Shown here: one piece after another, positions 1-64,000 of the stretch
How positions within the stretch are numbered: the stretch's first letter is position 1
How the letters are laid out: each line of letters opens with the position of its first letter
NCBI GenBank assembly: GCA_026002855.1
Contig: BPGD01000001.1
Span: forward strand, 434,001-498,000
Direction of reading: 5' to 3'
Length of the DNA stretch: 64,000 nt
Source: Bryobacteraceae bacterium
GTDB lineage: Bacteria; Acidobacteriota; Terriglobia; Bryobacterales; Bryobacteraceae
Made by a program: the position numbers and the translations under genes
Notes under the pieces: model-generated
Seen by the model: only the letters and a program-made list of their open reading frames with translations
Databases searched by the model: none
What the model was told of the DNA's origin: nothing

Positions 1-806
1 ATCCGTTGCTGAGCATCGTTGGCGGCCTTGTGCCGGAGCGGTTGAACGCGTTCGGCAGCGGACCGCTGCTGAACGACGGGCTACCGCAGCGGTTTTTGTT
101 TTTCCTTGCCCGGGAGACGTCGGATTCTGCAGGGTCGCCGAGCCCACCCGAGGTCAGGCGCGCCTACGAAGACTTGATCGAGAAGATGGCCCGTCTCCGA
201 GGTACGGCCTACAATCGCGAGTCGAATCTGGTTTTACGGAAGTTCTCCCCGTCGGCCGGAGAGCTCTTTCGGCAGTTGGCCGCCGACCTGCGTGAGAGCG
301 CGAAATCGGCAGGCGATGCCGCACTTTGCTCGTACGGCCCCAAACTCGTTTCTCTGTTGGCTCGGCTCGCGCTGCTGCTTCACGAGGCGGCCGTGGCGGA
401 TGGAGCTGACCCCGACGTCGTGGATGAAGCGCCGCTCTGGGGAGCCTACTTTCTGGCCGATTTTGCGCTCGAGAGCTTTCACCGAGTCTTGCAAATCCTG
501 CGTGCGGGAGTCGACCTCGATCGTTGCAAGCGGCTGGCGAGGGCCGCGGCGGAAGCCGGCGGCGAGATCTCTGCGCGAGAGGTGTATTCGCGGCACATCG
601 CTGGGGTCCGGTCAGCGGCCGAAGCCGCGCAGCTTTTTGCTGACGCCGAGCGGCTGGGATTCGGGGAGATTGCCGTGCGCGTGCCTGCGACGGGCGGCCA
701 TCCGCAGACGTTTTTCCGGGTGCGCTTTTCTGGCCAGCGGTCCGGGGTGGAGCAGTTGCAGAAGTCGAGTGCAGCACGAGTGCAGCATGGGTGTTTTGGG
801 GGATAA
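1..806 (+). CDS. DUF3987 (YfjI-like) domain protein, C-terminal part
   Basis: The reading frame is open to the left edge, so only the C-terminal ~267 residues are visible. The pattern (a run ending in SYGPKL followed by a helical segment LLARLALLLHEAA, an AYFLADF helix, then a small winged-helix-like end with EISAREVYSRH) resembles the C-terminal part of DUF3987/YfjI proteins. These are helicase/primase-associated proteins usually found on plasmids, phages and integrative elements. The last ~14 codons run into the repeat that begins at 765, so the present C-terminus may have been created or altered by that repeat. Family assignment rests on the tail alone. The N-terminal part is outside the window. 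Confidence 0.6.
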   Translation, partial: PLLSIVGGLVPERLNAFGSGPLLNDGLPQRFLFFLARETSDSAGSPSPPEVRRAYEDLIEKMARLRGTAYNRESNLVLRKFSPSAGELFRQLAADLRESAKSAGDAALCSYGPKLVSLLARLALLLHEAAVADGADPDVVDEAPLWGAYFLADFALESFHRVLQILRAGVDLDRCKRLARAAAEAGGEISAREVYSRHIAGVRSAAEAAQLFADAERLGFGEIAVRVPATGGHPQTFFRVRFSGQRSGVEQLQKSSAARVQHGCFGG

Positions 807-1000
807 GTTGTTCTGCCGAAACGGCTTATGGGCAATCATGGGCGAGTGCCGTGTGCAGCATAAGATATAGAAGTTTCGGGCCGGGTCCTGAATTCTCCAT
901 CTATTATGCTGCACACGGCACTCGCCCGAAATTGGCAATAACACAAATCCTATCAATGGCTTGCAGTCAAAAATCGAGTGCAGCATCGATGCTGCACTCG
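765..1000. repeat. Left complex terminal repeat (blocks A, B, C)
   Basis: Block A (766-788) is two direct copies of CGAGTGCAGCA(T). Block B is a perfect 24-base inverted repeat, 840-863 against 904-927, around a 40-base loop, with arms containing GCCGTGTGCAGCATAA. Block C (975-1000) is a 26-base perfect palindrome. The motif GTGCAGCA(T) or its complement occurs six times. The same blocks occur in reversed order at 19086-19323, with the intervening sequence much more diverged than the motifs. This suggests protein-binding sites kept by selection. Confidence 0.8.
975..1000. other. Left 26-bp palindrome, candidate serine-recombinase crossover site
   Basis: The site is the 12-base half-site CGAGTGCAGCAT, a 2-base centre CG, then the exact reverse complement of the half-site. 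An identical 26-base palindrome lies at 19086-19111. Two 12-base half-sites around a 2-base core is the known layout of Hin/Gin-type invertase sites, and a serine recombinase is encoded between the two copies. Because the centre CG is itself symmetric, the site has no polarity. Confidence 0.6.
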
Positions 1001-1694
1001 CGCACACTTCCAGCGCCGTCAACTTCCGCGGAACCCTCTCCATGGAACGTCTCCTCCGCATTCTGTTCCTCCTGATCGCTTTGAGTCCCATCGCCTGGAC
1101 CGAGCTCCTGGATCATCCCGGGACTCCACAACGAATCAGCAGTGAGTCGTGAGAACCATCTCATGTCCGTTCGCCGCTGGCCTCATGCGCCATCAGAACG
1201 GATCTCGCGCAGTCGACTCGGAAGCGCGAGATTGCCGATGCTATCCTGGACGCGGCGCCATATTGCCGCGACCCGATGGCCGGGCTGGGAGTTGCCTCAG
1301 GGCCCTGATTTTGGCATCCGATGGCGAGTCGCGGTCGCTTACACTGCAGACTCTGGATCAGGCTCCGCGGATGATTCCAATCAGCAGCAGAGGCAGACTC
1401 CAGTCCGACACCGACAAGCAGCTCGTCACTCCAACGCGCAAAAACAGGACAGAACATCGCAGTCGGCTCGCGATCGAACCTGGGCTCTCGGCTTGGTGCG
1501 GCTTCCACGATCTTTCGAACTGGCTTGTTGAAGTGCCCTCGCGGCTTTCAGAGCCTCTGCATGCCCGTGGTAGGGCCGACGCCGCTTGCGGTGATGAAAT
1601 CCAGCAGAGAAGCCCCACTTCCCAGACAATCAGCGAAGCCGATATTTTCAGCATTCGTGACGAATTGCGGCGGAGTTCTGTCTCAGCTTCCACG

Positions 1695-2030
1695 TCGGAC
1701 AGATTCGGACGGAGGGGTGGGCGCATTGCTGTCCGAAACTGGCCGAAGCGTAAGTTGCTGCAGGGAGGAGAGATATCCGTCTGGCCGCCGGGTTTCGGAC
1801 AGTTCGGACGGTCTTTCCGGCTATATTTTCTTCTTTCATTCTTCTTCTTTTTTTTCTTCTCCTGAAAGTTGTACAGAAGGGACAATTAGAAAGAGAAGAA
1901 AGTAGGCTCCCGATCTGTCCGAACTGTCCGAAGGGGCCGATTCTGATCGATAAGCCGTGCATTATCATTTGCTTGCGATTCGGACAGTTTCGGACAGCAA
2001 TACCGCCCCCCACTGTCCGAAACCGTCCGA
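1695..2030. repeat. Iteron-like cluster of CGGACAG / CTGTCCG sites
   Basis: Six sites of the form TTCGGACAG, most of them doubled, lie within ~335 bases: 1695-1712, 1729-1740, 1793-1811 (forward TTCGGACAG followed by TTCGGACGG), 1915-1934 (two copies of CTGTCCGAA), 1979-1997 (forward pair) and 2013-2030 (reverse pair). They occur in both orientations around a pyrimidine tract. Repeated doubled sites near a gene-free region resemble replication iterons or a partition/operator array. No cognate protein can be named. The HTH protein at 3570-4907 is the nearest candidate. Confidence 0.6.
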
Positions 2031-2298
2031 CGCCACCAGCGTGATCCGGGCAAGAGCGCCGGTGGCCACTCAATGCCTGCGGGTGAGACGTCATCCCGCT
2101 CGGCGGCTGGGCTCTGCTCCGCGGTGGCCCCATGCCTTCGGGTGGGATTCCATCGACTGGTTCACGACCCAAATCAGCACACCGGCGACCGCTCCTGACG
2201 GCCGGGCACGCAAGCAAGACATTCCGACACCGGAACCCTGTGCTAGCGGGGCGGAAAGAACTCCAGCAGCGTGTTGCCAGGCTCATTGCCGGTTGACT

Positions 2299-2410
2299 GT
2301 CGCAACGAGGAGAAGCGGACTCTGGCCACGTCTTCCTCGCCGAGAGCGATGTCGTACTTCCCCAATCCGGGCGTCGCAACGAGGAGAAGCGGCCTCTGGC
2401 CACGTCTTCC
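2299..2410. repeat. Two copies of a ~38-bp sequence, 74 bp apart
   Basis: Copies at 2299-2336 and 2373-2410 differ at one visible position. Each begins GTCGCAACGAGGAGAAGCGG. They are followed, ~100 bases on, by the 214-bp tandem repeat, so the whole area has grown by local duplication. Confidence 0.75.
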
Positions 2411-2508
2411 GCAGCGCGACGCTGGAGGACCATTGCCGCAGCGTCTCCCGATGCACGGAGCCAAGCGTCCGCGTCAGACTCCAATGCGCGAAACCTGAAG
2501 TTGGCGCA

Positions 2509-2971
2509 GTGGCCGCCCGGCAGCGTGTCCCGATGCGCAAAGCCGAAAGGCGACAAGCAGGTGGTCCACGCCGACGCCCAGCGGCGTGTGCCAGCACCCA
2601 GAACGGGAAGGGGCTGATGGTGTTTCTCGCGGAGCCGGAAAAAGCGTCTCCCAATGCGCAGTGCCAAAAGTCTGCCGCCTGGCCTGAGGCGAGAAACCCA
2701 AAGCTGGCGCCCGGACAGGGCGGTGGCCGCCCGGCAGCGTGTCCCGATGCGCAAAGCCGAAAGGCGACAAGCAGGTGGTCCACGCCGACGCCCAGCGGCG
2801 TGTGCCAGCACCCAGAACGGGAAGGGGCTGATGGTGTTTCTCGCGGAGCCGGAAAAAGCGTCTCCCAATGCGCAGTGCCAAAAGTCTGCCGCCTGGCCTG
2901 AGGCGAGAAACCCAAAGCTGGCGCCCGGACAGGGCGGTGGCCGCCCGGCAGCGTGTCCCGATGCGCAAAGC
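2509..2971. repeat. 214-bp tandem repeat, about 2.2 copies
   Basis: The landmark CAGCGTGTCCCGATGCGC occurs at 2521, 2735 and 2949, exactly 214 bases apart. The first two units appear identical over their length, and the third stops about 23 bases after the landmark. 214 is not a multiple of three, so every reading frame shifts between copies. This argues against a coding repeat. Identity between copies implies recent duplication or gene conversion. Confidence 0.85.
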
Positions 2972-3569
2972 GGGGAAGTCATGGCCATGACACAAGCTGC
3001 ACTCCCGCAACGGATCCCGACGCGCCGGGCTGAGGGCGGTTGCCAGAGATGGAGACCGAAATCCGGCATCGGATGCCGAAGCGGCAAGCTGATGGCCGGC
3101 ATCGAGACGTCGGATCTCGTTTGACGGGCTGCCGAAGCGCATTTCTCCGCTGCGGAGTGTTGATTCAGCAGCCGGCAATACCGGCGTTCTTTCTCGCACC
3201 GTCCTTCATGCCGGCTCGCTGTGGCTGCGGCATGCCTCTGCAGGCTGTTGCCGCAGATCGCCTTGCTGCAGGCTCACTGAGCATGCGCTTCGGAAATGCT
3301 CTTTGCTGTGCGGCACCGGGCTGCGGAGCGCCTGACGCGCTTCCGCACCGAGGCTCGATTCGCCACCGCAGGCGACGGCTGCGAGTGGTCAGCCCCGCCT
3401 CCCGGCTTGCTTCCGGACTTCGTGACAACGCAGCCGGGCATCGCGTATCGGAATCCGGCACTCAGCACGCGACACACCGATTGGCGCCAGACGACTCCCG
3501 TCACCGGGAACTCGAATCCCCCTGCGCGGGATCGACGCTCCGACCCGCTGCGCCTGCATTCCACCGTCG

Positions 3570-4907
3570 TCAGTCGTCGAACTCGTCGTCGTCATCCACG
3601 TCTTCCACGATCTCCTCCACCGCCTCGAGGATCAGCTCCTCTACCCGCTTCTGCGTGCCGGCCTCGGCAGGTTCGGCCCCCTGCCGCAGCAGATCAAACA
3701 CCGCCTCCTCGAGCCGCGTCTGAATCGCTCGACACGTCCCGTGGAAGTCCCGCTCGCCCCCGAACTCAATGTCACCACCGCGCTCCAGCCTCCGCAGCAC
3801 GTGCGGCACCTGATCCAGAAGCAGGATCCGCGCCAGGCTGCGCAGATGGGACTGCTCGAGCCGCTGCGAAAACTCCTCCATTTGCCGCTGCCTCGCCGCT
3901 TGCTCGGCCTGCTGCCGCTCGCGCACCCGGGCCAGACATTCGGCCTCGATGCCTGCCGCCAGCTCGCGCAGCGCTGGCTCGTTGCTTGCAGCCGCGCTCC
4001 GCACGCGCCACACCTCCAGCGCCTGCTCCCGCTCGCCGCCCGTTGCGCCCGCGCGCCGCAGCGCGTCCTCCAGACGCTTGCCCAGCTCCTCGGCCAGCTT
4101 CTGCAACTGGTAGCGCTCCAGCACCGGCGCGAGCGCCCGCCGCGCCGCCGCCTCGCGCACCGGCACCGGCGCTTCCAGCTCCAGCTGCCGCAACGCCTCG
4201 TGCATCGCCGTCAACGCCTGATCGCGCAGAGCCGAATAGCGAGAATCCCGCGCCAGCTCCCCGTGCTCGCCCAGCAGCCGCTCCAGGAGCCGCCGGTCCT
4301 GCTCGGCCACGCGCAGCGGCCACCGCGCTGCCTGCTCGACCGCCTCCAGCAGCCGATTGAGAAACTCGTCGCCGGGAAGCGGATTCAGGGCGCTGAGACG
4401 GCGCTCGAAGACCTCCATCGCCGCCAGCCGCGGCTCCGGGGGCAGATCAGCAAACCGCCGGGCCGCGCGATCCAGCCACTGCTGCCGCTGCCACTGGTCG
4501 CGACGAGCCGCCTCCTGCTGCTCTTCGAGCTCCTGCTGCCGCCGCCGCGCTTCCTCCTGCTCGCGCCGCTGTCGCGCTTCTTCGGCGCGCAGCCGCGCTT
4601 CGGCTTCCTCGCGCTGCATCCGCATGCGCTCGAGCCGCAGGCGGAGCTTTTCGGCCTCCAGCTGCTCGGCCAGGCGCGCCGCTTCCGATCCCGGCCGGAG
4701 TCTCATCGTGGCTGGCGCGGCGCGGGGCAGGAGCTTGCCTTCGGCACGGACACGCCGGATCTCGGCGGCAGCAATTCGCATCTGGCCGCCGGGGGTTGTT
4801 TCCGCTTCGATGCGGCCCTCGGCCACCCAGCGGCGGATGGTGTCGTCGCTGACGCCGAGCAGCCGGCCGGCCTGAGAAGTCGTGTAATAATCCCTGGATT
4901 TCGGCAT
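3570..4907 (-). CDS. MerR/excisionase-type HTH protein with long coiled coil
   Basis: A 445-residue protein. Residues ~5-60 form a MerR/excisionase-like helix-turn-helix (YTTSQAGRLLGVSDDTIRRW, then a GRIEAETTPGGQMRI wing). Residues ~75-145 are an almost uninterrupted Arg/Glu/Gln-rich coiled coil. The middle is helical, and the C-terminus ends in a strongly acidic tail (EDVDDDDEFDD). The architecture, a DNA-binding head with a long helical stalk, is seen in plasmid partition or site-organising proteins and in some transposition accessory proteins. I do not recognise a named family. It lies alone on the minus strand between the repeat-rich region and the recombinase. Its start is preceded by degenerate short repeats. 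Confidence 0.75.
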   Translation of the reverse strand: MPKSRDYYTTSQAGRLLGVSDDTIRRWVAEGRIEAETTPGGQMRIAAAEIRRVRAEGKLLPRAAPATMRLRPGSEAARLAEQLEAEKLRLRLERMRMQREEAEARLRAEEARQRREQEEARRRQQELEEQQEAARRDQWQRQQWLDRAARRFADLPPEPRLAAMEVFERRLSALNPLPGDEFLNRLLEAVEQAARWPLRVAEQDRRLLERLLGEHGELARDSRYSALRDQALTAMHEALRQLELEAPVPVREAAARRALAPVLERYQLQKLAEELGKRLEDALRRAGATGGEREQALEVWRVRSAAASNEPALRELAAGIEAECLARVRERQQAEQAARQRQMEEFSQRLEQSHLRSLARILLLDQVPHVLRRLERGGDIEFGGERDFHGTCRAIQTRLEEAVFDLLRQGAEPAEAGTQKRVEELILEAVEEIVEDVDDDDEFDD

Positions 4908-5856
4908 ATTTCACCTCACCGATGAAGGAAATAGATCGCACAACGGCCTGCATTCTGCCACCATTGTGCGGCGGATGCGGCGATTTTGCCAAGGGTTTTG
5001 CCGGCGTTTGCGGCGTTTTTGCGTGCGGATACGGCGTTTTGCGCCGGCTGATGCGGCAGCATTCGTGGAGGAAATGTCTGATGTGGCCGATTGCGCCGGC
5101 GGGTCGATGGGCCCGTTGGCAGAATCGAACTGCAGCCCTGATGGCGGCCTTGTGAGGGAAAAAGCGAGCCTGAAAACGATAAGCCGCGCGAAATCAATGC
5201 TCCCAAATGCAGCGTTTGTCTAAACTCTGTCTTTCGGCAATCGGCGCTTCATTTTTGCCGGCCTCCACCGCAGAACGGGTGGGGTCTTGCCATCCCAGCG
5301 GTAACAGGCAGCACGGCGTGGCGCCTTCCAGGCGCGATCGCTGCGCCGCTGGCGCGAGTGCAGTTTGCTTTCGCCCGTTGCTGCGTGCAAATCGCCTCCA
5401 GACGGGCCGCAGTCCGGGCTTCGCCCCCAATCGACAACGCCCTGGAGGCCCGTTTCCGTGGCCGAAATGGGGCTCCCTGCGGCGAGTTGCGACTTCCGAT
5501 TCCAGGTCTCGTTTCGCGGCGCCCCGGCCGACGAAGGCCGAAACCCGGCTGCAGAGCTGCGGACTGGGGCAAGCCAGATGAACCTGTCCTTGTCGCCTGC
5601 CCCTCGGCCATCCGTGCCGGGCGGCGTGCTCGTGACGCGATCGGCAGCCATCGGCGAACAACACGGCGCTTGGAGTCTGATCCGACACCGGCCCTTGCGC
5701 CGGCTCCCGCGGCCGGTATACGGGGCCTCAGGTCCGCGGTCGCCGACACCGTGCGTCGATCCGGCCTCGCATGTCCCCCGCCAGGCCTCTTTCCCGTGTC
5801 AGAAAGACCTCTTTCTGGCAGGCCGGATGCGCATGACAAAACCCGCCCGTTTTGTT
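4908..5856. other. Gene-free stretch with degenerate short repeats
   Basis: No gene is supported. At 4968-5050, just upstream of the HTH/coiled-coil gene, GCGG(A/C)G(T)TTTTGC-like units recur in several degenerate copies. They could be an operator or simply low-complexity sequence. The remaining ~800 bases show nothing I can name. Confidence 0.4.
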
Positions 5857-6501
5857 TCAGCTCCCGCTTTCGACGGCCAGCAGGTTTTCGGCACGCCGCG
5901 CCTGCCACTCCGCCCACACCCGCCGCGCCGTGCCCGTGCTGATGCCCAGCCGGCGGGCCACCTCGCGCCAGCTCGCCCCGCGCCGGCGCAACTCGATCAC
6001 CGCAAATCGGTCGAAAACCCGCCGCGGCCGGCCCAGCCGCTTGCCCTCGCGCCGGGCCCGCTCCAGCCCCGCCCGCACCCGCTCCTGGATCCGCAGCCGC
6101 TCCTGCCGCGCCAGCGACGCCAGCAGCGCAATCAGCGCCTCGCCAAACGGCCCGGCCGAGTCCAGATACGGCTCCGTGTAGCTGCGCCAGGCGACGCCGT
6201 AACGGGAGAGCTGATCCAGCAGCTCGAGCGTCTTGAGCGCCCCCTGCCGCGACAGCCGGTCGAGCGACCAGAACAGCAGCAGATCAAACCGGCGCTGCGA
6301 GGCCGCCTCGAGCATGGCGCGCAGCGCCGGCCGGTCCGAGCGCGCGCCGCTGGACTCGTCGACGAACTCGTCGACAACCTGCCAGCCCTGCCGCGCCGCG
6401 AACTCCCGCAGCGGAAGCAACTGGTTGTCGGCCGTCTGGCCCTGGTCCGAGGTCGACACCCGGGCGTAGAGCGCAACGCGCGTTCTTGCGGAAGGTTTCA
6501 T
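5857..6501 (-). CDS. Serine site-specific recombinase (resolvase/invertase type)
   Basis: A 214-residue small serine recombinase. The N-terminal catalytic motif is ALYARVSTSDQ, with the nucleophile Ser16 after Arg14. FDLLLFWSLDRLSRQG supplies the conserved DRLSR arginines. The long E-helix region is followed by GRPRR and a C-terminal helix-turn-helix (SWREVARRLGISTGTARRVW). That is the Hin/resolvase layout rather than the large-serine-integrase one. The ATG at 6501 is chosen because the family normally begins a few residues before the first strand. A second ATG lies six bases upstream. It sits between two identical 26-bp palindromes (975, 19086) of the right format to be its sites. Possible roles are inversion, excision or multimer resolution of the element. 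Confidence 0.9.
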   Translation of the reverse strand: MKPSARTRVALYARVSTSDQGQTADNQLLPLREFAARQGWQVVDEFVDESSGARSDRPALRAMLEAASQRRFDLLLFWSLDRLSRQGALKTLELLDQLSRYGVAWRSYTEPYLDSAGPFGEALIALLASLARQERLRIQERVRAGLERARREGKRLGRPRRVFDRFAVIELRRRGASWREVARRLGISTGTARRVWAEWQARRAENLLAVESGS

Positions 6502-7684
6502 GGCCATGTCATCCCGGTCAGACGATGATAGGCCCCTTTCGGCTTCAGCCGACCTGCGTGGCGCTCGAGCAGCCGCAACATCCAAAACCGGCCGCGATCG
6601 ACAGCGGGCCCTGATCCGCACGCACAGCTGATCGGACTGGGGGCCCAATCGCGGCAACGCCATGTCCCAGCTCGCCCGAATCGGCCCTCCTCCCAGCGCG
6701 TGCAACAATCGCCATTTCGGCTTCGTCCACCATCGCCTGTGTCAGCCGCAGCGGGTGGTCGGCGGTCAAGGCCCCTCCGGGGCTTCCGAAAGGGGCTTCT
6801 CTTGCTGTTATCCATCATCAGGCTTGGACAGGCTCCGGCACGGCCGAGACAAATCACAGGTACCCTGTTCTGGAAGAATTCATCTCTCAACTGGCCGCTT
6901 TCTGCTCGCGCAATAGTCGGCAGTCGGAACCCCATCCGGAAGTGCTATTTTCGGCACTAGTTCCGCCCGAATTGAAGCCAAAACAGCAAATCCTCGAAAA
7001 TCAACGCTCCGAACTGCAGCTTTTGGCCAAATTCGGATGTCGGATTTTCGGGACGCTGTCGGCCCGGCCTACGGAGGCTCGCCGATCAGCACCCACTCCG
7101 GCCCGCTGCGGCATTCCCCCACCCAGCCACCACGGCCAGCCCCGAGCCAGATCCGGCCTCGACATCGGGGCTCGCTACAGGGATCGGCCGGCGCCGTGGC
7201 GAATTCATTTGGGGCTCGCTGCGCCTCACCTTGGCTCGCCAGCCGAATGCCGCCTCCAGCATGCTGGCAGCCCAGAAGCGCATCCCGCCGACTGCTCGTG
7301 CGACGGCGTAACCCTGGAACCCTTGGCGTGGCACTGCGTCTCATACGCAGCACAAGATGCAAGCGACAAGTCAGCCCAGTGTGCTGCTGAGATCGTGCCG
7401 CGCGTTCCGCTCGCTTTGGTTGTCGCCCTCATTGGGGACGCCGTCTGTTTCGTCCGGAATGGAACGCGGCTTCCGGCTGACACAACAGAAAGGCCGCCCC
7501 AGATCGTGATTGCAGCACCTCAATCCGCCTCTGCGCCCGGAGATTGCGGTTCAAGCATTTTTTCACCCTTCCCGCCCCGGCTGCGCCATCGGGGCGATCA
7601 TGCCTGTTGACCACGAGCTGTGCGAAAATCGGAACGCGCCCGGCTGCCTGCTGCAAAGTCATCTCCCAAGCGCGCCGAGCCGGT
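6502..7684. other. Gene-free stretch between recombinase and defence operon
   Basis: About 1.2 kb with open frames on both strands, but none has a recognisable protein pattern, plausible ribosome binding site or consistent codon use. I see no repeats. It may be decayed sequence. The defence operon ends at 7685 and no clear hairpin terminator was noticed after it. Confidence 0.4.
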
Positions 7685-10600
7685 TCACACCACCACCTCT
7701 GCCACAAACCCCGGCCAGTCTGCCGCAGGAAACGGCGCGGGGGCGCCGGGGCGCTCCAGGAGCACCATGAGGGCGTCCAGCGTGTCGGCACGACAGAAGC
7801 CGGCGGCGGTGTTCACCACGAATGCGGCCGGCTTGCCGCTCTGGTCGCGCAACAGCCAGCAGACGCCCGGCTGCGGCTCTTTCAACAGCGTTCCTGCGGC
7901 CGCGCGCTGCACCTCCTCAAACAGTCGCCCGCCAGGCGAGAAGAACTGATGGCTGTCGCCCGATTCTTCAAACACCTCGGCCGCAGTCGTCACGCGCACC
8001 GGTTCCGGCATGCCCGGCAGGCGCGCGGCATACGTCCGCACGTCCAGAGGCCGCCATTCCAGATTGACCGGGCGGCTCGCATCGCGGCCCATCAGGTGGT
8101 CGAGCTTCGCCAAATCGTACGGCGGCTCAGGCAGCGGCGGCACTTCCAGCCCGCTGCGGGCGGCCTCATCCAGGTCCAGCGGCGCCTCGGCTGCCGACGT
8201 CACTTCCTGCTCGATCTCTGCCAGGAACCGCTGCCGCGCCGCGTCGCGCGCTTCGCGGCTCGCCAGAGTCACCTCCTCAAAACGCCGAGGCAGCTTCGAC
8301 AGGATCGGCTGAAGCCTGCCCACGATACCCTGGAAGAGCTGGATGCGCTCCCCAACGGCGAAGTAGACGTCCGCCTCCACCGTGTCCTTGTAGGCAAAGT
8401 TCAGAATCTTTACCCGCGGCCGAGTTTGCCCCAGCCGGTCGATACGACCGATGCGCTGCTCCACTTTCATCGGGTTCCAGGGCAGGTCGTAATTGGCCAG
8501 CACACCCGCCGCTTGCAGATTGAGGCCCTCTCCGGCCGCGTCCGAACACACCAGCAGCCGCACCCGCCCCGTTTTCAACCGCCGCTTGATCTCTTCCTTG
8601 CTGCAGGCAATCCAGCGGCCCGAGCCGTCCCGCCAGGCGCCGCCTGAGCCCGAGTAGCTCGCCACCGGCACGTCGGGCATCTCCCGCGCCAGGAACTCGC
8701 GCAGGTATTCCATCGTGTCGGTGTACTGCGTGAAGACGATCGCCGACTCGGAGTCCTGCGCAAAAACACTCACCAGCTCGGCCTGCAGCCGGCGCGCTTT
8801 CGTGTCCGTGTTCAGCTTCGCAATAGCCCGCAGCAACTCCAGAATCCGGTCGCGCTCCTCCAACTCCGCGGCAGATGCCGCCAGCTCGGCCGCTTCCTCG
8901 GGGGCCATCACCTCATCGGCCGCCTCGTCGAGCGAAACGTCCTCCTCGCTCAAACCCAGCTTTTCCAGGCGCGCGTTCAGAGTGCGCTTCAGTGCCTCGA
9001 AGCTTGAGGCCAGACGCCGCCGGTAGACCGTCATCACGAATCCGATGGCCGTGCGCTTGTCCGATGCCGCCTTCGAATAGGTCTCCGAGATGTAGTCTTC
9101 CACCTGCGCATACAGCGCGCTTTCGGCCGGCGTCATCTCGACGGCAATGTCTCTCACCTCGCGCTCGGCAATCGGCAGGTCCAGCTTGCCGGCGCGGCGG
9201 TAGGCCCGCAACAGCTCCCGCGTGTGCCGCACCATGCGCCAGCGCAGCGGCGAACAGGCCTTCAGCAGGCCGAGCACCGCCCGCCGAGACTCCGGGTCCA
9301 GCATTCGGCGCGGAGCCTGCGCCGGCTCCCGCAACGCCCGAATCACCTTGGCCCGCTTGATCGCGGAAAGCCCGGGCGTCAGCTCAGCAATCTCTTCATC
9401 CCTCAACGCCCCATAGTAGGACTCACAGTCACGGAACCATTCGGCAAGCCAGTCCAGCGTCTCCGCCGATGGGTTGCCATGAATCGCCTCGTAGTACTTC
9501 AGAAACGCATGCGGATCAACCGCCCACTTCGGCGGCAGCCCAAGCAGCGCCATCAGATCCCACAGCTCCACCGGGTGCACCTGCATCGGCGTGGCGGTCA
9601 GCAGCAGCAGGCTCTGGCAGCGTGGCGCCAACTCCCACATCAGGCTGAGCAACGCATTCGGGCCCTTCTCCTGTTCTGTTCCAGCGCCGCGCCGACGGGC
9701 ATGGTGCGCTTCATCCAGTAGCACCAGGTCCCACGGCTCGGCCTCCAGCAGTTCCCGCACGCGATCCTTGCGCCGCATCAGGAAGCTCGAGGCCAGCACC
9801 ATGGGCTGCTGTTGCCACTCATCCCGTCCGACATCCTGCTCCAGCGGCCCCGTCCAGCCATAGGCCGCCCGCCAGCGCAGCGTCGCACCGTCGTAGATGG
9901 GCACATTCAGATTGAACTTTTCATAGAGCTCGTTCTGCCATTGAATCTGCACGCTCTTCGGCGTCAGGATCAGCACCCGCCGGGCCAAGCCCGCCAACAG
10001 CGCCTGCCGCACGATCAGACCCGCAGTGATCGTCTTGCCCAGCCCGACTTCATCGGCGATCAATAAACGGCAGGGCCACTGCTCAAGGAAGCGCACATAG
10101 GTGCGGACCTGGTGCGGCCACGGCACGACGGCGCTGGTGACCTCACCCGTGCGGACCCCGTGTGGCAACTGCGGCGCTGCTTTCACAAAGGTCCATACGC
10201 AGCGCCGGAACTCATCATCGGTCAGGCGATAGGCCGGCGGCGCTGGCTCTTCGCGGCGCAGAAGCGGCGGCGTCACCGGGCGATCGTCTTTCGGCAGATA
10301 CTCAAGCAGCTTCTTCCGGGCCGCCTCGGGAAAGTCGAACACCCGCGCTCCCGGCGAACGGTTATCCCACAGTTTGGCAAACGCCTCAATCTCCTCGTCG
10401 GCGTGCGCCTTCTCGGTCTCGCTCAGCCAGGCGCAGTGGACGTGAAAGCTCTCGCAGTTGTTCTTCCAACCGCCGGCGGTTTCGTTGATGCTACCCGAGA
10501 ACGTCAGCGTGTTGCCTTCGGCATCGACGATAATCCCGAACTTGGCGTGGTAGATGCCGGGCACGCGCGCGGGCCGGCCTTCGGCGTCCACGGGCACGGC

Positions 10601-10978
10601 TACCTTCACATCCAGGTGTCCGTGCGCCACCATCCAGGCCAGTAGCTCCAGCCCCTGGCGGGCATGCTCGTCGGGTGGCGTCAGATCGGCTGCGGCAAGC
10701 TGCCGCTCCATCTGTTGGCGCAGGTCATAGCCCGTCTCGATCGCCTCACGCTCGTCCGGGTCGAGCGTGCAGCCCACCACCAGCCGCATCCGCCCTTCAT
10801 TGGCGAAAAGACCGTGCAAGCCCCGCGCCGCCAGCGCCAGCGCATCGGCCGAGAAGTAGCCCGTCGTCCGGCAGTACTCCACCGCACAGGCCAGCGCCGG
10901 ATTGTAGAACAGCTCCACCAGGTCGCCGTCTTCATGCGAGTAGCGGAATTTCCACTTCGTCTCAGTCAACAGCGGCAT
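7685..10978 (-). CDS. PLD-SNF2 helicase of an Hma-type defence system
   Basis: About 1097 residues. The N-terminal phospholipase-D-like domain has a single HKD-type motif (H144, K146, D152, then SGS at 161-163 and N165). It is followed by an SNF2/DEAH helicase core: Walker A DEVGLGKT (309-316), DEAH (422-425), LLLTATP, a second RecA domain with IVFTQYTDTMEYL, and motif VI EQRIGRIDRLGQ. The ATG at 10978 overlaps the end of the methylase by 17 bases. A longer frame upstream is just the methylase read in another frame. It is the last gene of the operon ATPase, small protein, methylase, helicase. In this family it probably translocates on invading DNA. Whether the PLD domain cuts DNA here is not known. 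Confidence 0.9.
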   Translation of the reverse strand: MPLLTETKWKFRYSHEDGDLVELFYNPALACAVEYCRTTGYFSADALALAARGLHGLFANEGRMRLVVGCTLDPDEREAIETGYDLRQQMERQLAAADLTPPDEHARQGLELLAWMVAHGHLDVKVAVPVDAEGRPARVPGIYHAKFGIIVDAEGNTLTFSGSINETAGGWKNNCESFHVHCAWLSETEKAHADEEIEAFAKLWDNRSPGARVFDFPEAARKKLLEYLPKDDRPVTPPLLRREEPAPPAYRLTDDEFRRCVWTFVKAAPQLPHGVRTGEVTSAVVPWPHQVRTYVRFLEQWPCRLLIADEVGLGKTITAGLIVRQALLAGLARRVLILTPKSVQIQWQNELYEKFNLNVPIYDGATLRWRAAYGWTGPLEQDVGRDEWQQQPMVLASSFLMRRKDRVRELLEAEPWDLVLLDEAHHARRRGAGTEQEKGPNALLSLMWELAPRCQSLLLLTATPMQVHPVELWDLMALLGLPPKWAVDPHAFLKYYEAIHGNPSAETLDWLAEWFRDCESYYGALRDEEIAELTPGLSAIKRAKVIRALREPAQAPRRMLDPESRRAVLGLLKACSPLRWRMVRHTRELLRAYRRAGKLDLPIAEREVRDIAVEMTPAESALYAQVEDYISETYSKAASDKRTAIGFVMTVYRRRLASSFEALKRTLNARLEKLGLSEEDVSLDEAADEVMAPEEAAELAASAAELEERDRILELLRAIAKLNTDTKARRLQAELVSVFAQDSESAIVFTQYTDTMEYLREFLAREMPDVPVASYSGSGGAWRDGSGRWIACSKEEIKRRLKTGRVRLLVCSDAAGEGLNLQAAGVLANYDLPWNPMKVEQRIGRIDRLGQTRPRVKILNFAYKDTVEADVYFAVGERIQLFQGIVGRLQPILSKLPRRFEEVTLASREARDAARQRFLAEIEQEVTSAAEAPLDLDEAARSGLEVPPLPEPPYDLAKLDHLMGRDASRPVNLEWRPLDVRTYAARLPGMPEPVRVTTAAEVFEESGDSHQFFSPGGRLFEEVQRAAAGTLLKEPQPGVCWLLRDQSGKPAAFVVNTAAGFCRADTLDALMVLLERPGAPAPFPAADWPGFVAEVVV

Positions 10979-13859
10979 CGGCCTCGTCGAGCTCCAGTTC
11001 GATCTGCTCCGGCCGCTTCGGCTCGGGCACTTTTTCGGCAAAGGCCAGTCGGCGCAACTTCTCGAGCGCCTCAAAATCGCTGGCCGCGCCTTCGAGCGTC
11101 GGATCGGGCTTCTTCTTGCCGCGCGGGGCAACAGGGGGCAGCACGTTCAGCAGCGCTTCGAGCGCGGTCATCAAGGTCGGGTCATCGAGCAACCGCAGCG
11201 ACTCCAGCCGGTTCCGCGCCGCCTCGGTGTTCTGGAATCGCACCGTGTAGGCCGCCTCATGCAGCCGGTCGAGCATCGGCGCCCCCGGCCCAGTGGTGAG
11301 TTTGCTTTTGGTCACCCGTGTGTGGCTGTCCCACAGCGTGACGTCCTCGCCCGAAACGGCGCAGGCTACGTTTTTGACCTCCTGGTCGAAGTCCAGCCCC
11401 ACCACGCGCGCCAGTTTCAGCGCTTCGTCGGCCGGGAACTTGGGCGCGCGGAAGGCGTCCCAGGCCAGCACGTACCATTCGGTGAGCGCGTCCAGATGAT
11501 GCTGCCGCCGGACCGTGGCCAACTGCTCCATGCGCCACTGCTTCACCTCGCGCCGCGCGGCTTCAAGGGCGTCTTCCGGCGTCACGCGGTACGGGTCCCA
11601 GGGGCCGTAGAGATCGTTCTGGTATCCCTTCGGCTGTTGGCGCGCCGTGCCGCGCGTCAGCGGCCAGTGGCGCGAGAAGATCTCGAGCGCCGGGCCGAAA
11701 CAGGCCAGGTACAGGTCGATGCCCGCCAGTCCCGCTTCCTGAAACGCGCGCACCTTCTCCCGCACCACGTTGCGCACCTTCGGCTCGACCTCCTCCCAGA
11801 AGACTTGCTCGCCGCGCGCCGGCGTGTCCTCGCGCAGCCGGCAGACCAGGAAGATGGTGGACTTCGCCGCCGACTTCTCGCGGATGTGGAGGCTGCCCTC
11901 GGCCTCGGTGTGCACGGGCCAGCTGGCGGTGATGACGAAGCCCGCTTCGATCAAGCCCGTGGCGAGCGCGTCCCAGGCGTCCTTGGCCTTGTGCGTGAAC
12001 ATCACGGTCATGATGCCGCCGGGCTTGAGCACGCGCCGCATCTCGGCGAAGATCCGCGCCATGCGCTGCTGGTAATCGAGGTGGGCCAGGCGCTTGGCGC
12101 CCTTCTGGCCCTGGAACTTGGCCGGGTTAGCGACGGCTTCGCGGTCTTTGTCGGTAAGGTGTGCGGTGAACAGCTCCGGATACAGCAGCCCGGCCGTGCG
12201 CTTGAGCCAGACGTAGAAGAAGTCCGCGAGCTCGGCATACATCACATTGTCGTAATACGGCGGGTCCATGACGATGCAGTCCACCGAAGCGTCGGGGAGC
12301 GACAGCGCGTCGGCGGACTCGCACAGGATCTTCACCTCCGGCTGGCGGCGCGGCGGGCGGGCGAAGAGGTTGCCGTTCGTTGAGGTTTCCGGGGCGTGGC
12401 CGAGGAGTTCGATCAACTCGCCGAGGGCTTTGCCGGTCTGTTCGAGCGCCCAATCGTAGCCGAGCCCGGTGATGGTGGGGGCCATTTCGGCATAGGACCA
12501 TTTGAAGCTGAAGTCGTGGCGGTCGAAGTAGCTGCGCACACGACCCGTGCTTGGGTCCCAGTGGCAACCGATGGCGTTGTAATAGGCGACCTTGTCCAGG
12601 GCCAGGGCGATGTAGACCATAGCGGCGCGGTCGAGTTCGGAGAGTTGACCGCCGTTTTTTGCTTTGAGCTCCTCGACCATGTCCTGGAAGACTTCGACCG
12701 AGGTGCAGTGGCCGTAAAGCTGGCGGGGGTTGAAGACGTCGACCCACTTCTGCGCACCGAATCGCATCGGCTCCATCGTCTTCAGGCCCTCGGGGATCTC
12801 CTCATCCGGCACGATGTTGCGCGCCTGCCACAGCGGCATCTTCTCGGCGAGCCGCTGCTCGACCAGCGCGTCGACGTCGTCTTCCGGCCGCGGGGCGCGG
12901 AAGCCGCGCACGAGCTTGGTCTTCGGCTTGCCGTTCTTGAGCTTTCCGACGACGACTTCCTTCTTGTAGACCACGCAGTAAAGCTGGTGGCCCATGCGTC
13001 CGGCTTGCGCCTGGCGCTTGATGTCGTCTCCGTCGATCTCGCGCCCGCAATCGGGAAAGGGACACTTGCCCACGCCGTCCTTGACCGTGCCGGGGGAATG
13101 TTCGCTCGCCTTGTGGACGATCTCGAAGCGGATGCGCCGGCCTTCGGGGACCAGCCGCACGCCCGCGCCCTCGCCATCCAGCCGCCAGTTGGGCGACAGC
13201 GGAACGAGCCCCTCGCAGTAAGGGCAGGTGACCGTGCGGGCCCAGAGGTAGCCGTCGCAGATGAAGTCCTCCGGCTCATCGGGATAGAGATCGGCGAGTT
13301 GGTCACATACCCGCTTGCGGAAACTCTGGGAAAGCTCTGTGAATCGCTTCAAGACGCGAGGTCCGAGGACCGCCGGGATCTCCACCGTAGCCTTCAGGAT
13401 CAGGCTGGCGACGGGGTTGAGGTCATTCGAGATCGCGGTGCACTCGAGCCGGACTGCTTCAAAAGGGATGCTGCCGCCTCCAGCGGTCGGATCGAGAATG
13501 GTGGCTCCTTCGGCTGCGCGCAGATCCTCTGCTCCCGGCGTGTATGTGAACGCACGCGAATAGCCGTAGGCGTCCTTGCCCAAGCGCTCGCCTTCAGCCG
13601 TGGCCTTTGCGATTCGGACCCTGGATTTTACCGGATCCCCGTGAATCCCCAGCGTCCAGAGAAACTTCTGGCGGTCGGCATCGGCGGGCAAGAGGCTGCC
13701 CAAAATCGCCGCCCGGCTGGCCACCAGCGGACGCCGCGCAAACCAGACGTGGAGCCGGTTCGGCGCTGGGAACGGAGTCATGGGTGTCCGCTCGCGCAGA
13801 CTCTCTATGCCGATCTCCGCAATCGGCAGCCACTCCTCAATCAACCGGCGGTCAGCCAT
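10962..13859 (-). CDS. DUF1156 adenine-specific DNA methyltransferase
   Basis: 965 residues. The N-terminus is a typical DUF1156 start (LIEEWLPIAEIGIESLRERT, then FARRPLVASRAA). A zinc-ribbon-like insert has cysteine pairs C212/C215 and C266/C271. The N6-adenine methyltransferase motif IV is DPPYYDN at 532-538, and a motif-I-like segment LDPTAGGGSIPFEA lies near the N-terminus. Such COG1743 proteins are paired with DUF499 ATPases and SNF2 helicases in predicted restriction-like defence loci. It presumably marks self DNA, but the recognition sequence cannot be read from the protein. It follows the small gene after only a few bases and overlaps the helicase start. Confidence 0.92.
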   Translation of the reverse strand: MADRRLIEEWLPIAEIGIESLRERTPMTPFPAPNRLHVWFARRPLVASRAAILGSLLPADADRQKFLWTLGIHGDPVKSRVRIAKATAEGERLGKDAYGYSRAFTYTPGAEDLRAAEGATILDPTAGGGSIPFEAVRLECTAISNDLNPVASLILKATVEIPAVLGPRVLKRFTELSQSFRKRVCDQLADLYPDEPEDFICDGYLWARTVTCPYCEGLVPLSPNWRLDGEGAGVRLVPEGRRIRFEIVHKASEHSPGTVKDGVGKCPFPDCGREIDGDDIKRQAQAGRMGHQLYCVVYKKEVVVGKLKNGKPKTKLVRGFRAPRPEDDVDALVEQRLAEKMPLWQARNIVPDEEIPEGLKTMEPMRFGAQKWVDVFNPRQLYGHCTSVEVFQDMVEELKAKNGGQLSELDRAAMVYIALALDKVAYYNAIGCHWDPSTGRVRSYFDRHDFSFKWSYAEMAPTITGLGYDWALEQTGKALGELIELLGHAPETSTNGNLFARPPRRQPEVKILCESADALSLPDASVDCIVMDPPYYDNVMYAELADFFYVWLKRTAGLLYPELFTAHLTDKDREAVANPAKFQGQKGAKRLAHLDYQQRMARIFAEMRRVLKPGGIMTVMFTHKAKDAWDALATGLIEAGFVITASWPVHTEAEGSLHIREKSAAKSTIFLVCRLREDTPARGEQVFWEEVEPKVRNVVREKVRAFQEAGLAGIDLYLACFGPALEIFSRHWPLTRGTARQQPKGYQNDLYGPWDPYRVTPEDALEAARREVKQWRMEQLATVRRQHHLDALTEWYVLAWDAFRAPKFPADEALKLARVVGLDFDQEVKNVACAVSGEDVTLWDSHTRVTKSKLTTGPGAPMLDRLHEAAYTVRFQNTEAARNRLESLRLLDDPTLMTALEALLNVLPPVAPRGKKKPDPTLEGAASDFEALEKLRRLAFAEKVPEPKRPEQIELELDEADAAVD

Positions 13860-13869
13860 TCCTTCTCCT

Positions 13870-14313
13870 TCAGTGCGACGTCAGCAGCATGCGCAGCGCC
13901 GCCAGCACCCGGCGCGGATTCGGCCGGTGCATGGCCATGCTCATCCAATAGCTGGCCTCTTCCTTGCCCATCGCCTCCACGCCTTCGGCCACCTCGCGGA
14001 TGCGGTCGGTGTTCTTCATGGGGGCCAGCACACGGAACAGCAGCCCCAGGTGCAGCGCCGTCTCCTCTTCGAGCGGCCACTTGCGTGTCTTGCCCGGCTT
14101 CAGCGCGCCCAGCTGGATCTTCTCCTTCATCAGCCGTTTCAGTACGCGCATCTCGACCAGCCGCAGCGCGGCGCCCTGAAGCGTGCCGACGTGTTCGGGT
14201 TCCTTAAGGCGCGGCGTCGCCGGCGAAGGCAACTGGTAGATGGACAGGCTCCAGTTCATCGAGCTGGCGACCTTCAGGCGCAGCTCATAGACGGGTTTGG
14301 GCGAGTAGGCCAT
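13870..14313 (-). CDS. Small unknown protein inside the Hma-type operon
   Basis: 147 residues, beginning MAYSPKPVYELRLKV. A second ATG six codons upstream gives a longer version. No membrane segment or enzyme motif is seen. Conserved-looking blocks are LQGAALRLVEMRVLKRL, ALHLGLLFRVLAPM and EEASYWMSMAMHRPNPRRVLAALR, all helical and consistent with a small helical bundle. It lies between the ATPase and the methylase with spacings of 47 and 10 bases, so it should be co-transcribed. I recall similar short proteins beside DUF499/DUF1156 genes but cannot name the function. It may be an obligate subunit or an embedded accessory gene. Confidence 0.8.
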   Translation of the reverse strand: MAYSPKPVYELRLKVASSMNWSLSIYQLPSPATPRLKEPEHVGTLQGAALRLVEMRVLKRLMKEKIQLGALKPGKTRKWPLEEETALHLGLLFRVLAPMKNTDRIREVAEGVEAMGKEEASYWMSMAMHRPNPRRVLAALRMLLTSH

Positions 14314-14360
14314 GGCAGCGGATCCTCTCATAGCGGCGGCTCCTTCTTTCCCTGATCGCC

Positions 14361-17300
14361 TCAGGCGGCGGGGCCGGCCTGCGCTTCCACGAACGCCTCG
14401 CCGCCGCCGTAGCGCGTAATCTCTTTGGCGAAGCGCTCCGGGGCCTCGCCATCCAGGCGCAGCGCCGGTTCAAAGGCTACCGTATAGCTGGCGGTAAAGT
14501 CGCTCTCTTTGGCCGCGCGCAGTTGCGGATCCAAGAACCCCTTGGTTGCGTTGGCTTTGTCCACCGCGCCGGTATAGGAGACCTGCAATTGCTCGATGCC
14601 ATCGGCGGCGAGCTTGGCTTCCAATTGCGCGGTGACCTTGCCTCCGGCGACAGTCGCCATCGCCTGATGGACCTTCCAGGCAGCGCTGGCGTCAAACATC
14701 CGGATGACGAGCCGCTGAATGCTGGCGCACCCGGCTTTGCGCGCCTTCTCCCAAAGGTCGCTGAGCGCGGTGGCGAGCGGCCCCTCGGCCGTAAAGTCGG
14801 TGGGCGGCGGCGGGGTGGGCGGCTTGGGAGTCAGATCCACGGGGGTGATGACTCCGCCCTCGCGCACGGCGACCATCGCGGTAGCCTGCTGGCGCGCGCC
14901 GCGGCTGTCGGTGACTTCGATCTGATAGGTGGTGGTCGCCTCGGGGCTCACTTTCGCCGAACGCTGGGTTTCGCTGGTGGCTGTGGCGTTCAGGCGCGGG
15001 TCGCTCGAAGTGTAGGAGTAGGGAGGCACGCCGCCCGAGACCATCACGGTGATTTCGGCCGATTGTCCCTTGCCGATCGTGGTGGGGTTAGCGAGGAAGC
15101 TGAGACGCAGCGGCTCCGCCCGCGGCCACAGCTTCTTGGCCTTGGCATCCTCCATCGTGTGGAGGAAAGCATTGTCAGAAATCCGGATGACCGGGCTGGG
15201 ATCACCCGGCCCCCAGACCTGATCCCCTTCCCGATAAATGAAACGCCCCTGCTGAATGCCCATGCGCACACACTCAAGCAGCGGCGTGTCGTGCAGCAGG
15301 ATGGACAACTTCGGCGCCTTGCGGTATTCGAGGCGCAACTGCTGAAGCGTCATCTCGCCGCGGCCCGCAAGGCCGGTTTCCTTGGCGACGAACGCGGGCG
15401 AGTCCGGCGCGTCGCGAGCCGTGAGCAGCTTCTTCTGTTCGTAGAGCACGCGCTCGACGTGCATCTGGCCATTGCCCGGGTTGTCCGGGTTGGTCAACTC
15501 CAGAATCGTATGACCCAGCGGCAGCGTGGTCCCGGCCATCGGCGAGGCCGAAGGATAGAAAACGTGCCGGTAGCACTGAAGAATCGCCTGGGCGATCTTC
15601 AGGTCGAGTTCGTGATATTCGGCGTTGACCTTCTGGATCTGGTAGTCGGCCAGCTCCTGCTGGTTGGAAGGCTTGCGGAGCTCGCCCAGCGCCAGCTTGC
15701 GGCGCGCGAGCGTCTGCATGTTGGCGATGCCGTTTTCGGCCGCCGCCACGAAGACCAGGTTGTTTTTGAGTTCGCGGTGGTTGCGTTCGGCGCCCTTGAA
15801 CTGAAAAATATCCTCGATTTCGGGCGGCGGTTGGCGCAGGTCTGCCGGGATCGCGGTGGTCTCGTAGTTCAGAACCACGAGCAACGGGCGGGGGTCGGCC
15901 AGGTCGTCAGGCACCTCCCAGGGACCTGCGGGAAACAAAACGGCGTTGAATTCGCCGCGCGGCAGGTTGAACAGCTTGTCGATGCGGTCGCGCAGGTAGG
16001 CGCGGACCTCGCCCGAGTCGACATCCCGCATGTAGCGGCCGATCACCTGGTTCAGGTTGGCCTCGGCCATGAAACGCAGCGGCGCGCCTGGCCGGTCATC
16101 CAGATAAAGCGCTTCCGCCTGGAAGGCCGTCCGGGCTCGCTCGACGAAGGCCGGTTCGAGCGCCGGCGAGCAGACCGCCAGGCGGAGCTGCTCCGGGGAA
16201 ACTCCGCGGGCGGCGTCGCCAAAGGCCAGCGTGTGCCAGAAGATGGTGCGCGCAACGTAGGAGGTGACGGGCGGAAGTCCAGGGAATTTCTGTGCATCCA
16301 GGCGCTGGGCCAGGGCAGGTTCATCACCGGGCACCGCCGCCACGTCGGCCTTGATCGCTGCCGCATACTGGCGCATGCCGATCTTTTCGTGGATTTCGGT
16401 GCGGATGGGCTCAAAGCCTGGATCCATGTGATGGATGTGGATCGAGTAGGCGTCCGGCGGCTGGTTGCGCCAGAGCAGATGGACCGTGCGAGCCAGCAGC
16501 CGGAGCATCCCGCGGGTGCGCTGGAAGGTGGAAAGCGATGCCGTCTTCTCCGTGAGCATTTCGAGCAGCTTGGGATGCAGCGGGTAGGTGCGGGCAAACT
16601 GCTCTTTCAGTCCCGGCGACGCTGCTTCGGCTGGAAGGGCATCCTTGTTATTCGCCCAGAGGTGCGCGTAGGCGTCGATGACTTCGCCGGCCTTCGTCCG
16701 GTCCACGGTTTCGAATAGCCGCACCCGCAGGACATCCGCGGTTTCATCTTCGGCGGTGGGGTTCAGCGCGGTGGAGGAGCGGACGGCGACGCTTTCGGCT
16801 TCAGCCAGCGCGGCGGCGGCGCGTTCGTTCTCTTCCTTGTAGGCATCCTGCGCCTTGTCGTCTTTGCCGATGGCGAGCGTATAGACCAGCGCCACCTGCG
16901 GCGTGGAAGCGACAGCTTTGAACAGCGCGTGGACGAACGCCGTGAACTGGCGGCTGGCATCGGGAAATGCGCGCTCGACCTTGCGCAGGTAGACCGAGAT
17001 CTCATCGAGCATGATCAGCGTAGGCTGTTGGCCGAACAGTTCACGCAGGATTTCCGCGCCGGGTGCGATGTGTTTCTCGTCGGATGCGCGCACCCGCTCA
17101 TAGGCGGCGGCTCCGCCAAGTTGATAGGCCAGCTCGCCCCAGAGGCTGTAGGCCTTCAGGCCAGGCTCCAGCTGGCGGCCGTTGGCAGGATCGGTGTTTT
17201 CCCCGTCCAGCGCGGCGATGCGTACCTCGCCGGTGGGAAGCAGCGCCGGGTCGACGAAATCGCTCACGTTGGCGACGCCTCTCATGCCGCGCGCCGCGTG

Positions 17301-17591
17301 CGTGATGGCAATCAGGCCATGCGTCTTACCGCCGCCGTACTGCGTTCCCAGGCGAATGATGGGCGACACTTCACCGCCTTTGCCGGAGAGGCGCAGACAG
17401 ACGGCTTTCATCAGCTCCCGCAAGCCGCGCGTCGGATACGTGTTGCGGAAAAAGACGACGGGGTCGAGATAGTCCGGCAGGGCCGTGCCGTTGACCACCT
17501 GCGACAGGTCCGCCATGAATTGCTCGTCGCGCGTGGCTCCGCTCAATACGTCCGGCCTCGGTTGGCAGAGGTCAAAAATTGTCGGCGCCAT
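14361..17591 (-). CDS. DUF499 AAA-type ATPase of an Hma-type defence system
   Basis: 1076 residues. Walker A is GTQYGGGKTH (82-91), the hallmark of DUF499 (COG1483). Walker B is TLIMLDEIS (191-199). The body matches the family in length and order. Residues ~825-910 look like an immunoglobulin/PKD-like beta domain (SGGVPPYSYTSSDPRLNATA, then TTTYQIEVTDSRGARQQAT). A Pro/Thr-rich linker (TPKPPTPPPPTDF) leads to a C-terminal helical domain. The ATG at 17591 is chosen because MAPTIFDLCQPRPDVL is a normal family start; nine codons upstream another ATG exists. It is the first gene of the minus-strand operon. Its promoter should lie in the 251-base gap shared with the divergent gene at 17843. Confidence 0.92.
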   Translation of the reverse strand: MAPTIFDLCQPRPDVLSGATRDEQFMADLSQVVNGTALPDYLDPVVFFRNTYPTRGLRELMKAVCLRLSGKGGEVSPIIRLGTQYGGGKTHGLIAITHAARGMRGVANVSDFVDPALLPTGEVRIAALDGENTDPANGRQLEPGLKAYSLWGELAYQLGGAAAYERVRASDEKHIAPGAEILRELFGQQPTLIMLDEISVYLRKVERAFPDASRQFTAFVHALFKAVASTPQVALVYTLAIGKDDKAQDAYKEENERAAAALAEAESVAVRSSTALNPTAEDETADVLRVRLFETVDRTKAGEVIDAYAHLWANNKDALPAEAASPGLKEQFARTYPLHPKLLEMLTEKTASLSTFQRTRGMLRLLARTVHLLWRNQPPDAYSIHIHHMDPGFEPIRTEIHEKIGMRQYAAAIKADVAAVPGDEPALAQRLDAQKFPGLPPVTSYVARTIFWHTLAFGDAARGVSPEQLRLAVCSPALEPAFVERARTAFQAEALYLDDRPGAPLRFMAEANLNQVIGRYMRDVDSGEVRAYLRDRIDKLFNLPRGEFNAVLFPAGPWEVPDDLADPRPLLVVLNYETTAIPADLRQPPPEIEDIFQFKGAERNHRELKNNLVFVAAAENGIANMQTLARRKLALGELRKPSNQQELADYQIQKVNAEYHELDLKIAQAILQCYRHVFYPSASPMAGTTLPLGHTILELTNPDNPGNGQMHVERVLYEQKKLLTARDAPDSPAFVAKETGLAGRGEMTLQQLRLEYRKAPKLSILLHDTPLLECVRMGIQQGRFIYREGDQVWGPGDPSPVIRISDNAFLHTMEDAKAKKLWPRAEPLRLSFLANPTTIGKGQSAEITVMVSGGVPPYSYTSSDPRLNATATSETQRSAKVSPEATTTYQIEVTDSRGARQQATAMVAVREGGVITPVDLTPKPPTPPPPTDFTAEGPLATALSDLWEKARKAGCASIQRLVIRMFDASAAWKVHQAMATVAGGKVTAQLEAKLAADGIEQLQVSYTGAVDKANATKGFLDPQLRAAKESDFTASYTVAFEPALRLDGEAPERFAKEITRYGGGEAFVEAQAGPAA

Positions 17592-17842
17592 GAGTGTTTT
17601 CACCGTCCGAACGGGCATCTTACTACGACCCCAGGCTCATCTGCTGAGCCAGCGACCCCAGTACACTGGCCCCAGCATGAGATGCTTCCCTGCGGCGCAC
17701 TCCAAAAACCGGCTCGCATCAGTCCACAAAGGGAACGGCACAGGGCGTCTCTGGCACTCAAGGCTCCGGGTCTCACCACTGGCCCGGCGGCCGTCGCAAT
17801 GTCGTGAAGAAGCTGCACCAGCCCAACTTGAGGAGAATCGTC

Positions 17843-18505
17843 ATGTATGATCGCGTCACCGACTGGACCAGCTTTGCCGCCTGGGCTCGTCTCCGCTGCA
17901 ACGACCAACGGGACTTCTGCCCCTTCTGGAATGAGCCGCTCACGCCCGAGACACGCTTCCTCTACTACTCGACCACCGCTCCGCTGCCCTGTGCCGCCTT
18001 CGCCGGCCTATACTCGGCCTGCCCCAACTGGCGCATTCTGGCCTCGCAACTCCGCCACGACATCCTGCCCGAATGCTATGGCATCTACCTTTGCCGGCGC
18101 GAATGGGCCAAAAGCGACGACCCTATGACGGCGGAGGAGACCTTTCGCGGCGCCCTGGAGGCTGAGGTGTGCTGGTGCGACGAGTTGCCCATCATGCAGG
18201 CCGTCCTGATTGAGGTTGACATGGCGCTGGCCGCAGACGACGAAGCCGTCGGCTGGCCGCATCTGGTGGAGGCCTGCCGGATCTTTAATCACGACTGGCA
18301 CACCTCCGGCTGGATCTTCGAGCTGAAGATCTTTGCCACGCTCCGGGACCTGATGGCAGACCTCGGCTACTTCAAAAACGGAGCCTATCTCGTCGACGAC
18401 CCGGACGACCCCGATGATCCCGGACTTCTGGCGCAGCACTGTTTCGAGGATCCGGAAGCCAACCGCAAACTGCGGGGGTATCTGGCGGAATTCGTCCGCC
18501 TGTGA
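17843..18505 (+). CDS. Unknown protein, divergent to the defence operon
   Basis: 220 residues, starting at ATG 17843 with a good ribosome binding site (AGGAG at 17831). I do not recognise it. It is rich in Trp and Cys (for example CWCDELPIM, NHDWHTSGWIF), has no signal peptide or membrane segment, and ends in an acidic stretch (DDPDDPDDP). The single paired CysxCys and scattered cysteines could bind metal but no classical finger is formed. It is transcribed away from the DUF499 gene across a shared 251-base region, so it could be a regulator or an extra component of the defence locus. That is inference from position only. Confidence 0.75.
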   Translation: MYDRVTDWTSFAAWARLRCNDQRDFCPFWNEPLTPETRFLYYSTTAPLPCAAFAGLYSACPNWRILASQLRHDILPECYGIYLCRREWAKSDDPMTAEETFRGALEAEVCWCDELPIMQAVLIEVDMALAADDEAVGWPHLVEACRIFNHDWHTSGWIFELKIFATLRDLMADLGYFKNGAYLVDDPDDPDDPGLLAQHCFEDPEANRKLRGYLAEFVRL

Positions 18506-19085
18506 TGGCCTGCCGCGGCCAAGCGCAGGGAAGCTGGGCTCAGCGGTGCAGGTCCTGCCGTCCGAGCTCCCTTGCTCTGCGCCGAGGCCTGCAGGGCCGA
18601 CACGCCGATCTGCGCCTGGAAGCTGCAGGCCTGGCAGACCTGGTGCCGGTGCCCAAGAGGCCGGCGTTGACACGGACCCTGCAGGCTGCCCGCGTCGTGG
18701 GGTCTCAAGCGGGGGCCGATTGCAGGATCGGGATGGCCTCGCACGGCAGGAAGCCGCCACGGATGTCGCTCACAGAGGGGCGCGTGCCAGGAGCTGTGCA
18801 CGGCACGGAGTCGGTGGCCGCCGCCATCGAATCGGGCGGCCTCCTGTGGCTACACCAGGCAGGACACGCCAGCCTGACCCTGAGAGCCATGCCTTGGCGT
18901 TCCGCTGGCGGCCGGCACAGGCGCCGCCCGCCATGCTTGCCAAGGCAGGAGCAGAAGGCTGTTCATCCGGTCAGGCGGGCTGGTGCCCCGTCAAGACAGC
19001 CCAATCGCAAAAGACGTCGTTTCGAAAATGGAACAAAGCGGCAAACCCGCTGCGCGTCCCGACGGCAATCACCTCTGCCAAGGAT
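18506..19085. other. Gene-free stretch before the right end
   Basis: No supported gene in ~580 bases. The open frames in both directions have no recognisable pattern. It separates the last internal gene from the right terminal repeat. Confidence 0.4.
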
Positions 19086-19111
19086 CGAGTGCAGCATCGA
19101 TGCTGCACTCG
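19086..19111. other. Right 26-bp palindrome, candidate serine-recombinase crossover site
   Basis: Identical in all 26 bases to the palindrome at 975-1000: half-site CGAGTGCAGCAT, centre CG, complementary half-site. The two sites are about 18.1 kb apart. Confidence 0.6.
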
Positions 19112-19323
19112 AAATTCCAAGGCAAGTGGCTGATATCCAGTGACTTATCGACAGTTTCTGCCGAGTGCCGTGTGCAGCCTAATAGATGTAGAAATCCGGG
19201 CGCGTCCGCTTGCATTCCCCACTATTCATGCTGCACACGGCAGACGGCAAATTTCTGGTTTAAGTCATTGTCCATCAATGGGATAAGACCCCTTCACCCG
19301 ATGCTGCACTCGAGCTGCACTCG
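19086..19323. repeat. Right complex terminal repeat (blocks C, B, A inverted)
   Basis: Block C is the 26-base palindrome at 19086-19111. Block B is an imperfect inverted pair, 19159-19185 (GAGTGCCGTGTGCAGCC) against 19222-19249 (CATGCTGCACACGGCA). Block A (19300-19323) is two direct copies of CTGCACTCG-type sequence. Read on the minus strand this is the same A-B-C order and spacing as 765-1000. The motifs are nearly identical while the spacer sequences differ, so the ends are old or under selection only at the motifs. Confidence 0.8.
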
Positions 19324-19526
19324 TCGTCCATCAGCCACGCGCTCGGTGCGAGTTGGCTCGATCTGCGATAGTGGTCAGCCCCATCCAAGGCCTCGAACCT
19401 GTCACTTCGACTGAGCAGCCCGCTGCCCACCCTGTCGCAGCCTGTGTTGCCCGGCAGCAAGCAGAATCAGGCTCGGCTCCCGTGCCCACACCCGGGGTGA
19501 GATGTCCAGGCCGTCGCCACGAACGC

Positions 19527-19790
19527 TCAGTTCCTGACTCGGCGTGCCAGCAGCACCAATCCCGCTGCTGTGAGCAACATCGTGCCCGGCTCGGGAATCT
19601 CCCCGCCCGCAGGCCCGACCTCAAAATTGTACGTTGAGGTTTGGCCATTGATCGTCCACGTGATCGCGTCCACCGCTCCGGAGAAAGTATTGCTCCAACC
19701 GCTGCCCACGCCCGCGCTGAAGCCAAGTATCACGGCATTCGGAAAGTATGCCTGCCCTATGCCGCCCCTTCTTCCGAACCCCAGTATCAC
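19527..19790 (-). pseudogene. PEP-CTERM sorting-signal tail of a truncated exported protein
   Basis: The frame ends with a textbook PEP-CTERM signal: IPEPGTM, a hydrophobic helix LLTAAGLVLLA and a basic end RRVRN. About 45 residues of beta-rich passenger precede it (TWTINGQTSTYNFEV). The N-terminal signal peptide and most of the protein are missing. Upstream the sequence becomes an IS701-type transposase fragment read in another frame, with the junction at roughly 19750-19790. The gene was therefore cut by insertion or deletion. The tail alone cannot be exported. Confidence 0.7.
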
Positions 19791-19794
19791 TCAC

Positions 19795-20110
19795 AATCCA
19801 GGCGACCATCCGACATCGCGTCAGCATCGCCGGGAGGACCCGGCGGCACACTTCGGCCAGCGCTGCCTCGTCACTCCACGGCGCCTGCGCCACCAGATGA
19901 TGCATCGACTGTCGGGCCGCTTGTACGCGGTCTGGATGCAGCCGTGCCGCCATCGGCTCGATGCTCTTGCGCTCGCCGGGCAGCAGCAATCCCTTGCAGT
20001 AGTCTTTCAGTGGCTCATGCCGGTCAGCGTGCCCGGCGGCCAAGGCCCAAGCCCTCCAAATAGGCCGCCAGGCGTTTCTCCTGCGGACTTGGCCTGGAAA
20101 GGGCGGATCG
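19795..20110 (-). pseudogene. IS701-family transposase N-terminal fragment
   Basis: Minus-strand translation gives ADRHEPLKDYCKGLLLPGER, then SIEPMAARLHPDRVQAARQS, HHLVAQAPWSDEAALAEV and WIVSDTGVRKKGRH. These are the conserved N-terminal and first-Asp region of IS701-type (DDE_5) transposases. The start of the domain (EKRLAAYLEGLGLG) is in a different frame, so there is a frameshift near 20050. The protein stops abruptly where the PEP-CTERM remnant begins. The rest of the catalytic domain is absent. Confidence 0.75.
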
Positions 20111-20631
20111 CACAAAGAAGTGTAAGTCACAATGTTTCGTTTTTGACCCCGTAGTGTTAGAGTCAGTTTCTGCCCCATAAACTTCAGGAGTTGGCCGTAG
20201 CGAATTCCCGTTTCGCCGGCGAGGCGATCTGCATCGCACACAGTATCCGCCGCATGCGGCACCACAGCCAGATGGTTTCACCGGACGGGTATCTTGGCCG
20301 GCGAGCACCGCCGGACGGTCAAGCCACTCCAGCGAGTGGCTCCGCGGGATGACACGCTTCATGCCGGCAGTCTCTGGGCGCTGCCGCGAGATAATCGGCA
20401 TCACCATGTGTCCCCATCTTGAACTGTGAGAATCGGGACCCGTTGGGCCCCAGCCTTTCCTGACTCGCCCCGTGAAAAGGCCGAGGCTCTGTTTGACCCC
20501 ATCCAGAACATTCCTGGGAAGCGCGAACTGGCAAGGCCCGGGCCCATGTTACGCGCAAAAGGCTCCGCAGAGTCCCGCTGACGTTTGATATGGGCCCGCT
20601 GAGGGCATATAGGTTCCCGGTCGGCGGTTTT

Positions 20632-20651
20632 TGATAGAGATTTCTCATTCA
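20632..20651. promoter_or_regulatory. Imperfect inverted repeat before the Hmu-like operon
   Basis: TGATAGAGA, two T, TCTCATTCA: a 20-base imperfect dyad (7 of 9 pairs) ending 21 bases before the chosen ATG at 20673. It is weakly similar to a Fur-type operator, which would fit iron control of a haem-uptake operon, but the match is poor. No cobalamin riboswitch features were seen in 20110-20670. Confidence 0.25.
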
Positions 20652-20672
20652 ACACGCGTAATATCGGCGATC

Positions 20673-21320
20673 ATGCATTGGGCTACAGTGTTGACGCCGC
20701 TCGTGCTCGTCTACGTCTGGCGGGACGCCTCCTTACTGAGGTTCGCACGGCTGAAGGGAGTGGACGGAGCGGTTTGGATTTCATTCACATTGGGTCTGGC
20801 TTCGGTTCTGGGCTGGATTGCAGAACACATCTCTGGTGAGCAGGCGTATGCCTTGCTCACAGAGAAGGCCGTGTGGATCGGGGTGTTAACTTGGCATCTG
20901 CTTGCTTGGGGTGGCCTCGTATGGGACCGCGATCGCGGCAAGATACCGCTGTTAGCCTTGTTGGCGCCATCCCCGATGCAGGCTTTCGCTATAGGCGGCT
21001 TCATTTGGTTATTGCTCCAGCGACTCGAAGGGGTAGAAGGAGTCTGGGCCGGGGTGGCAGTCGGCGCTATCTGGTGCGTGGCAGCGGTTACACTACAGCC
21101 GTTCACGGCAAAGCAGGAACAACAAGCTCGTAGAATTGCCAGTGCGGCTCAGTGGACGGCAATTCTACTGCTACCGATGCAGGTACGCGCCCAGCCTGGG
21201 CTGGCAACGGCACAGATGGAGAAAACGCCACTGGCTCCGCTCGGGGTCGTGGCGGGAACGATTGCTGCGTCGTTTCTCGTCGCACGCATCCGGAGGATCC
21301 GCCATGACGCTTCTTTATGA
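20673..21320 (+). CDS. Polytopic membrane protein, HmuT-like position in operon
   Basis: 215 residues, starting at MHWATV (an in-frame upstream ATT/ATG region would include the dyad at 20632, so the shorter start is preferred). It has about five or six hydrophobic segments (VLTPLVLVYVW, WISFTLGLASVLGWI, VWIGVLTWHLLAWGG, FAIGGFIWLLL, GVAVGAIWCVAAV, LGVVAGTIAASFLVA). There are no recognisable catalytic residues. It overlaps the ExbB-like gene by 17 bases. In Bacteroidota hmu loci an uncharacterised membrane protein (HmuT) occupies the same neighbourhood as HmuU and HmuV. Correspondence here is by position and topology, not by sequence match I could verify. Confidence 0.7.
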   Translation: MHWATVLTPLVLVYVWRDASLLRFARLKGVDGAVWISFTLGLASVLGWIAEHISGEQAYALLTEKAVWIGVLTWHLLAWGGLVWDRDRGKIPLLALLAPSPMQAFAIGGFIWLLLQRLEGVEGVWAGVAVGAIWCVAAVTLQPFTAKQEQQARRIASAAQWTAILLLPMQVRAQPGLATAQMEKTPLAPLGVVAGTIAASFLVARIRRIRHDASL

Positions 21321-21966
21321 TCTGCTTTACCAAATCTCCGCCGCCTTTTTGATTCCCGCCGTTTTGGGCGTCGTGCTCGTGTTCGCATACGCCTGTCTAT
21401 TGTCAGGAGAATTTTTGAGCGACTGGCTGGACCACCGTGCGAACCAGCGAAGTCTGAGGCGCTACGTCGAAGGCTCGCTGGATCGCCGGAACTTTCCGCA
21501 AGATGGCTGGCGCGGACCCTGGAGACAGTTTCAGCAAGAACTCCGCTACTGGGAAACAGAGCCGCGGCGCGTCGAGAAATTTCTCGCAGATCTGGAGCAT
21601 GATTTGCTCGACAAAATCGAGCGTCTGGCAATCACCGCGCGGTTAGCTCCGATTCTGGGTCTTATCGGGACACTGATTCCGTTGCAGCCTGCGCTCGCCG
21701 GCCTGGCGCGCGGCGACATGCAATCGATGGGGTTAAATCTGCAAATCGGGTTCACCACGACCGTCCTTGGTCTCCTCGCGGGCGGAGCGGGTTTCCTGAT
21801 AGCGGTATTCCGCCGAAGCTGGGCGCGGAGGACCCTGAACGACATGCACTTCCTGTTGGACTGCTGGAAGGAGGCGGAACTGAATGAGCTGGCAGGAATC
21901 TCAGAAACGCTGGAGGGTCAGTGCGATGAGCCGGATGGGGCGGCGCAGAGGGTGGAGTTTTCCTGA
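21304..21966 (+). CDS. MotA/TolQ/ExbB-family proton channel (HmuU-like)
   Basis: 220 residues with the three-helix layout of the family. A first helix at ~12-37 (SAAFLIPAVLGVVLVFAYAC) is followed by a cytoplasmic loop with a run of Arg/Glu-rich helix, then helix 2 with the signature RLAPILGLIGTLIPL at ~112 and helix 3 FTTTVLGLLAGGAGFLIAV near 150. Such proteins form proton-driven channels with a one-helix partner, here the DUF2149 gene that begins before this gene ends (21926 against 21966). The pair probably energises the TonB-dependent receptor or the chelatase encoded downstream. Confidence 0.85.
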   Translation: MTLLYDLLYQISAAFLIPAVLGVVLVFAYACLLSGEFLSDWLDHRANQRSLRRYVEGSLDRRNFPQDGWRGPWRQFQQELRYWETEPRRVEKFLADLEHDLLDKIERLAITARLAPILGLIGTLIPLQPALAGLARGDMQSMGLNLQIGFTTTVLGLLAGGAGFLIAVFRRSWARRTLNDMHFLLDCWKEAELNELAGISETLEGQCDEPDGAAQRVEFS

Positions 21967-22282
21967 CGAAGAAGCTGACCCCCTGCTGTCGCTGGTCAAT
22001 CTGTTTGACGCCAGCATGGTGTTGGTTGTGGCTCTGGTTCTGGCTCTGGCCGGCAAAGGCAGTCTGGCAGAAATCGCCGCCCGGCTTTCGCAACAGGACG
22101 TGACGATCGTGACCAATCCTGGAAAGCAGGACATGGAAATGATCATCAAACGTGGCAAGAAGATCGAGAAATTTAAGGCGGCCGGCGATCAGGGCAAAGG
22201 ATACGGCAAGCGGTTGGGCACGGCCTACCGGCTTGAAACTGGCGAAATTGTATACGTTCCGGAAGACGAGGGCAACCCATGA
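21926..22282 (+). CDS. DUF2149 protein (HmuV-like, ExbD/MotB-type partner)
   Basis: 118 residues. DUF2149 signature: DPLLSLVNLFDASMVLVVAL, where an Asp precedes and lies within the start of the single transmembrane helix, like the proton-carrying Asp of ExbD/MotB. A short soluble C-terminal domain follows (GYGKRLGTAYRLETGEIVYV). It overlaps the ExbB-like gene by 41 bases and the CobN-like gene by 4 bases, so translation is coupled. DUF2149 is known beside CobN homologues in bacteria and methanogens, including the hmu locus. Confidence 0.85.
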   Translation: MSRMGRRRGWSFPDEEADPLLSLVNLFDASMVLVVALVLALAGKGSLAEIAARLSQQDVTIVTNPGKQDMEMIIKRGKKIEKFKAAGDQGKGYGKRLGTAYRLETGEIVYVPEDEGNP

Positions 22283-25200
22283 ACCGCTTGAGACCGAAAC
22301 GCTTATTGATGGCGGCCTTTTGCGCTGCTCTTGTCGGCTGGGGCTTCTGGCAATGGACGCGGCCCCGGATTGCATTTCTGGGCTTTCCGGGCTCTTACAT
22401 GAGGATGCTGAAGGACGCCTCCGACAGCGCACACGTTGATTTTGATTATTGGACGAGAAAGCGCATGGAGGATCCGCGGCTTCCCGCTGATGCGCTTGCC
22501 CAATACAAGGTGATTTTTGTCTCTGGCCGGCGCACGGACCCGTTGCCGGAAGGGTTGAAAGCAGCAATTCGTCAAGCCAGGAAGCGGGGCGCTGCCATTA
22601 TTGTAATTCCATCGGAACGGGCGCGCGACCTCGGCGTCAGCGAAGCCGAAAAGGAGAGCCAGACGCAAATTCTGGCTCGATATTTTGAATATGGTGGGGC
22701 TGCAAACATGAAGGGCGCTCTTCTGTACGCAGCCCGCCATTACCTTGGGCGCAAGGTGGATCCTCCTCCGCCGTTGCCGACTCCGGAATCCGGCTACTAC
22801 CATCCGGACGCGGCCGGGCCCTTTGAGGATACCGGCTCCTACCTGAAATGGTACCGCGCGGCCGGTAAAGAAAGACCGGAAGGAAGCCGGATCCTGATCG
22901 ACTTCGCGGACGGCTGGAAAATCGGCTCTTCTGCGGGGACTGATGCCCTTATTCGAGCCTTCGAAAAGTCCGGCTGGAACGTGGCTGCCATTTTCGGAAA
23001 AACTCGCACGGCGCAGTTCGCCCGGGAGTGGAAGCCGGATATCCTCTTGGCGCGAGGTCATGGGCGGTGGTTTGCTGGACCTGCCGGGGTGGACGTCTTG
23101 GAAAAAGAGCTAAATGTGCCGCTGCTGCGGGGTGCACAACTGTTTTTTTCTGGAGAGACGCTCGCTCAGTACCGGGAAAGCCCGGCAGGCCTGCGTGGCG
23201 CGGCGCTGGCTGTGGGCGTCGTGGTGCCCGAGCTCGACGGCGCCATCGAGCCCACTCTTCTGGAGGGGCTGGATGCAGAGTGGTATGGGGCGAGGCGGGA
23301 GTCCATCCTTCAGGATCGGGTCCAGCGCTTGATGGAGCGCGCCGCCCGGTGGGTGAAACTTAGAAAAACTCCCAACGGCAAGAAGAAAGTGGCGGTGATT
23401 TATTTCGCGGGCATGGGCAAGGGCCGAATTACGGCCGCCGGACTGAATGTTCCAGAATCGGCAATTCGGCTGCTTCGAGCGATGCAACAGGCCGGTTATG
23501 ACGTGCGAGGGATACCCGATTCGGCGGCTGACCTTGCCCGGATTCTTGTGGAGCGCGGGCGAAACATCTCCGAGACGCAGAAAGGGGATCTGGAGGATCT
23601 GGCTGCACAGCCAGGAGTGGAGTTGTTGCCTGCGTCTGATTATGAGGCTTGGTTTCGGGAGCTACCTGAGCGGCTTCAGAGGCGCGTGGAGGATGTTTTC
23701 GGTCCACCTCCCGGACGGCTGATGGTGCTGGAGAGACAAGGCCGACAATATCTCGTGTTGCCGGTGGTCCGGTTCGGGAACGTCCTGCTGATGCCCCAGC
23801 CGCCGCGGAGTGGCACGTACAGCGTTCGTCAGTCGCATGACAGCAAGACCCCTCCTCCACACCATTTCCTGGCCGCATATTGGTGGCTCGAGCGCCGCTT
23901 TGCGGCTGATGCGCTGCTTCATTACGGCACACACGGCACGCTTGAGTTCCTGCCCGGCCGCCCTGCGGGCCTGCTCTCTGATGACTGGGCCGATGTCGTG
24001 CTCGGACGTCATTTGAACGTGTATGTGTACGTGATTGACAATCCGGGCGAAGCGTTGATGGCGAAAAGGCGCGCCATGGCTGTCATCGTCAGCCACCAGA
24101 CGCCGCCCATCATCCAAAGCCGGCTCACCCAGCAGGATGGACGGATGGCGGATCTGGCGCGGTCAACCCGTCAATTCGGGGACGCCGAACCCGGGGCTTA
24201 CCGGGAGGCACTGCGTAGCCGCATTCGTGAACTGGCAGTGCAGCTCCGGCTCGACCGCGACCTCGGTTTCAACTGGTCGTCCACCACGCCGGACGACAGC
24301 CAGGTGGCTGCGCTGGAGGCGCACCTCCATATGTTGGAAGAAGAGAAGATTCCCGTCGGCCTGCACACCCATGGTGTGGCCAACACTGACCAGCAATTGG
24401 TTCCGGTGATCGCCGCCGCCCTCGGCAAGGATTTCGAGCAGCGGCATGGGGGAGCCGAGGGGGCACAGCGCAGGGTGGCTCAGGTCCTGCAGCACTACGA
24501 GAATGTCCTGCACACGCGAAGGCCCGGCGCGGCAGCAGCGGGGCCTGTGCTCCTGCCCGTCTCGTCGGCAAATCGTTCGGCAGAGGGAACGGCAAGCGCT
24601 GCAATGCAGGAGGAGCGGCGCATCATCGCCCTGCGCCTGGCGTTCTCCGAAACTGGTCAGGAGATCGAGCGAACGCTGCACGCCCTGGAAGGCGGTTATG
24701 TGAGGCCCGGTCCCGGAGGTGATCCAGCCAGAAATCCCGGTGCTGTGCCCACAGGCAGAAATTTGTACGGGATAAATCCGCGTGAGGTGCCGACGCGGGC
24801 CGCGTGGGAGATCGGCTGTCAACTCGGACGGCAACTGTTGGAGAGGGAACGAAAACGGCTGGGCCGCTGGCCTCGCAAAGTAGGTTTCACTCTCTGGAAC
24901 ACCGAACTGATCCGGCAATATGGCACCGACCTTGCACAGATACTGTTCCTGCTCGGTGTCCGGCCTGTCTGGAACGAGCAGGGATTGGTGGAAGGCGTTG
25001 AGCTGATCCCGGCGGTCGAACTGGGCAGACCGCGCGTGGATGTAGTGATTCAGGCGGCTTCGCTGTTCAGGGATACGTTCCCTGACCGGATGGAGTTGCT
25101 CGATGAGGCTGTTCGCAAGGCCGCAGCGGCGCGCGACGGCGGAAATTTCGTGGCCGAGAACACAGCGCAGGCCGAACGGACTTTGAAGGAAGCCGGGCTG

Positions 25201-26250
25201 GCGCCCGCAGATGCGCGGCTGCTCGCAGCGGCACGCATTTTTTCAAGCCCTCCAGGCGCTTACGGCACAGGAGTCATCGACATCGCAGAGAAATCCGGCA
25301 TGGACCCGGACGGCAAGAAGATCGCCGATAGCTATCTGCGACGGACGGGCGCCGTGTACACGTCGGGCGTGGAGTGGGGCAAAGAGATTGAAGGCCTGTA
25401 TCGCGCGCAATTGCAGGGCACCGACGCAGTGACATTGAGCCGATCCTCAACCCAAACGGGCGCCCTGACCCTGGATCATTATTTCGAGTTTCTCGGCGGG
25501 ATGACGGCGGCTGTGCGCGAAGCAACCGGCAAAGACCCGTCCACATATCTCAGCGATGTACGGGACCCCGGAGCGGCGGGCATGATTCCGGTGGAACAGG
25601 CCTTACGAGTAGAGCTACGAACGCGGATTTGGAATCCTGCATGGCTGCGGGCACAGCAAAAGGAGGGATTTTCCGGGGCAGTCGAGGTCGTTAAGGTTGT
25701 GGATAACCTATACGGCTGGCAAGTCAGCAAGCCGGCCAGCGTCACCCCGGATGTCTGGGCTCGAGTGGAAGACGTTCTTGTGAACGACTCGCAACGGCTT
25801 GGGCTGCGCGAGTGGTTCGATCAGAATAACCCATGGGCGTGGCAGTCGATTACGGCAGTGCTGCTGGAAAGTGCGCGCCAAGGGTACTGGAAACCTTCTC
25901 AAGAGGTGCTGGCACGGGTGGCCGAAGCGTACGCCTCTTCTGTGGCGCGCCACGGAGTTTCTGGAGACGGGAGGACAACAGACAACGCTGCCCTGCAAAG
26001 TTTTGTCCAGAAAACCCTGCAGGCGCTGCCAGGCGCTGAGGGGCAGCGGTTGACGACAAGGTGGCAGGACGCCCTCACTCGCAGTTCAGGCGCTGCGAAG
26101 GCGTTGGCGGTGACGGGTCAAAGGCTTGCTCGAGAGGCGGCTGCCGCGCCTGCCAGAGAGGCGGCACGATACTCCGCTTTGGCCGTGGTGGTCGTGGCGG
26201 CCCTGGTGGTGCTCCTGCGGCACGGATTTCTGAGAGGGAGAGAGCCATGA
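22279..26250 (+). CDS. Membrane-anchored CobN-like chelatase (HmuS-like)
   Basis: 1323 residues. The CobN/Mg-chelatase H-subunit family is clear from HYGTHGTLEFLPG (~547-560), GEALMAKRRAMAVIVSHQTP, the YGTGVIDIAEKSG region (~994) and the WAWQS-containing end. Unlike cytoplasmic CobN, it begins with a basic stretch and a single hydrophobic anchor (LLMAAFCAALVGWGFW, ~10-26) and ends with a second (ALAVVVVAALVVLL) followed by Arg. Both termini are thus predicted inside and the ~1250-residue enzyme domain outside, in the periplasm. This topology, with ExbB/DUF2149 partners and a TonB receptor, matches HmuS of Bacteroidota, which I recall being reported to remove iron from haem. A B12-synthesis role is unlikely, because no other cob genes are near. 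The substrate could be haem or another metallotetrapyrrole. Confidence 0.85.
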   Translation: MNRLRPKRLLMAAFCAALVGWGFWQWTRPRIAFLGFPGSYMRMLKDASDSAHVDFDYWTRKRMEDPRLPADALAQYKVIFVSGRRTDPLPEGLKAAIRQARKRGAAIIVIPSERARDLGVSEAEKESQTQILARYFEYGGAANMKGALLYAARHYLGRKVDPPPPLPTPESGYYHPDAAGPFEDTGSYLKWYRAAGKERPEGSRILIDFADGWKIGSSAGTDALIRAFEKSGWNVAAIFGKTRTAQFAREWKPDILLARGHGRWFAGPAGVDVLEKELNVPLLRGAQLFFSGETLAQYRESPAGLRGAALAVGVVVPELDGAIEPTLLEGLDAEWYGARRESILQDRVQRLMERAARWVKLRKTPNGKKKVAVIYFAGMGKGRITAAGLNVPESAIRLLRAMQQAGYDVRGIPDSAADLARILVERGRNISETQKGDLEDLAAQPGVELLPASDYEAWFRELPERLQRRVEDVFGPPPGRLMVLERQGRQYLVLPVVRFGNVLLMPQPPRSGTYSVRQSHDSKTPPPHHFLAAYWWLERRFAADALLHYGTHGTLEFLPGRPAGLLSDDWADVVLGRHLNVYVYVIDNPGEALMAKRRAMAVIVSHQTPPIIQSRLTQQDGRMADLARSTRQFGDAEPGAYREALRSRIRELAVQLRLDRDLGFNWSSTTPDDSQVAALEAHLHMLEEEKIPVGLHTHGVANTDQQLVPVIAAALGKDFEQRHGGAEGAQRRVAQVLQHYENVLHTRRPGAAAAGPVLLPVSSANRSAEGTASAAMQEERRIIALRLAFSETGQEIERTLHALEGGYVRPGPGGDPARNPGAVPTGRNLYGINPREVPTRAAWEIGCQLGRQLLERERKRLGRWPRKVGFTLWNTELIRQYGTDLAQILFLLGVRPVWNEQGLVEGVELIPAVELGRPRVDVVIQAASLFRDTFPDRMELLDEAVRKAAAARDGGNFVAENTAQAERTLKEAGLAPADARLLAAARIFSSPPGAYGTGVIDIAEKSGMDPDGKKIADSYLRRTGAVYTSGVEWGKEIEGLYRAQLQGTDAVTLSRSSTQTGALTLDHYFEFLGGMTAAVREATGKDPSTYLSDVRDPGAAGMIPVEQALRVELRTRIWNPAWLRAQQKEGFSGAVEVVKVVDNLYGWQVSKPASVTPDVWARVEDVLVNDSQRLGLREWFDQNNPWAWQSITAVLLESARQGYWKPSQEVLARVAEAYASSVARHGVSGDGRTTDNAALQSFVQKTLQALPGAEGQRLTTRWQDALTRSSGAAKALAVTGQRLAREAAAAPAREAARYSALAVVVVAALVVLLRHGFLRGREP

Positions 26251-29141
26251 GTAACGTTCTCAGGAATTTGCTGTTTCGAATGACCCTTTATTCCGTCCTG
26301 GCGGCGCCATTGATGGGACAGGGCGACACCTCAGCGGTCACCGGCGTCGTGCTGGGGCCCGATGGCCAGTCCGTCGCGGCCGCGGAAATCACGATGAGAT
26401 CGAAGGCGACCGGACGAGTCTGGCGAACCCTGTCCTCGGAGGCGGGCCTGTTCTGGATTCCTTCCTTGCCTGCCGGCAACTATGAGTTGAACGTGGCGAA
26501 AGAAGGATTCCGTTCCTGGCGCGACGCGGACCTGGCACTGCTGCCCGGTCAAGACCTCTATCGGCAAATACGGCTGGATCTTGCCAGCCTCGATACGGCG
26601 ATTTCTGTCACCGGGAGCGTGTCGCTCCTGGAGCGCGAGGCCGGAAGCGGATCGAGGGGCGCTGCCTACACGTCGGCTGAGGTGAACGAGATGCCCATTC
26701 TGGCGACTAACGTGGGCCGCAACTACCGCGTCCTAGCTTATCAAACGCCAGGGGTCGGCTATTCACGCACCGGGCATGCGCCTTTCACCGTAAATGGCAA
26801 CCGGCCCATCGGTGCAGTGAACACGATGGTCGACTCCGCCGAGTACAACGACGTCTACTCGGGCAACCTGCTTGGGCGCGGACTGACCGAGCAGCCAGTG
26901 TCGATGGAAGCTGTCGAGGCCATGCAACTTCAGACATCCAACTTCAAGGCCGAATACGGTCGAGCCACGGGAGCTGTGGTCAACCTGGTCACCAAGCGCG
27001 GGACGAACGAGTGGCACGGAATGGTATACACGTTTTTCCAGAACGACATCTTCAACGCGAGGAATCCGCTCCTGGCCGACCGCGCGCCGCTCCGGGTGCT
27101 GTTGCCAGGGCTTAATGCAGGCGGGCCGCTCAAGAAGGATCGCCTGTTTCTGTTTGCCAACGTCGAAGCGGGCGTGCGCAACGCCTACCGTGCTTCGTCA
27201 ACCATTACGACGCTGACAGCCGCCGAACGGGCCCGCGCGGTGCCAGCCGTACAGCCGCTGCTCAAGTACTATCCTGAGCCGAACATCGCCGGAACCAACC
27301 TGCACAGCGCCGCGATCCCCAGCCCAACAACCACCCCAACGGGACTTTTACGGCTGGATTATTCCCTCACTCCATCGCAGCAGCTCAGCGGGCGGATCAG
27401 TTTCGTGCGCAACAATGGCATGCTCCGCGAGCGGCTTTGGGGAGGCGACGCCGCTTCGCTGAACCGCTCCGGCTCGGCTGTACTCCAGTGGGACTCAACC
27501 TTGGGCGCTCATGCCTACAATCAGGCTCGATGGACCTACTCGCAGTTTTTTTCTGGCGTCGAACCCTTGCACCCCTCGCTCGGCGACCCGGCCGTAAATG
27601 GCCAGGTGGGTCTGCTGATCGTGACCGGGCTGCCGCTGCTGGGCCAGTTCCGCCACCGCACGAAAACGGTCATCCACACATACACCGCCGGGGATGACTT
27701 TTCACTTCTTCAAGGATCACATCAATACAAATTTGGTTTTATTGCCCGCCAGATCCGTGCTCAAACCGAGCTCGACCGCAACTTCAACGGGACTCTCGTG
27801 TTTCCATCTATACAGGCGTTCTTGGCAGGCCAGCCACTGACCTACACCAGGGCGATCGGGGCATCACGCCTGGATCAGACTGGCACCGAGCTGGCTGTTT
27901 ATTGGCAGGACGACTGGCGCCTGTTACCGAATTTGGGCCTCAATTTGGGCGTTCGCTACGAATATTTTTCCGTGCCTGGCGAGAGGCTGAATCGCATCGG
28001 CCGTCTGTTCGATCCGGACAGGAACAATCTGGCCCCCAGGGTCGGCTTCTCCTGGCTTCCGGGCAATAGCCAGAGGATGACAGTCCGGGGGGGGTATGGA
28101 GTGTTCTACGCGCCTTTGCAGCTCGGATTCGTAGGGCAGGCTCGCTTCGCGCCGCCGCTGGTCACTGCTCTATCTCGATTCCGTCCGCAGATGCCTGATC
28201 TGCTGAGTGGCGCGGCGATCGGTACGGATCGCTACGTGGTAGACCGAATGATCCGAAACCCCTACGTGCAAAACTGGAATCTGACGGTGGATCGAGCCGT
28301 GTTCAACAGTGACACTGTCTTTTCAGTCGCCTATGTGGGCAACCGAGGAGTGCGGCTCCCGGCTACGTCCAGGCCAAATGGCGGCGAGAATCTGATAGCG
28401 GAACAGCGACCTATTCGAGATCTTGGAGTGATCAGCTATCTGCACAATGCGGCAGCCTCAACCTACCACTCCTTGCAGGTTTCCATCCGGGGGGGTACAG
28501 TACAGTCGCGGTTACAGTTCCGCCTTGCCTACACGTTGTCGAAATCGTTGGATTCTGCGTCGGATTCTGATTTCGTCCCAGTCGATGAGAGTAACTGGCG
28601 GCTGGACCGCGGACCGTCTGATTTTCACCAACCGCACTTGCTCACGGCGCTGGCCAGATGCCGCCTGCCGCGCATCGGGCCCAGGATTGTGGGGAACGGG
28701 TGGCTCCTGACCAGCGCTTTGGTGGCGCGCAGCGGAACCCCATACTCGATCCTCGCCAATACCAATAACCCAACGGGAACGCTGAACAATCGGATCTTGG
28801 ACGTTCCCGGAGCACTGGTGCGCCGTTCGTCCGGGTCCGTTCGGCTGCAACTGGCCCCGGGCGTCACTCCGGCATTGTTGCAGCCCCCCGCAGGTACAGT
28901 TGGCACACTGGGACGCAACACGGAACTGGCGCCGAATTACCTTGAATGGAACGCAGCCCTGCGCCAGGACTGGAGACTCAGAGAGAGCGCGGGAGTACAG
29001 TTCATCCTAGAGACGTTCAACCTATTAAACCGCATCAACTACGACGCGCCTGTCAACAACGTCGCCAACTCGGCTTTCGGACGTGTGCTGACTGCTGGCG
29101 ACGGCCGCCAGTTCCAGTTCAGCTTGAGACTATACTTCTGA
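26247..29141 (+). CDS. Oar-type TonB-dependent outer-membrane receptor (HmuR-like role)
   Basis: 964 residues. A signal peptide (to about residue 25, AAPLMGQG) leads into a carboxypeptidase-regulatory-like beta domain (GDTSAVTGVVLGPDGQSV), a plug domain (VNEMPILATNVGRNYRVL, FKAEYGRATGAVVNLVTKRG) and a beta-barrel ending in the aromatic C-terminus FQFSLRLYF. The ATG at 26247 overlaps the stop of the chelatase gene (ATGA) and has GGGAG upstream. The frame is open further back only because it overlaps that gene. Co-translation with the CobN-like gene suggests it imports the chelatase's substrate. No HmuY-like haemophore gene is present. The family is the acidobacterial Oar type, not the classic haem-receptor type with a FRAP/NPNL box. 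Confidence 0.85.
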   Translation: MSNVLRNLLFRMTLYSVLAAPLMGQGDTSAVTGVVLGPDGQSVAAAEITMRSKATGRVWRTLSSEAGLFWIPSLPAGNYELNVAKEGFRSWRDADLALLPGQDLYRQIRLDLASLDTAISVTGSVSLLEREAGSGSRGAAYTSAEVNEMPILATNVGRNYRVLAYQTPGVGYSRTGHAPFTVNGNRPIGAVNTMVDSAEYNDVYSGNLLGRGLTEQPVSMEAVEAMQLQTSNFKAEYGRATGAVVNLVTKRGTNEWHGMVYTFFQNDIFNARNPLLADRAPLRVLLPGLNAGGPLKKDRLFLFANVEAGVRNAYRASSTITTLTAAERARAVPAVQPLLKYYPEPNIAGTNLHSAAIPSPTTTPTGLLRLDYSLTPSQQLSGRISFVRNNGMLRERLWGGDAASLNRSGSAVLQWDSTLGAHAYNQARWTYSQFFSGVEPLHPSLGDPAVNGQVGLLIVTGLPLLGQFRHRTKTVIHTYTAGDDFSLLQGSHQYKFGFIARQIRAQTELDRNFNGTLVFPSIQAFLAGQPLTYTRAIGASRLDQTGTELAVYWQDDWRLLPNLGLNLGVRYEYFSVPGERLNRIGRLFDPDRNNLAPRVGFSWLPGNSQRMTVRGGYGVFYAPLQLGFVGQARFAPPLVTALSRFRPQMPDLLSGAAIGTDRYVVDRMIRNPYVQNWNLTVDRAVFNSDTVFSVAYVGNRGVRLPATSRPNGGENLIAEQRPIRDLGVISYLHNAAASTYHSLQVSIRGGTVQSRLQFRLAYTLSKSLDSASDSDFVPVDESNWRLDRGPSDFHQPHLLTALARCRLPRIGPRIVGNGWLLTSALVARSGTPYSILANTNNPTGTLNNRILDVPGALVRRSSGSVRLQLAPGVTPALLQPPAGTVGTLGRNTELAPNYLEWNAALRQDWRLRESAGVQFILETFNLLNRINYDAPVNNVANSAFGRVLTAGDGRQFQFSLRLYF

Positions 29142-29206
29142 TAGGGAGCGACTCTGATAAGCCCCCGGTTTTGCGGGTTTGGAATCCGGGCCTCGCGTAT
29201 ATTTCT

Positions 29207-30299
29207 TGACTCTCGCATAATATAGAGTCAGCCGAGAGAAAGTTCAGCCTGTTGCCAGAAGGCTCCGATGAGGCGCTCGCGCTTCCGCTTGATCTTCTTC
29301 AGCGCCAGCCGGGCCATTGCCCCCAGCTGCCAGTATTCCCGCGGGCAGACGTTGGCCAGGTCATGCTGCTTCCAGCAGCGCCAGAGATACTCGACGGGAT
29401 TCAACTCCGGGGCATAGGCCGGCAGGAACTCGACCTCGATCCGGCCCCGCTGGCCTCCACCCAGCGCCGCACCAGCGCGCTGCGGTGCGCCGACAGCCGG
29501 TCCCGGATCACCAGCAGCGGTCCGCGCACCTGCCGCTTCAGCGCATGGAGAAATTCCCCCTCTGCGGCGCACGGATCGGCCCCGGATGCAGCCGGAAATA
29601 GAAATTCCAGAACGTCACCCCGACCACGGCGGGCGGCGTCTTCCCGTTAAAGCAATCCTGCAAAACCGGCGTCTGGCTCCTCGGCGCCCAGGTGCGCACC
29701 CGGTGCGGCCGATGGCTGATGCCGCTCTCGTCTATCAAGACGATCGTCCGTCCCTCCCTACGGGCATTTTTTGAATGGCAGGCCAGCGCTTGCGCTTTCA
29801 TGGCTCAACGGCCTTCTCGTCGCGCTCCACCGCCCGGCCCACGGGCCTCTGGCAACTGAACCCCATCGCCCGCAGCAGCTTCCACACATGGCCCGGATGA
29901 TAGCGGACGCCAAAGTGGGCTTCGATCACCTCAGCGACGCGCGGACAGGTCCACAGCGGGGTCGGGTAGCCGAAGGCTTCCGGGCTGGCCAGTAGTATTT
30001 TCTCCAGCTGCCGCAGTTGCCCTGCGCCCAGCTTCGGCAGCCGACCCGCCCGGCCCGCCTGCCGCATCGCCTTCCTGCCGCCCTCGCGGTACTGCCGCAC
30101 CCAGCGGCTCACCGTCTGTCGGGCGACTTTGAGCTCGCGCGCGATCTCCGCCAGCGGCACGCCCTTGTTGAACAGCCGGAGCCCTTCCAGCCGACGCCGC
30201 TCCAGCGCCTCGAAGTCCCGCCTCTGGCCTCGCGGATTGCCCATATGCATTCAGATGCAAGGCTCCACGAAAAGGTGACACTATATTATGCGGGATTCA
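29207..30299 (-). mobile_element. IS630-family insertion sequence, degenerate
   Basis: About 1.09 kb. The ends are imperfect inverted repeats of ~24 bases: left 29207-29230 (TGACTCTCGCATAATATAGA...) and right 30276-30299, both containing GCATAATATAG. IS630 elements target TA. The element lies 65 bases after the TonB receptor stop and separates it from the next gene. The ends look complete although the transposase is frameshifted. Confidence 0.85.
29228..30250 (-). pseudogene. IS630-family transposase, frameshifted
   Basis: The N-terminal HTH part is in one frame (30250-29798: KVARQTVSRWVRQYREGGRK, then YHPGHVWKLLRAMGFSCQRP). It overlaps the next frame by ATGA at 29798-29801, which may be the programmed frameshift of this IS type. 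The first catalytic Asp lies in IVLIDESGISHRPH (29801-~29545). A G-run at about 29560 shifts the frame again: LLVIRDRLSAHRSALVRRW, with the second Asp, is in a third register. A further shift near 29455 precedes FLPAYAPELNPVEYLW with the final Glu. At least two shifts are not explained by programmed frameshifting, so it is probably inactive. Confidence 0.85.
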
Positions 30300-30406
30300 G
30301 TAAGCCTTGACAAGGGGGGGGGACAGAGTTACATTTTTCTTGGTCGAATCCGAAAACAAACATTTCGACCCAAATTCCAAATCAGCGTACTGGAAGGAAG
30401 ACAATT

Positions 30407-31117
30407 ATGCCCGAGAACGTACCGATGCATTCGATGCTCCGACGGCGCTTTGTCGAGTTGCCGCTGCTGTTCGTACTCCCAAGAGCCGTGCAAGCTCAGG
30501 CGACACCCGACGGGGCTACGAGGAGAGTCAGCCCCGCAGTCCTGGCTAACACGACGCTGACACTCGCCGGCCTGTATCAGAGCGCGTCGCGGCGGAAATT
30601 GAGCGCCTCTCAACTTTCCGCAGCCGCAGCAGTCCTCAGGATGTTCTTCGACCACTTGGAGGAGACAGGCATCAACGCCTCCACCCGGCGCAAAATTCTG
30701 TCGGAGTGTGAGGCCTTCGCGAGTAGTCAGCCCAATTCTGAATTGATCGGTCAAGTCCGGGCCGCATTCCTGAGTGCGGGCATCACGCCCGCGCTGGAAG
30801 ACTTGAGTGCGGCTCTCAATCCTCCCCTCCCGTCGCGGCTCAAGGCCTTGCAGATGTTGGAACGGTTCAACAGCCATCAATTGCAGGAACAGCTGGTCAA
30901 GGACCTGGAGGCGGGAGTTCGCTGGCTGCCCGTGAACGAAGCCGCCCGGACGATCTCCCTCAGGATGTCCCTCCTTGACGCCGATTGGTGCGCGGTGGCG
31001 GACTGGGGCAGCGCCTATATCGGCATTGCAGCCCTTGCTCAGACGATACCCGGCGTCGGGTTGGCGATGGGGGCCACGGCGGTAGGTATCTGGGCCGCCT
31101 CGAAGGTCTTCTGCTGA
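30407..31117 (+). CDS. Unknown exported protein
   Basis: 236 residues. The N-terminus has a basic start and a hydrophobic core ending near VQAQA (LPLLFVLPRAVQAQA), a plausible signal peptide. The mature part is mostly helical (RRKLSASQLSAAAAVLRMFFDHLEE; DLEAGVRWLPVNEAARTISL). A Gly/Ala-rich hydrophobic C-terminus (IGIAALAQTIPGVGLAMGATAVGIW) could insert in a membrane. The start at 30407 has GGAAGGAAG upstream. The family is not recognised. The IS630 copy just upstream has probably replaced its original promoter context. It may have belonged with the operon before the IS, which cannot be tested here. Confidence 0.65.
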   Translation: MPENVPMHSMLRRRFVELPLLFVLPRAVQAQATPDGATRRVSPAVLANTTLTLAGLYQSASRRKLSASQLSAAAAVLRMFFDHLEETGINASTRRKILSECEAFASSQPNSELIGQVRAAFLSAGITPALEDLSAALNPPLPSRLKALQMLERFNSHQLQEQLVKDLEAGVRWLPVNEAARTISLRMSLLDADWCAVADWGSAYIGIAALAQTIPGVGLAMGATAVGIWAASKVFC

Positions 31118-31297
31118 CCTTCACACATTCGAGCGAATGGACGCCTGTAAGTGGTCACTGATACCGGCCGTTTTGGGAACTGCCCTTTCGCCTAGAGTGA
31201 TCAGGATTCTGGGACTTCCTGCTCCCCGCCGCAGGAGATCTCATCCGGCCACCTTACGAATTCTGCAATCATCTGTAGATGAAAGGAGGTGTGATTT

Positions 31298-31696
31298 ATG
31301 GCGCTGCAAAGCTCCATGCACTTCGACGGGGGTCTATTCCAGAAAGACCTTTTCTCCTCCCGGAGCACGAGGGCTGCATTTGCTATGAACTTGCTCCTTT
31401 TCGTGGGCCTTGCGGCGATGCTCTACCGCCGGTGGGAACATTTCCCGGGTTACTGCTTACTGCTCTCGGCGGGCATCGTTGTCGGCTCGCTAACGTCCTG
31501 GCTTCGCGTTCGGAAGGAGCATCAGGCTATCCGTTCGTTCTTGAAAAGCCAGGGGTCCGCGCTGCGGGCTGACATCCCCGAAGAGCTACAATGCCAACTG
31601 TTGCGCAGCGCTGAAGCCCTCATCCACCTGACGACGTTTTATTGGGTGATGGGCGCATTCCTGGCGGTCCTCGCCATCGATCAGGCCTCACGGTGA
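31298..31696 (+). CDS. Small two-to-three-helix membrane protein
   Basis: 132 residues with a perfect ribosome binding site (AAAGGAGGTG ahead of ATG 31298). Hydrophobic segments are AAFAMNLLLFVGLAAMLY, YCLLLSAGIVVGSLTSWL and LTTFYWVMGAFLAVLAI. The loop between helices two and three is charged and helical. No family recognised. It follows the exported protein at 30407 by 180 bases on the same strand and could be its partner. Confidence 0.7.
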   Translation: MALQSSMHFDGGLFQKDLFSSRSTRAAFAMNLLLFVGLAAMLYRRWEHFPGYCLLLSAGIVVGSLTSWLRVRKEHQAIRSFLKSQGSALRADIPEELQCQLLRSAEALIHLTTFYWVMGAFLAVLAIDQASR

Positions 31697-31753
31697 GCTT
31701 TGTGTTGTATGTGTACCGCACCCGATTTCCTGGACGATTTTTTGAATTATCGT

Positions 31754-32200
31754 CATGCGGCAGCCTCGAGGGCAAGCAAGGCCTGCTGAGCCCGCCGCGG
31801 GGATTGGAAATGGAGCTGTTCCACCAGCCACTGCTCGTTGTAGCGGTGGCGGAGTTCTCCCAGAGCTTTGGCCAGTTGCACCACCATGTCAAAGCGCCGC
31901 GCGGACAAGAGTTGCTCCTTGCGGGCGGCGCCGGCGGCTGATGTTGTCGAATCAGCCTTAACAGGCGCTGCGCGGAAGTGCGTAAGCTACCGACACGCTG
32001 CCCGAGTCCACACCCCGCGTTAGCCCTCGGCGTGGAGAGGCGACGCCTGGAGTGTGCGCCGGATATCGCCAGTGAGTTGGTCATCCGTGTAGCGGGTCTT
32101 CGGACCCCGTTTGGCGCACGGCTGAGGCGCGGCCTGCCGGCGGCGCTGCTCGTCGAAGGTCGACCGCACCAGATCCCAGGCCATCAATCCGAGGGCGATA
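31754..32200 (-). pseudogene. Remnants of an IS3/integrase-core transposase
   Basis: Two pieces of one transposase type are visible on the minus strand. At ~32025-32130 the N-terminal piece reads RGPKTRYTDDQLTGDIRRTL, then ASPLHAEG, a pattern of integrase-core (rve) transposases before the HRKVWARLR motif. At ~31757-31925 a C-terminal piece in another frame reads LAKALGELRHRYNEQWLVEQ, then LHFQSPRRAQQALLALEAAA and a stop, the usual tail of the same group. The catalytic middle is missing. So this is a deleted, frameshifted copy. Confidence 0.65.
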
Positions 32201-33728
32201 CTGCGCGGGCCATTCCGGCACACGGCATCTGCCCCTTGATTTGCGCAACGGCCAGTCGTGCCGCGCCGATGACGCGCACTGCGCCCTCGCTGGGTTACGC
32301 CGACAGCTTGACCGACCCTGCTGCTGGAGAGTCTCACCCCAATCCCGGATTTCCGTCCTGATCCCGCCCTCCTCGGTCTGGTCCCGTTCACGCTGCTCGA
32401 ATTCACATTCTGGGCCTCGGATCTCCTCCGGACCCCGATTTGGAAAGGGCGAGCCGTTCCGTAGCGGCCTGCGGCCGCAGGGCTGCCCCGCCACTGTGCC
32501 TGCCGGCGACGGCCGTTTGCACTCCGCTGCCCGGGCGTTTGTAAGAACCCGGTGTCGGACAGCGGAGCGAGCGCGCTGCGTCTCTCCGCCCGTGCCCCGC
32601 ATCCCCCGCTCTCGATACCGCCGCAGACAACGGACCCCTTCGCCGAGCGCAACGGCTCGACCGGATCCAGGGTCAGCGAGGGCGGCAGCCTGCCGTGTGG
32701 CAGAAAGCCAAGGTGCGGATGCAGCCCGCAGGCCTTGGCCGGAGCCAACGGCTTCGCCGTGGGCAGCGTGGAGCATGGGTTCAGCGTGGCGTGGAGATCA
32801 TCAGGCGGCGCATTGCGGCCCCGGGCGGTGGAGGGCAGGCCATGGCGGTCGATTCGCGCCGTGGCGCGGAAATCAGCCGCGGCGGCCGCTGCCGCGAAGC
32901 AATGCAGGCGGCGCCGAGGCGCCGCATGGCGTGCATGGTCGAGCTGGGACGGCGGCTCCCGGCGACACAGGGCGAGCTGCGGGGAGATGGTTCCTGCGTG
33001 AGGCATCCAGCCGGAGCGCGGATTGCGCGAGTCTGGCCTCGAGCAGCGGGCGTGCCACTCGCGGGCAAGTGTCAGGATGATCGCCAGCGATACTTCGCGC
33101 CTTGCGACGCTCGACATGGCCCGTCAGCGGCGGCGCGAGACGGCCGTGGCGCGTGAGGAAGGCGACGGGCAGGCCGTGCCGCAGCAGCGAGGCAGCCAGC
33201 CGTTGTGGTGACACGAATCTGGACGGGCACAACCACGGCGGCAAGTTCGCCTGGCTGGACTTTGCACGGCACACGATCCTGTTTCCGCAAGGGCGCACCC
33301 GTCTCCATTGTGCTCGACACTGGCGAGATCGCCACGATGCCGTTTCCCCAAGGGCGCACCGGTGGCTGTGTCTGGCGACGCTGCTGCGCTGCCTGCACAG
33401 GAAAACGCGTCTGATGCAATGCGGCATCCCGTGATGAAGCCGGCTCAGGCTGCGGACGAAGAATCGGCAGCTAGCGGCGGGAGTGCGCGGCGAGAGGTGT
33501 GGGAGGCCGCTTCCAGGCGGCGGATCAAGCGTCGAAGTTGGGATCGGCGATCAGGGCCATCGGTGATTGCGGCTCAATCTGGGAAGGCAAGAGGAGAAAT
33601 GAGCTGACAGGACTGAGGAGGGAGAGGGCTGAGTGGGATCTCGATACAGGATCAACAGACTCAACTGGAGTATGACCCGCGGTATGACCCGTAGATGAAG
33701 GCAAGAGGTATAAGTTATTGTAAATAAA
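32201..33728. other. Gene-free, probably decayed region
   Basis: About 1.5 kb in which long open frames exist only because of high GC. None shows a protein family, signal peptide or ribosome binding site. A short direct duplication is visible (TTTCC-C/G-CAAGGGCGCACC at about 33282 and 33344). It follows transposase debris and ends at a tRNA gene, a common resting place for decayed mobile DNA. Confidence 0.45.
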
Positions 33729-33804
<76 letters not shown>

Positions 33805-33894
33805 ACTCGAAGCGGGTCGCTTTCAGTATAGCGAAACCGCTCCGCCGGCTGCAATTGCCAGCGGATGGGACAACGCAGCGCCTGGAGCGCATTC

Positions 33895-35736
33895 TCAATC
33901 GCCGACAGGCGGAAGCGCCGCAGCCGCAATCTCGGCCAGGTCGACAAGCCTGGGCGTTCCGGGTCCGCCGAGGGCGCCCACGGCGTCCTCGAGCATGGTC
34001 CGGCAGAAGGGACAGGCGACGGCGATCCGCTCGGCGCCCGTGGCCATGAGCTCCCGGGCGCGGGCATGGGCGACGCGCTCGCCCTTTTCCTCGCCCAGAA
34101 ACACCAGCCCGCCGCCCGCCCCGCAGCAGAAGGAGCGCTCCCGGCGGCGGGGCGCTTCCACCAGCGGTCCCGCCGCGGCCGCGACCCGCCGCGGCTCGTC
34201 ATACGTGCCACGGTACCGGCCCAGGTAACAGGGGTCGTGGTAGACCGTTCTTGCCGCGCCTGCGAAGCCGCCCGACATCCCGCTGGCCAGCCACTCCGAA
34301 TGATGGATGACGTCAAAATCCGCGCCGAATTCCTTCCAGTCCTCGCCAATGGTTCGAACACAATGCGGGCACAGGGACAGAATTTTCCTGACGCCGGCCG
34401 CCCGAAGTTGCGATAAATTAAATTCCGCCAGTTGCTGAAACAGGAGGTCATTTCCCAGGCGGCGCGCGGCATCGCCGGTGCATTTTTCCTTCCGCAGGAC
34501 TCCAAAGGACGCACCGCGGGCGCGCAGAACCTGGACGAGGGCAAGCACCGCTTCCCTGCCCCGCGGGTCGTAGGTGCCCATGCAGCCGAGCCACAGGCAA
34601 TACTCCTGGGACCCGTCGAACCACGGCAGTCCGTTTTTCTGGATGAACCGGTCGCGCTCATATGCGCCCATGCCCAGCGGATTGCCCTGGCGCTCCAGCC
34701 TGACGAAAAGCTGCGCGCCGTAGTCGTCTTCCCAAAGGCCCGTGTTCACCGCCCCGCGCCGCAGCCCGATGATCAGCGGCAGGTGCTGGACGCCCACCGG
34801 GCACTGCGCCTCGCAGGCCCCACAGGTGGTGCACTGAAAGACGGCCTCTTCGCTGAGGTGCACGCCGAGCAGCGGCTCGCCGGCACCGGGGCCATGGTTT
34901 TTCAGGTAGGCGCGCAGCCCGAGCGCGATCTGCTTCGGGTTGAGCTCCTTGCCGGTGTTGTGGGCCGGGCAGTGTTCCTGGCAGCGCCCGCACTCGACGC
35001 AGGTAAACGCCTGCAATGCCACGAGCCGGGTGACGTCCCTGCCGGAAACCAGCCCGAAATCGTCTTCCCCGGCCAGCGGCGGGACCTCCGCAAATCGCTG
35101 CCGGCGCAGAAAAACCGCCGCCGGCGCCAGCACCAGATGCACGTGTTTAGTGTGCGGAATCAGCGGGAGAAACACAAGGAGCGCGCCGGTATGCGTCCAC
35201 CATAAAGAGCGCCCCAATAGCGTTTCCGGCGCCGGCTCCAGGAAAAAATCGGCCAGATATGTGGCCATCAGCAGGAAAATCAGCAGGGCAATGACTCCAG
35301 ATTCGAGAGAAATATTTTCGCCAAGCCACTTTGGACGGACAACAAACCGGCGCACCGCCAGGCCGAAAATGCTCACGCCAACGGCCACGGAAAAGACGGC
35401 CGCCGCCCATCCGTAAGCGCGTCCGAAGCCGCCGCGGCGGATGTCAAACAGTTCCACCCCGATCCCCTGGGCGAGATGGTTCATCGTCACCAGCGCGAAC
35501 GCGCAGAAGCCCCAGAAGACGAAGGCATGGGCCAGGCCCGGCAGCGGCCGGTGCCGGATGACTTTCGTCTGGGCAAGCACTTCGGCCAGCAGCGCGCCGA
35601 CCCGCGGCGCCAGGGGGCGCAGCCGGAAATCCGGGTCCGGCTTTGACTCGAGCACCGTGTGCAGAATCTGGCGGAACCGCATCCAGAACAGCGCGGCCGA
35701 CACAAGGCAGCAGGCGAGAAAAACGGCGGTCTCCAT
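33895..35736 (-). CDS. HdrD-like membrane Fe-S oxidoreductase
   Basis: 613 residues. The N-terminal ~200 residues hold several transmembrane helices (NarI/HdrE-like region, with [20 protein letters not shown]). Two 4Fe-4S clusters follow: C246-x2-C249-x2-C252-x3-C256 and C302-x2-C305-x2-C308-x3-C312. Two CCG-type domains complete it ([14 protein letters not shown] with a later [24 protein letters not shown] and CPFC). This fusion of membrane anchor, ferredoxin-like centres and heterodisulfide-reductase D domain is typical of quinone-linked reductases that work with electron-transfer flavoprotein. No etfAB is in the window, so the partner is unknown. It is divergent from the epimerase gene. 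Confidence 0.85.
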
Positions 35737-35815
35737 GGCATCAGACGGCGCCGGCGGGCGCCGTTCTCACACTGTAGCCCATCCTTCCCCTACAATGGAG
35801 CCTCAGGAGGAGCGA

Positions 35816-36760
35816 TTGAGAGTTCTTGTGGCCGGCGCGGCCGGCTTCATCGGTTCCCACCTCTGCGACGCGCTTTTGGCCCTGGGCTATGAAGTTATCG
35901 GCGTAGACAATTTTCTCACCGGTTCGCCCCGCAATCTCCGCCATCTCGCAGGACACCCGCGGTTTCGGTTCCTGGAGCATGACGTCGTCGCCCCGCTCGG
36001 GGTGGACGGCCCGCTCGATGCGGTCTTCAACCTCGCCTCGCCCGCCAGCCCGCGGGATTATCTCGCCCATCCGATCGAGACGCTGCGCACCGGCGCCGAG
36101 GGATCGCGGAACCTGCTGGAGCTGGCTCGAACAAAAGGCGCGCGTTATGTTCTGGCCTCGACCAGCGAGTGTTACGGCGATCCGCTCGAGCACCCGCAGC
36201 GGGAGACCTACTGGGGCAATGTGAACCCGGTGGGCCCGCGCTCCTGCTACGACGAAAGCAAGCGCTTCGCCGAAGCGCTCACGATGGCCTACCACCGCCA
36301 GTTCGGCCTCTCCACGCACATCGCCCGCATTTTCAACACCTACGGCCCGCGCATGCAGCACGACGACGGCCGCATCGTGCCAAATTTCATCCTCCAGGCG
36401 CTGCGCAACCTCCCCATCACCGTCTACGGAGACGGCAGCCAGACCCGTTCTTTCTGTTACGTGGACGATCTCGTGGAGGGGCTGATCCTGCTGGGCGCGT
36501 CGGACGAGCACCTGCCGGTCAACCTTGGCAATCCGGAGGAGATGACCGTGCTCGACTTCGCCGGCCTCGTCCGCCGCCTTACCGGGAGCCGGTCTGAGAT
36601 CATCCACGAGCCGCTGCCCGAAGACGACCCGCAGCGGCGGCAGCCAGACATCACCAAGGCCCACGCCATCCTCGGCTGGAGCCCCCGCGTCCCGCTCGAA
36701 GAAGGCCTGCGGCGGACGATCGAGGCCTTCCGGCAGGAACTGTCTGAAGACCGGGGTTAG
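35816..36760 (+). CDS. UDP-glucuronate decarboxylase-like NAD-dependent epimerase
   Basis: About 314 residues. The extended SDR fold has GAAGFIG (7-13), TSECYGDP in place of the usual TSEVYGDP, and the YDESKR catalytic motif (Tyr145, Lys149). [11 protein letters not shown] and DGRIVPNFI are characteristic of UDP-xylose synthases, which turn UDP-glucuronate into UDP-xylose for cell-surface polysaccharides. A strong AGGAGG at 35805-35810 sits five bases before a TTG at 35816, giving the normal family start [12 protein letters not shown]. The ATG at 35795 would add seven residues and put the ribosome site inside the gene, so TTG is preferred. Confidence 0.88.
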
Positions 36761-36795
36761 CGAGCCCGGCCGCGTCCGGTGGCTGTCGAAAAACA

Positions 36796-36825
36796 CGGCA
36801 CGGACCCGGCGAGGGGTCCGTGCCG
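36796..36825. terminator. Hairpin between convergent genes
   Basis: Stem CGGCACGGACC pairs with GGTCCGTGCCG around a short CGGCGAG-type loop, 36 bases after the epimerase stop and 35 before the end of the PilZ gene. On the minus strand it is followed by GTGTTTTTCG, so it could stop transcription in that direction. It probably serves both convergent genes. Confidence 0.6.
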
Positions 36826-36859
36826 ATGCCGAAAGGAGAAGAGAGAGCCAACCGAAAAC

Positions 36860-37201
36860 TTACAGGCTCAGGCCATTGCGGCCCATGGTGCGGAACTCGT
36901 ATTGCTGAATCTCAACCGCCGCCTGATCGCCCTCAGAGCGCACGACGCGCCCGCGCGCAATCAGCTTCAGGCTGCACCGGTTGTCGAGCTGCGCCGGCCA
37001 CCGGATGGCCATCTCCACGCGCTTGCCCGGCACCGGCGGCCGCTCGGTGCGGAAACGCACCCCGCCGCTGCTCATGTCGACGGTGACGCCGGCTCCCTGC
37101 TCGTGGGCGAGCCTCTTGCCGGACATCCGGTAGACGAGCTCGCACTGGATCGGAAAACGGTCCGTCCTTCTGCGGTCGGTACGCAGCACGTCATTCATCA
37201 T
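36860..37201 (-). CDS. PilZ-domain protein
   Basis: 113 residues from the chosen start MMNDVLRTDRR. PilZ c-di-GMP-binding motifs: RRTDR near the N-terminus (RxxxR) and DMSSGGVRFRT (D/NxSxxG). A beta-barrel core follows (EMAIRWPAQLDNRC, LIARGRVVRSEGDQAAVEI). It is a stand-alone PilZ, so probably a c-di-GMP-responsive adaptor. GGGAG lies nine bases before this ATG. Other in-frame ATGs reach back to 37237. The gene is convergent with the epimerase. Confidence 0.85.
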   Translation of the reverse strand: MMNDVLRTDRRRTDRFPIQCELVYRMSGKRLAHEQGAGVTVDMSSGGVRFRTERPPVPGKRVEMAIRWPAQLDNRCSLKLIARGRVVRSEGDQAAVEIQQYEFRTMGRNGLSL

Positions 37202-37455
37202 TGGATCCATCTCCCGGAAGTTCATCATGCTCGCCACAATTGAAGCATGCGGCAGCAGGCAGTTCAGTGCAATAGCTCAGAAGTCCCGACTTGCCGTAGT
37301 ACGGAAGTACCAGTAACTGGATCGCACCCCCGGGATGAAGTTGCGGTCCGTGGCGAGCGCCTGCGCCGGGTCTCCCGCCCCGCTGTCCGTCATGACAGCG
37401 GTGAGGCCGAGCCGGCGATTCCAGCCCGAGCGAAGGATCTGAGCCAGTCCGTTTC

Positions 37456-38571
37456 CTATTCCCTGGGCGCCGCCGTTGCGGCGGGAGGCGGGGCCGCGGC
37501 GGAATTCCTGAAAAACGTGATCTCCCAGTCGGAAATGCCGCTCACATAGAGCCGCGCCCGCTGGCCGGCCAGCGTGTCGGTTTCTCCATAATGGAGGCCG
37601 ATCACCTGAGGATAATAGCCGGGCAGAAAGCCGATTTCGTCACGGTCCATCAGCTTCACGGGCTCGCTCCAGCGGGGAGGATCCAGTGCCGGATTGCTGA
37701 AAGAAATGTAGATCCCTTCCTGGGGCCACCCCGGAGAGCAGCAGGAGCGGTTCAGCAGCATGACGTACTTTTTCAGGTACGTGTTGTAATGGACTGCGGG
37801 TCCCCAGAATGAGTCCGTGTCGGCGCGCTGCCATTCGACGCGAGCCGGAAAGACCGGCGTGCAGCGCCCGCCCAGGCCAGGCTCATCCCAGCGGCCCTGG
37901 AAATATTTCCAGACGTTTCCCAGGGGCGAGAACCGGTCCTGCCAGGCCAGCCGGGCGACGCAGATGCCCTGCTGTTCCCGGGGCCCGGAATAATTCGTGA
38001 AAAAGAAATAGATGAATTTCCGCTCCCGGTCGGAAATGGCGGTAAAGTCTCCGTGGCCGCCGGCAAAAAATCCGTTTTTCGCCGAGCAGTCAACCGGATA
38101 TCCGCTCTCCAGAATGATGCCCAGATCGGTCAGGCTCAGTCCGTAATCGCCCGATATGGCCGCTCCGATCTTCGGCGCCGTCAGGCCGCCCTGCGGGCAC
38201 ACTCCGCCCGGCTCATGGTGATACCAGGCCAGCAGCAGGTTCCGGTCCCGCTGGACGGCTTCCACCCAGAGCGGCGCATGATGCAGCCCCGTGTCCTCCA
38301 CACGCTCGCTCTGCCACTCGGTGAACTGGTTGCCGGCGATGCTGATCATCAGCGGCTGGCCCGTGGAGGTGAAAGCGCGAAAGGTCCCGGCCGCCCAGAA
38401 CGTGGCGCTGTTGCCGTCCGGACGGACCGGCAGTTCGAGCCGCGGGCCGCGGTGAACCACCCAGGACTGGCCCTGGACGGGCAGCCCGGCGGCCAACGCC
38501 AGTGCGGTCAAGCCAACGGCCGCCCGGACCCGGAAAATTTGAAACAGACAGCGCATGCGCAGGGCTTTCAT
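37456..38571 (-). CDS. Exported beta-propeller-like protein, function unknown
   Basis: 371 residues with a signal peptide (AVGLTALALAAGLPVQGQS). Repeating motifs of the kind WGPAVHYNTYLKKYVMLLNR, GIYISFSNPALDPPRWSEPV and GLSLTDLGIILESGYP are typical of five-bladed propellers of the GH43/DUF4185 type, in which SxDgxxW-like blades read out sugar. Acidic residues (HGDFTAI, DTDSFWGPAV) could be catalytic but I cannot assign them. It may act on extracellular polysaccharide. It lies downstream of the TonB receptor on the same strand, separated by a terminator-like hairpin. Confidence 0.7.
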   Translation of the reverse strand: MKALRMRCLFQIFRVRAAVGLTALALAAGLPVQGQSWVVHRGPRLELPVRPDGNSATFWAAGTFRAFTSTGQPLMISIAGNQFTEWQSERVEDTGLHHAPLWVEAVQRDRNLLLAWYHHEPGGVCPQGGLTAPKIGAAISGDYGLSLTDLGIILESGYPVDCSAKNGFFAGGHGDFTAISDRERKFIYFFFTNYSGPREQQGICVARLAWQDRFSPLGNVWKYFQGRWDEPGLGGRCTPVFPARVEWQRADTDSFWGPAVHYNTYLKKYVMLLNRSCCSPGWPQEGIYISFSNPALDPPRWSEPVKLMDRDEIGFLPGYYPQVIGLHYGETDTLAGQRARLYVSGISDWEITFFRNSAAAPPPAATAAPRE

Positions 38572-38702
38572 CCCCTTTTACGGACGAAAAAAAGCGATCC
38601 ATGATTACAGGCGGTTCGGGGGAAATTTCCGGGGGTGTATGCGTCTCCACCGGGCCGCCTCGGCGTCCTGCCATCGCGACCGGCGCCGGGCCGACAAAGA
38701 AA

Positions 38703-38732
38703 GCGGCGGCATTCCTCGCGGAATGCCGCCGC
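38703..38732 (-). terminator. Rho-independent terminator after the TonB receptor
   Basis: A perfect 13-base stem (GCGGCGGCATTCC / GGAATGCCGCCGC) with loop TCGC, 56 bases past the stop of the receptor gene. On the minus strand it is followed by TTTCTTTG, the expected T-rich run. Confidence 0.8.
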
Positions 38733-38787
38733 CAGGGAGGGGCATCGCGGGCCGCGCCTCGAAGTGCCGGGCGCGGTCTTGAGACTC

Positions 38788-41700
38788 TCAGAAATCAGCC
38801 CGGATGCCGAACTGGATCTGCCGCCGGTCGTCGCTCACACCCGAGATCTGCCCGAACAGCGGACTGGCCGGGTTCGTATTGATCCCGGTGAAGCGGTGCC
38901 GGTTGAACAGATTCAGGAACTCGGCGCGGAACTGCACGCGCGTGCCTTCGCGCGGCACCCAGTTCTTTTGCAGGCTGGTGTCCTCGTTGTAGAAGGCGAA
39001 GCCGCGCACCTGGTCCACCAGGCGCGAGGCATTGCCGCGGGCGTAGCGGTTGATCTTCACCGGATCCACCACCATCGACGTGTTGATATACGTCTTGTCG
39101 GGCCGCGGCGTGTTGATGTCGGTCATGTCGAACTTGCCAGCGCTGAAGTTCGGGTTGTACATGGACTGGCCGTTGGTGATCAGGAACGGCCTGTTGGTGG
39201 CGAAGTTCGAGTTCGGCGTGCCGGTCGCGCCGAAGCCCATCGGCATGCCGGAAGAGTAGTTGCCGATGTACTGGAGCGTCCAGCCGCCGGCGATGAAGTC
39301 GAGCCACATCGGGATCCCGCGGCCGCGGGCCCGGTTGCGGCCGAAGGGCAGGTCATAGGAAGCGCCGATCTTGACCACGTGACGCTGGTCGTACTCCATC
39401 ACGCTCTTTTCCAGCTTCAGGTTGTAATAGTCAAGCGGGCGGCCGGAGTTCATGCCCCAGGTGTCGCCGAAGGTGGAGCTGACGTTGCCCATCGTCTTCG
39501 AGAAGGTGTAGTTCGACGTGAACTGAAGGCCGTGCGAGTAGCGCTTGTTCCACTGGATCTGCAACGCCTGGTAGTTGGAGAATCCCAGCGGGACGTTCCA
39601 GCTATACAGCCCGCTCCAGTAGATCACCGTCGGGTAGGGCGACAGCGTCTGCCACAGCGGAATCCAGTCGCCATCGTTGCCGTACGGATAGCGCGCGCCC
39701 ATTGCCCTGGCGGCGGCGGGAATCGAGGCGTCATTGTTCACCCAGCTTCCCAGCGTGTCGCCCAGGCTCAGCACTGAATAGGGCAACTGGAACGGGCGGC
39801 GGATCTCATTGGCCAGCAGGCCGACGCTCTGCGTGCCCACATAGCCGACGTCGATCACCATCTGCCCGGGGAGCTCGCGCTGGATGTTGAAGTTCCACTG
39901 CATGGTGTAGCCGACGCGGCCGCCGTTGGGATCCCAGCTCACCGGCCCCCAGATGTATTTGGCCAGCGACGGATCCAGTTGCGCCCTGGTGATGACCCCG
40001 TTGTAGCCGTCATCCCAGTTGAAGGCAGGCAGGTTCGGCGCCGGCCGCTGCACCTGATTGGTCATCGTGAAACCGGCCTTGTTGCCCCAGGGGACGCCGG
40101 ACCAGCCGTTCGGGATCCGCGGCGAGTAGAAGATGCCGAAGCCCGAGCGGATGGTCATCTTTGTCGCCTCGGGCAGCTGGTAGGCGAAGCCGACCCGGGG
40201 CCCCCACGTCGTCCAGAGGTTGTTGTCATAGAACATGCGGCGGCCGATGCGGCCGGGCCCGAAGCCGGCGAACTCCACCGCGCCCTTGATGCCATACTTC
40301 GGATCCATCAGGTCCAGGTTGAAGTTGTGCAGCCGGTCGTATTTCTCCGTGCCCTGCGGCTGATAGTCCCACCTCAGGCCGATGTTCACCGTCAGGCGAC
40401 GGCTCACCTTCCAGTCGTCCTGAACGAACCAGCTATACATCGGGAACTGGCTGCCGACGGGCACGTCGATGTAGACGCTGGCGCTGGTCACCTGGCCGAG
40501 CAGCATGGACGCGAAGCCGTGGCCGGTCTGGCTGAAGCCCGGCAGGCCGGTGACGTCAGCCGAGAAGTTGAACTGCCCCGGCCCGGCGTTGTTGCGCCAG
40601 TTCAGCCCGTTCCAGCGGTAGTCGAAGCCGAACTTGAGCGCGTGCTTGCCGCGCAGCCAGCTCAGCGTGTTCACTACCTGATAGGCCGTGCCCGCGCCCA
40701 TGTCATTGGCCTGGTAGCCGAGCGTCGGGAAGCTGACGCGGTCGCCCGACAGGCCGGTGATCTCCGGATAATTCATGTCCTGGCGGATGCCCTTGATCCC
40801 CAGGATCTGCGCGCCCGGCTCCTTCACGTGCTTCGACGTCGACGGGTTGATCTGGCGGTTGTAGGCCAGCGTGACGTGGTTCAGGATCGTCGGTGTGATC
40901 GTCCAGTCATGAGCCAGGCGCACGTAGTGCGAGGCCACCCACTGGAGACGGGCGCGGCTCAGCGGGCCGCCGTTCGGGTCGTTGAAGTCCCAGACTCCGC
41001 CCTGGTCGAGCAGCGTGCGCGGGCGGTCGACGAAGACGAACGAACCCGACAGCCGCTGGTTGGAGTTGATCTGGAAATCGCTCTTGGTGGAAAACTGCGT
41101 CTGCTCGAAACCCGCCTGGTTGGACACCGGAAAGAAGCTGTTATTCAGTAGCGTCGGCAACGCCGGCTTGTAATGCTTCAGCATGAGGTCGCGCAGGTTC
41201 ATCGAGACTTTCGAGAAGCGCGAAGCCGGGATACGGTTGCCGGGGAACAGGTCGCGCACCACCACACCGTTGACCAGACGGTAGCTGGCCGGGTCGTAGA
41301 TTCCGCCGCGAGGCACGTCGCGGCCGAGAGCGTCCTTGCCGAGGATCTCGCCGGTGAGATAGTTGCTGAAGTCGCCGTTCCACCAGGCCTCGGTCGGAAC
41401 CGTCACCGTGGGGGAGCCGCCGCCAGCGAACTGCTCCTTGTACTTCTCGTAGGCGGTGTAGAAAAACCATTTGTCCTTCCCGTGGATGACCTTCGGGATC
41501 CACACCGGGCCGCCGAGCGAAGCCGCCCAATTGTGCCGCCGGTCGTAGCGGCGCGGGCGCCCGTAGAAGTTGTTGGCAAACGTGTTGGCGTCGAAGCTCT
41601 CATTGTGGAGCTGGAACATGCCGCTTCCATGGAACTGGTTGGTGCCCGACTTCATCACGAAGTTGAACACTCCGCCCGCCGTGCGCGTGAACTCGGCGCT

Positions 41701-42357
41701 CATGCCGCTGGTCTGGATCTTGAACTCTTCCAGCGCCTCCATCGACGGGCTGGACTCGCCCATGTGCCCGCTGATGTAAATCGTCGCCGACGCGCCGTCC
41801 AGCACCACTTCCTTGGAGAACGACGGCGCCCCGTTGATGTGGCTGGTCCAGTTGTTCCCGCTGACGCCCGGCGTCAGCCGGAAGGCGAAGTTTTCCGCGT
41901 ATCGGCCGCCGCTGAATCCGAGCGGCAGGTCGATCACCTGACGCGTGCCCAGCACCTGGCCGACTTCCGGCGTCTCGGTTTGCAGCAGCGGCGCCTCGGC
42001 CGTCACCGTCACCGATTCGCTGGTCGCGCCCACTTCCAGCCGCACGTCCACGCGAACGACGTCCTGGATGCTCAGCCGGATGCCCTCGCGAACCACCTTC
42101 CGGAAGCCCGGAGCCTCGAACTCCAGCCGGTATTCGCCAATCGGCAGGTTCGGGGCACGATATTGCCCCTGTTCGTTGGTGCGCGTTTCGACCGTCAGAT
42201 TCGTGGTGGTTTGAACAATGGTGACCTTGACCTGTGGAACCACGGCGCCGGTGGGATCGGTCACCGTGCCGACCAGTGTAGCGCGGTCCTGCTGCGCCCA
42301 GGCGGAAGCAGACAGCAGCACCGCAACCCAAAACACGTTGCGTTTGAGCTCGTTCAT
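38788..42357 (-). CDS. Oar-type TonB-dependent receptor
   Basis: 1189 residues from MNELKRN (the frame is open further upstream but GAGGTAG precedes this ATG). A signal peptide ends near SAWAQ. It is followed by a carboxypeptidase-regulatory-like domain (DRATLVGTVTDPTGAVVPQV), a plug (VNRR-free Oar type: EALEEFKIQTSGMSAEFTRT, GGVFNFVMKSGTNQFHG) and a large barrel ending in IQFGIRADF. The length fits the acidobacterial Oar family, whose ligands are mostly unknown and probably polymers or peptides. It is transcribed alone, divergent from the VWFA-related gene. No SusD-like partner is seen. Confidence 0.9.
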   Translation of the reverse strand: MNELKRNVFWVAVLLSASAWAQQDRATLVGTVTDPTGAVVPQVKVTIVQTTTNLTVETRTNEQGQYRAPNLPIGEYRLEFEAPGFRKVVREGIRLSIQDVVRVDVRLEVGATSESVTVTAEAPLLQTETPEVGQVLGTRQVIDLPLGFSGGRYAENFAFRLTPGVSGNNWTSHINGAPSFSKEVVLDGASATIYISGHMGESSPSMEALEEFKIQTSGMSAEFTRTAGGVFNFVMKSGTNQFHGSGMFQLHNESFDANTFANNFYGRPRRYDRRHNWAASLGGPVWIPKVIHGKDKWFFYTAYEKYKEQFAGGGSPTVTVPTEAWWNGDFSNYLTGEILGKDALGRDVPRGGIYDPASYRLVNGVVVRDLFPGNRIPASRFSKVSMNLRDLMLKHYKPALPTLLNNSFFPVSNQAGFEQTQFSTKSDFQINSNQRLSGSFVFVDRPRTLLDQGGVWDFNDPNGGPLSRARLQWVASHYVRLAHDWTITPTILNHVTLAYNRQINPSTSKHVKEPGAQILGIKGIRQDMNYPEITGLSGDRVSFPTLGYQANDMGAGTAYQVVNTLSWLRGKHALKFGFDYRWNGLNWRNNAGPGQFNFSADVTGLPGFSQTGHGFASMLLGQVTSASVYIDVPVGSQFPMYSWFVQDDWKVSRRLTVNIGLRWDYQPQGTEKYDRLHNFNLDLMDPKYGIKGAVEFAGFGPGRIGRRMFYDNNLWTTWGPRVGFAYQLPEATKMTIRSGFGIFYSPRIPNGWSGVPWGNKAGFTMTNQVQRPAPNLPAFNWDDGYNGVITRAQLDPSLAKYIWGPVSWDPNGGRVGYTMQWNFNIQRELPGQMVIDVGYVGTQSVGLLANEIRRPFQLPYSVLSLGDTLGSWVNNDASIPAAARAMGARYPYGNDGDWIPLWQTLSPYPTVIYWSGLYSWNVPLGFSNYQALQIQWNKRYSHGLQFTSNYTFSKTMGNVSSTFGDTWGMNSGRPLDYYNLKLEKSVMEYDQRHVVKIGASYDLPFGRNRARGRGIPMWLDFIAGGWTLQYIGNYSSGMPMGFGATGTPNSNFATNRPFLITNGQSMYNPNFSAGKFDMTDINTPRPDKTYINTSMVVDPVKINRYARGNASRLVDQVRGFAFYNEDTSLQKNWVPREGTRVQFRAEFLNLFNRHRFTGINTNPASPLFGQISGVSDDRRQIQFGIRADF

Positions 42358-42814
42358 CGGGCTACCTCGCTGGATCGTCTTGTTTGAACAACTCCCACGT
42401 TTTCTTCGCCCGGCCCATCGAACCGGACCGGGCCCCCTGCGGCAGACGGGCATAACCCGGCATGCACCGTAAGCCGCAATCGCTTTCAGAGTGTTGCGAC
42501 ACGATCCTCGTGTCAAGGGGAAATCAGGCCCTTTTCGCTTAAGACGGATTCATCCCGACGCCTGCGGTGAGGATCTCTTTCCGAAGAGCCCACATGTTAC
42601 CCAGACATGCCTGTGCGGGCCTTGGGACGGTGGCGCGAAGTGGACAGCGACAGAACGCGCTTGCAACCGGCAGTGCGATCCCCGCCCCGCCGACGGGCGC
42701 CCGAAGCCTGGCGATGGCCGCTGGGATCGAAGGCGCCCCGCCGCCATTTCAGCCGGGGAGCCTCCTCAGAAACCCGGCATCGGCCGAACCCGTATAATCA
42801 AGGCAGGGATTCCG
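42358..42814. promoter_or_regulatory. Divergent promoter region between receptor and VWFA gene
   Basis: A 457-base intergenic space serving two genes transcribed in opposite directions. A TATAAT at 42793-42798 lies 16 bases before the VWFA start, probably too close to be its -10 with a normal leader unless the leader is very short; no convincing -35 was seen. No other structure recognised. Confidence 0.35.
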
Positions 42815-43873
42815 ATGAGGCGACGTGATCTGCTGAGGCTCGCCGCCTGCGGCGCGGCAGTCTGCATGGCGCCCGCCCCCGTGAGCGGACAGCAGGCGGT
42901 GCAGACGCAGAAGCCGCCGCTGCGCCCGGAAGAGGCTTTCAAGTCCTCCGTCACCGAGGTCGTCGTCCCGGTCACCGTGACGGACGAGAAGGGACGCTTC
43001 GTCTCCAACCTCGACGAGAAAGACTTTCTGCTGCTCGATGAGGGCATGCCCCAGAAGATCACCTACTTCACGCGCGAGCGCAACCAGCCGGTCGTCATCG
43101 GCTATCTCATCGACCTGTCCAACCGCACGCGGCTGCACTGGGACAAGTTCCAGGAGGCGATCATCGAGCTCGTCGACGCCACCATGGAGCCGGACGGCAA
43201 GCCCGACAAGCGCTTCTCCGGTTACCTGATCGGCTATTCGACGGAAGCCGAACTGCTCGTCAACACCACCGACGACCCGGAGAGGATCATTGACCGGATC
43301 CGGAAGCTCAAGCCGGGCGGCAGCTCCGCGCTGTTTGACGCGGTGTGGATGGCCTGCACCAGCCGGACGCTCGTGAAGGGCGAGCCGATCGAGCCGCGGC
43401 GCGTCATCGTGATTGTGGGCGACGGCACCGACACGAGCAGCTCGCGGACGCTCGAAGAGGTCGTCGAGATCGCCCAGCGCAACCTGGTCACCATTTACGG
43501 CGTCTCCACCGTCGCCTTCGGCTTCCACAGCGCGGGCGATGCCAACCTGCGGCGCCTGTGCGAGGCCACCGGCGGCCGCGTCGTCTACCCGCTCGAAAAC
43601 GTGTATTCCGACGTGAGCGGCTATCTGTCGACGCCCTCCGACGAGGGCAACTATGCGCTCAAGGTCGGCACCGGCGGCTACGCCGCCGCCATCATGCGCG
43701 GCATCGTCAACGCCATTGCCGCCACCGCCGGCGAGATCACCACGCAGTACATTTTGCGTTACGTGCCCAGCGATCTGGACGTCCGCAAGCCGTTCCGGCG
43801 CATCGAAGTGCGCGTCAACCTGCCCAACGTGAAGGTCCGCGCGCGCGAAGGGTACTATGCATTCAACCCGTGA
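42815..43873 (+). CDS. VWFA-related exported protein (acidobacterial family)
   Basis: 352 residues. The N-terminus MRRRDLLRLAACGAAVCMAP looks like a Tat or Sec signal. SVTEVVVPVTVTDEKGRFVS and DFLLLDEGMPQKITYFTRER are hallmark blocks of the VWFA-related family abundant in Acidobacteriota. The metal-site motif is degenerate: D100-L-S102-N-R instead of DxSxS, so metal binding may be altered. GDGTDTSSSRTLEEV and a C-terminal EVRVNLPNVKVRAREGYYAF complete the fold. The role is unknown; probably an extracytoplasmic adhesion or assembly factor. The S24 gene follows 28 bases downstream. Confidence 0.85.
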   Translation: MRRRDLLRLAACGAAVCMAPAPVSGQQAVQTQKPPLRPEEAFKSSVTEVVVPVTVTDEKGRFVSNLDEKDFLLLDEGMPQKITYFTRERNQPVVIGYLIDLSNRTRLHWDKFQEAIIELVDATMEPDGKPDKRFSGYLIGYSTEAELLVNTTDDPERIIDRIRKLKPGGSSALFDAVWMACTSRTLVKGEPIEPRRVIVIVGDGTDTSSSRTLEEVVEIAQRNLVTIYGVSTVAFGFHSAGDANLRRLCEATGGRVVYPLENVYSDVSGYLSTPSDEGNYALKVGTGGYAAAIMRGIVNAIAATAGEITTQYILRYVPSDLDVRKPFRRIEVRVNLPNVKVRAREGYYAFNP

Positions 43874-43901
43874 TCCTCACGGCCGATGAGACAGGCAGGC
43901 G

Positions 43902-44693
43902 ATGGCCGCAGTCCTCACTCGCATGGTCGAATACAGGGTCCTCGAGGCCCTGGGCGAGAACTGCGGCGTGATCGTCGCCGATCCGGAAGCCGGCCAGTGC
44001 GCCTTTCGCTTCCGCGAGGACGTTCACGAATTCGCCGGCGGGGAGGCGGAAGTGCTTTCGGCGCTCTTCGACCAGCTCCCGGCGCTCGAACGCGAGATGG
44101 GCACGCGCGCCTTTCTCGCGTGGCTGGACGACACGCTCTCCAACACGCTCCGCATCTCCGTCCAGGCCCGCACGATGGCCATCGACCTCGAGCGCACCGC
44201 CCAGGCACTCTACCGCCGCCACGTGCACACGCCGGTTCGGCCCTATGAGACGCACCTGCCGCTGATCCCCATCGAGCTCGCCGCCGGCGGCTTCGGTCGC
44301 GACAAGGCAAAGCTCGCCGAGGAGTGGGTCGAGGCCCGCGTCCCCGGCCGGCGCCGCCTCAGCGACGATCTGTTCCTCGTACGCGTCCATGGCCGCTCGA
44401 TGGAGCCGGACATCCCCGACGGCGCCATCTGCGTCTTCCGCTCCTACTATGGCGGTTCGCGCAGGAATGGCATCTTTATCGTGCAGCGCATCGCCACGCT
44501 CGATGAGGGCGGCGAGTTCACCCTGAAGCGCTACCAGAGCAGCAAGGAGGTCCGCGGCGACCAGTGGCGCCATACGCGGATCACCATGCAGCCGGAAAAT
44601 CCCGACTATCAGGACTGGGACCTCCGCGAGGACGAGCGCTACATCACCATCGCCGAATTCGTCTGCGTGCTTGAGGATCCGCTCGAAGAGTGA
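43902..44693 (+). CDS. S24 (LexA/UmuD-like) peptidase-domain protein without HTH
   Basis: 263 residues. The C-terminal half carries the S24 dyad: Ser166 in VHGRSMEPDIPDG and Lys209 in FTLKRY, as in LexA, UmuD and CI repressors. The N-terminal ~125 residues are not a winged helix-turn-helix. They are an unfamiliar helical domain (RFREDVHEFAGGEAEVLSAL, TMAIDLERTAQALYRRHVHT). No Ala-Gly cleavage site is obvious between the halves. It could be a self-cleaving regulator with a new sensor domain or a UmuD-like factor, but no umuC or error-prone polymerase is next to it. It is close behind the VWFA gene and may be co-transcribed. Confidence 0.8.
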   Translation: MAAVLTRMVEYRVLEALGENCGVIVADPEAGQCAFRFREDVHEFAGGEAEVLSALFDQLPALEREMGTRAFLAWLDDTLSNTLRISVQARTMAIDLERTAQALYRRHVHTPVRPYETHLPLIPIELAAGGFGRDKAKLAEEWVEARVPGRRRLSDDLFLVRVHGRSMEPDIPDGAICVFRSYYGGSRRNGIFIVQRIATLDEGGEFTLKRYQSSKEVRGDQWRHTRITMQPENPDYQDWDLREDERYITIAEFVCVLEDPLEE

Positions 44694-44725
44694 GGCGGCC
44701 GGGCATCTGATATATCATCAGAGGC

Positions 44726-45583
44726 ATGATCTCCGAGACCAGCCGCAGAGGATTCCTGCAATCGATTCCCGCCGCCGCGGCCGCGGCCTCCTTCGCCGGC
44801 GCGGCCGCCTCTGGCGCCGCCGCCCCGGACGCGCCGGTCCGCCTCGGCATCGCCAGTTACTCGTTCCGCGAATTCAGCCGGCGTCTCTGCATCAAGTACA
44901 CCAAAGAACTCGGCATTTCGCTGCTCACGGTGAAGGAATTTCACGCGCTGTACCGCTCCACGCCGGATGAGCTCGACCGGGCGCGCCGCGAATTCCAGGC
45001 CGCCGGCATCACCCTTACCGCCGGCGGCACCGTCTACATGCAGAAGGAAGACCCCGACGACGTGAAATTCTACTTCGAGTATGCGAAGCGGCTCGGACTT
45101 CCGATGATGAACATCGGCCCGACGGCCAAAACGCTGCCGATCATCGAGCGCTTCGTCAGGGAGTATGACATCAAGGTGGCCGTGCACAACCACGGCCCGG
45201 AAGACAGACACTTCCCTGCCCCGTCGGATGCTTTGAAGCTCATCCGCGACATGGATCCGCGCGTCGGCGTCTGCGTCGACGTGGGCCACACCACCCGCAC
45301 CGGCAGGGACGTGCTCGAGGAGATCGAGAAGTCCGGCCCGCGCCTGCTCGACATGCACATCAAGGACCTGAAGGATCTGAAGGACGCACGCAGCCAGTGC
45401 GACGTCGGCGACGGGCAGATGCCCATCCCGCAGATCTTCCGTCTGCTGATGAAGATGAATTACCCGGGCGTGGTGCACCTGGAATACGAGATCAACGCCG
45501 ACAACCCGCTGCCCGGCATGCACCGCAGCTTCGCCTATATGCGTGGTGTGCTGGCCGGACTTGGAGCGACAGCGGCGGCCTGA
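44726..45583 (+). CDS. Tat-exported sugar phosphate isomerase/epimerase-like TIM barrel
   Basis: 285 residues. The Tat signal SRRGFLQS with an Ala-rich core is followed by an AP-endonuclease-2/xylose-isomerase-like barrel: LGIASYSFREF, the metal-ligand candidates in VAVHNHGPED, VGVCVDVGHTTRTG, LLDMHIKDL and VVHLEYEIN. Glu/Asp/His positions fit a divalent-metal site. Such exported proteins are common in Acidobacteriota and Planctomycetes, and the substrate is usually unknown. A small dyad, CTGATATATCATCAG at 44707-44721, lies just upstream of the start. Confidence 0.85.
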   Translation: MISETSRRGFLQSIPAAAAAASFAGAAASGAAAPDAPVRLGIASYSFREFSRRLCIKYTKELGISLLTVKEFHALYRSTPDELDRARREFQAAGITLTAGGTVYMQKEDPDDVKFYFEYAKRLGLPMMNIGPTAKTLPIIERFVREYDIKVAVHNHGPEDRHFPAPSDALKLIRDMDPRVGVCVDVGHTTRTGRDVLEEIEKSGPRLLDMHIKDLKDLKDARSQCDVGDGQMPIPQIFRLLMKMNYPGVVHLEYEINADNPLPGMHRSFAYMRGVLAGLGATAAA

Positions 45584-45591
45584 GCCGCCGC
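45572..45591 (+). terminator. GC hairpin at the stop codon of the TIM-barrel gene
   Basis: Stem GCGGCGGC / GCCGCCGC with loop CTGA, overlapping the TGA stop. There is no T-run, so termination would be weak or factor-dependent. The ~310 bases to the next gene (45584-45900) hold no gene I can support. Confidence 0.3.
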
Positions 45592-45900
45592 CATCGCCTG
45601 TTCCGCCCGCCCCGCAGCGCGGGCTCTGTTGGCGGCTCAGATGCGGCCGGGCCTTCCAGGCCGCGAGAACAACCCGTGCGGCTTCCTTGGCGTCAACCCT
45701 GGCGGGCCGAAGGCCCCACGCCGCGCTGCTTCCACCGTCCCCCTGTTCTTGCCGACGAATTTGTCCTATTCTGTGGACGCGAGACTTTGGCCGCCGGCCG
45801 GCCTCCGGCACGGGCAACCGGCGGCCGTCCGGGGGCCGGCCCGGAGTGGATGCTCCGGCCCGGGGGACGGCCGTAGAGAACCGAAAACGGGAGGCATGCC

Positions 45901-47040
45901 ATGCCTGGCGACCGGTATGAACTTCGAATTCCCCTGCGGCGCCTGCTCACCGGAATGATGCTCACGGTGATCCCGATCTGCGCCATCGGCATCATCGTGG
46001 TCAGCCGCGCCGGGCAGTCGCTGGATCGCCATTGGGGCCAATACTTCCGCACCATCGCCCAGTTCACTGCAAGCGAAGTGGCCATGTTTTTCCACGAGCG
46101 GATCCTTGCCGTCGGCACGCTCGCCGCGGATCCTCTCCTCGTGGATGCCGTCAGACAGGCCAACGCCCGCTACACCGGACTCTCGGAACAGGCCATCAGC
46201 GAACGCATCAGCCAGATTGAACGCGAGTGGAACACGCCGAAGGGCGAAATCCACGCCCGCCCCATCCTTTCGAATGCCGCTTCGCGCCTGCTGGTGCGGT
46301 GGCGCGACCGGGACCGCCGCTTCCTGCGGCTCACTCTGACCGACAGGCAGGGCGCCGTGGTCGCAGCCACCCACAAGACACTGGATTATTACCAGGCGGA
46401 CGAAGACTTCTGGCAGGCCATCTACGCCCAGGGCCGCGGCGCCGTGCACATTACCGACATCCTTTACGACGATGTGACCAAGTCGTACTATGTCGGCCTT
46501 GGCGTGCCGGTGACGGACGAGGAGACCAACACTCTCATTGGCGCGCTGGACGCCCTCATCGAAGTTTCCAGCATCTTCCCGCTGCTGCACCGCCTCGACC
46601 TCGGGCCCACGGCGCGGATGCTGCTGGTCAAGGCCGACGGCACAGTGATCCACGCTCCGAACATTTCGCTTTCGATGAACGTGAAGTCCCCCGAATTCAC
46701 CGCCGCGCGGGAGTCCATGGCCGCTGGGCCGTCGCGCTGGCCTGGTTATGTGATCGCCCCGCTGCCGGGCGGTGAACTGACCGTGATCGGCTACGCCAGT
46801 CCAGGCCTTCAGGAGTCCTTCCCCAACCTGAACTGGACGGTTCTCGTCGCCCAGAGCGCCCGGGAAGCGTTTGCCCCGACGCAGGGCGTGCTGCGCCTCC
46901 TCTATCTGATGATCCTTGCCGGGCTCGCCGCGGTGACGCTGCTGGCGATGTATTTCGCCGTCCACCGGCGGCGCGAATACACGCACCTGGCCGAGGAAGC
47001 CGAGAAGCCAGAGGAGCAGCCCCGCAGCGCGGACGCCTGA
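45901..47040 (+). CDS. Double-Cache-type sensor protein lacking an output domain
   Basis: 379 residues. A first membrane helix at ~15-36 (LLTGMMLTVIPICAIGIIVV) is followed by a ~290-residue extracytoplasmic region with PAS-like Cache features (LTLTDRQGAVVAATHKTLDY; GRGAVHITDILYDDVTKSYY; GLGVPVTDEETNTLIGALDA; LNWTVLVAQSAREAF) and a second helix (LLYLMILAGLAAVTLLAMYF). The cytoplasmic tail is only ~30 residues, so no HAMP, kinase, GGDEF or chemoreceptor domain exists. The start is fixed by GGGAGG seven bases upstream of ATG 45901. It may signal through a separate partner or act as a ligand-binding regulator. Confidence 0.8.
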   Translation: MPGDRYELRIPLRRLLTGMMLTVIPICAIGIIVVSRAGQSLDRHWGQYFRTIAQFTASEVAMFFHERILAVGTLAADPLLVDAVRQANARYTGLSEQAISERISQIEREWNTPKGEIHARPILSNAASRLLVRWRDRDRRFLRLTLTDRQGAVVAATHKTLDYYQADEDFWQAIYAQGRGAVHITDILYDDVTKSYYVGLGVPVTDEETNTLIGALDALIEVSSIFPLLHRLDLGPTARMLLVKADGTVIHAPNISLSMNVKSPEFTAARESMAAGPSRWPGYVIAPLPGGELTVIGYASPGLQESFPNLNWTVLVAQSAREAFAPTQGVLRLLYLMILAGLAAVTLLAMYFAVHRRREYTHLAEEAEKPEEQPRSADA

Positions 47041-47058
47041 CGTGGCCCTGCGGGGCCT

Positions 47059-48150
47059 TCACTGCAGCTTGCCGCGCGCTGCCACGCGCCATTCGGCCGC
47101 CACCTCGGCGCCGCGGACGCCGTAGACGCGCTCGTGCAGGTTCATGACCACGCAGATGTGGTTGGGCACGATCCGCAGCCGGTCGCCGACGCGGATGGCG
47201 GCCGCGTCGCCATTGCGCCCGATGAAGCCGTGCTCCTCGTTCATCCTGTGGAAGCGCAGCCGCGGATGGCCAACCACCTCGCCGAAGGTAACCTCGGCCG
47301 ATGAGGCCGGCCGGTCAGAGGAAAAAGTCTTCGAGCCGCCGTCCACGATGATCCGGTCCGGCGAGGTGCTCACCACCGTCACCAGAACCGTAGCGGCGCA
47401 GTCCTCCGGCGTGCAGGCGCCCGAAAGCACCGTGTTCCGGTCGTTGAAGATATACGTGCCCGGCCGGATCTCGTTCAGCTCCGGCAGCGTGTGGGACTCC
47501 CACAACAGTGGCGTCGAGCCGCCGCTGACGATCTCCGGCTTCAGCCCGCGCGCGGCCAGCAGGCTCACCGTCGACCACAGCGCCTCGCGGAGCGACCCAA
47601 GCTGCGCGCGCCCCGCCTCGTCCAGCGTCTTGATATGGCCCGGATAAAAGGCGATGCCACGCCACCGGAGCCCGTCGAGCTTCAATAGCTCGCGCACCAG
47701 CTCCACGACGGGCTCGCCCGGTGGCACGCCCACGCGCCGCAGTCCCACGTCCATCTCGGCCAACACGCCGATTTCGACGCCCGCCGCCCGTGCCGCCTCG
47801 GCGATGGGCCTGGCGGCGTCGACGCTGTCCAGCGCGAGCGTCACCGCAGTATGTTTCGCCAGCTCCAGAAGCCGCGCAATCTTCGGCCCGCCGACCACCG
47901 GATAGGCAATCAGCAGCTCCGGCGGTTCGCAGGCGAGCATGGCCAGCGCCTCGGTCGTCTTGGCGCAGGTGATCCCGCTTGCGCCGAGCTCGAGCTGACG
48001 CCGCGCCAGTTCAACGATCTTGTGAGTCTTGATGTGCGGCCTCAGGCGCAGCCCGTGCTCGCGCGCATACTGAGCGGCGCGGACCAGGTTGCGCTCCATC
48101 ACGTCCAGGTCGATCAGGACAGCAGGGGTATCCAGGTCTTCGATGCGCAT
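47059..48150 (-). CDS. D-threonine aldolase-like PLP enzyme
   Basis: 363 residues of the DSD1/D-threonine aldolase fold (alanine-racemase-type barrel). The PLP lysine is K41 in RPHIKTHK. Barrel strands include LDTPAVLIDLDVMERNL, ITCAKTTEALAML and EIVSGGSTPLLWES. The C-terminal beta domain has the expected His/Cys metal ligands in EEHGFIGRNG and VPNHICVVMNLHE. The family cleaves D-beta-hydroxy amino acids to glycine and an aldehyde, or deaminates D-serine-type substrates. The exact substrate is not decided by sequence. It ends 18 bases from the Cache gene, convergently. Confidence 0.87.
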   Translation of the reverse strand: MRIEDLDTPAVLIDLDVMERNLVRAAQYAREHGLRLRPHIKTHKIVELARRQLELGASGITCAKTTEALAMLACEPPELLIAYPVVGGPKIARLLELAKHTAVTLALDSVDAARPIAEAARAAGVEIGVLAEMDVGLRRVGVPPGEPVVELVRELLKLDGLRWRGIAFYPGHIKTLDEAGRAQLGSLREALWSTVSLLAARGLKPEIVSGGSTPLLWESHTLPELNEIRPGTYIFNDRNTVLSGACTPEDCAATVLVTVVSTSPDRIIVDGGSKTFSSDRPASSAEVTFGEVVGHPRLRFHRMNEEHGFIGRNGDAAAIRVGDRLRIVPNHICVVMNLHERVYGVRGAEVAAEWRVAARGKLQ

Positions 48151-48159
48151 CGGATCCGT

Positions 48160-48864
48160 CTATTTTTTTGCTTTGGTGGCGTCGGTGAAACGGATATGCA
48201 GCCGCGGCGGCGCCTTGCGGTAGACAAGCTCGAGGTCCTTCGCGCGCACCTTGCCCTCGATGAGAAAATAGAGCAGCCCCGTGCGCGGCCCCTCCAGCCG
48301 CCCGCCCGCGAGCTTCTTCGCCTCGAGCGCGTCCAGGAGCGGGTTGGACTTTTTCTCGCGGGTTTCTTCGACGCTCGCCACCGCCTCGCTCGTGTCCGCC
48401 GTCGCGGTGCCCACGTTTGGCGACTGCCCTGGCATCGGAATGCCGCGAGGCGGGCCGCCGGTGGGCGAGCCGCCCGGAATCCCCGGCACGCCCCACGGCA
48501 CGCGCCGCTCTTCGGCCATGCCCGTTCCCTGGGTGCCGCCGCGCGAGCTGATCACCATCACCGCTGATCCTGCGATCTGCGCCGGGTCAAGCGGGCGCGA
48601 CCGCTGCCCGTCCCGGTCCGAGCGCAAGAGAAAATCATCGAGGTCCAGCTCGAGTGCCGTGCCTGGCGCCGGCGTTACCGTCACCTCGACGAGGACGATG
48701 CTCGGCCCCGGGTCCTGGCCCAGCGCGGCCTTCATCTGGTCCCGGTCGATGTAAGCACGCGCGTCGATGGCGACCTTCGCGTCCGCGGCCCTGCCGCGCC
48801 ACTCGGCGCGGTCGGCGCCATGCAACAGCAGTCCACTCAACACGGCCAGCGCCAGAACTCTCAT
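48160..48864 (-). CDS. Unknown exported protein with Pro/Gly-rich centre
   Basis: 234 residues from MRVLALAVLSGLLLHGADRA, a plausible signal peptide. The N-terminal half reads like a beta-rich domain (GPSIVLVEVTVTPAPGTALE, DLDDFLLRSDRDGQRSRPL), followed by a low-complexity Gly/Pro stretch (GVPGIPGGSPTGGPPRGIP) and a short C-terminal domain (GLLYFLIEGKVRAKDLELVY). I recognise the pattern as a recurring acidobacterial hypothetical but not a named family. It is the upstream neighbour of the aldolase on the same strand with a 9-base gap, so they may be co-transcribed. Confidence 0.7.
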   Translation of the reverse strand: MRVLALAVLSGLLLHGADRAEWRGRAADAKVAIDARAYIDRDQMKAALGQDPGPSIVLVEVTVTPAPGTALELDLDDFLLRSDRDGQRSRPLDPAQIAGSAVMVISSRGGTQGTGMAEERRVPWGVPGIPGGSPTGGPPRGIPMPGQSPNVGTATADTSEAVASVEETREKKSNPLLDALEAKKLAGGRLEGPRTGLLYFLIEGKVRAKDLELVYRKAPPRLHIRFTDATKAKK

Positions 48865-48988
48865 CGTACGCCCCTGACTCCACCTTACACCCGGACCGCG
48901 GACAAAGATACCCAATTCACGCACGCGCCATCCGCGCCTGCGGTATGATGCCATCCGTCATCTCTCGCTCGAAGGAGGATTCGCCGTC

Positions 48989-50125
48989 ATGCCACGCGTC
49001 GAACGAAGAGGATTTTTCCGCTCCGCCCTGGCGGCCCTGGGCCTCGGCGCCGCGCCGCGCGCCGCCGCCCAGCCGCCGGCGCCGCCGTCCGATCCCATCG
49101 CCGCCGGCATTCTGCCCGCCTACTGCCGCGCCCAGAACTACCGGTCTCTCAAACAGAGCAGCCACGACCCCACCGGCGGCAACAGCGACCGCTGGCCCAT
49201 TCCACCCGGCCAGGAGATTGAAATCTTCCGTCAGGAGGGCCCGGGCGCCATCACCCACATCTGGTTCACCATCGCCGCCCAGAGTGTGCATCATCTCAAG
49301 GAGCTCGTGCTGCGCGCCTGGTGGGACGGCGCGCGACGGCCCAGTATCGAGACGCCCATCGGCGACTTCTTCGGCCTCAACCTGGGCGACTACGTTCTCT
49401 ACGAAAGCGCCTATCTGTCGTGCTCGCCCGGCCGGTCGCTGAACTGCTACTTCGTCATGCCTTACCGAACCAGCGCGCGCATGACGGTAACCAACGAAGG
49501 TTCGCGCGAGGTCAGCAGTTTCTATTCGAACATCGACTTCATGCGCGTGCCCGCGCTGCCGGCCGACACACTCTACTTTCACGCCCAGTACCGCCAGGCC
49601 GTTCCCAACACCGCCGTCAAGGGCGCCGACGGAAAAACGCCGCCGAATCCCGACGGCCGCTCCAACTACGTCTACGTGGAGACGCGCGGCCGCGGCCACC
49701 TGATGGGCGTCACGCTGGGAGTCATCCAGAACAGCGAATACTGGATGGGCGAAGGCGACGACATGATCTTCATCGATGATGAGACCCGTCCCCTCATCAT
49801 TGGCACCGGCAGCGAAGACTATTTCCTGGGGAGCTGGAATTTCGGCGGACGCGACAACGCCCGGCCGTTCTCTTACGCGCAATGCGGCGCCCCGCTGATC
49901 CAGAGCCCGGAACGTACCGGCGGCCGTTATTGCTGCTACCGCTTCCACGGCGACAACCCGGTCACGTTCACGCGATACCTGAAGCACACGATGGAGCACG
50001 GCCACGGCAACGACCGCGCGGACAACTACTATAGCTGCGCCTACTGGTACCAGGACCGCCCGGCCACGGATTTTCCGCCGCTGCCGCCAGCCGCGCAGCG
50101 GATCCCGCGCGTCATTCCGGCCTGA
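48989..50125 (+). CDS. DUF2961 (GH172-like) exported protein
   Basis: 378 residues. The Tat-type signal ERRGFFRSALAALGLG is followed by the DUF2961 double jelly-roll pattern: GPGAITHIWFTIAA, TPIGDFFGLNLGDY, SLNCYFVMPYRTSARMTVTN, and the very conserved IIGTGSEDYFLGSWNFGG. Members include alpha-fructofuranosidases and arabinofuranosidases of family GH172. Conserved acidic residues in GTGSEDYF are candidates for catalysis. It probably acts on extracellular glycans in the periplasm or outside. It stands alone. Confidence 0.9.
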   Translation: MPRVERRGFFRSALAALGLGAAPRAAAQPPAPPSDPIAAGILPAYCRAQNYRSLKQSSHDPTGGNSDRWPIPPGQEIEIFRQEGPGAITHIWFTIAAQSVHHLKELVLRAWWDGARRPSIETPIGDFFGLNLGDYVLYESAYLSCSPGRSLNCYFVMPYRTSARMTVTNEGSREVSSFYSNIDFMRVPALPADTLYFHAQYRQAVPNTAVKGADGKTPPNPDGRSNYVYVETRGRGHLMGVTLGVIQNSEYWMGEGDDMIFIDDETRPLIIGTGSEDYFLGSWNFGGRDNARPFSYAQCGAPLIQSPERTGGRYCCYRFHGDNPVTFTRYLKHTMEHGHGNDRADNYYSCAYWYQDRPATDFPPLPPAAQRIPRVIPA

Positions 50126-50146
50126 GGCAGCGCCGCGCCGGCGCCT

Positions 50147-50938
50147 TCAGTGCGGCAGGATGCCCGCCCGCGCGCTGACGATGCCGCGCAGGTCTTTCCA
50201 GGGGGCGAGGAGCGTCGTCGGGCCGAACTTCGGCGGCGCCGCCTCCCCCGGGTTGAAGTGCAGCACGAGGCCGCGCGCGGTGAAGCCCCAGTGGCGCGGG
50301 AGCGCGAACCGGTCGTCGGCGAAGGTGAAGCCGGCCTCCGAGAGCCGTTTTTCGGCGCCAATCTGCCGCTGCTGGCGGAATTGCCACTCGGCCAGCTTTC
50401 TCAGATCTTCCATCCCGTTCGGCTCGAGCAACGAGGCCAGTTCGACGGCGAGGCCCGTCTCGGGCGAAAGGTTCAGAAACTCGCGGGTTGACTCAGGCTC
50501 CGTTCCCCCGCGGAATTCGTCTCTGCGGATGTCGAGGGTGAGCAGCGTGCGCGAGGAAAAGGCCACTTCCGCCACGCGGCGCGCAAAGTACGTGATGCCG
50601 GAGCCGGGAAATTCCGCGTGAAAGCGCTGGTAGTCGGCGATCCACTGCTCAGCCTCGGCCTCGAATCCCCGCGGCGCCTCCACCGGCTGAAGCGCCGCCA
50701 GGATCGCGGCGTTGATCCGCGCCCGCGCTTGCGCCGCTCCTCCGGCAACGGCCTCCGGCCAGGCCACGTGGAAGGAGACGCACGGCTCGGGCCTTTTGGC
50801 CGGATCGCCGCAGCCCGGAAGCGTCCGCTCGAAACGGCGCGTCTCAAACCGCAACGCCGCGGGCTCGAGCGCAGGCTCGCGCCGGCACGAGCCGCAGAGC
50901 ACGGCACACAGGGCCGCGAGATGCCATTTCCAGCGCAT
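50147..50938 (-). CDS. DUF3298-type lipoprotein
   Basis: 263 residues. A lipoprotein signal is visible: hydrophobic core LAALCAVL then the lipobox C-G-S-C (Cys18). The C-terminal half shows the DUF3298/RsiV-like pattern LLTLDIRRDEFRGGTEPEST, then a late LPRHWGFTARGLVLHFNPGE (typical xxFxxxGLxxxFxPYE form). The RsiV family includes anti-sigma factors and lysozyme-binding proteins, but this copy is a stand-alone lipoprotein. Its function is not defined. Confidence 0.75.
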   Translation of the reverse strand: MRWKWHLAALCAVLCGSCRREPALEPAALRFETRRFERTLPGCGDPAKRPEPCVSFHVAWPEAVAGGAAQARARINAAILAALQPVEAPRGFEAEAEQWIADYQRFHAEFPGSGITYFARRVAEVAFSSRTLLTLDIRRDEFRGGTEPESTREFLNLSPETGLAVELASLLEPNGMEDLRKLAEWQFRQQRQIGAEKRLSEAGFTFADDRFALPRHWGFTARGLVLHFNPGEAAPPKFGPTTLLAPWKDLRGIVSARAGILPH

Positions 50939-51017
50939 CAGCAGAGAAAACGGGAGCGGAGCTCCGACAGCCGCTCCCGTTGTTCGATTCTACCCGCGGC
51001 GGACGCCTGGCGGCGCG

Positions 51018-51614
51018 CTACTTCTTTGCGGCCTGCCGCACGCCCTCGACGTCAATCGTGATCGTCACCTCATCGCCCACCACCACGCCACCGGTTTCGA
51101 GCGCGGCGTTCCAGGTGAGGCCGAAGTCCTTGCGGTTGATCTTCGTCGTCGCCGTTGCGCCACGCCGCAGATTGCCCCACGGGTCGCGCACCTCCGGCGA
51201 GGGACCTTCGACGTTCAACACCACCTCCCGGGTGACGCCGTGGATCGTCAGGTCGCCGGTCACGGCCAGCCCGTCGGCCGTCTTCCGGGCGCTCTTCGAG
51301 CGGAAGGTGATCTTCGGATACTTCGCCACGTCGAAGAAGTCCGGGCTTTTGAGGTGCTCATCCCGCTTCGGCTCGCCCGTGTTGATGGACGCCGCGTCAA
51401 TCACGGCCTCAATGCGGATGGCTGCGGGATTTTTCTCGTCGTATTCGACCCAGCCTTCGATTTTTGTGAATTCCCCGCGAACCGTGCTGACCATCAGGTG
51501 CCGCACCGCGAACTGCGCCTTCGAATGCGCGCCGTCGATCGCATACCGCTCAGCCAGCAGCGCCGGGGCGGCGGCAAGCATCATCGCGAAACAGCCAATG
51601 GTTCTTAGCATCAT
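51018..51614 (-). CDS. YceI-family periplasmic lipocalin-like protein
   Basis: 198 residues. A signal peptide (FAMMLAAAPALLA) is followed by the YceI fold: YAIDGAHSKAQFAVRHLMVS, VRGEFTKIEGWVEYDEKNP, KRDEHLKSPDFFDVAKYPKI and LTIHGVTREVVLNVEG. YceI proteins bind isoprenoid-type lipids in a beta barrel. It overlaps the end of the MarR gene by four bases (ATGA), so the two are co-transcribed and the regulator probably controls it. Confidence 0.92.
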   Translation of the reverse strand: MMLRTIGCFAMMLAAAPALLAERYAIDGAHSKAQFAVRHLMVSTVRGEFTKIEGWVEYDEKNPAAIRIEAVIDAASINTGEPKRDEHLKSPDFFDVAKYPKITFRSKSARKTADGLAVTGDLTIHGVTREVVLNVEGPSPEVRDPWGNLRRGATATTKINRKDFGLTWNAALETGGVVVGDEVTITIDVEGVRQAAKK

Positions 51615-52144
51615 CCCTCTTGTGCTCCTCGTGACGTCCTCTCTTTTTGTGTGGTGTCAGGCGGCGTCTCCATCGCCTCCCGCGCGCGGTCCAGCAGGCG
51701 GATGAGCGTCCTCGTCTCGGCCGCCGTCCAGGCGGCCGCCAGCCGCTGTTCGGGGCCGGTGATGAGCGGGTCGAGCCGTTCGAGAAGCCGCAGGCCGGCC
51801 GGGGTGATCCGGCACAGCACCTGCCGCCGGTCCTGCCGGCAGCGCTCCCGCCGGATGAGCCGCTTGGCTTCCAGCCGGTCGAGCAGCCGAGTCATTCCGG
51901 GCGTCTCCTCGATCAGCCGCTCGCCGATGGCCAGCGTCGGCATCGCCTCGCCGCCCGCCCCGCGGAGGATCCGCAGCACGTTGTACTGCTGCGGGGTGAT
52001 GCCGTGGGGAGCCAGCAGCTCAGCCACCGCGCGCCGGAAACAGTCCGCCGTCTTCAGCACGGCGAGAAAGCCCTCGTGCCAGACGCTGCGGAAGGGACGC
52101 GACTGCCGGATCTCGCGCTGAAGCCGGCTGGAGGTTGCCGCCAT
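51611..52144 (-). CDS. MarR-family transcriptional regulator
   Basis: 177 residues. The winged-helix pattern is clear: ITPQQYNVLRILRGAGGEAM, LAIGERLIEETPGMTRLLDR, then LEAKRLIRRERCRQDRRQVL with the wing and ITPAGLRLLERLDP. It is translationally coupled to yceI. A dyad at 52154-52164 lies just before the start codon and may be its own operator. Confidence 0.92.
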   Translation of the reverse strand: MAATSSRLQREIRQSRPFRSVWHEGFLAVLKTADCFRRAVAELLAPHGITPQQYNVLRILRGAGGEAMPTLAIGERLIEETPGMTRLLDRLEAKRLIRRERCRQDRRQVLCRITPAGLRLLERLDPLITGPEQRLAAAWTAAETRTLIRLLDRAREAMETPPDTTQKERTSRGAQEG

Positions 52145-52153
52145 GGTTTTAGC

Positions 52154-52164
52154 TTATCGGATAA
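52154..52164. promoter_or_regulatory. TTATC-G-GATAA dyad, candidate MarR operator
   Basis: A perfect five-base dyad with a one-base centre, 10 bases upstream of the marR start. MarR regulators commonly bind AT-rich dyads over their own promoters. The dyad is short, so autoregulation is an inference. Confidence 0.4.
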
Positions 52165-52224
52165 ATGATGATTGGTCAAATATTGGGGCCACGGAACCTG
52201 ACGTGTTGCCCGTTTTACCGGTGA

Positions 52225-52785
52225 TCAGACGCTTTCGGCCGGCAGCCGCCTCGCCGGCAGCCGCTTCTTCCACATCTCCCGCAGCCGCTCGTAGGCTTCG
52301 CCAAAGTCGTCGCGCAACTGGCGCGGGCACAGCGAGACGGCCACCTGCGCGCCCTCCAGCAGGTACGGCGCCGCCCGCGAGCCGGCCAGCGCGTCGCGCA
52401 GCAGCCCCACCGGGAAGGCGGAAAACACCAACACCAGGATCACCCCGGTCATGGCCGCCTTCAACACTCCGGCCGCGAGTCCCAGCAGCCGGTCCAGCCA
52501 CCCCAGCCCCGTCCACCGGAACAGCTTCGCGCACACCCATCCGGCCAGCGCCCCCAGCGCCTGCACGCAGATCAGGATCAGAAGAAAGGCCGCCACATGC
52601 GCCACCGGCCTGGAACGGATGTACGGCGCCAGATAGGACGCCACCGAGCCATAAAACCAGGCCGCCGCCACAAGCCCCGTCACCAGCGCCGCCATGCCGA
52701 TCATCACCCGCGCAAAGCCCAGCCGCACGCCTTCGATGACCGAGCCGACAAGCACCAGCCCCAGCAGAACGTCAAACCAGTTCAT
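52225..52785 (-). CDS. CvpA-family membrane protein
   Basis: 186 residues with four hydrophobic segments and the family start [20 protein letters not shown], followed by [20 protein letters not shown], the [15 protein letters not shown] segment and [20 protein letters not shown]. CvpA proteins are linked to purine metabolism loci and envelope stress. The start overlaps the purC stop by four bases, matching the recurring purine-CvpA association. The C-terminal ~45 residues are soluble. Confidence 0.88.
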
Positions 52786-53669
52786 AGCGTCCGGCCCGTG
52801 AGCCGCCGGTAGGCTTCATGGTATTTCTCCGCCGTTTTCTCGATGACGTCGGGCGGCAGGTGCGGGGCCGGCGGCGTCTTGTCCCAGGCGAGCGATTCCA
52901 GATAGTCGCGCACGTACTGTTTGTCGAAGGAGGGCTGCGGCTTGCCCGGCTCGTAGCGGTCGGCCGGCCAGAAGCGCGACGAATCCGGCGTCAGCACCTC
53001 GTCGGCGAGGATCAGCGTGTCGCCCAGCCAGCCGAACTCGAATTTCGTGTCCGCCAGCAGGATGCCGCGGCTTTCGGCGTACCCGGCGGCCCTGCGGTAG
53101 ATGGTCAGCGTCAGCTCCCGCAGGCGCGCCGCCGTCTCCCGGCCGGTCATCGATTCCACCTTCGAATACGGGATGTTTTCATCGTGGCCTGATTTGGCCT
53201 TGTGGGCGGGCGTAAAGATCGGCTCGGGCAGCCGGTCGCACTCGCGCAACCCGGCCGGCAACGGGATGCCGCACACGGTGCCCTGGGCCTTGTACTCCTT
53301 CCAGCCGGAACCGGCCAGATAGCCGCGCGCCACGCATTCGACATCGATCATCCGCGCCTTGCGCACCAGCATGGAACGGCCTTCGAGCTGGTCCCGCCAC
53401 GCGCGCAGCGGCTCGGGGTATTCATCGACGTTGGCCGTCACCAGGTGATTGGGAACGAGGCCGCCGAGAAAGTCGAACCAGAACAGCGATAGCTGTGTGA
53501 GCACGCGGCCCTTGCCGGGGATGGGATCCGGCAGGACGACGTCGAAGGCCGACAGCCGGTCGGTTGCCACCAGCAGCAGCCGGTCCTCGCCCACGGCATA
53601 GATGTCGCGCACTTTCCCTCGCGCCACCAGCGGCACGACGGGAATTGATGACTCATACAGGGTGCTCAT
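52782..53669 (-). CDS. purC: SAICAR synthetase
   Basis: 295 residues. Phosphoribosylaminoimidazole-succinocarboxamide synthase of purine synthesis (ATP-dependent joining of aspartate to CAIR). Family blocks are present: [83 protein letters not shown] and [12 protein letters not shown]. The length is that of the long (eukaryote-like) form. The start overlaps the hemerythrin gene stop by ATGA, and the stop overlaps cvpA. It is the middle gene of a three-gene coupled operon. Confidence 0.97.
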
Positions 53670-54130
53670 TCCTTGTTGCCTCGATTCGCGCAGACCGGCC
53701 CGCCGGCGGCGGCCAGCCGCGCGCCGAGCTCCTTGAGCGCCTCCGCACCGAGCCTGGCCTGGATCTGTTCGAACAATTCATTCTCCTCCATTCGCACATG
53801 GTCCCGTAGCAGCGCGGTGAAGGAGCGCAACGCTTCCTCGCCGGGCGCATCGGCGAGCGCGGCCACGCGCCGTGCGAGTTCCAGGTGGTCTTCCCGCACG
53901 CGATGGCATAGCGGTTGCAGCGCCGCGTCGACCTCAATGGCTGGCAGCAGGACCTGCTCTTCCGCGTCAAAGTGCGGCCGCAGGTCGCGCCGGAACGCTT
54001 CGCGGATTTCGCCGGCCAGTTCACCGCAGCTCTTCGTGCCCTCATGCAGCGCCCGCTCCACGAGCACGCAGAGCGCCAGCGCGTGGTGGTGTTCGCGCGA
54101 CAGCGGTTGCAGGGCAGGATGTCGCATCAT
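53666..54130 (-). CDS. Hemerythrin-domain protein
   Basis: 154 residues. The four-helix hemerythrin pattern has histidine and acidic ligands in [38 protein letters not shown] and [16 protein letters not shown]. These would bind a di-iron centre for O2 or NO sensing or repair. The ATG at 54130 (or 54127, adjacent Met codons) has GGGGAGG upstream. It is coupled to purC by ATGA, an unusual pairing. The reason is not evident. Confidence 0.88.
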
Positions 54131-54199
54131 GGAACGCCGTTTCCGCCTCCCCTCTTCGTAACAGCTTCCCGCGGTGCGCGCAAGCGGGCCCGGCACGCT

Positions 54200-54997
54200 T
54201 CAGGCGCGTCCGCGAGCGCAAAGGAGGCGCGCGGCCAGCCGGAGCGCTGCCGCCGCCGGCACGGTGAAGGTTTCCTGCGGCGCGCGGGCGGACAGGCCAG
54301 CCGCGTTTATCGGCAGGGGAATCGCCATCCATGGTCCCTGAAACTCTTCGCCCGCCACGGCCGCCGGGCGCCCGTCCGTGATGAGCAGCGTGCAGATCTC
54401 GGGCCGGAGGTTGAGCAGGTTCACGGCGACGCCCGTCAGTTGCAGCGCGCCCGGCTCCAGCGCCAGCCCGGTCTCTTCGAGCAGTTCGCGCCGCACGTTC
54501 TCCGTCACCGAGAATGGCGGCGCGAACATTCCGGAGGGCGCGACATGGATCTGGCCGGCGCGTTCGGGCATCGACTTGGGCTGCGCCCGCCCGGCAAGCG
54601 CCATCCACGTTCCTCCTTCGCGCCACGCGACCACGGTGGAAATTCCGATGCCGGCCGTACGGCCCGCGCCATCGTGCCAGAGCGGATGCGGAGGCTGCGT
54701 GTTCCGATAACGGCCTTCCCGCTCGAGCCGCTCGCAGGTGTTCATTGAGTCGAAGTACCACCCGGGCCGGCAGTCGAGCATGAGGCGTGGCCGGAGCCGG
54801 AGCCGGAGCATGGCGTAAATCGGCCCGTTGAACAAGTCTCTGCCGCGGAAGACCGGATGCAGCGCCGCGGGCGGCGGCAGCGCGCCTTCCAGCCGTCCGA
54901 GAACGGACTCCGGATCCTGCCACTGATCGGGCGGCGCCGGATAGAGCGCCGCGCGAATCGCCTGGCCGAAGAGTTGGAAGCCGGTTCGCCGCGACAT
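54200..54997 (-). CDS. NUDIX-domain protein with N-terminal extension
   Basis: 265 residues from MSRRTGFQLFGQ. The frame is open for another 135 codons upstream, but that part is low-complexity and overlaps the divergent gene. A Nudix-box core RRELLEETGL is present, and the full box seems irregular because the glycine is in SGMFAPPFSVTEN, further away than in the consensus G-x5-E. So hydrolase activity may be altered. The N-terminal ~100 residues (YFDSMNTCERLEREGRYRNT) resemble those of unassigned NUDIX-like proteins. Function unknown. Confidence 0.7.
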   Translation of the reverse strand: MSRRTGFQLFGQAIRAALYPAPPDQWQDPESVLGRLEGALPPPAALHPVFRGRDLFNGPIYAMLRLRLRPRLMLDCRPGWYFDSMNTCERLEREGRYRNTQPPHPLWHDGAGRTAGIGISTVVAWREGGTWMALAGRAQPKSMPERAGQIHVAPSGMFAPPFSVTENVRRELLEETGLALEPGALQLTGVAVNLLNLRPEICTLLITDGRPAAVAGEEFQGPWMAIPLPINAAGLSARAPQETFTVPAAAALRLAARLLCARGRA

Positions 54998-55095
54998 TTC
55001 TTTCAGGGTGCCGCAGTTCGAGCACGGTCTGCTGATTTTCACTGCTGGCGGACTCAACTTCCCACCGGCCTCTGCCGATGGGAAGAGCGTAGGCG

Positions 55096-56349
55096 ATGTG
55101 GCGCCACGCTCTTGTTCTTGGGGTTCTCTTCGCGCTGGCCGCGGCCGGCGCGGTGCCCGTCTGGCGACGTGTGACGGCAGGCAGCACGGAGCTTTTGACG
55201 GCCGCCGATCCTTCGCAGGCGCAGGCGGCGCTGGCGGAGCTGGAGGCGCTGCGGAGCGTGCTGAGAGCGACCGCGCCCGAACTGGCCGCGGCGGACGCGA
55301 GACTGCGGATCGTCGCCCTGCCGGCAGAAGGCGGCTACGACGAATTCCGCCTGAACGCGTTCTCGCCCGCCTGGTACGCCCCTGGGCCGGACTGGGGCGC
55401 AATTGTCGTCTTCGGGCTGGAAGAGCGCGACCGGCCAGCCCTGAGGCACGAGTTCATCCATCACCTGTTGCGGGCCGGTGGCCGCAAGCTGCCCCTGTGG
55501 CTCGAAGAGGGCCTGGCCGACGCGCTCTCGTCCCTGCCCCGCGAAGAGGCCGAGCGGCGCGTGAAGATGCTGCGCAGCGGGCGGCGCATTCCGTGGCGGG
55601 AACTCTTTACGGTCCGGCCGGGCGCGGCGCTCTACCAGGACTGGGAGTCCGCCCGGTTGTTCTATGCGCAGAGCTGGGCCCTTGTGGAGGCGCTGGCACG
55701 GAACGCAGGCGGGATGGCCGGCTTCGCAGAGCTGGAGCAATGGCGCTGTGCGGAACAGCTTCCTGATGCCGAGATCGAGAGGTGGGTGCGGCCCTTCCTG
55801 CGGCGGCCGCGGCCGATGGGACGCAGGTGGAAGCTGGAGAAGGCGCCGGTGATGGCCAGCGTCGAGCCGGCGCCGGCCGGGCTCGTGTGGATGGTGCTCG
55901 GACGGCTCGCTCTTCAATTGGGCCGGTTTGATGCGGCCGAAGCGCGGCTCCGGCAGGCGGTCCTGGTGTTGCCCGAGTCGCTCGTGTGGCTCGGCGAGCT
56001 CGAGTCCCGCCGGGGCAGGCTCATCGAGGCGCGCGCCGCCTGGCGGCGGGCCATGGAGCGCGGGCTGGCCGATGCGCGCACGCTGCTGCGGCTGGCGGTG
56101 CTCGAGCAGGACCTGCCGGACGGGGCGATGACTCCGGTGCTCGAACGGCTGCTGGAACTGGATCCGGCGCAGGAAGAGGCCCGGCTGGCTCTCGTCTCCC
56201 AATACATCCGTCAGGGCCGATGGACCGAAGCCTGGCGCCGCCTCCAGGAGGTCCGCAACGCGCCGCCGCGTTGGGCGGGCTTCTATCAGCAGGCCATGAT
56301 GCTGGCCCGGACGCGCCTGCACGCAGGCGAATCGCTCGGCACGAATTGA
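55096..56349 (+). CDS. Exported metallopeptidase-TPR protein
   Basis: 417 residues. An N-terminal hydrophobic segment (LVLGVLFALAAAGAVPVW) acts as signal or anchor. A zinc-peptidase motif HEFIH (H118, E119, H122) is followed by LPLWLEEGLAD, with the third ligand probably Glu137 or Glu138, as in peptidase-MA/DUF1570-type gluzincins. From ~255 there are TPR-like helical pairs (LGRFDAAEARLRQAVLVLPE; ARTLLRLAVLEQDLPDGAMT; QGRWTEAWRRLQEVRNAPPR). The combination suggests a membrane-attached protease that docks on a partner through TPRs. Confidence 0.8.
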   Translation: MWRHALVLGVLFALAAAGAVPVWRRVTAGSTELLTAADPSQAQAALAELEALRSVLRATAPELAAADARLRIVALPAEGGYDEFRLNAFSPAWYAPGPDWGAIVVFGLEERDRPALRHEFIHHLLRAGGRKLPLWLEEGLADALSSLPREEAERRVKMLRSGRRIPWRELFTVRPGAALYQDWESARLFYAQSWALVEALARNAGGMAGFAELEQWRCAEQLPDAEIERWVRPFLRRPRPMGRRWKLEKAPVMASVEPAPAGLVWMVLGRLALQLGRFDAAEARLRQAVLVLPESLVWLGELESRRGRLIEARAAWRRAMERGLADARTLLRLAVLEQDLPDGAMTPVLERLLELDPAQEEARLALVSQYIRQGRWTEAWRRLQEVRNAPPRWAGFYQQAMMLARTRLHAGESLGTN

Positions 56350-56454
56350 CGGCATTCGGGTGGCGGGTCGCGGCACATGACCGGCCGGGCCCTCCCGGCT
56401 GCACACGCGCTCAAGCGGCAGAGTTGCGCAAAGGTCGTGTGGAACAATCGGAGT

Positions 56455-57354
56455 ATGGCGAGTCCGCGTTCTTCAGACACGTTCACGGTGGGTCTTCTTC
56501 AGATGCGCTGCACCCGCGACGTGCAGGAAAACATAGAACGGGCGGAGGCGCGCATCGAAGAGGCGGCGCGGCAGGGCGCGCAGATCGTCTGCCTTCAGGA
56601 GCTGTTTCGCAGCGAGTATTTCTGCCGGGAGGAGCGGGCCGAGCTGTTCGACCTGGCCGAACCCGTGCCTGGGCCAACCACGGAACGGTTGGGCCGTCTG
56701 GCGCAACGGCTCGGCGTGGCGATTGTGGCGAGCCTGTTCGAGCGCCGCGCCCCCGGACTGTATCACAACACCGCAGCCGTTCTCACGCCGGACGGGCGGC
56801 TCGCCGGCATCTACCGCAAGATGCACATCCCCGAGGACCCGCTATATTTCGAGAAATTCTATTTCACACCGGGCGATCTGGGCTACCGCGCCTTCGACAC
56901 TCCTTTTGCGCGGATCGGCGTGCTGGTGTGCTGGGACCAGTGGTATCCGGAGGCGGCGCGACTGACGGCCCTCCAGGGGGCAGAGATCCTGTTCTACCCG
57001 ACAGCAATCGGCTGGCACCCGTCTGAGAAGGAGGAGCACGGCGCGGCGCAGGCCGATGCCTGGCGCACGGTGCAGCGCGGCCACGCCATCGCCAATGGCG
57101 TCTATGTCGCCGCGGTGAACCGCGTCGGACACGAGGGCGAGCCGGGCGGGGGGCTGGAGTTCTGGGGCGGCAGCTTTGTCGCCGATCCGTTTGGGGTGGT
57201 GGTGGCCGAGGCGGGGCGCACCGAGGAGCAGATCCTCGTCGTCGAGTGCAGCCGGAAGCGGATCGAGGAGGTGCGGCGTAACTGGCCTTTTCTGCGCGAC
57301 CGGCGCATCGACTCCTATGCCGGGATCACGGCGCGCTGGCTCGGAGGCGAGTAA
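56455..57354 (+). CDS. N-carbamoylputrescine amidase-like carbon-nitrogen hydrolase
   Basis: 299 residues of the nitrilase superfamily, with the catalytic triad Glu49 (CLQELF), Lys122 (RKMHIPEDP) and Cys159 (VLVCWDQWYPEAAR). YFEKFYFTPGD and FWGGSFVADPFG are characteristic of AguB-type N-carbamoylputrescine amidases, which release putrescine, CO2 and ammonia. The expected partner, agmatine deiminase, is not in the window. The start MASPRSSD at 56455 is preferred over an in-frame ATG 26 codons upstream because family members begin just before TVGLLQM. Confidence 0.87.
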   Translation: MASPRSSDTFTVGLLQMRCTRDVQENIERAEARIEEAARQGAQIVCLQELFRSEYFCREERAELFDLAEPVPGPTTERLGRLAQRLGVAIVASLFERRAPGLYHNTAAVLTPDGRLAGIYRKMHIPEDPLYFEKFYFTPGDLGYRAFDTPFARIGVLVCWDQWYPEAARLTALQGAEILFYPTAIGWHPSEKEEHGAAQADAWRTVQRGHAIANGVYVAAVNRVGHEGEPGGGLEFWGGSFVADPFGVVVAEAGRTEEQILVVECSRKRIEEVRRNWPFLRDRRIDSYAGITARWLGGE

Positions 57355-57359
57355 AAATC

Positions 57360-57385
57360 AGGCGGGCCGGGCGTCCGGCCCGCCT
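57360..57385. terminator. Bidirectional hairpin terminator
   Basis: An 11-base perfect stem (AGGCGGGCCGG / CCGGCCCGCCT) with loop GCGT, six bases after the amidase stop. On the minus strand it is followed by GATTTTTAC, so it also ends the transcript coming from 57400. Convergent genes share it. Confidence 0.8.
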
Positions 57386-57399
57386 CAATCAGCCATTGA

Positions 57400-57924
57400 C
57401 TATCGCTGCAAGAGGGAAGAAGAAACACGCAGTCTGGAGGCTGAGCCGGAGACTGGCGCCCGTCGGCTCGCGGTGTAGGGGAAGAACAATCGGTTTGAGG
57501 AAACGGCCCCGGCCCCTCCCCATCCGCCGCGTCCCCTGCCCGGCCGGAGGTCGGTCAGGTCTCCGGTAGACAGTACGCGGTTTGTGAGGGACGGGGAGGG
57601 TCCGGGCGTGGTCGGGAGCCGGGAGGAGGAGGTTCCCGGCACCTGGCGCCCGATGCGGCCTCGGAAACGCACCGGGCGATCCTGCGAATTCCCTGGGGAC
57701 GGGCTGAGCAGGTACAGCCCAAACCCGTCTTCGCCACCCGATTCCTGTGAGATGGACACGGCCGCCGCGGGCCTCACACGGCATCCCTGGGCCGGAGGGC
57801 GCACGTCCTGTGCGCCCGCCATCCCGCAGGAAGAGCTTCCGCGGGCCGGCGTCGACTGTGCCAGGCCCACGGAAGCCCACGCCAGACAGAGTGACAATGC
57901 CTGGCAAATGGTCTGCCGCCTCAC
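57400..57924 (-). CDS. Small putative exported protein, uncertain
   Basis: 174 residues. MRRQTICQALSLCLAWASVGLAQS is a convincing signal peptide with an AxA-like site. The rest is low-complexity, Gly/Pro/Arg/Ser-rich and without family. The start overlaps the stop of the preceding small gene by ATGA, which supports translation. Codon quality after the signal peptide is poor, so a frameshift or a shorter real product is possible. Confidence 0.5.
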   Translation of the reverse strand: MRRQTICQALSLCLAWASVGLAQSTPARGSSSCGMAGAQDVRPPAQGCRVRPAAAVSISQESGGEDGFGLYLLSPSPGNSQDRPVRFRGRIGRQVPGTSSSRLPTTPGPSPSLTNRVLSTGDLTDLRPGRGRGGWGGAGAVSSNRLFFPYTASRRAPVSGSASRLRVSSSLLQR

Positions 57925-58145
57925 TTGCAGATGTCCTCCGCCGGCTGCAGCGTCGTCGATGGAATCTTTCTCAACCCGCCAGGAGCGGAATCCATCATCC
58001 GGAGGGCCGGTTCAATCCACGCGCCCAGGGGATCGGGCGGCCGGCCCGGGCGAATGGTGGAAGGCGAGCCGGGCCCGGGCATAGAGGCCGCAGCCAACCC
58101 AGCCAACGTCACGCAAACCGTCAGGATGTGAAGGATGCGCGTCAT
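57921..58145 (-). CDS. Very small putative exported protein
   Basis: 74 residues beginning MTRILHILTVCVTLAGLAAA, a clear signal peptide, followed by ~50 residues (IRPGRPPDPLGAWIEPALRM) with no family match. An AAAGGAGTGC sequence on the minus strand just upstream gives a good ribosome site. Coupled by ATGA to the next small gene. The pair ends at the terminator 57360-57385. Confidence 0.55.
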   Translation of the reverse strand: MTRILHILTVCVTLAGLAAASMPGPGSPSTIRPGRPPDPLGAWIEPALRMMDSAPGGLRKIPSTTLQPAEDICK

Positions 58146-58191
58146 TGCCCTGCACTCCTTTCCGGGTCTTGAAATCCAGGTCTCAGTCCGC

Positions 58192-59097
58192 TCAGAGCCG
58201 CTGTGCGGCCGATTTCACCTTGGGCGCGGCCAGATAGCCGACGACCGCGTCCTTCCTGACTTCGTTGACGACCAGCTCGTACGGAATCCGCGCCTTGCTG
58301 GGCACGTAGAACTGAACCGGCTCGTTGACGGTGCGGTCCTTCTTTTCCACGCGCTTGTCGTCGGCCACGATTTCCAGCGTGAAGCGATTGCGTTTCAGGT
58401 CGGTCTTCTTGAGCTGGACGACGACGTCGCCCACTTTCTGCGGGCCGGACTTCCGGGCGAGATTGAACTCGTAGTAGTCGCGGTCGCCGAGCGCCTTCAG
58501 GGCGGCCAGTTCCTTGCTGTTGGTGGCGATCAGGCCGCTGAGGACGCCGAGGTCGCCAGTGACGCGCCGCAGCTCGGCAATGGTTTTGTCGATTTCGCTG
58601 CGCGTGGAGGCGACTTCGGACTTCACGCCGCTCACTTCCGTGGTGATGTCAGTGAGCCGTGCAGTGGCCTGCTCGGTGCGGCTCTTGATCTCGTCGATCT
58701 GCTGGACGATCTGCTGCTTTTCGGCCTGTTGCTGTTCGGCGAGAGTCTTGCTGACACGGGCCGCCACGGCCTCGGCGTGCCGCCTGGCCGCGCGCTGCGC
58801 CGCCTGAGTGGAGGTCTCCGTCTCCTTCCGGATGTTGTCAAGCTCCGAGCGCAGGGCGGCGATGGTCTGCGCCGCGTTGACATCAGCGGCGCTCAGGTTC
58901 TGCCGCAGTGCGGCCACCTCTTTTTTCAGCGCCTCGGTTTCCATGCGGACGCTCACCAGATGGTTGTGGAGATAAAAGAGCCCGCCCACAGCGGCCAGCA
59001 GCCCCGCCCCAAGGGCCAGGCCGAGCCAGGGGATGCGGCTGGCCGGAGGCTCCAGCGCCGGGGCGACGTCTGGCTTGTTGTTGTTCTCGATTGTCAT
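58192..59097 (-). CDS. Single-pass membrane protein with long coiled coil
   Basis: 301 residues from MTIENNNK (GGAAGG upstream). One transmembrane helix at ~25-45 (IPWLGLALGAGLLAAVGGLF) is followed by ~130 residues of coiled coil (ETEALKKEVAALRQNLSAAD through LTDITTEVSGVKSEVASTRS) and a ~100-residue beta-rich C-terminal domain (DYYEFNLARKSGPQKVGDVV; PVQFYVPSKARIPYELVVNE). The stalk-and-head layout is that of an envelope scaffold or efflux-type adaptor, but I do not recognise a named family. Confidence 0.8.
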   Translation of the reverse strand: MTIENNNKPDVAPALEPPASRIPWLGLALGAGLLAAVGGLFYLHNHLVSVRMETEALKKEVAALRQNLSAADVNAAQTIAALRSELDNIRKETETSTQAAQRAARRHAEAVAARVSKTLAEQQQAEKQQIVQQIDEIKSRTEQATARLTDITTEVSGVKSEVASTRSEIDKTIAELRRVTGDLGVLSGLIATNSKELAALKALGDRDYYEFNLARKSGPQKVGDVVVQLKKTDLKRNRFTLEIVADDKRVEKKDRTVNEPVQFYVPSKARIPYELVVNEVRKDAVVGYLAAPKVKSAAQRL

Positions 59098-59189
59098 TTC
59101 GGGTACCTTCCGCAGAATCGTATGCAATTCATGATCCAGATAGAATCCAATGAGATTTCAATGGGTTGTGGCGACTGTCGGTCCGGAGT

Positions 59190-59204
59190 CGGTAAAAATT
59201 ACCG
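59190..59204. promoter_or_regulatory. CGGTAA-AAA-TTACCG dyad between divergent genes
   Basis: A perfect six-base dyad with a three-base spacer in the 261-base divergent region, 93 bases before the coiled-coil gene and 155 before the MFS gene. Possibly an operator. No regulator gene is adjacent. Confidence 0.3.
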
Positions 59205-59358
59205 GAAAAGCATACCGAGAGGGAGTAAGGCGGAAACCTTTACCACCCTGGGTACTTCGTGGAAGAGTGCGGCTATAGCAAGAGTGGCGCCGTGAGACGA
59301 CCCGAGGCGCGTATCGGCACGCGGTGACGGCCGTTGCGAGTAGGATAGGGAGGTCGCG

Positions 59359-60600
59359 ATGAAGTTTCTGGATCCGCGCCGGCCAGGATACGCATGGTTT
59401 GTGGTGGCGCTGCTTGTGCCGGTGGCGTTGCTGAACTATCTGGACCGCCAGATGTTGGCGGCGATGAAGTTTTCCGTGATGCAGGACATCCCGGACATCG
59501 GCAGCGAAGCCAACTGGGGCAGGATCCTGGCGTTCTTCAAGTGGACATATGCGTTCCTGAGCCCGGTGGGCGGCTACCTGGCGGACCGTTTCAGCCGGCG
59601 GCACGTGATTGCGGGCAGCCTGTTTGTCTGGAGCGCGGTGACCTGGGCGACGGCGCACGCCGCAACATTTCCGCAGCTTCTTGTCACGCGGGCGGTGATG
59701 GGCGTCAGTGAAGCGTTCTACATTCCGGCGGCGCTGGCGCTGATCGCCGACTACCATCTGGGGCCGACGCGGTCGCGCGCCGTAGGGATGCATCAGATGG
59801 GCATCTACGCGGGCGTGATCATTGGTGGCTTCAGCGGCTATGCGGCCGACCACCCGGAGCTCGGCTGGCGCTGGATGTTCGAGGTGTGCGGGCTGGTCGG
59901 GGCGCTGTACGCGATTCCCCTGTTTCTGCTGGTGCGGAACGCTCCGCGGGCGGGCAGCCCGTCAGCCGGGCCGCGGACGGCGCCGGGGGCGGCGCTGCGG
60001 GAGCTGCTCGGCAATTTTTCCTTCCTTCTGCTGGTTCTGTATTTCACGCTGCCGGCGATGGCGGGCTGGATCGTCCGCGACTGGATGCCGGCGATTCTCA
60101 AGGCGGAGTTCGGCATCGGCCAGGGCAAGGCGGGCGTCTCAGCGACGCTGTACTGGATGCTGGCAGCGATTGGCGCGGCAATGGGCGGGGGCTGGCTGGC
60201 GGACCGCTGGAGCCGCCGCACCGTGCGCGGACGCATTTATACGAGCGCCATTGGAACGTTCCTGATCGCCGTGGCGATGATGGGAGTGAGCTATTCGCCG
60301 CAGACGGGGCTGCTCTGGATCGCGGTGCTTTTTCTGGTGCTCTTTGGCGTCGGCTGGGGCTTTTTCGACACGAACAACATGCCGATCCTATGCCAGATCG
60401 CGCGGCCCGAGGTGAGGGCGACGGGCTACGGTTTGATGAACCTGGTCAGCATCAGTTGCGGCGGACTGGCCGACTGGGGCTTTGGACTGCTTCGCGATCA
60501 TCATGTGCCCCTGGGAGCGATTTTCGGGATCTTTGCCGGAGTGGCCGTGTTGTCGGTCCTGCTCGTGCTGTTGATCCGGCCCCGGTACGCGGATCCATGA
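59359..60600 (+). CDS. Major facilitator superfamily transporter
   Basis: 413 residues with twelve predicted helices. The MFS signature lies between helices 2 and 3 (GGYLADRFSRRHVIAGSLFV), and its repeat in the second half is GGGWLADRWSRRTVRGRIYT. The N-terminal LNYLDRQMLAAMKFSVMQDI fits the anion:cation symporter/hexuronate type (NYxDR). A carboxylate or sugar-acid substrate is likely but not decided. It stands alone, divergent from the coiled-coil gene. Confidence 0.9.
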   Translation: MKFLDPRRPGYAWFVVALLVPVALLNYLDRQMLAAMKFSVMQDIPDIGSEANWGRILAFFKWTYAFLSPVGGYLADRFSRRHVIAGSLFVWSAVTWATAHAATFPQLLVTRAVMGVSEAFYIPAALALIADYHLGPTRSRAVGMHQMGIYAGVIIGGFSGYAADHPELGWRWMFEVCGLVGALYAIPLFLLVRNAPRAGSPSAGPRTAPGAALRELLGNFSFLLLVLYFTLPAMAGWIVRDWMPAILKAEFGIGQGKAGVSATLYWMLAAIGAAMGGGWLADRWSRRTVRGRIYTSAIGTFLIAVAMMGVSYSPQTGLLWIAVLFLVLFGVGWGFFDTNNMPILCQIARPEVRATGYGLMNLVSISCGGLADWGFGLLRDHHVPLGAIFGIFAGVAVLSVLLVLLIRPRYADP

Positions 60601-60866
60601 CGAAGAGACAAGAGTTTGTCGGGCACCGGTTGGCAGGCGCAGTGCGGCGCCTTGCTGGCGCTTCTGAGCCGTGAGGGAAGCGGCCGATGGCCCCGACACG
60701 GAGCCCAGGAGGCCGATCCCGCGCCATGAACCAGGAAATACGCCTTGCGCTCAGCCCGGGCGGACGATCTCCAAGCCGCAGCTCAGAGGGGAACAGGGGG
60801 CGGAGATGGGGCAGACATGGAGGGGACCGGGTCGGGCGTCTGAGAAAATGCGGCGGCTGCCCGGAA

Positions 60867-62255
60867 TCAATCGAGTGGTTCCGCCAGTTCCTCGGCGGGA
60901 TTTTCGAAGCGGGTGTACTGCTGAAGGAAGACCAGCGGGACAATGCCGGTGGGGCCGTTGCGCTGCTTGGCGATGATGAGTTCGGCCTTGCCGCGGAGGT
61001 CTTCGCGGTCCTTGTGATAGATCTCGGGGCGGAAGATGAAGGCGACCATGTCTGCGTCCTGCTCGATGGAGCCGGACTCGCGGAGGTCGGACAGTTGCGG
61101 GCGGTGATCGCCCATGCGCTGTTCGGGAGCGCGGCTGAGCTGGCTGAGGACGAGGAAGGGGACGTCGAGGTCCTTCGACAGGAGCTTGAGGCCGCGGCTG
61201 AGGGCGCCGACTTCCTGGACGCGGTTGGAGTTGCGGCCGAGGGAGGGGGCGGGCATGAGCTGGAGGTAGTCGACGACGACGAGGCCGAGCGGGATGTCGA
61301 GCGTGTGTTTCAGCTTGCGGATCTTGGCATTGATGTCGAGCAGGGAGGTGGCCGAGGTATCGTCGATGAAGATGGGGGCCTCGTAGAGGTCCATGGCGGC
61401 CTCGTTGAGTTTGGCCCGGTCTTCGCGGCCGAGGTGGCCGGTGCGGAAGCGGTGCTGATCGACGCGCGCCCGCGAGCAGATGAGGCGGGTCAGCAGCGAC
61501 TCTTTCGACATTTCGAGCGAGAAGATGGCGACGGCGCGGCGGTCCTCACGGCGGGTGGCGACGTGGAGGGCGATGTTGAGGGCGAGCGCCGTCTTGCCCA
61601 TGGCCGGGCGTGCGGCGAGGATGATGAGCTCGCCGGGGCGGAAGCCGCCGGTCATTTCGTCGAACTTGAGGAAGCCGGTGCTGACGCCGCGGACGCGGCG
61701 CGAGGGGTCGAGGAAGGTGTTGATGCCGCCTTCGGCGGCGTCGAAGACCTCGCGGGCGCTGGCGAGCGTGTTCTTTGTCTGCGCCTCGCCGAGCGAGAGG
61801 AAGCTTTCTTCGGCGGCGGAAAGGATCTGGACGGGGTCGTCCTCGCCGAGCATGCAGCGCTCGATGGTCTGCTGGGCGGCGTAGATCATGCGGCGCAGCA
61901 GGCTCTTGTCGCGGACGATCTGGACATAGCTTTCGAGGTGGTAGATCTCGGGCAGGCCTTCGTCGAGGGAGGCGAGGTAGCTGAGCCCGTCGACGGTTTC
62001 GAGCTCGCCGTGGCGGATAAGCTCGTTGGCGAGGGTGACACGGTCGATGCGCTCTTCGCGATTGTGCAGGTCGAGCATGCGCCGGAAGATGATGCGGTGC
62101 TTTTCCAGCGAGAAGTCTTCCGGCGTGAGAGTGGCCGCGGCGGTGACAAACGCGTTAGGGTTGAGCAGGATGGAGCCGAGCACCATCCGTTCGGCGTAGA
62201 CGTTGGACGGCAGGCCGCGCTCGAAGGCGGCGTCGGCTTTGAGCGTCGTCGACAT
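60867..62255 (-). CDS. dnaB: Replicative DNA helicase
   Basis: 462 residues. The N-terminal DnaB domain (ERMVLGSILLNPNAF) is followed by the hexameric RecA-type core: Walker A AARPAMGKTALAL (215-222), FSLEMSKESLLTRLI, Walker B LVVVDYLQLMP, and RNGPTGIVPLVFLQQYTRFE at the C-terminus. No intein is present. The start MSTTLKADAAFERGLPSN is normal. It unwinds DNA at the replication fork. It is divergent from the Dps gene with a ~160-base gap, and no rplI, which often precedes dnaB, is adjacent. Confidence 0.97.
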   Translation of the reverse strand: MSTTLKADAAFERGLPSNVYAERMVLGSILLNPNAFVTAAATLTPEDFSLEKHRIIFRRMLDLHNREERIDRVTLANELIRHGELETVDGLSYLASLDEGLPEIYHLESYVQIVRDKSLLRRMIYAAQQTIERCMLGEDDPVQILSAAEESFLSLGEAQTKNTLASAREVFDAAEGGINTFLDPSRRVRGVSTGFLKFDEMTGGFRPGELIILAARPAMGKTALALNIALHVATRREDRRAVAIFSLEMSKESLLTRLICSRARVDQHRFRTGHLGREDRAKLNEAAMDLYEAPIFIDDTSATSLLDINAKIRKLKHTLDIPLGLVVVDYLQLMPAPSLGRNSNRVQEVGALSRGLKLLSKDLDVPFLVLSQLSRAPEQRMGDHRPQLSDLRESGSIEQDADMVAFIFRPEIYHKDREDLRGKAELIIAKQRNGPTGIVPLVFLQQYTRFENPAEELAEPLD

Positions 62256-62413
62256 CGCGAAGGGGGATCGACTTCAGGGTAACGCAGCCCGCGGCCGGGC
62301 CTGCAACAGCAATCCGGGGCTGGCTGAAGATTCAGGCTGTTGGCCTGTGGACTATCTGTGAAATAGGCGCGCGCGATGAACCGTGGGGCGGGGCGCGCGT
62401 CCAACAGAGTGCC

Positions 62414-62815
62414 ATGAAGACACTGAACCAGATCCTGAATGACGAGCTGAGCCTGTACCTGAAGACGTGGAACTACCACTGGAACGTGGAGGGCGCGCAG
62501 TTTGCCGCGCTCCATGCGCTTTTCGAACAGCAGTACAGCGGGCTGCAACCGCTGATTGACGAGCTGGCCGAGCGCATCCGCGCGCTGGGCGGACGCGCCG
62601 AGACCAGCGTGCAGGCGCGGATTGACGGCGACAAAGACGCCGTTGCGATGCTTGCCGCGCTGGCCGAAGGCCACGAGAGCCTGAGCCGCCGGCTGCGCGA
62701 AGAGGCGATTCCGGAGTTCGAACGCGCCGACGACCCGGGCACGGTGGACCTGCTCACGCGGGCCGTCCAGTTCCACGACAAGGCGGCCTGGATGCTGCGC
62801 GCGTCAGCCCGCTGA
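62414..62815 (+). CDS. Dps-like ferritin (short form)
   Basis: 133 residues. The Dps/ferroxidase pattern is present: LNDELSLYLKTWNYHWNVEG, FAALHALFEQQYSGLQPLID and ELAERIRALGG, with the inter-subunit iron ligands His22 and Asp49/Glu53-type residues. At 133 residues it lacks the N-terminal DNA-binding tail of E. coli Dps, so iron storage and peroxide protection are more likely than DNA compaction. Confidence 0.9.
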   Translation: MKTLNQILNDELSLYLKTWNYHWNVEGAQFAALHALFEQQYSGLQPLIDELAERIRALGGRAETSVQARIDGDKDAVAMLAALAEGHESLSRRLREEAIPEFERADDPGTVDLLTRAVQFHDKAAWMLRASAR

Positions 62816-63008
62816 CGGCCGGAGGGCGGCGGGCCGCAGCGAGGCGTCCGAGTGGGGGCCGCGCCAGGGCCCGCCGCCAGCGGCGCGTCACAGGAAATCA
62901 AAGATTTTTTCCTGCCTGTAGAATCAACCGGGTGGCCAGTGCCGGGGAGCCCGGGAGTCAAGGCTGTGTCCGAGGCGGCGCTACATTGCGTTTCCGGGAG
63001 GACCCGCC

Positions 63009-64000
63009 TTGGCAGAAAGGATCTACAAACTCCAGCCCGACCGCACGGTCCACTTGCAGGGATTTGACCATCTGGGCGCGTCGGCTGCGGTGTACGAGGC
63101 GACGCCGGACGGATTCAAGGTCCGCGGGCATTTTCAGGACGCGGCCGATTTTGCGGTGGTGGTGCTGTATGACGCCGATAATTTCTTCGAGCACCCGCGC
63201 ATCAAATATCTGCCGGATTTCAACTTCGAGGGCATCACGCTCCAGTTCGACGTCCAGTATGAAAACCTGATGCCGCTCAACAGCCGCAAGTATCCGACGA
63301 TCGACTGGCCATATCTGGACGTGCAGCCGCCTTTTGGGGAACCGGTCCGCATCCGGCTGGCCGACTACGCCGAGGTGGTCGCCACGCCAGATGAGCCCGC
63401 CAGGGCCGAGTTCCACATTCTGGGGGATGAGCTGGAAGGCTATGATCGGCTGACGCTGTGGTACCTGAACATGGCCTTCGACTACGTGGTGCCAGGCAAG
63501 GTGAGCACCGAGTATACGTTTTATGCCGGAACGCCCGGGACGGTGCACTCGCTGAGCGTGGGAGACCGGACGTATCTGTATGTCGAACAGGAGGGCGACG
63601 GTTCGGCGACGGTGGCGGCCGCGTTGATCGCGGCCGTCAACGGAGGCGCCACCGGGGAGCCGGATCCGGACGTTGAGGCGGGCGAGGGCGCGCAGCCGTG
63701 GGTGGTGCGGCTGCGCACGCGGCGGGACGACGGCAGCACGGTTCAGGTGGGCGCCAGCGGGTTGACCACCGAAACGCTCTACCATGTCCGAGCCACGACG
63801 GTGTGCCGGGAGCTGGCTAACCAGATCAACAGCGCTGACTACACGGCCGCGCCCTTTTCATTGCGAGCGGAAGCCGAGGGCACGACCCTGAGGGTCCGGA
63901 CCGTGGAGGGCGGATATGACGCGAATTTTCTGAGGATGTACGCCGTGTCAAAGAACTCGCGGCTGCGCACAGCCGAGGCCGAGGTTCAGTTCCAGGGCGG
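63009..64000 (+). CDS. Unknown repetitive protein, 3' end outside window
   Basis: The frame is open to the right edge (about 330 residues seen). The start is probably TTG at 63009, with GGGAGG seven bases upstream, giving MAERIYKLQPDRTVHLQG. The protein is beta-rich without a signal peptide. Blocks include FDHLGASAAVYEATPDGFKV, FFEHPRIKYLPDFNFEGITL and two copies of a helical motif followed by Asn (AAALIAAVNGG; CRELANQINSADY). I recall similar large proteins in acidobacterial loci with phage-tail-like genes but cannot confirm a family. It may open a structural or adhesin-like gene cluster to the right. Confidence 0.65.
   Translation, partial: MAERIYKLQPDRTVHLQGFDHLGASAAVYEATPDGFKVRGHFQDAADFAVVVLYDADNFFEHPRIKYLPDFNFEGITLQFDVQYENLMPLNSRKYPTIDWPYLDVQPPFGEPVRIRLADYAEVVATPDEPARAEFHILGDELEGYDRLTLWYLNMAFDYVVPGKVSTEYTFYAGTPGTVHSLSVGDRTYLYVEQEGDGSATVAAALIAAVNGGATGEPDPDVEAGEGAQPWVVRLRTRRDDGSTVQVGASGLTTETLYHVRATTVCRELANQINSADYTAAPFSLRAEAEGTTLRVRTVEGGYDANFLRMYAVSKNSRLRTAEAEVQFQG

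Follow-up and report, generated by a model that had tools for sequence, protein, structure and literature searches.

What are the two mirrored blocks of repeated words that enclose a defence operon in the genome of a Bryobacteraceae bacterium? They lie in the window analyzed here, the whole 64,000-nucleotide stretch of DNA, and the first-pass annotation had taken them for the complex ends of a new type of mobile element. By comparing their words, their copies in the source genome and arrays of like build in other genomes, we conclude that the left block (LE) is probably the replication origin of an integrative island, here named island 1, and that the right block (RE) would be an orphan copy ending an Hma-type cassette that islands seem to exchange.

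Mirrored blocks had been annotated at positions 765 to 1000 and 19086 to 19323, and they are indeed present there, with shared repeated words in mirror order. LE (765 to 1001) is an inverted array of CGAGTGCAGCAT-type words, and RE (19086 to 19323), at the cassette's outer end, is an LE-type array in mirror orientation; neither block, nor any array or repeat below, has a strand assigned. Inverted arms pair LE with RE at 879-1000/19086-19207 (76% identity) and at 761-791/19298-19328 (87%). With up to one mismatch allowed, the window contains 11 occurrences of the word GAGTGCAGCAT, of which 10 fall within LE and RE; 100 shuffles yielded 1.22 on average and never more than 4. The conserved motifs and diverged spacers of the annotation were also confirmed: 88 of 98 word positions, defined from repeats within LE, match between LE and RE, compared with 68 of 139 spacer positions (49%; Fisher p = 1e-11). 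A perfect palindrome of 26 bp, with arms of 12 bp, makes up the inner block. Between the central words, the G+C content is mildly low in LE (46%) and not clearly low in RE (55%), the window having 65%. Two other candidate functions were rejected, namely an RNA element, since a tRNA is the sole Rfam hit to reach the gathering score in positions 1-34000, and a terminator, as which the 26-bp palindrome does score on the minus strand while the other word groups are left unexplained.

The last part of a DUF3987 primase/helicase-like gene, identified as an ORF with a Pfam match (PF13148) above cut-off, extends into LE. The 3' part of this gene occupies positions 1 to 806 (plus strand), its start lies left of the window near genome position 433,406 (L033:8407), and its stop codon falls inside LE; a predicted structure of the C-terminus with a mean pLDDT of 42.6 was set aside. 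The origin-like repeats annotated at about 1694-2013 are real and belong to a second array of TTCGGACAG-type words (1693 to 2036), in which palindromic groups flank a 101-bp stretch with 37% G+C. This array holds the joint top score (11) in the array scan described below, and elsewhere in the genome only the second island, island 2, has a match to it (73% over 119-123 bases).

The remaining cassette genes agree with the annotated recombinase, HTH/coiled-coil protein and helicase-methylase-ATPase operon. Pfam assigns an HTH_17/MerR-type protein with a long coiled-coil-like part (3570 to 4907, minus strand), and the DNA at 3239-5715 is 94% identical to island 2. A small serine recombinase of the resolvase/invertase type (5857 to 6513, minus strand; Pfam Resolvase, PHROG DNA invertase), whose ORF as listed extends to 6708, has copies in island 2 (98% identical) and in genome G033 (86%). 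The operon on the minus strand encodes an HmaA-type SNF2/PLD helicase (7685 to 11131; PADLOC HmaA 2.7e-64), an HmaB-type DUF1156 DNA methyltransferase (10962 to 13859; HmaB 2e-72), a DUF7680 protein (13870 to 14331) and an HmaC-type DUF499 ATPase (14361 to 17618; HmaC 9.7e-95), all four with Pfam assignments. With helicase, methyltransferase and DUF499 ATPase together in one operon, it is classified as a predicted defence system of the Hma type (DUF499 BREX-related). Published systems of this kind have the same set of a helicase with a PLD-type match, a DUF1156 methyltransferase and a DUF499 ATPase (PMC8565338, PMC12839542), whereas the fourth gene here encodes DUF7680; in the available text of PMC12839542, type 2 has a standalone DUF3780 and the term DUF7680 does not appear. 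An ORF of about 217 codons (17852 to 18505, plus strand; its start precedes the stretch named) goes with the operon in the two islands and sister genome G004, and has no match in Pfam, PADLOC or PHROGs. In two sister genomes, G004 and G002 (for G002, hmaC at minimum), the operon lies next to a related integrase, relative to which it is reversed in G004.

The units that move are a pair of islands, roughly 37 and 44 kb in length; both encode a tyrosine integrase and have 41-51 bp of a tRNA gene duplicated at their ends. Island 1 spans 430,484 to 467,777 of the genome. Its right attachment repeat (33727 to 33777) is identical over 51 bp to 430,484-430,534, left of the window, and is contained in an intact tRNA-Lys(CTT) gene (33729 to 33804, minus strand), the target; the integrase and the tRNA fragment sit just left of the window. 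Island 2 is inserted in tRNA-Arg with a 41-bp repeat; for the presumed replication gene of this island, Pfam gives no more than an AAA match below threshold. The gene right of the tRNA is present in all five genomes of the genus. In the stretches from G002, G003 and G004 (G001 was left out), the tRNA and the left-flank genes are not found beside it, hence no empty site can be demonstrated. The integrases and duplicated tRNA ends support the view that the defence operon rides on something mobile.

The block has four copies in the source genome, LE, RE and two extra ones (C and D) at 207 kb and 4304 kb. RE, C and D represent one end type and LE another. One copy adjoins the second copy of the defence cassette, and C stands without the operon, with only a gene fragment on its inner side. 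To the right of RE lies a fragment of a PEP-CTERM-type gene (19530 to 19754, minus strand); copy C has the complete gene next to it, and the fragment matches the end of that gene with 95% identity. This distribution bears on the claim that LE and RE delimit the moving unit, which in the most explicit form of the claim is an 18.5-kb transposon whose ends each contain several binding sites for a transposase encoded elsewhere. Ends of the Tn7 and Mu type do carry several such sites; mirror order and kept words with diverged spacers are equally expected of them, and the two end types and the stop of RE-D homology at the outer edge of the block would fit as well. However, the island is wider than the segment between the blocks, and in island 2 the left block is absent: the integrase, the ATPase gene and the second array continue straight into the cassette. 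Moreover, C and RE have their outer flank in common, and thus the border is not a fresh insertion. The target duplication is not convincing, as GTCG is the only candidate and requires edges placed inside the blocks, and in other genomes arrays of this kind go with replication-type genes. Pfam showed no transposase among eight ORFs, the set on which the annotated lack of a DDE transposase was tested. The transposon is consequently unlikely; the annotated defence-carrying mobile element survives in the form of the two integrase islands, and its supposed complex ends are better read as origin copies of a mobile genomic island.

According to the origin reading, the segment is part of a 37-kb island that would have been inserted into the tRNA-Lys gene by its tyrosine integrase. 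The inverted 12-bp words of LE would be bound by the DUF3987 protein, whose gene lies directly upstream, the DNA between the central word pair would open, and replication of the excised island would begin there. RE would be a second, orphan array of the LE origin type, mirror-oriented at the far end of a cassette comprising the second array type, the HTH protein, the serine recombinase, the Hma-type operon and the 217-codon ORF. The islands seem to swap cassette and replication modules, which would separate origin arrays from their own replication genes.

The placement of arrays in other genomes supports this reading. A scan of 31 loci (471,644 bases) revealed 11 arrays with a score of at least 7; at the same step size, shuffled loci gave no window of at least 7 and one at 6, and other real sequence (174,755 bases) gave none at 6. 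The G+C content of the word was limited to 6 of 9, a limit chosen after G+C-rich words had been seen; without it, many such words among the matches listed score 5-7, often in coding DNA. All eight accepted arrays outside the source genome (in G033, G464, G483, G454, G494, G015 and twice in G501) lie inside or directly 3' of a presumed replication gene, a count that retains the G483 array despite its score of 6 and omits score-6 matches in L116 (spread), L124 (a 64-bp tandem repeat) and L119 (a second match, inside an AAA gene). Under even placement the product of chances is 2e-6, replication-gene status having been assigned after the loci were seen and the loci having been collected via related genes. 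The genes concerned are DUF3987 (two), Prim-Pol, D5, AAA_25 (two), HTH_36 and one without a Pfam match, and six of the eight carry primase/helicase-type domains. Array words vary among the elements. In G033 the arrangement is the same as in island 1, with a DUF3987 gene (47% identical), an array and then the related serine recombinase; its word differs by one letter and its block order is that of LE.

The published build of PICI origins also argues for LE as an origin. In PICIs, including SaPIs and the E. coli EcCI, sets of short iterons flank an AT-rich region just 3' of rep (PMC6092414). LE likewise lies at the 3' end of a presumed replication gene, and its words stand on both sides of a stretch that is only mildly AT-rich. 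As in the PICIs described there, both islands have an integrase and attachment repeats (51 and 41 bp). PICIs possess two word groups and pri-rep, whereas the blocks here have three groups and island 1 a DUF3987 protein (PMC6092414); in addition, island 1 reaches 37 kb, carries extra orphan arrays at the far cargo end and has no known helper phage. The gene order integrase, ORF overlapping the integrase, small HTH gene (here putative) and DUF3987 primase is shared with the PICMI satellites of Vibrionaceae as described in PMC10803314, but these are about 6 kb and located at fis, in contrast to 37-44 kb at tRNA-Lys and tRNA-Arg. The small ORF between integrase and primase of island 1 is 61% identical to that of G033 and has neither a Pfam nor an AlpA match; the small ORF of island 2 matches HTH_17 below cut-off.

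Several observations weigh against the origin reading. No recognisable replication gene lies beside RE, C or D, three of the four block copies. Just one of the 15 other DUF3987 loci has an array, so that DUF3987 alone does not predict one, and arrays scoring at least 7 are present at only 4 of 12 other loci of the integrase family (two that run off their contigs were left out of the scan); the operon-carrying G004 and G002 had none at this score. The AT-richness of LE is mild, and the array belonging to island 2 is a weak one, scoring 6.

Separate searches concerned the wider distribution of these features. DUF3987 relatives occur in 2 of 201 genomes, including the source, and were not detected in viral contigs, plasmids or a phage collection, the last queried solely with the DUF3987 protein. 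Copies of the block were detected neither in 60 other relatives nor in plasmids. The inner 20-mer palindrome is absent from viral contigs and occurs in one stretch of the genome collection, in Caballeronia, whose surrounding 8 kb matched none of 14 reference proteins.

The serine recombinase within the cassette suggests another role for the blocks, as res- or hix-like crossover sites at which it would invert or resolve the cargo. Such sites are similar in size to the 26-bp palindrome, the G004 operon is reversed relative to its integrase, and G033 combines an array with a recombinase. However, only 3 of 10 loci of related recombinases have arrays (scores 8, 8 and 6), those of G464 and G483 consisting of unrelated words; the arrays of G501:C50, G454 and G494 have no recombinase relative in the 20 kb analyzed, and island 1 has two array types for a single recombinase. 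We regard this role as very unlikely.

If LE is the origin, RE may still work as a second cis element needed or used by the replicase, a possibility that we regard as rather unlikely. The satellite P4 replicon (alpha protein, ori and crr) has two separated repeat sets in one element, crr being a second cis element for the replicase, and island 1 resembles it in this respect; the P4 replicase is of another family, and in island 1 a distance of 18 kb, containing the defence cargo, separates the two sets. The LE words are kept despite a spacer identity falling to 49%, and the RE type is retained at the cassette end in three places. In contrast, the exact word is confined to its own single array in the stretches covered of all four other islands checked (two in G501, and those in G454 and G494), and RE, C and D are too similar to reveal ongoing selection on words (words against spacers, p = 0.005, 0.19 and 0.39). 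It is improbable that the islands carry each other's origins, with an orphan of the island 2 type accompanying island 1's own type and the converse holding in island 2.

Thus, what had seemed a new transposon is replaced by an origin assignment open to testing, and looking for inverted word arrays within replication genes or directly behind them may offer a simple route to the origins of related islands and prophages. Should the orphan copies work, defence cargo would be tied to cross-replication between islands. If the islands did carry each other's origins, the cargo bracketed by both types would be amplifiable by whichever replicase is induced, and the defence genes could ride on, or answer to, the replication of a rival element.

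The left block LE (window 765-1001) and the right block RE (window 19086-19323) are present as mirrored blocks, as stated in the first-pass annotation. Both are built from CGAGTGCAGCAT-type words in three groups: an outer pair, an inner palindrome and, at the centre, an inverted pair bracketing a stretch of ~40 bp. Four copies of the block occur in the single-contig genome of 4,437,915 bases: LE (genome 434,765, plus strand), RE (453,086-453,323, minus), D (207,098-207,339, minus) and C (4,304,250-4,304,490, plus). Three of them, RE, C and D, closely resemble each other. LE shares 88-89 of 98 word positions with these three, against no more than 68-72 of 139 in the spacers. The non-coding DNA that separates LE from the HTH gene contains a 214-bp unit duplicated exactly in tandem (window 2506-2933).

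A 51-bp piece of tRNA-Lys(CTT) is found to the left of a tyrosine integrase gene (L033:5760-6944, left of the window) and again within the intact tRNA (window 33727-33777). Since this piece is repeated at both ends, we delimit island 1, which carries LE and RE, to 430,484-467,777 of the genome. A second island (185,113-228,861) has an integrase related to that of island 1 and a tRNA-Arg repeat of 41 bp. Its cassette matches that of island 1, with genes for the HTH protein and the serine recombinase, the Hma operon and a 217-codon ORF, and has D at its end. A weak array (score 6) of the type seen at window 1693-2036 is located behind its ATPase gene; no LE-type block was found between this gene and the cassette, and D, the LE-type array of the island, is an orphan. 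The two islands also share 1.4 kb at 90% identity (window 31711-33145; L039:10264-11668), ~0.6 kb inside the right repeat. At copy C, the 217-codon ORF on the inner side is reduced to its 3' end, and the outer flank, a PEP-CTERM-type gene or a fragment of it, is common to C and RE. The proposal that LE and RE are the ends of a moving unit was thus not borne out, given the island borders, the lack of LE in island 2, the ORF remnant at C and the flank shared by C and RE. A third integrase (G000:C1:3873022-3874200), which shares 98% identity with the island 1 enzyme, lies near a tRNA-like match; the 20 kb compared downstream showed no cassette, and the scan of 40 kb detected no array.

Arrays of this kind were identified at putative replication genes of other genomes. 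The DUF3987 gene of G033 (47% identical) is directly followed by a CGATTGCAGCA array whose blocks are arranged in the same order, and next comes a serine recombinase with 86% identity to that of island 1. All eight arrays accepted outside the own genome, with three score-6 arrays (L116, L124 and the second in L119) left out, are in or directly behind a gene taken as a replication gene, a status assigned with the arrays already in view. These are DUF3987 genes (G033, G015), a Prim-Pol gene with an AAA domain (G501:C50), a D5 gene (G454), AAA_25 protein genes (G494, G483), an HTH_36 protein gene containing the array (G501:C335) and, also with an internal array, a gene without a Pfam match whose replication role was judged by look (G464). 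A primase-type zinc finger gene is located upstream in G454, G494 and G483, and phage capsid genes are near the arrays of G454 and G494. The array build is constant between elements, while the words vary. In island 1, RE and the array at 1693-2036 have no adjoining replication gene of their own. The iteron-like arrays within open reading frames at L120:497-692 and L087:7265-7530 are reminiscent of lambda O, where the origin lies within the initiator gene.

The arrays were scored by scanning 31 loci (471,644 bases), collected via related genes, for nine-letter words with at most six G or C recurring on both strands within 360 bases. Eleven arrays scored 7 or more (LE, 1694-2013, RE, D, C, and those of G033, G464, G501:C50, G454, G494 and G501:C335), and a score of 6 was obtained in island 2, G483, L116 and L124 and for a second array in L119. 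Shuffles of the same loci gave score 6 in one window and score 7 in none, and no array reached score 6 in 174,755 bases of other sequence. A DUF3987 search of 299 genomes returned 16 loci with arrays at two, the own genome's and G015's (only 1 of 15 others). Among 12 further loci of the integrase family, only 4 have an array scoring 7 or more. A tandem repeat of 64-bp period in G004 (L124:18361-19800) has a G+C-rich palindrome in each unit.

Left of the window, island 1 encodes the integrase, an ORF listed as overlapping its end, a small HTH-like ORF (61% identical to the ORF preceding DUF3987 in G033; no match in a Pfam search) and the first part of the DUF3987 gene. The satellites described in PMC10803314 carry an integrase, a gene that overlaps it, alpA and a primase of the DUF3987 type. 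PICI origins, as described in PMC6092414, lie just 3' of rep and have iteron sets on either side of an AT-rich region; LE agrees with them in position and iterons but less in base composition (46% G+C). No report joining "phage satellite" and "Acidobacteriota" was found in the literature searched.

The defence operon is assigned to Hma by PADLOC; in the nomenclature of PMC12839542 it is a BREX-related system of the DUF499 kind. In G004, of the same genus, the entire operon adjoins an integrase relative in opposite orientation, and in G002 at least hmaC does so; no array was found in the scan of these two loci. The G004 operon contains two additional ORFs between DUF7680 and hmaB (L112:8071-9719), which by eye look like a regulator or peptidase and a small partner. 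The 217-codon ORF (window 17852-18505), divergent from hmaC, is conserved in both islands and in G004 (a 50% relative by tblastn) and is possibly part of the defence locus. It has no match in Pfam, PADLOC or PHROGs. Of 396 genomes searched, which may not include G004, only the own genome contained it.

Most likely, island 1 would be excised by its integrase, after which the DUF3987 protein would bind LE and initiate replication. The simplest history would be that the islands have swapped cassettes and replication modules.
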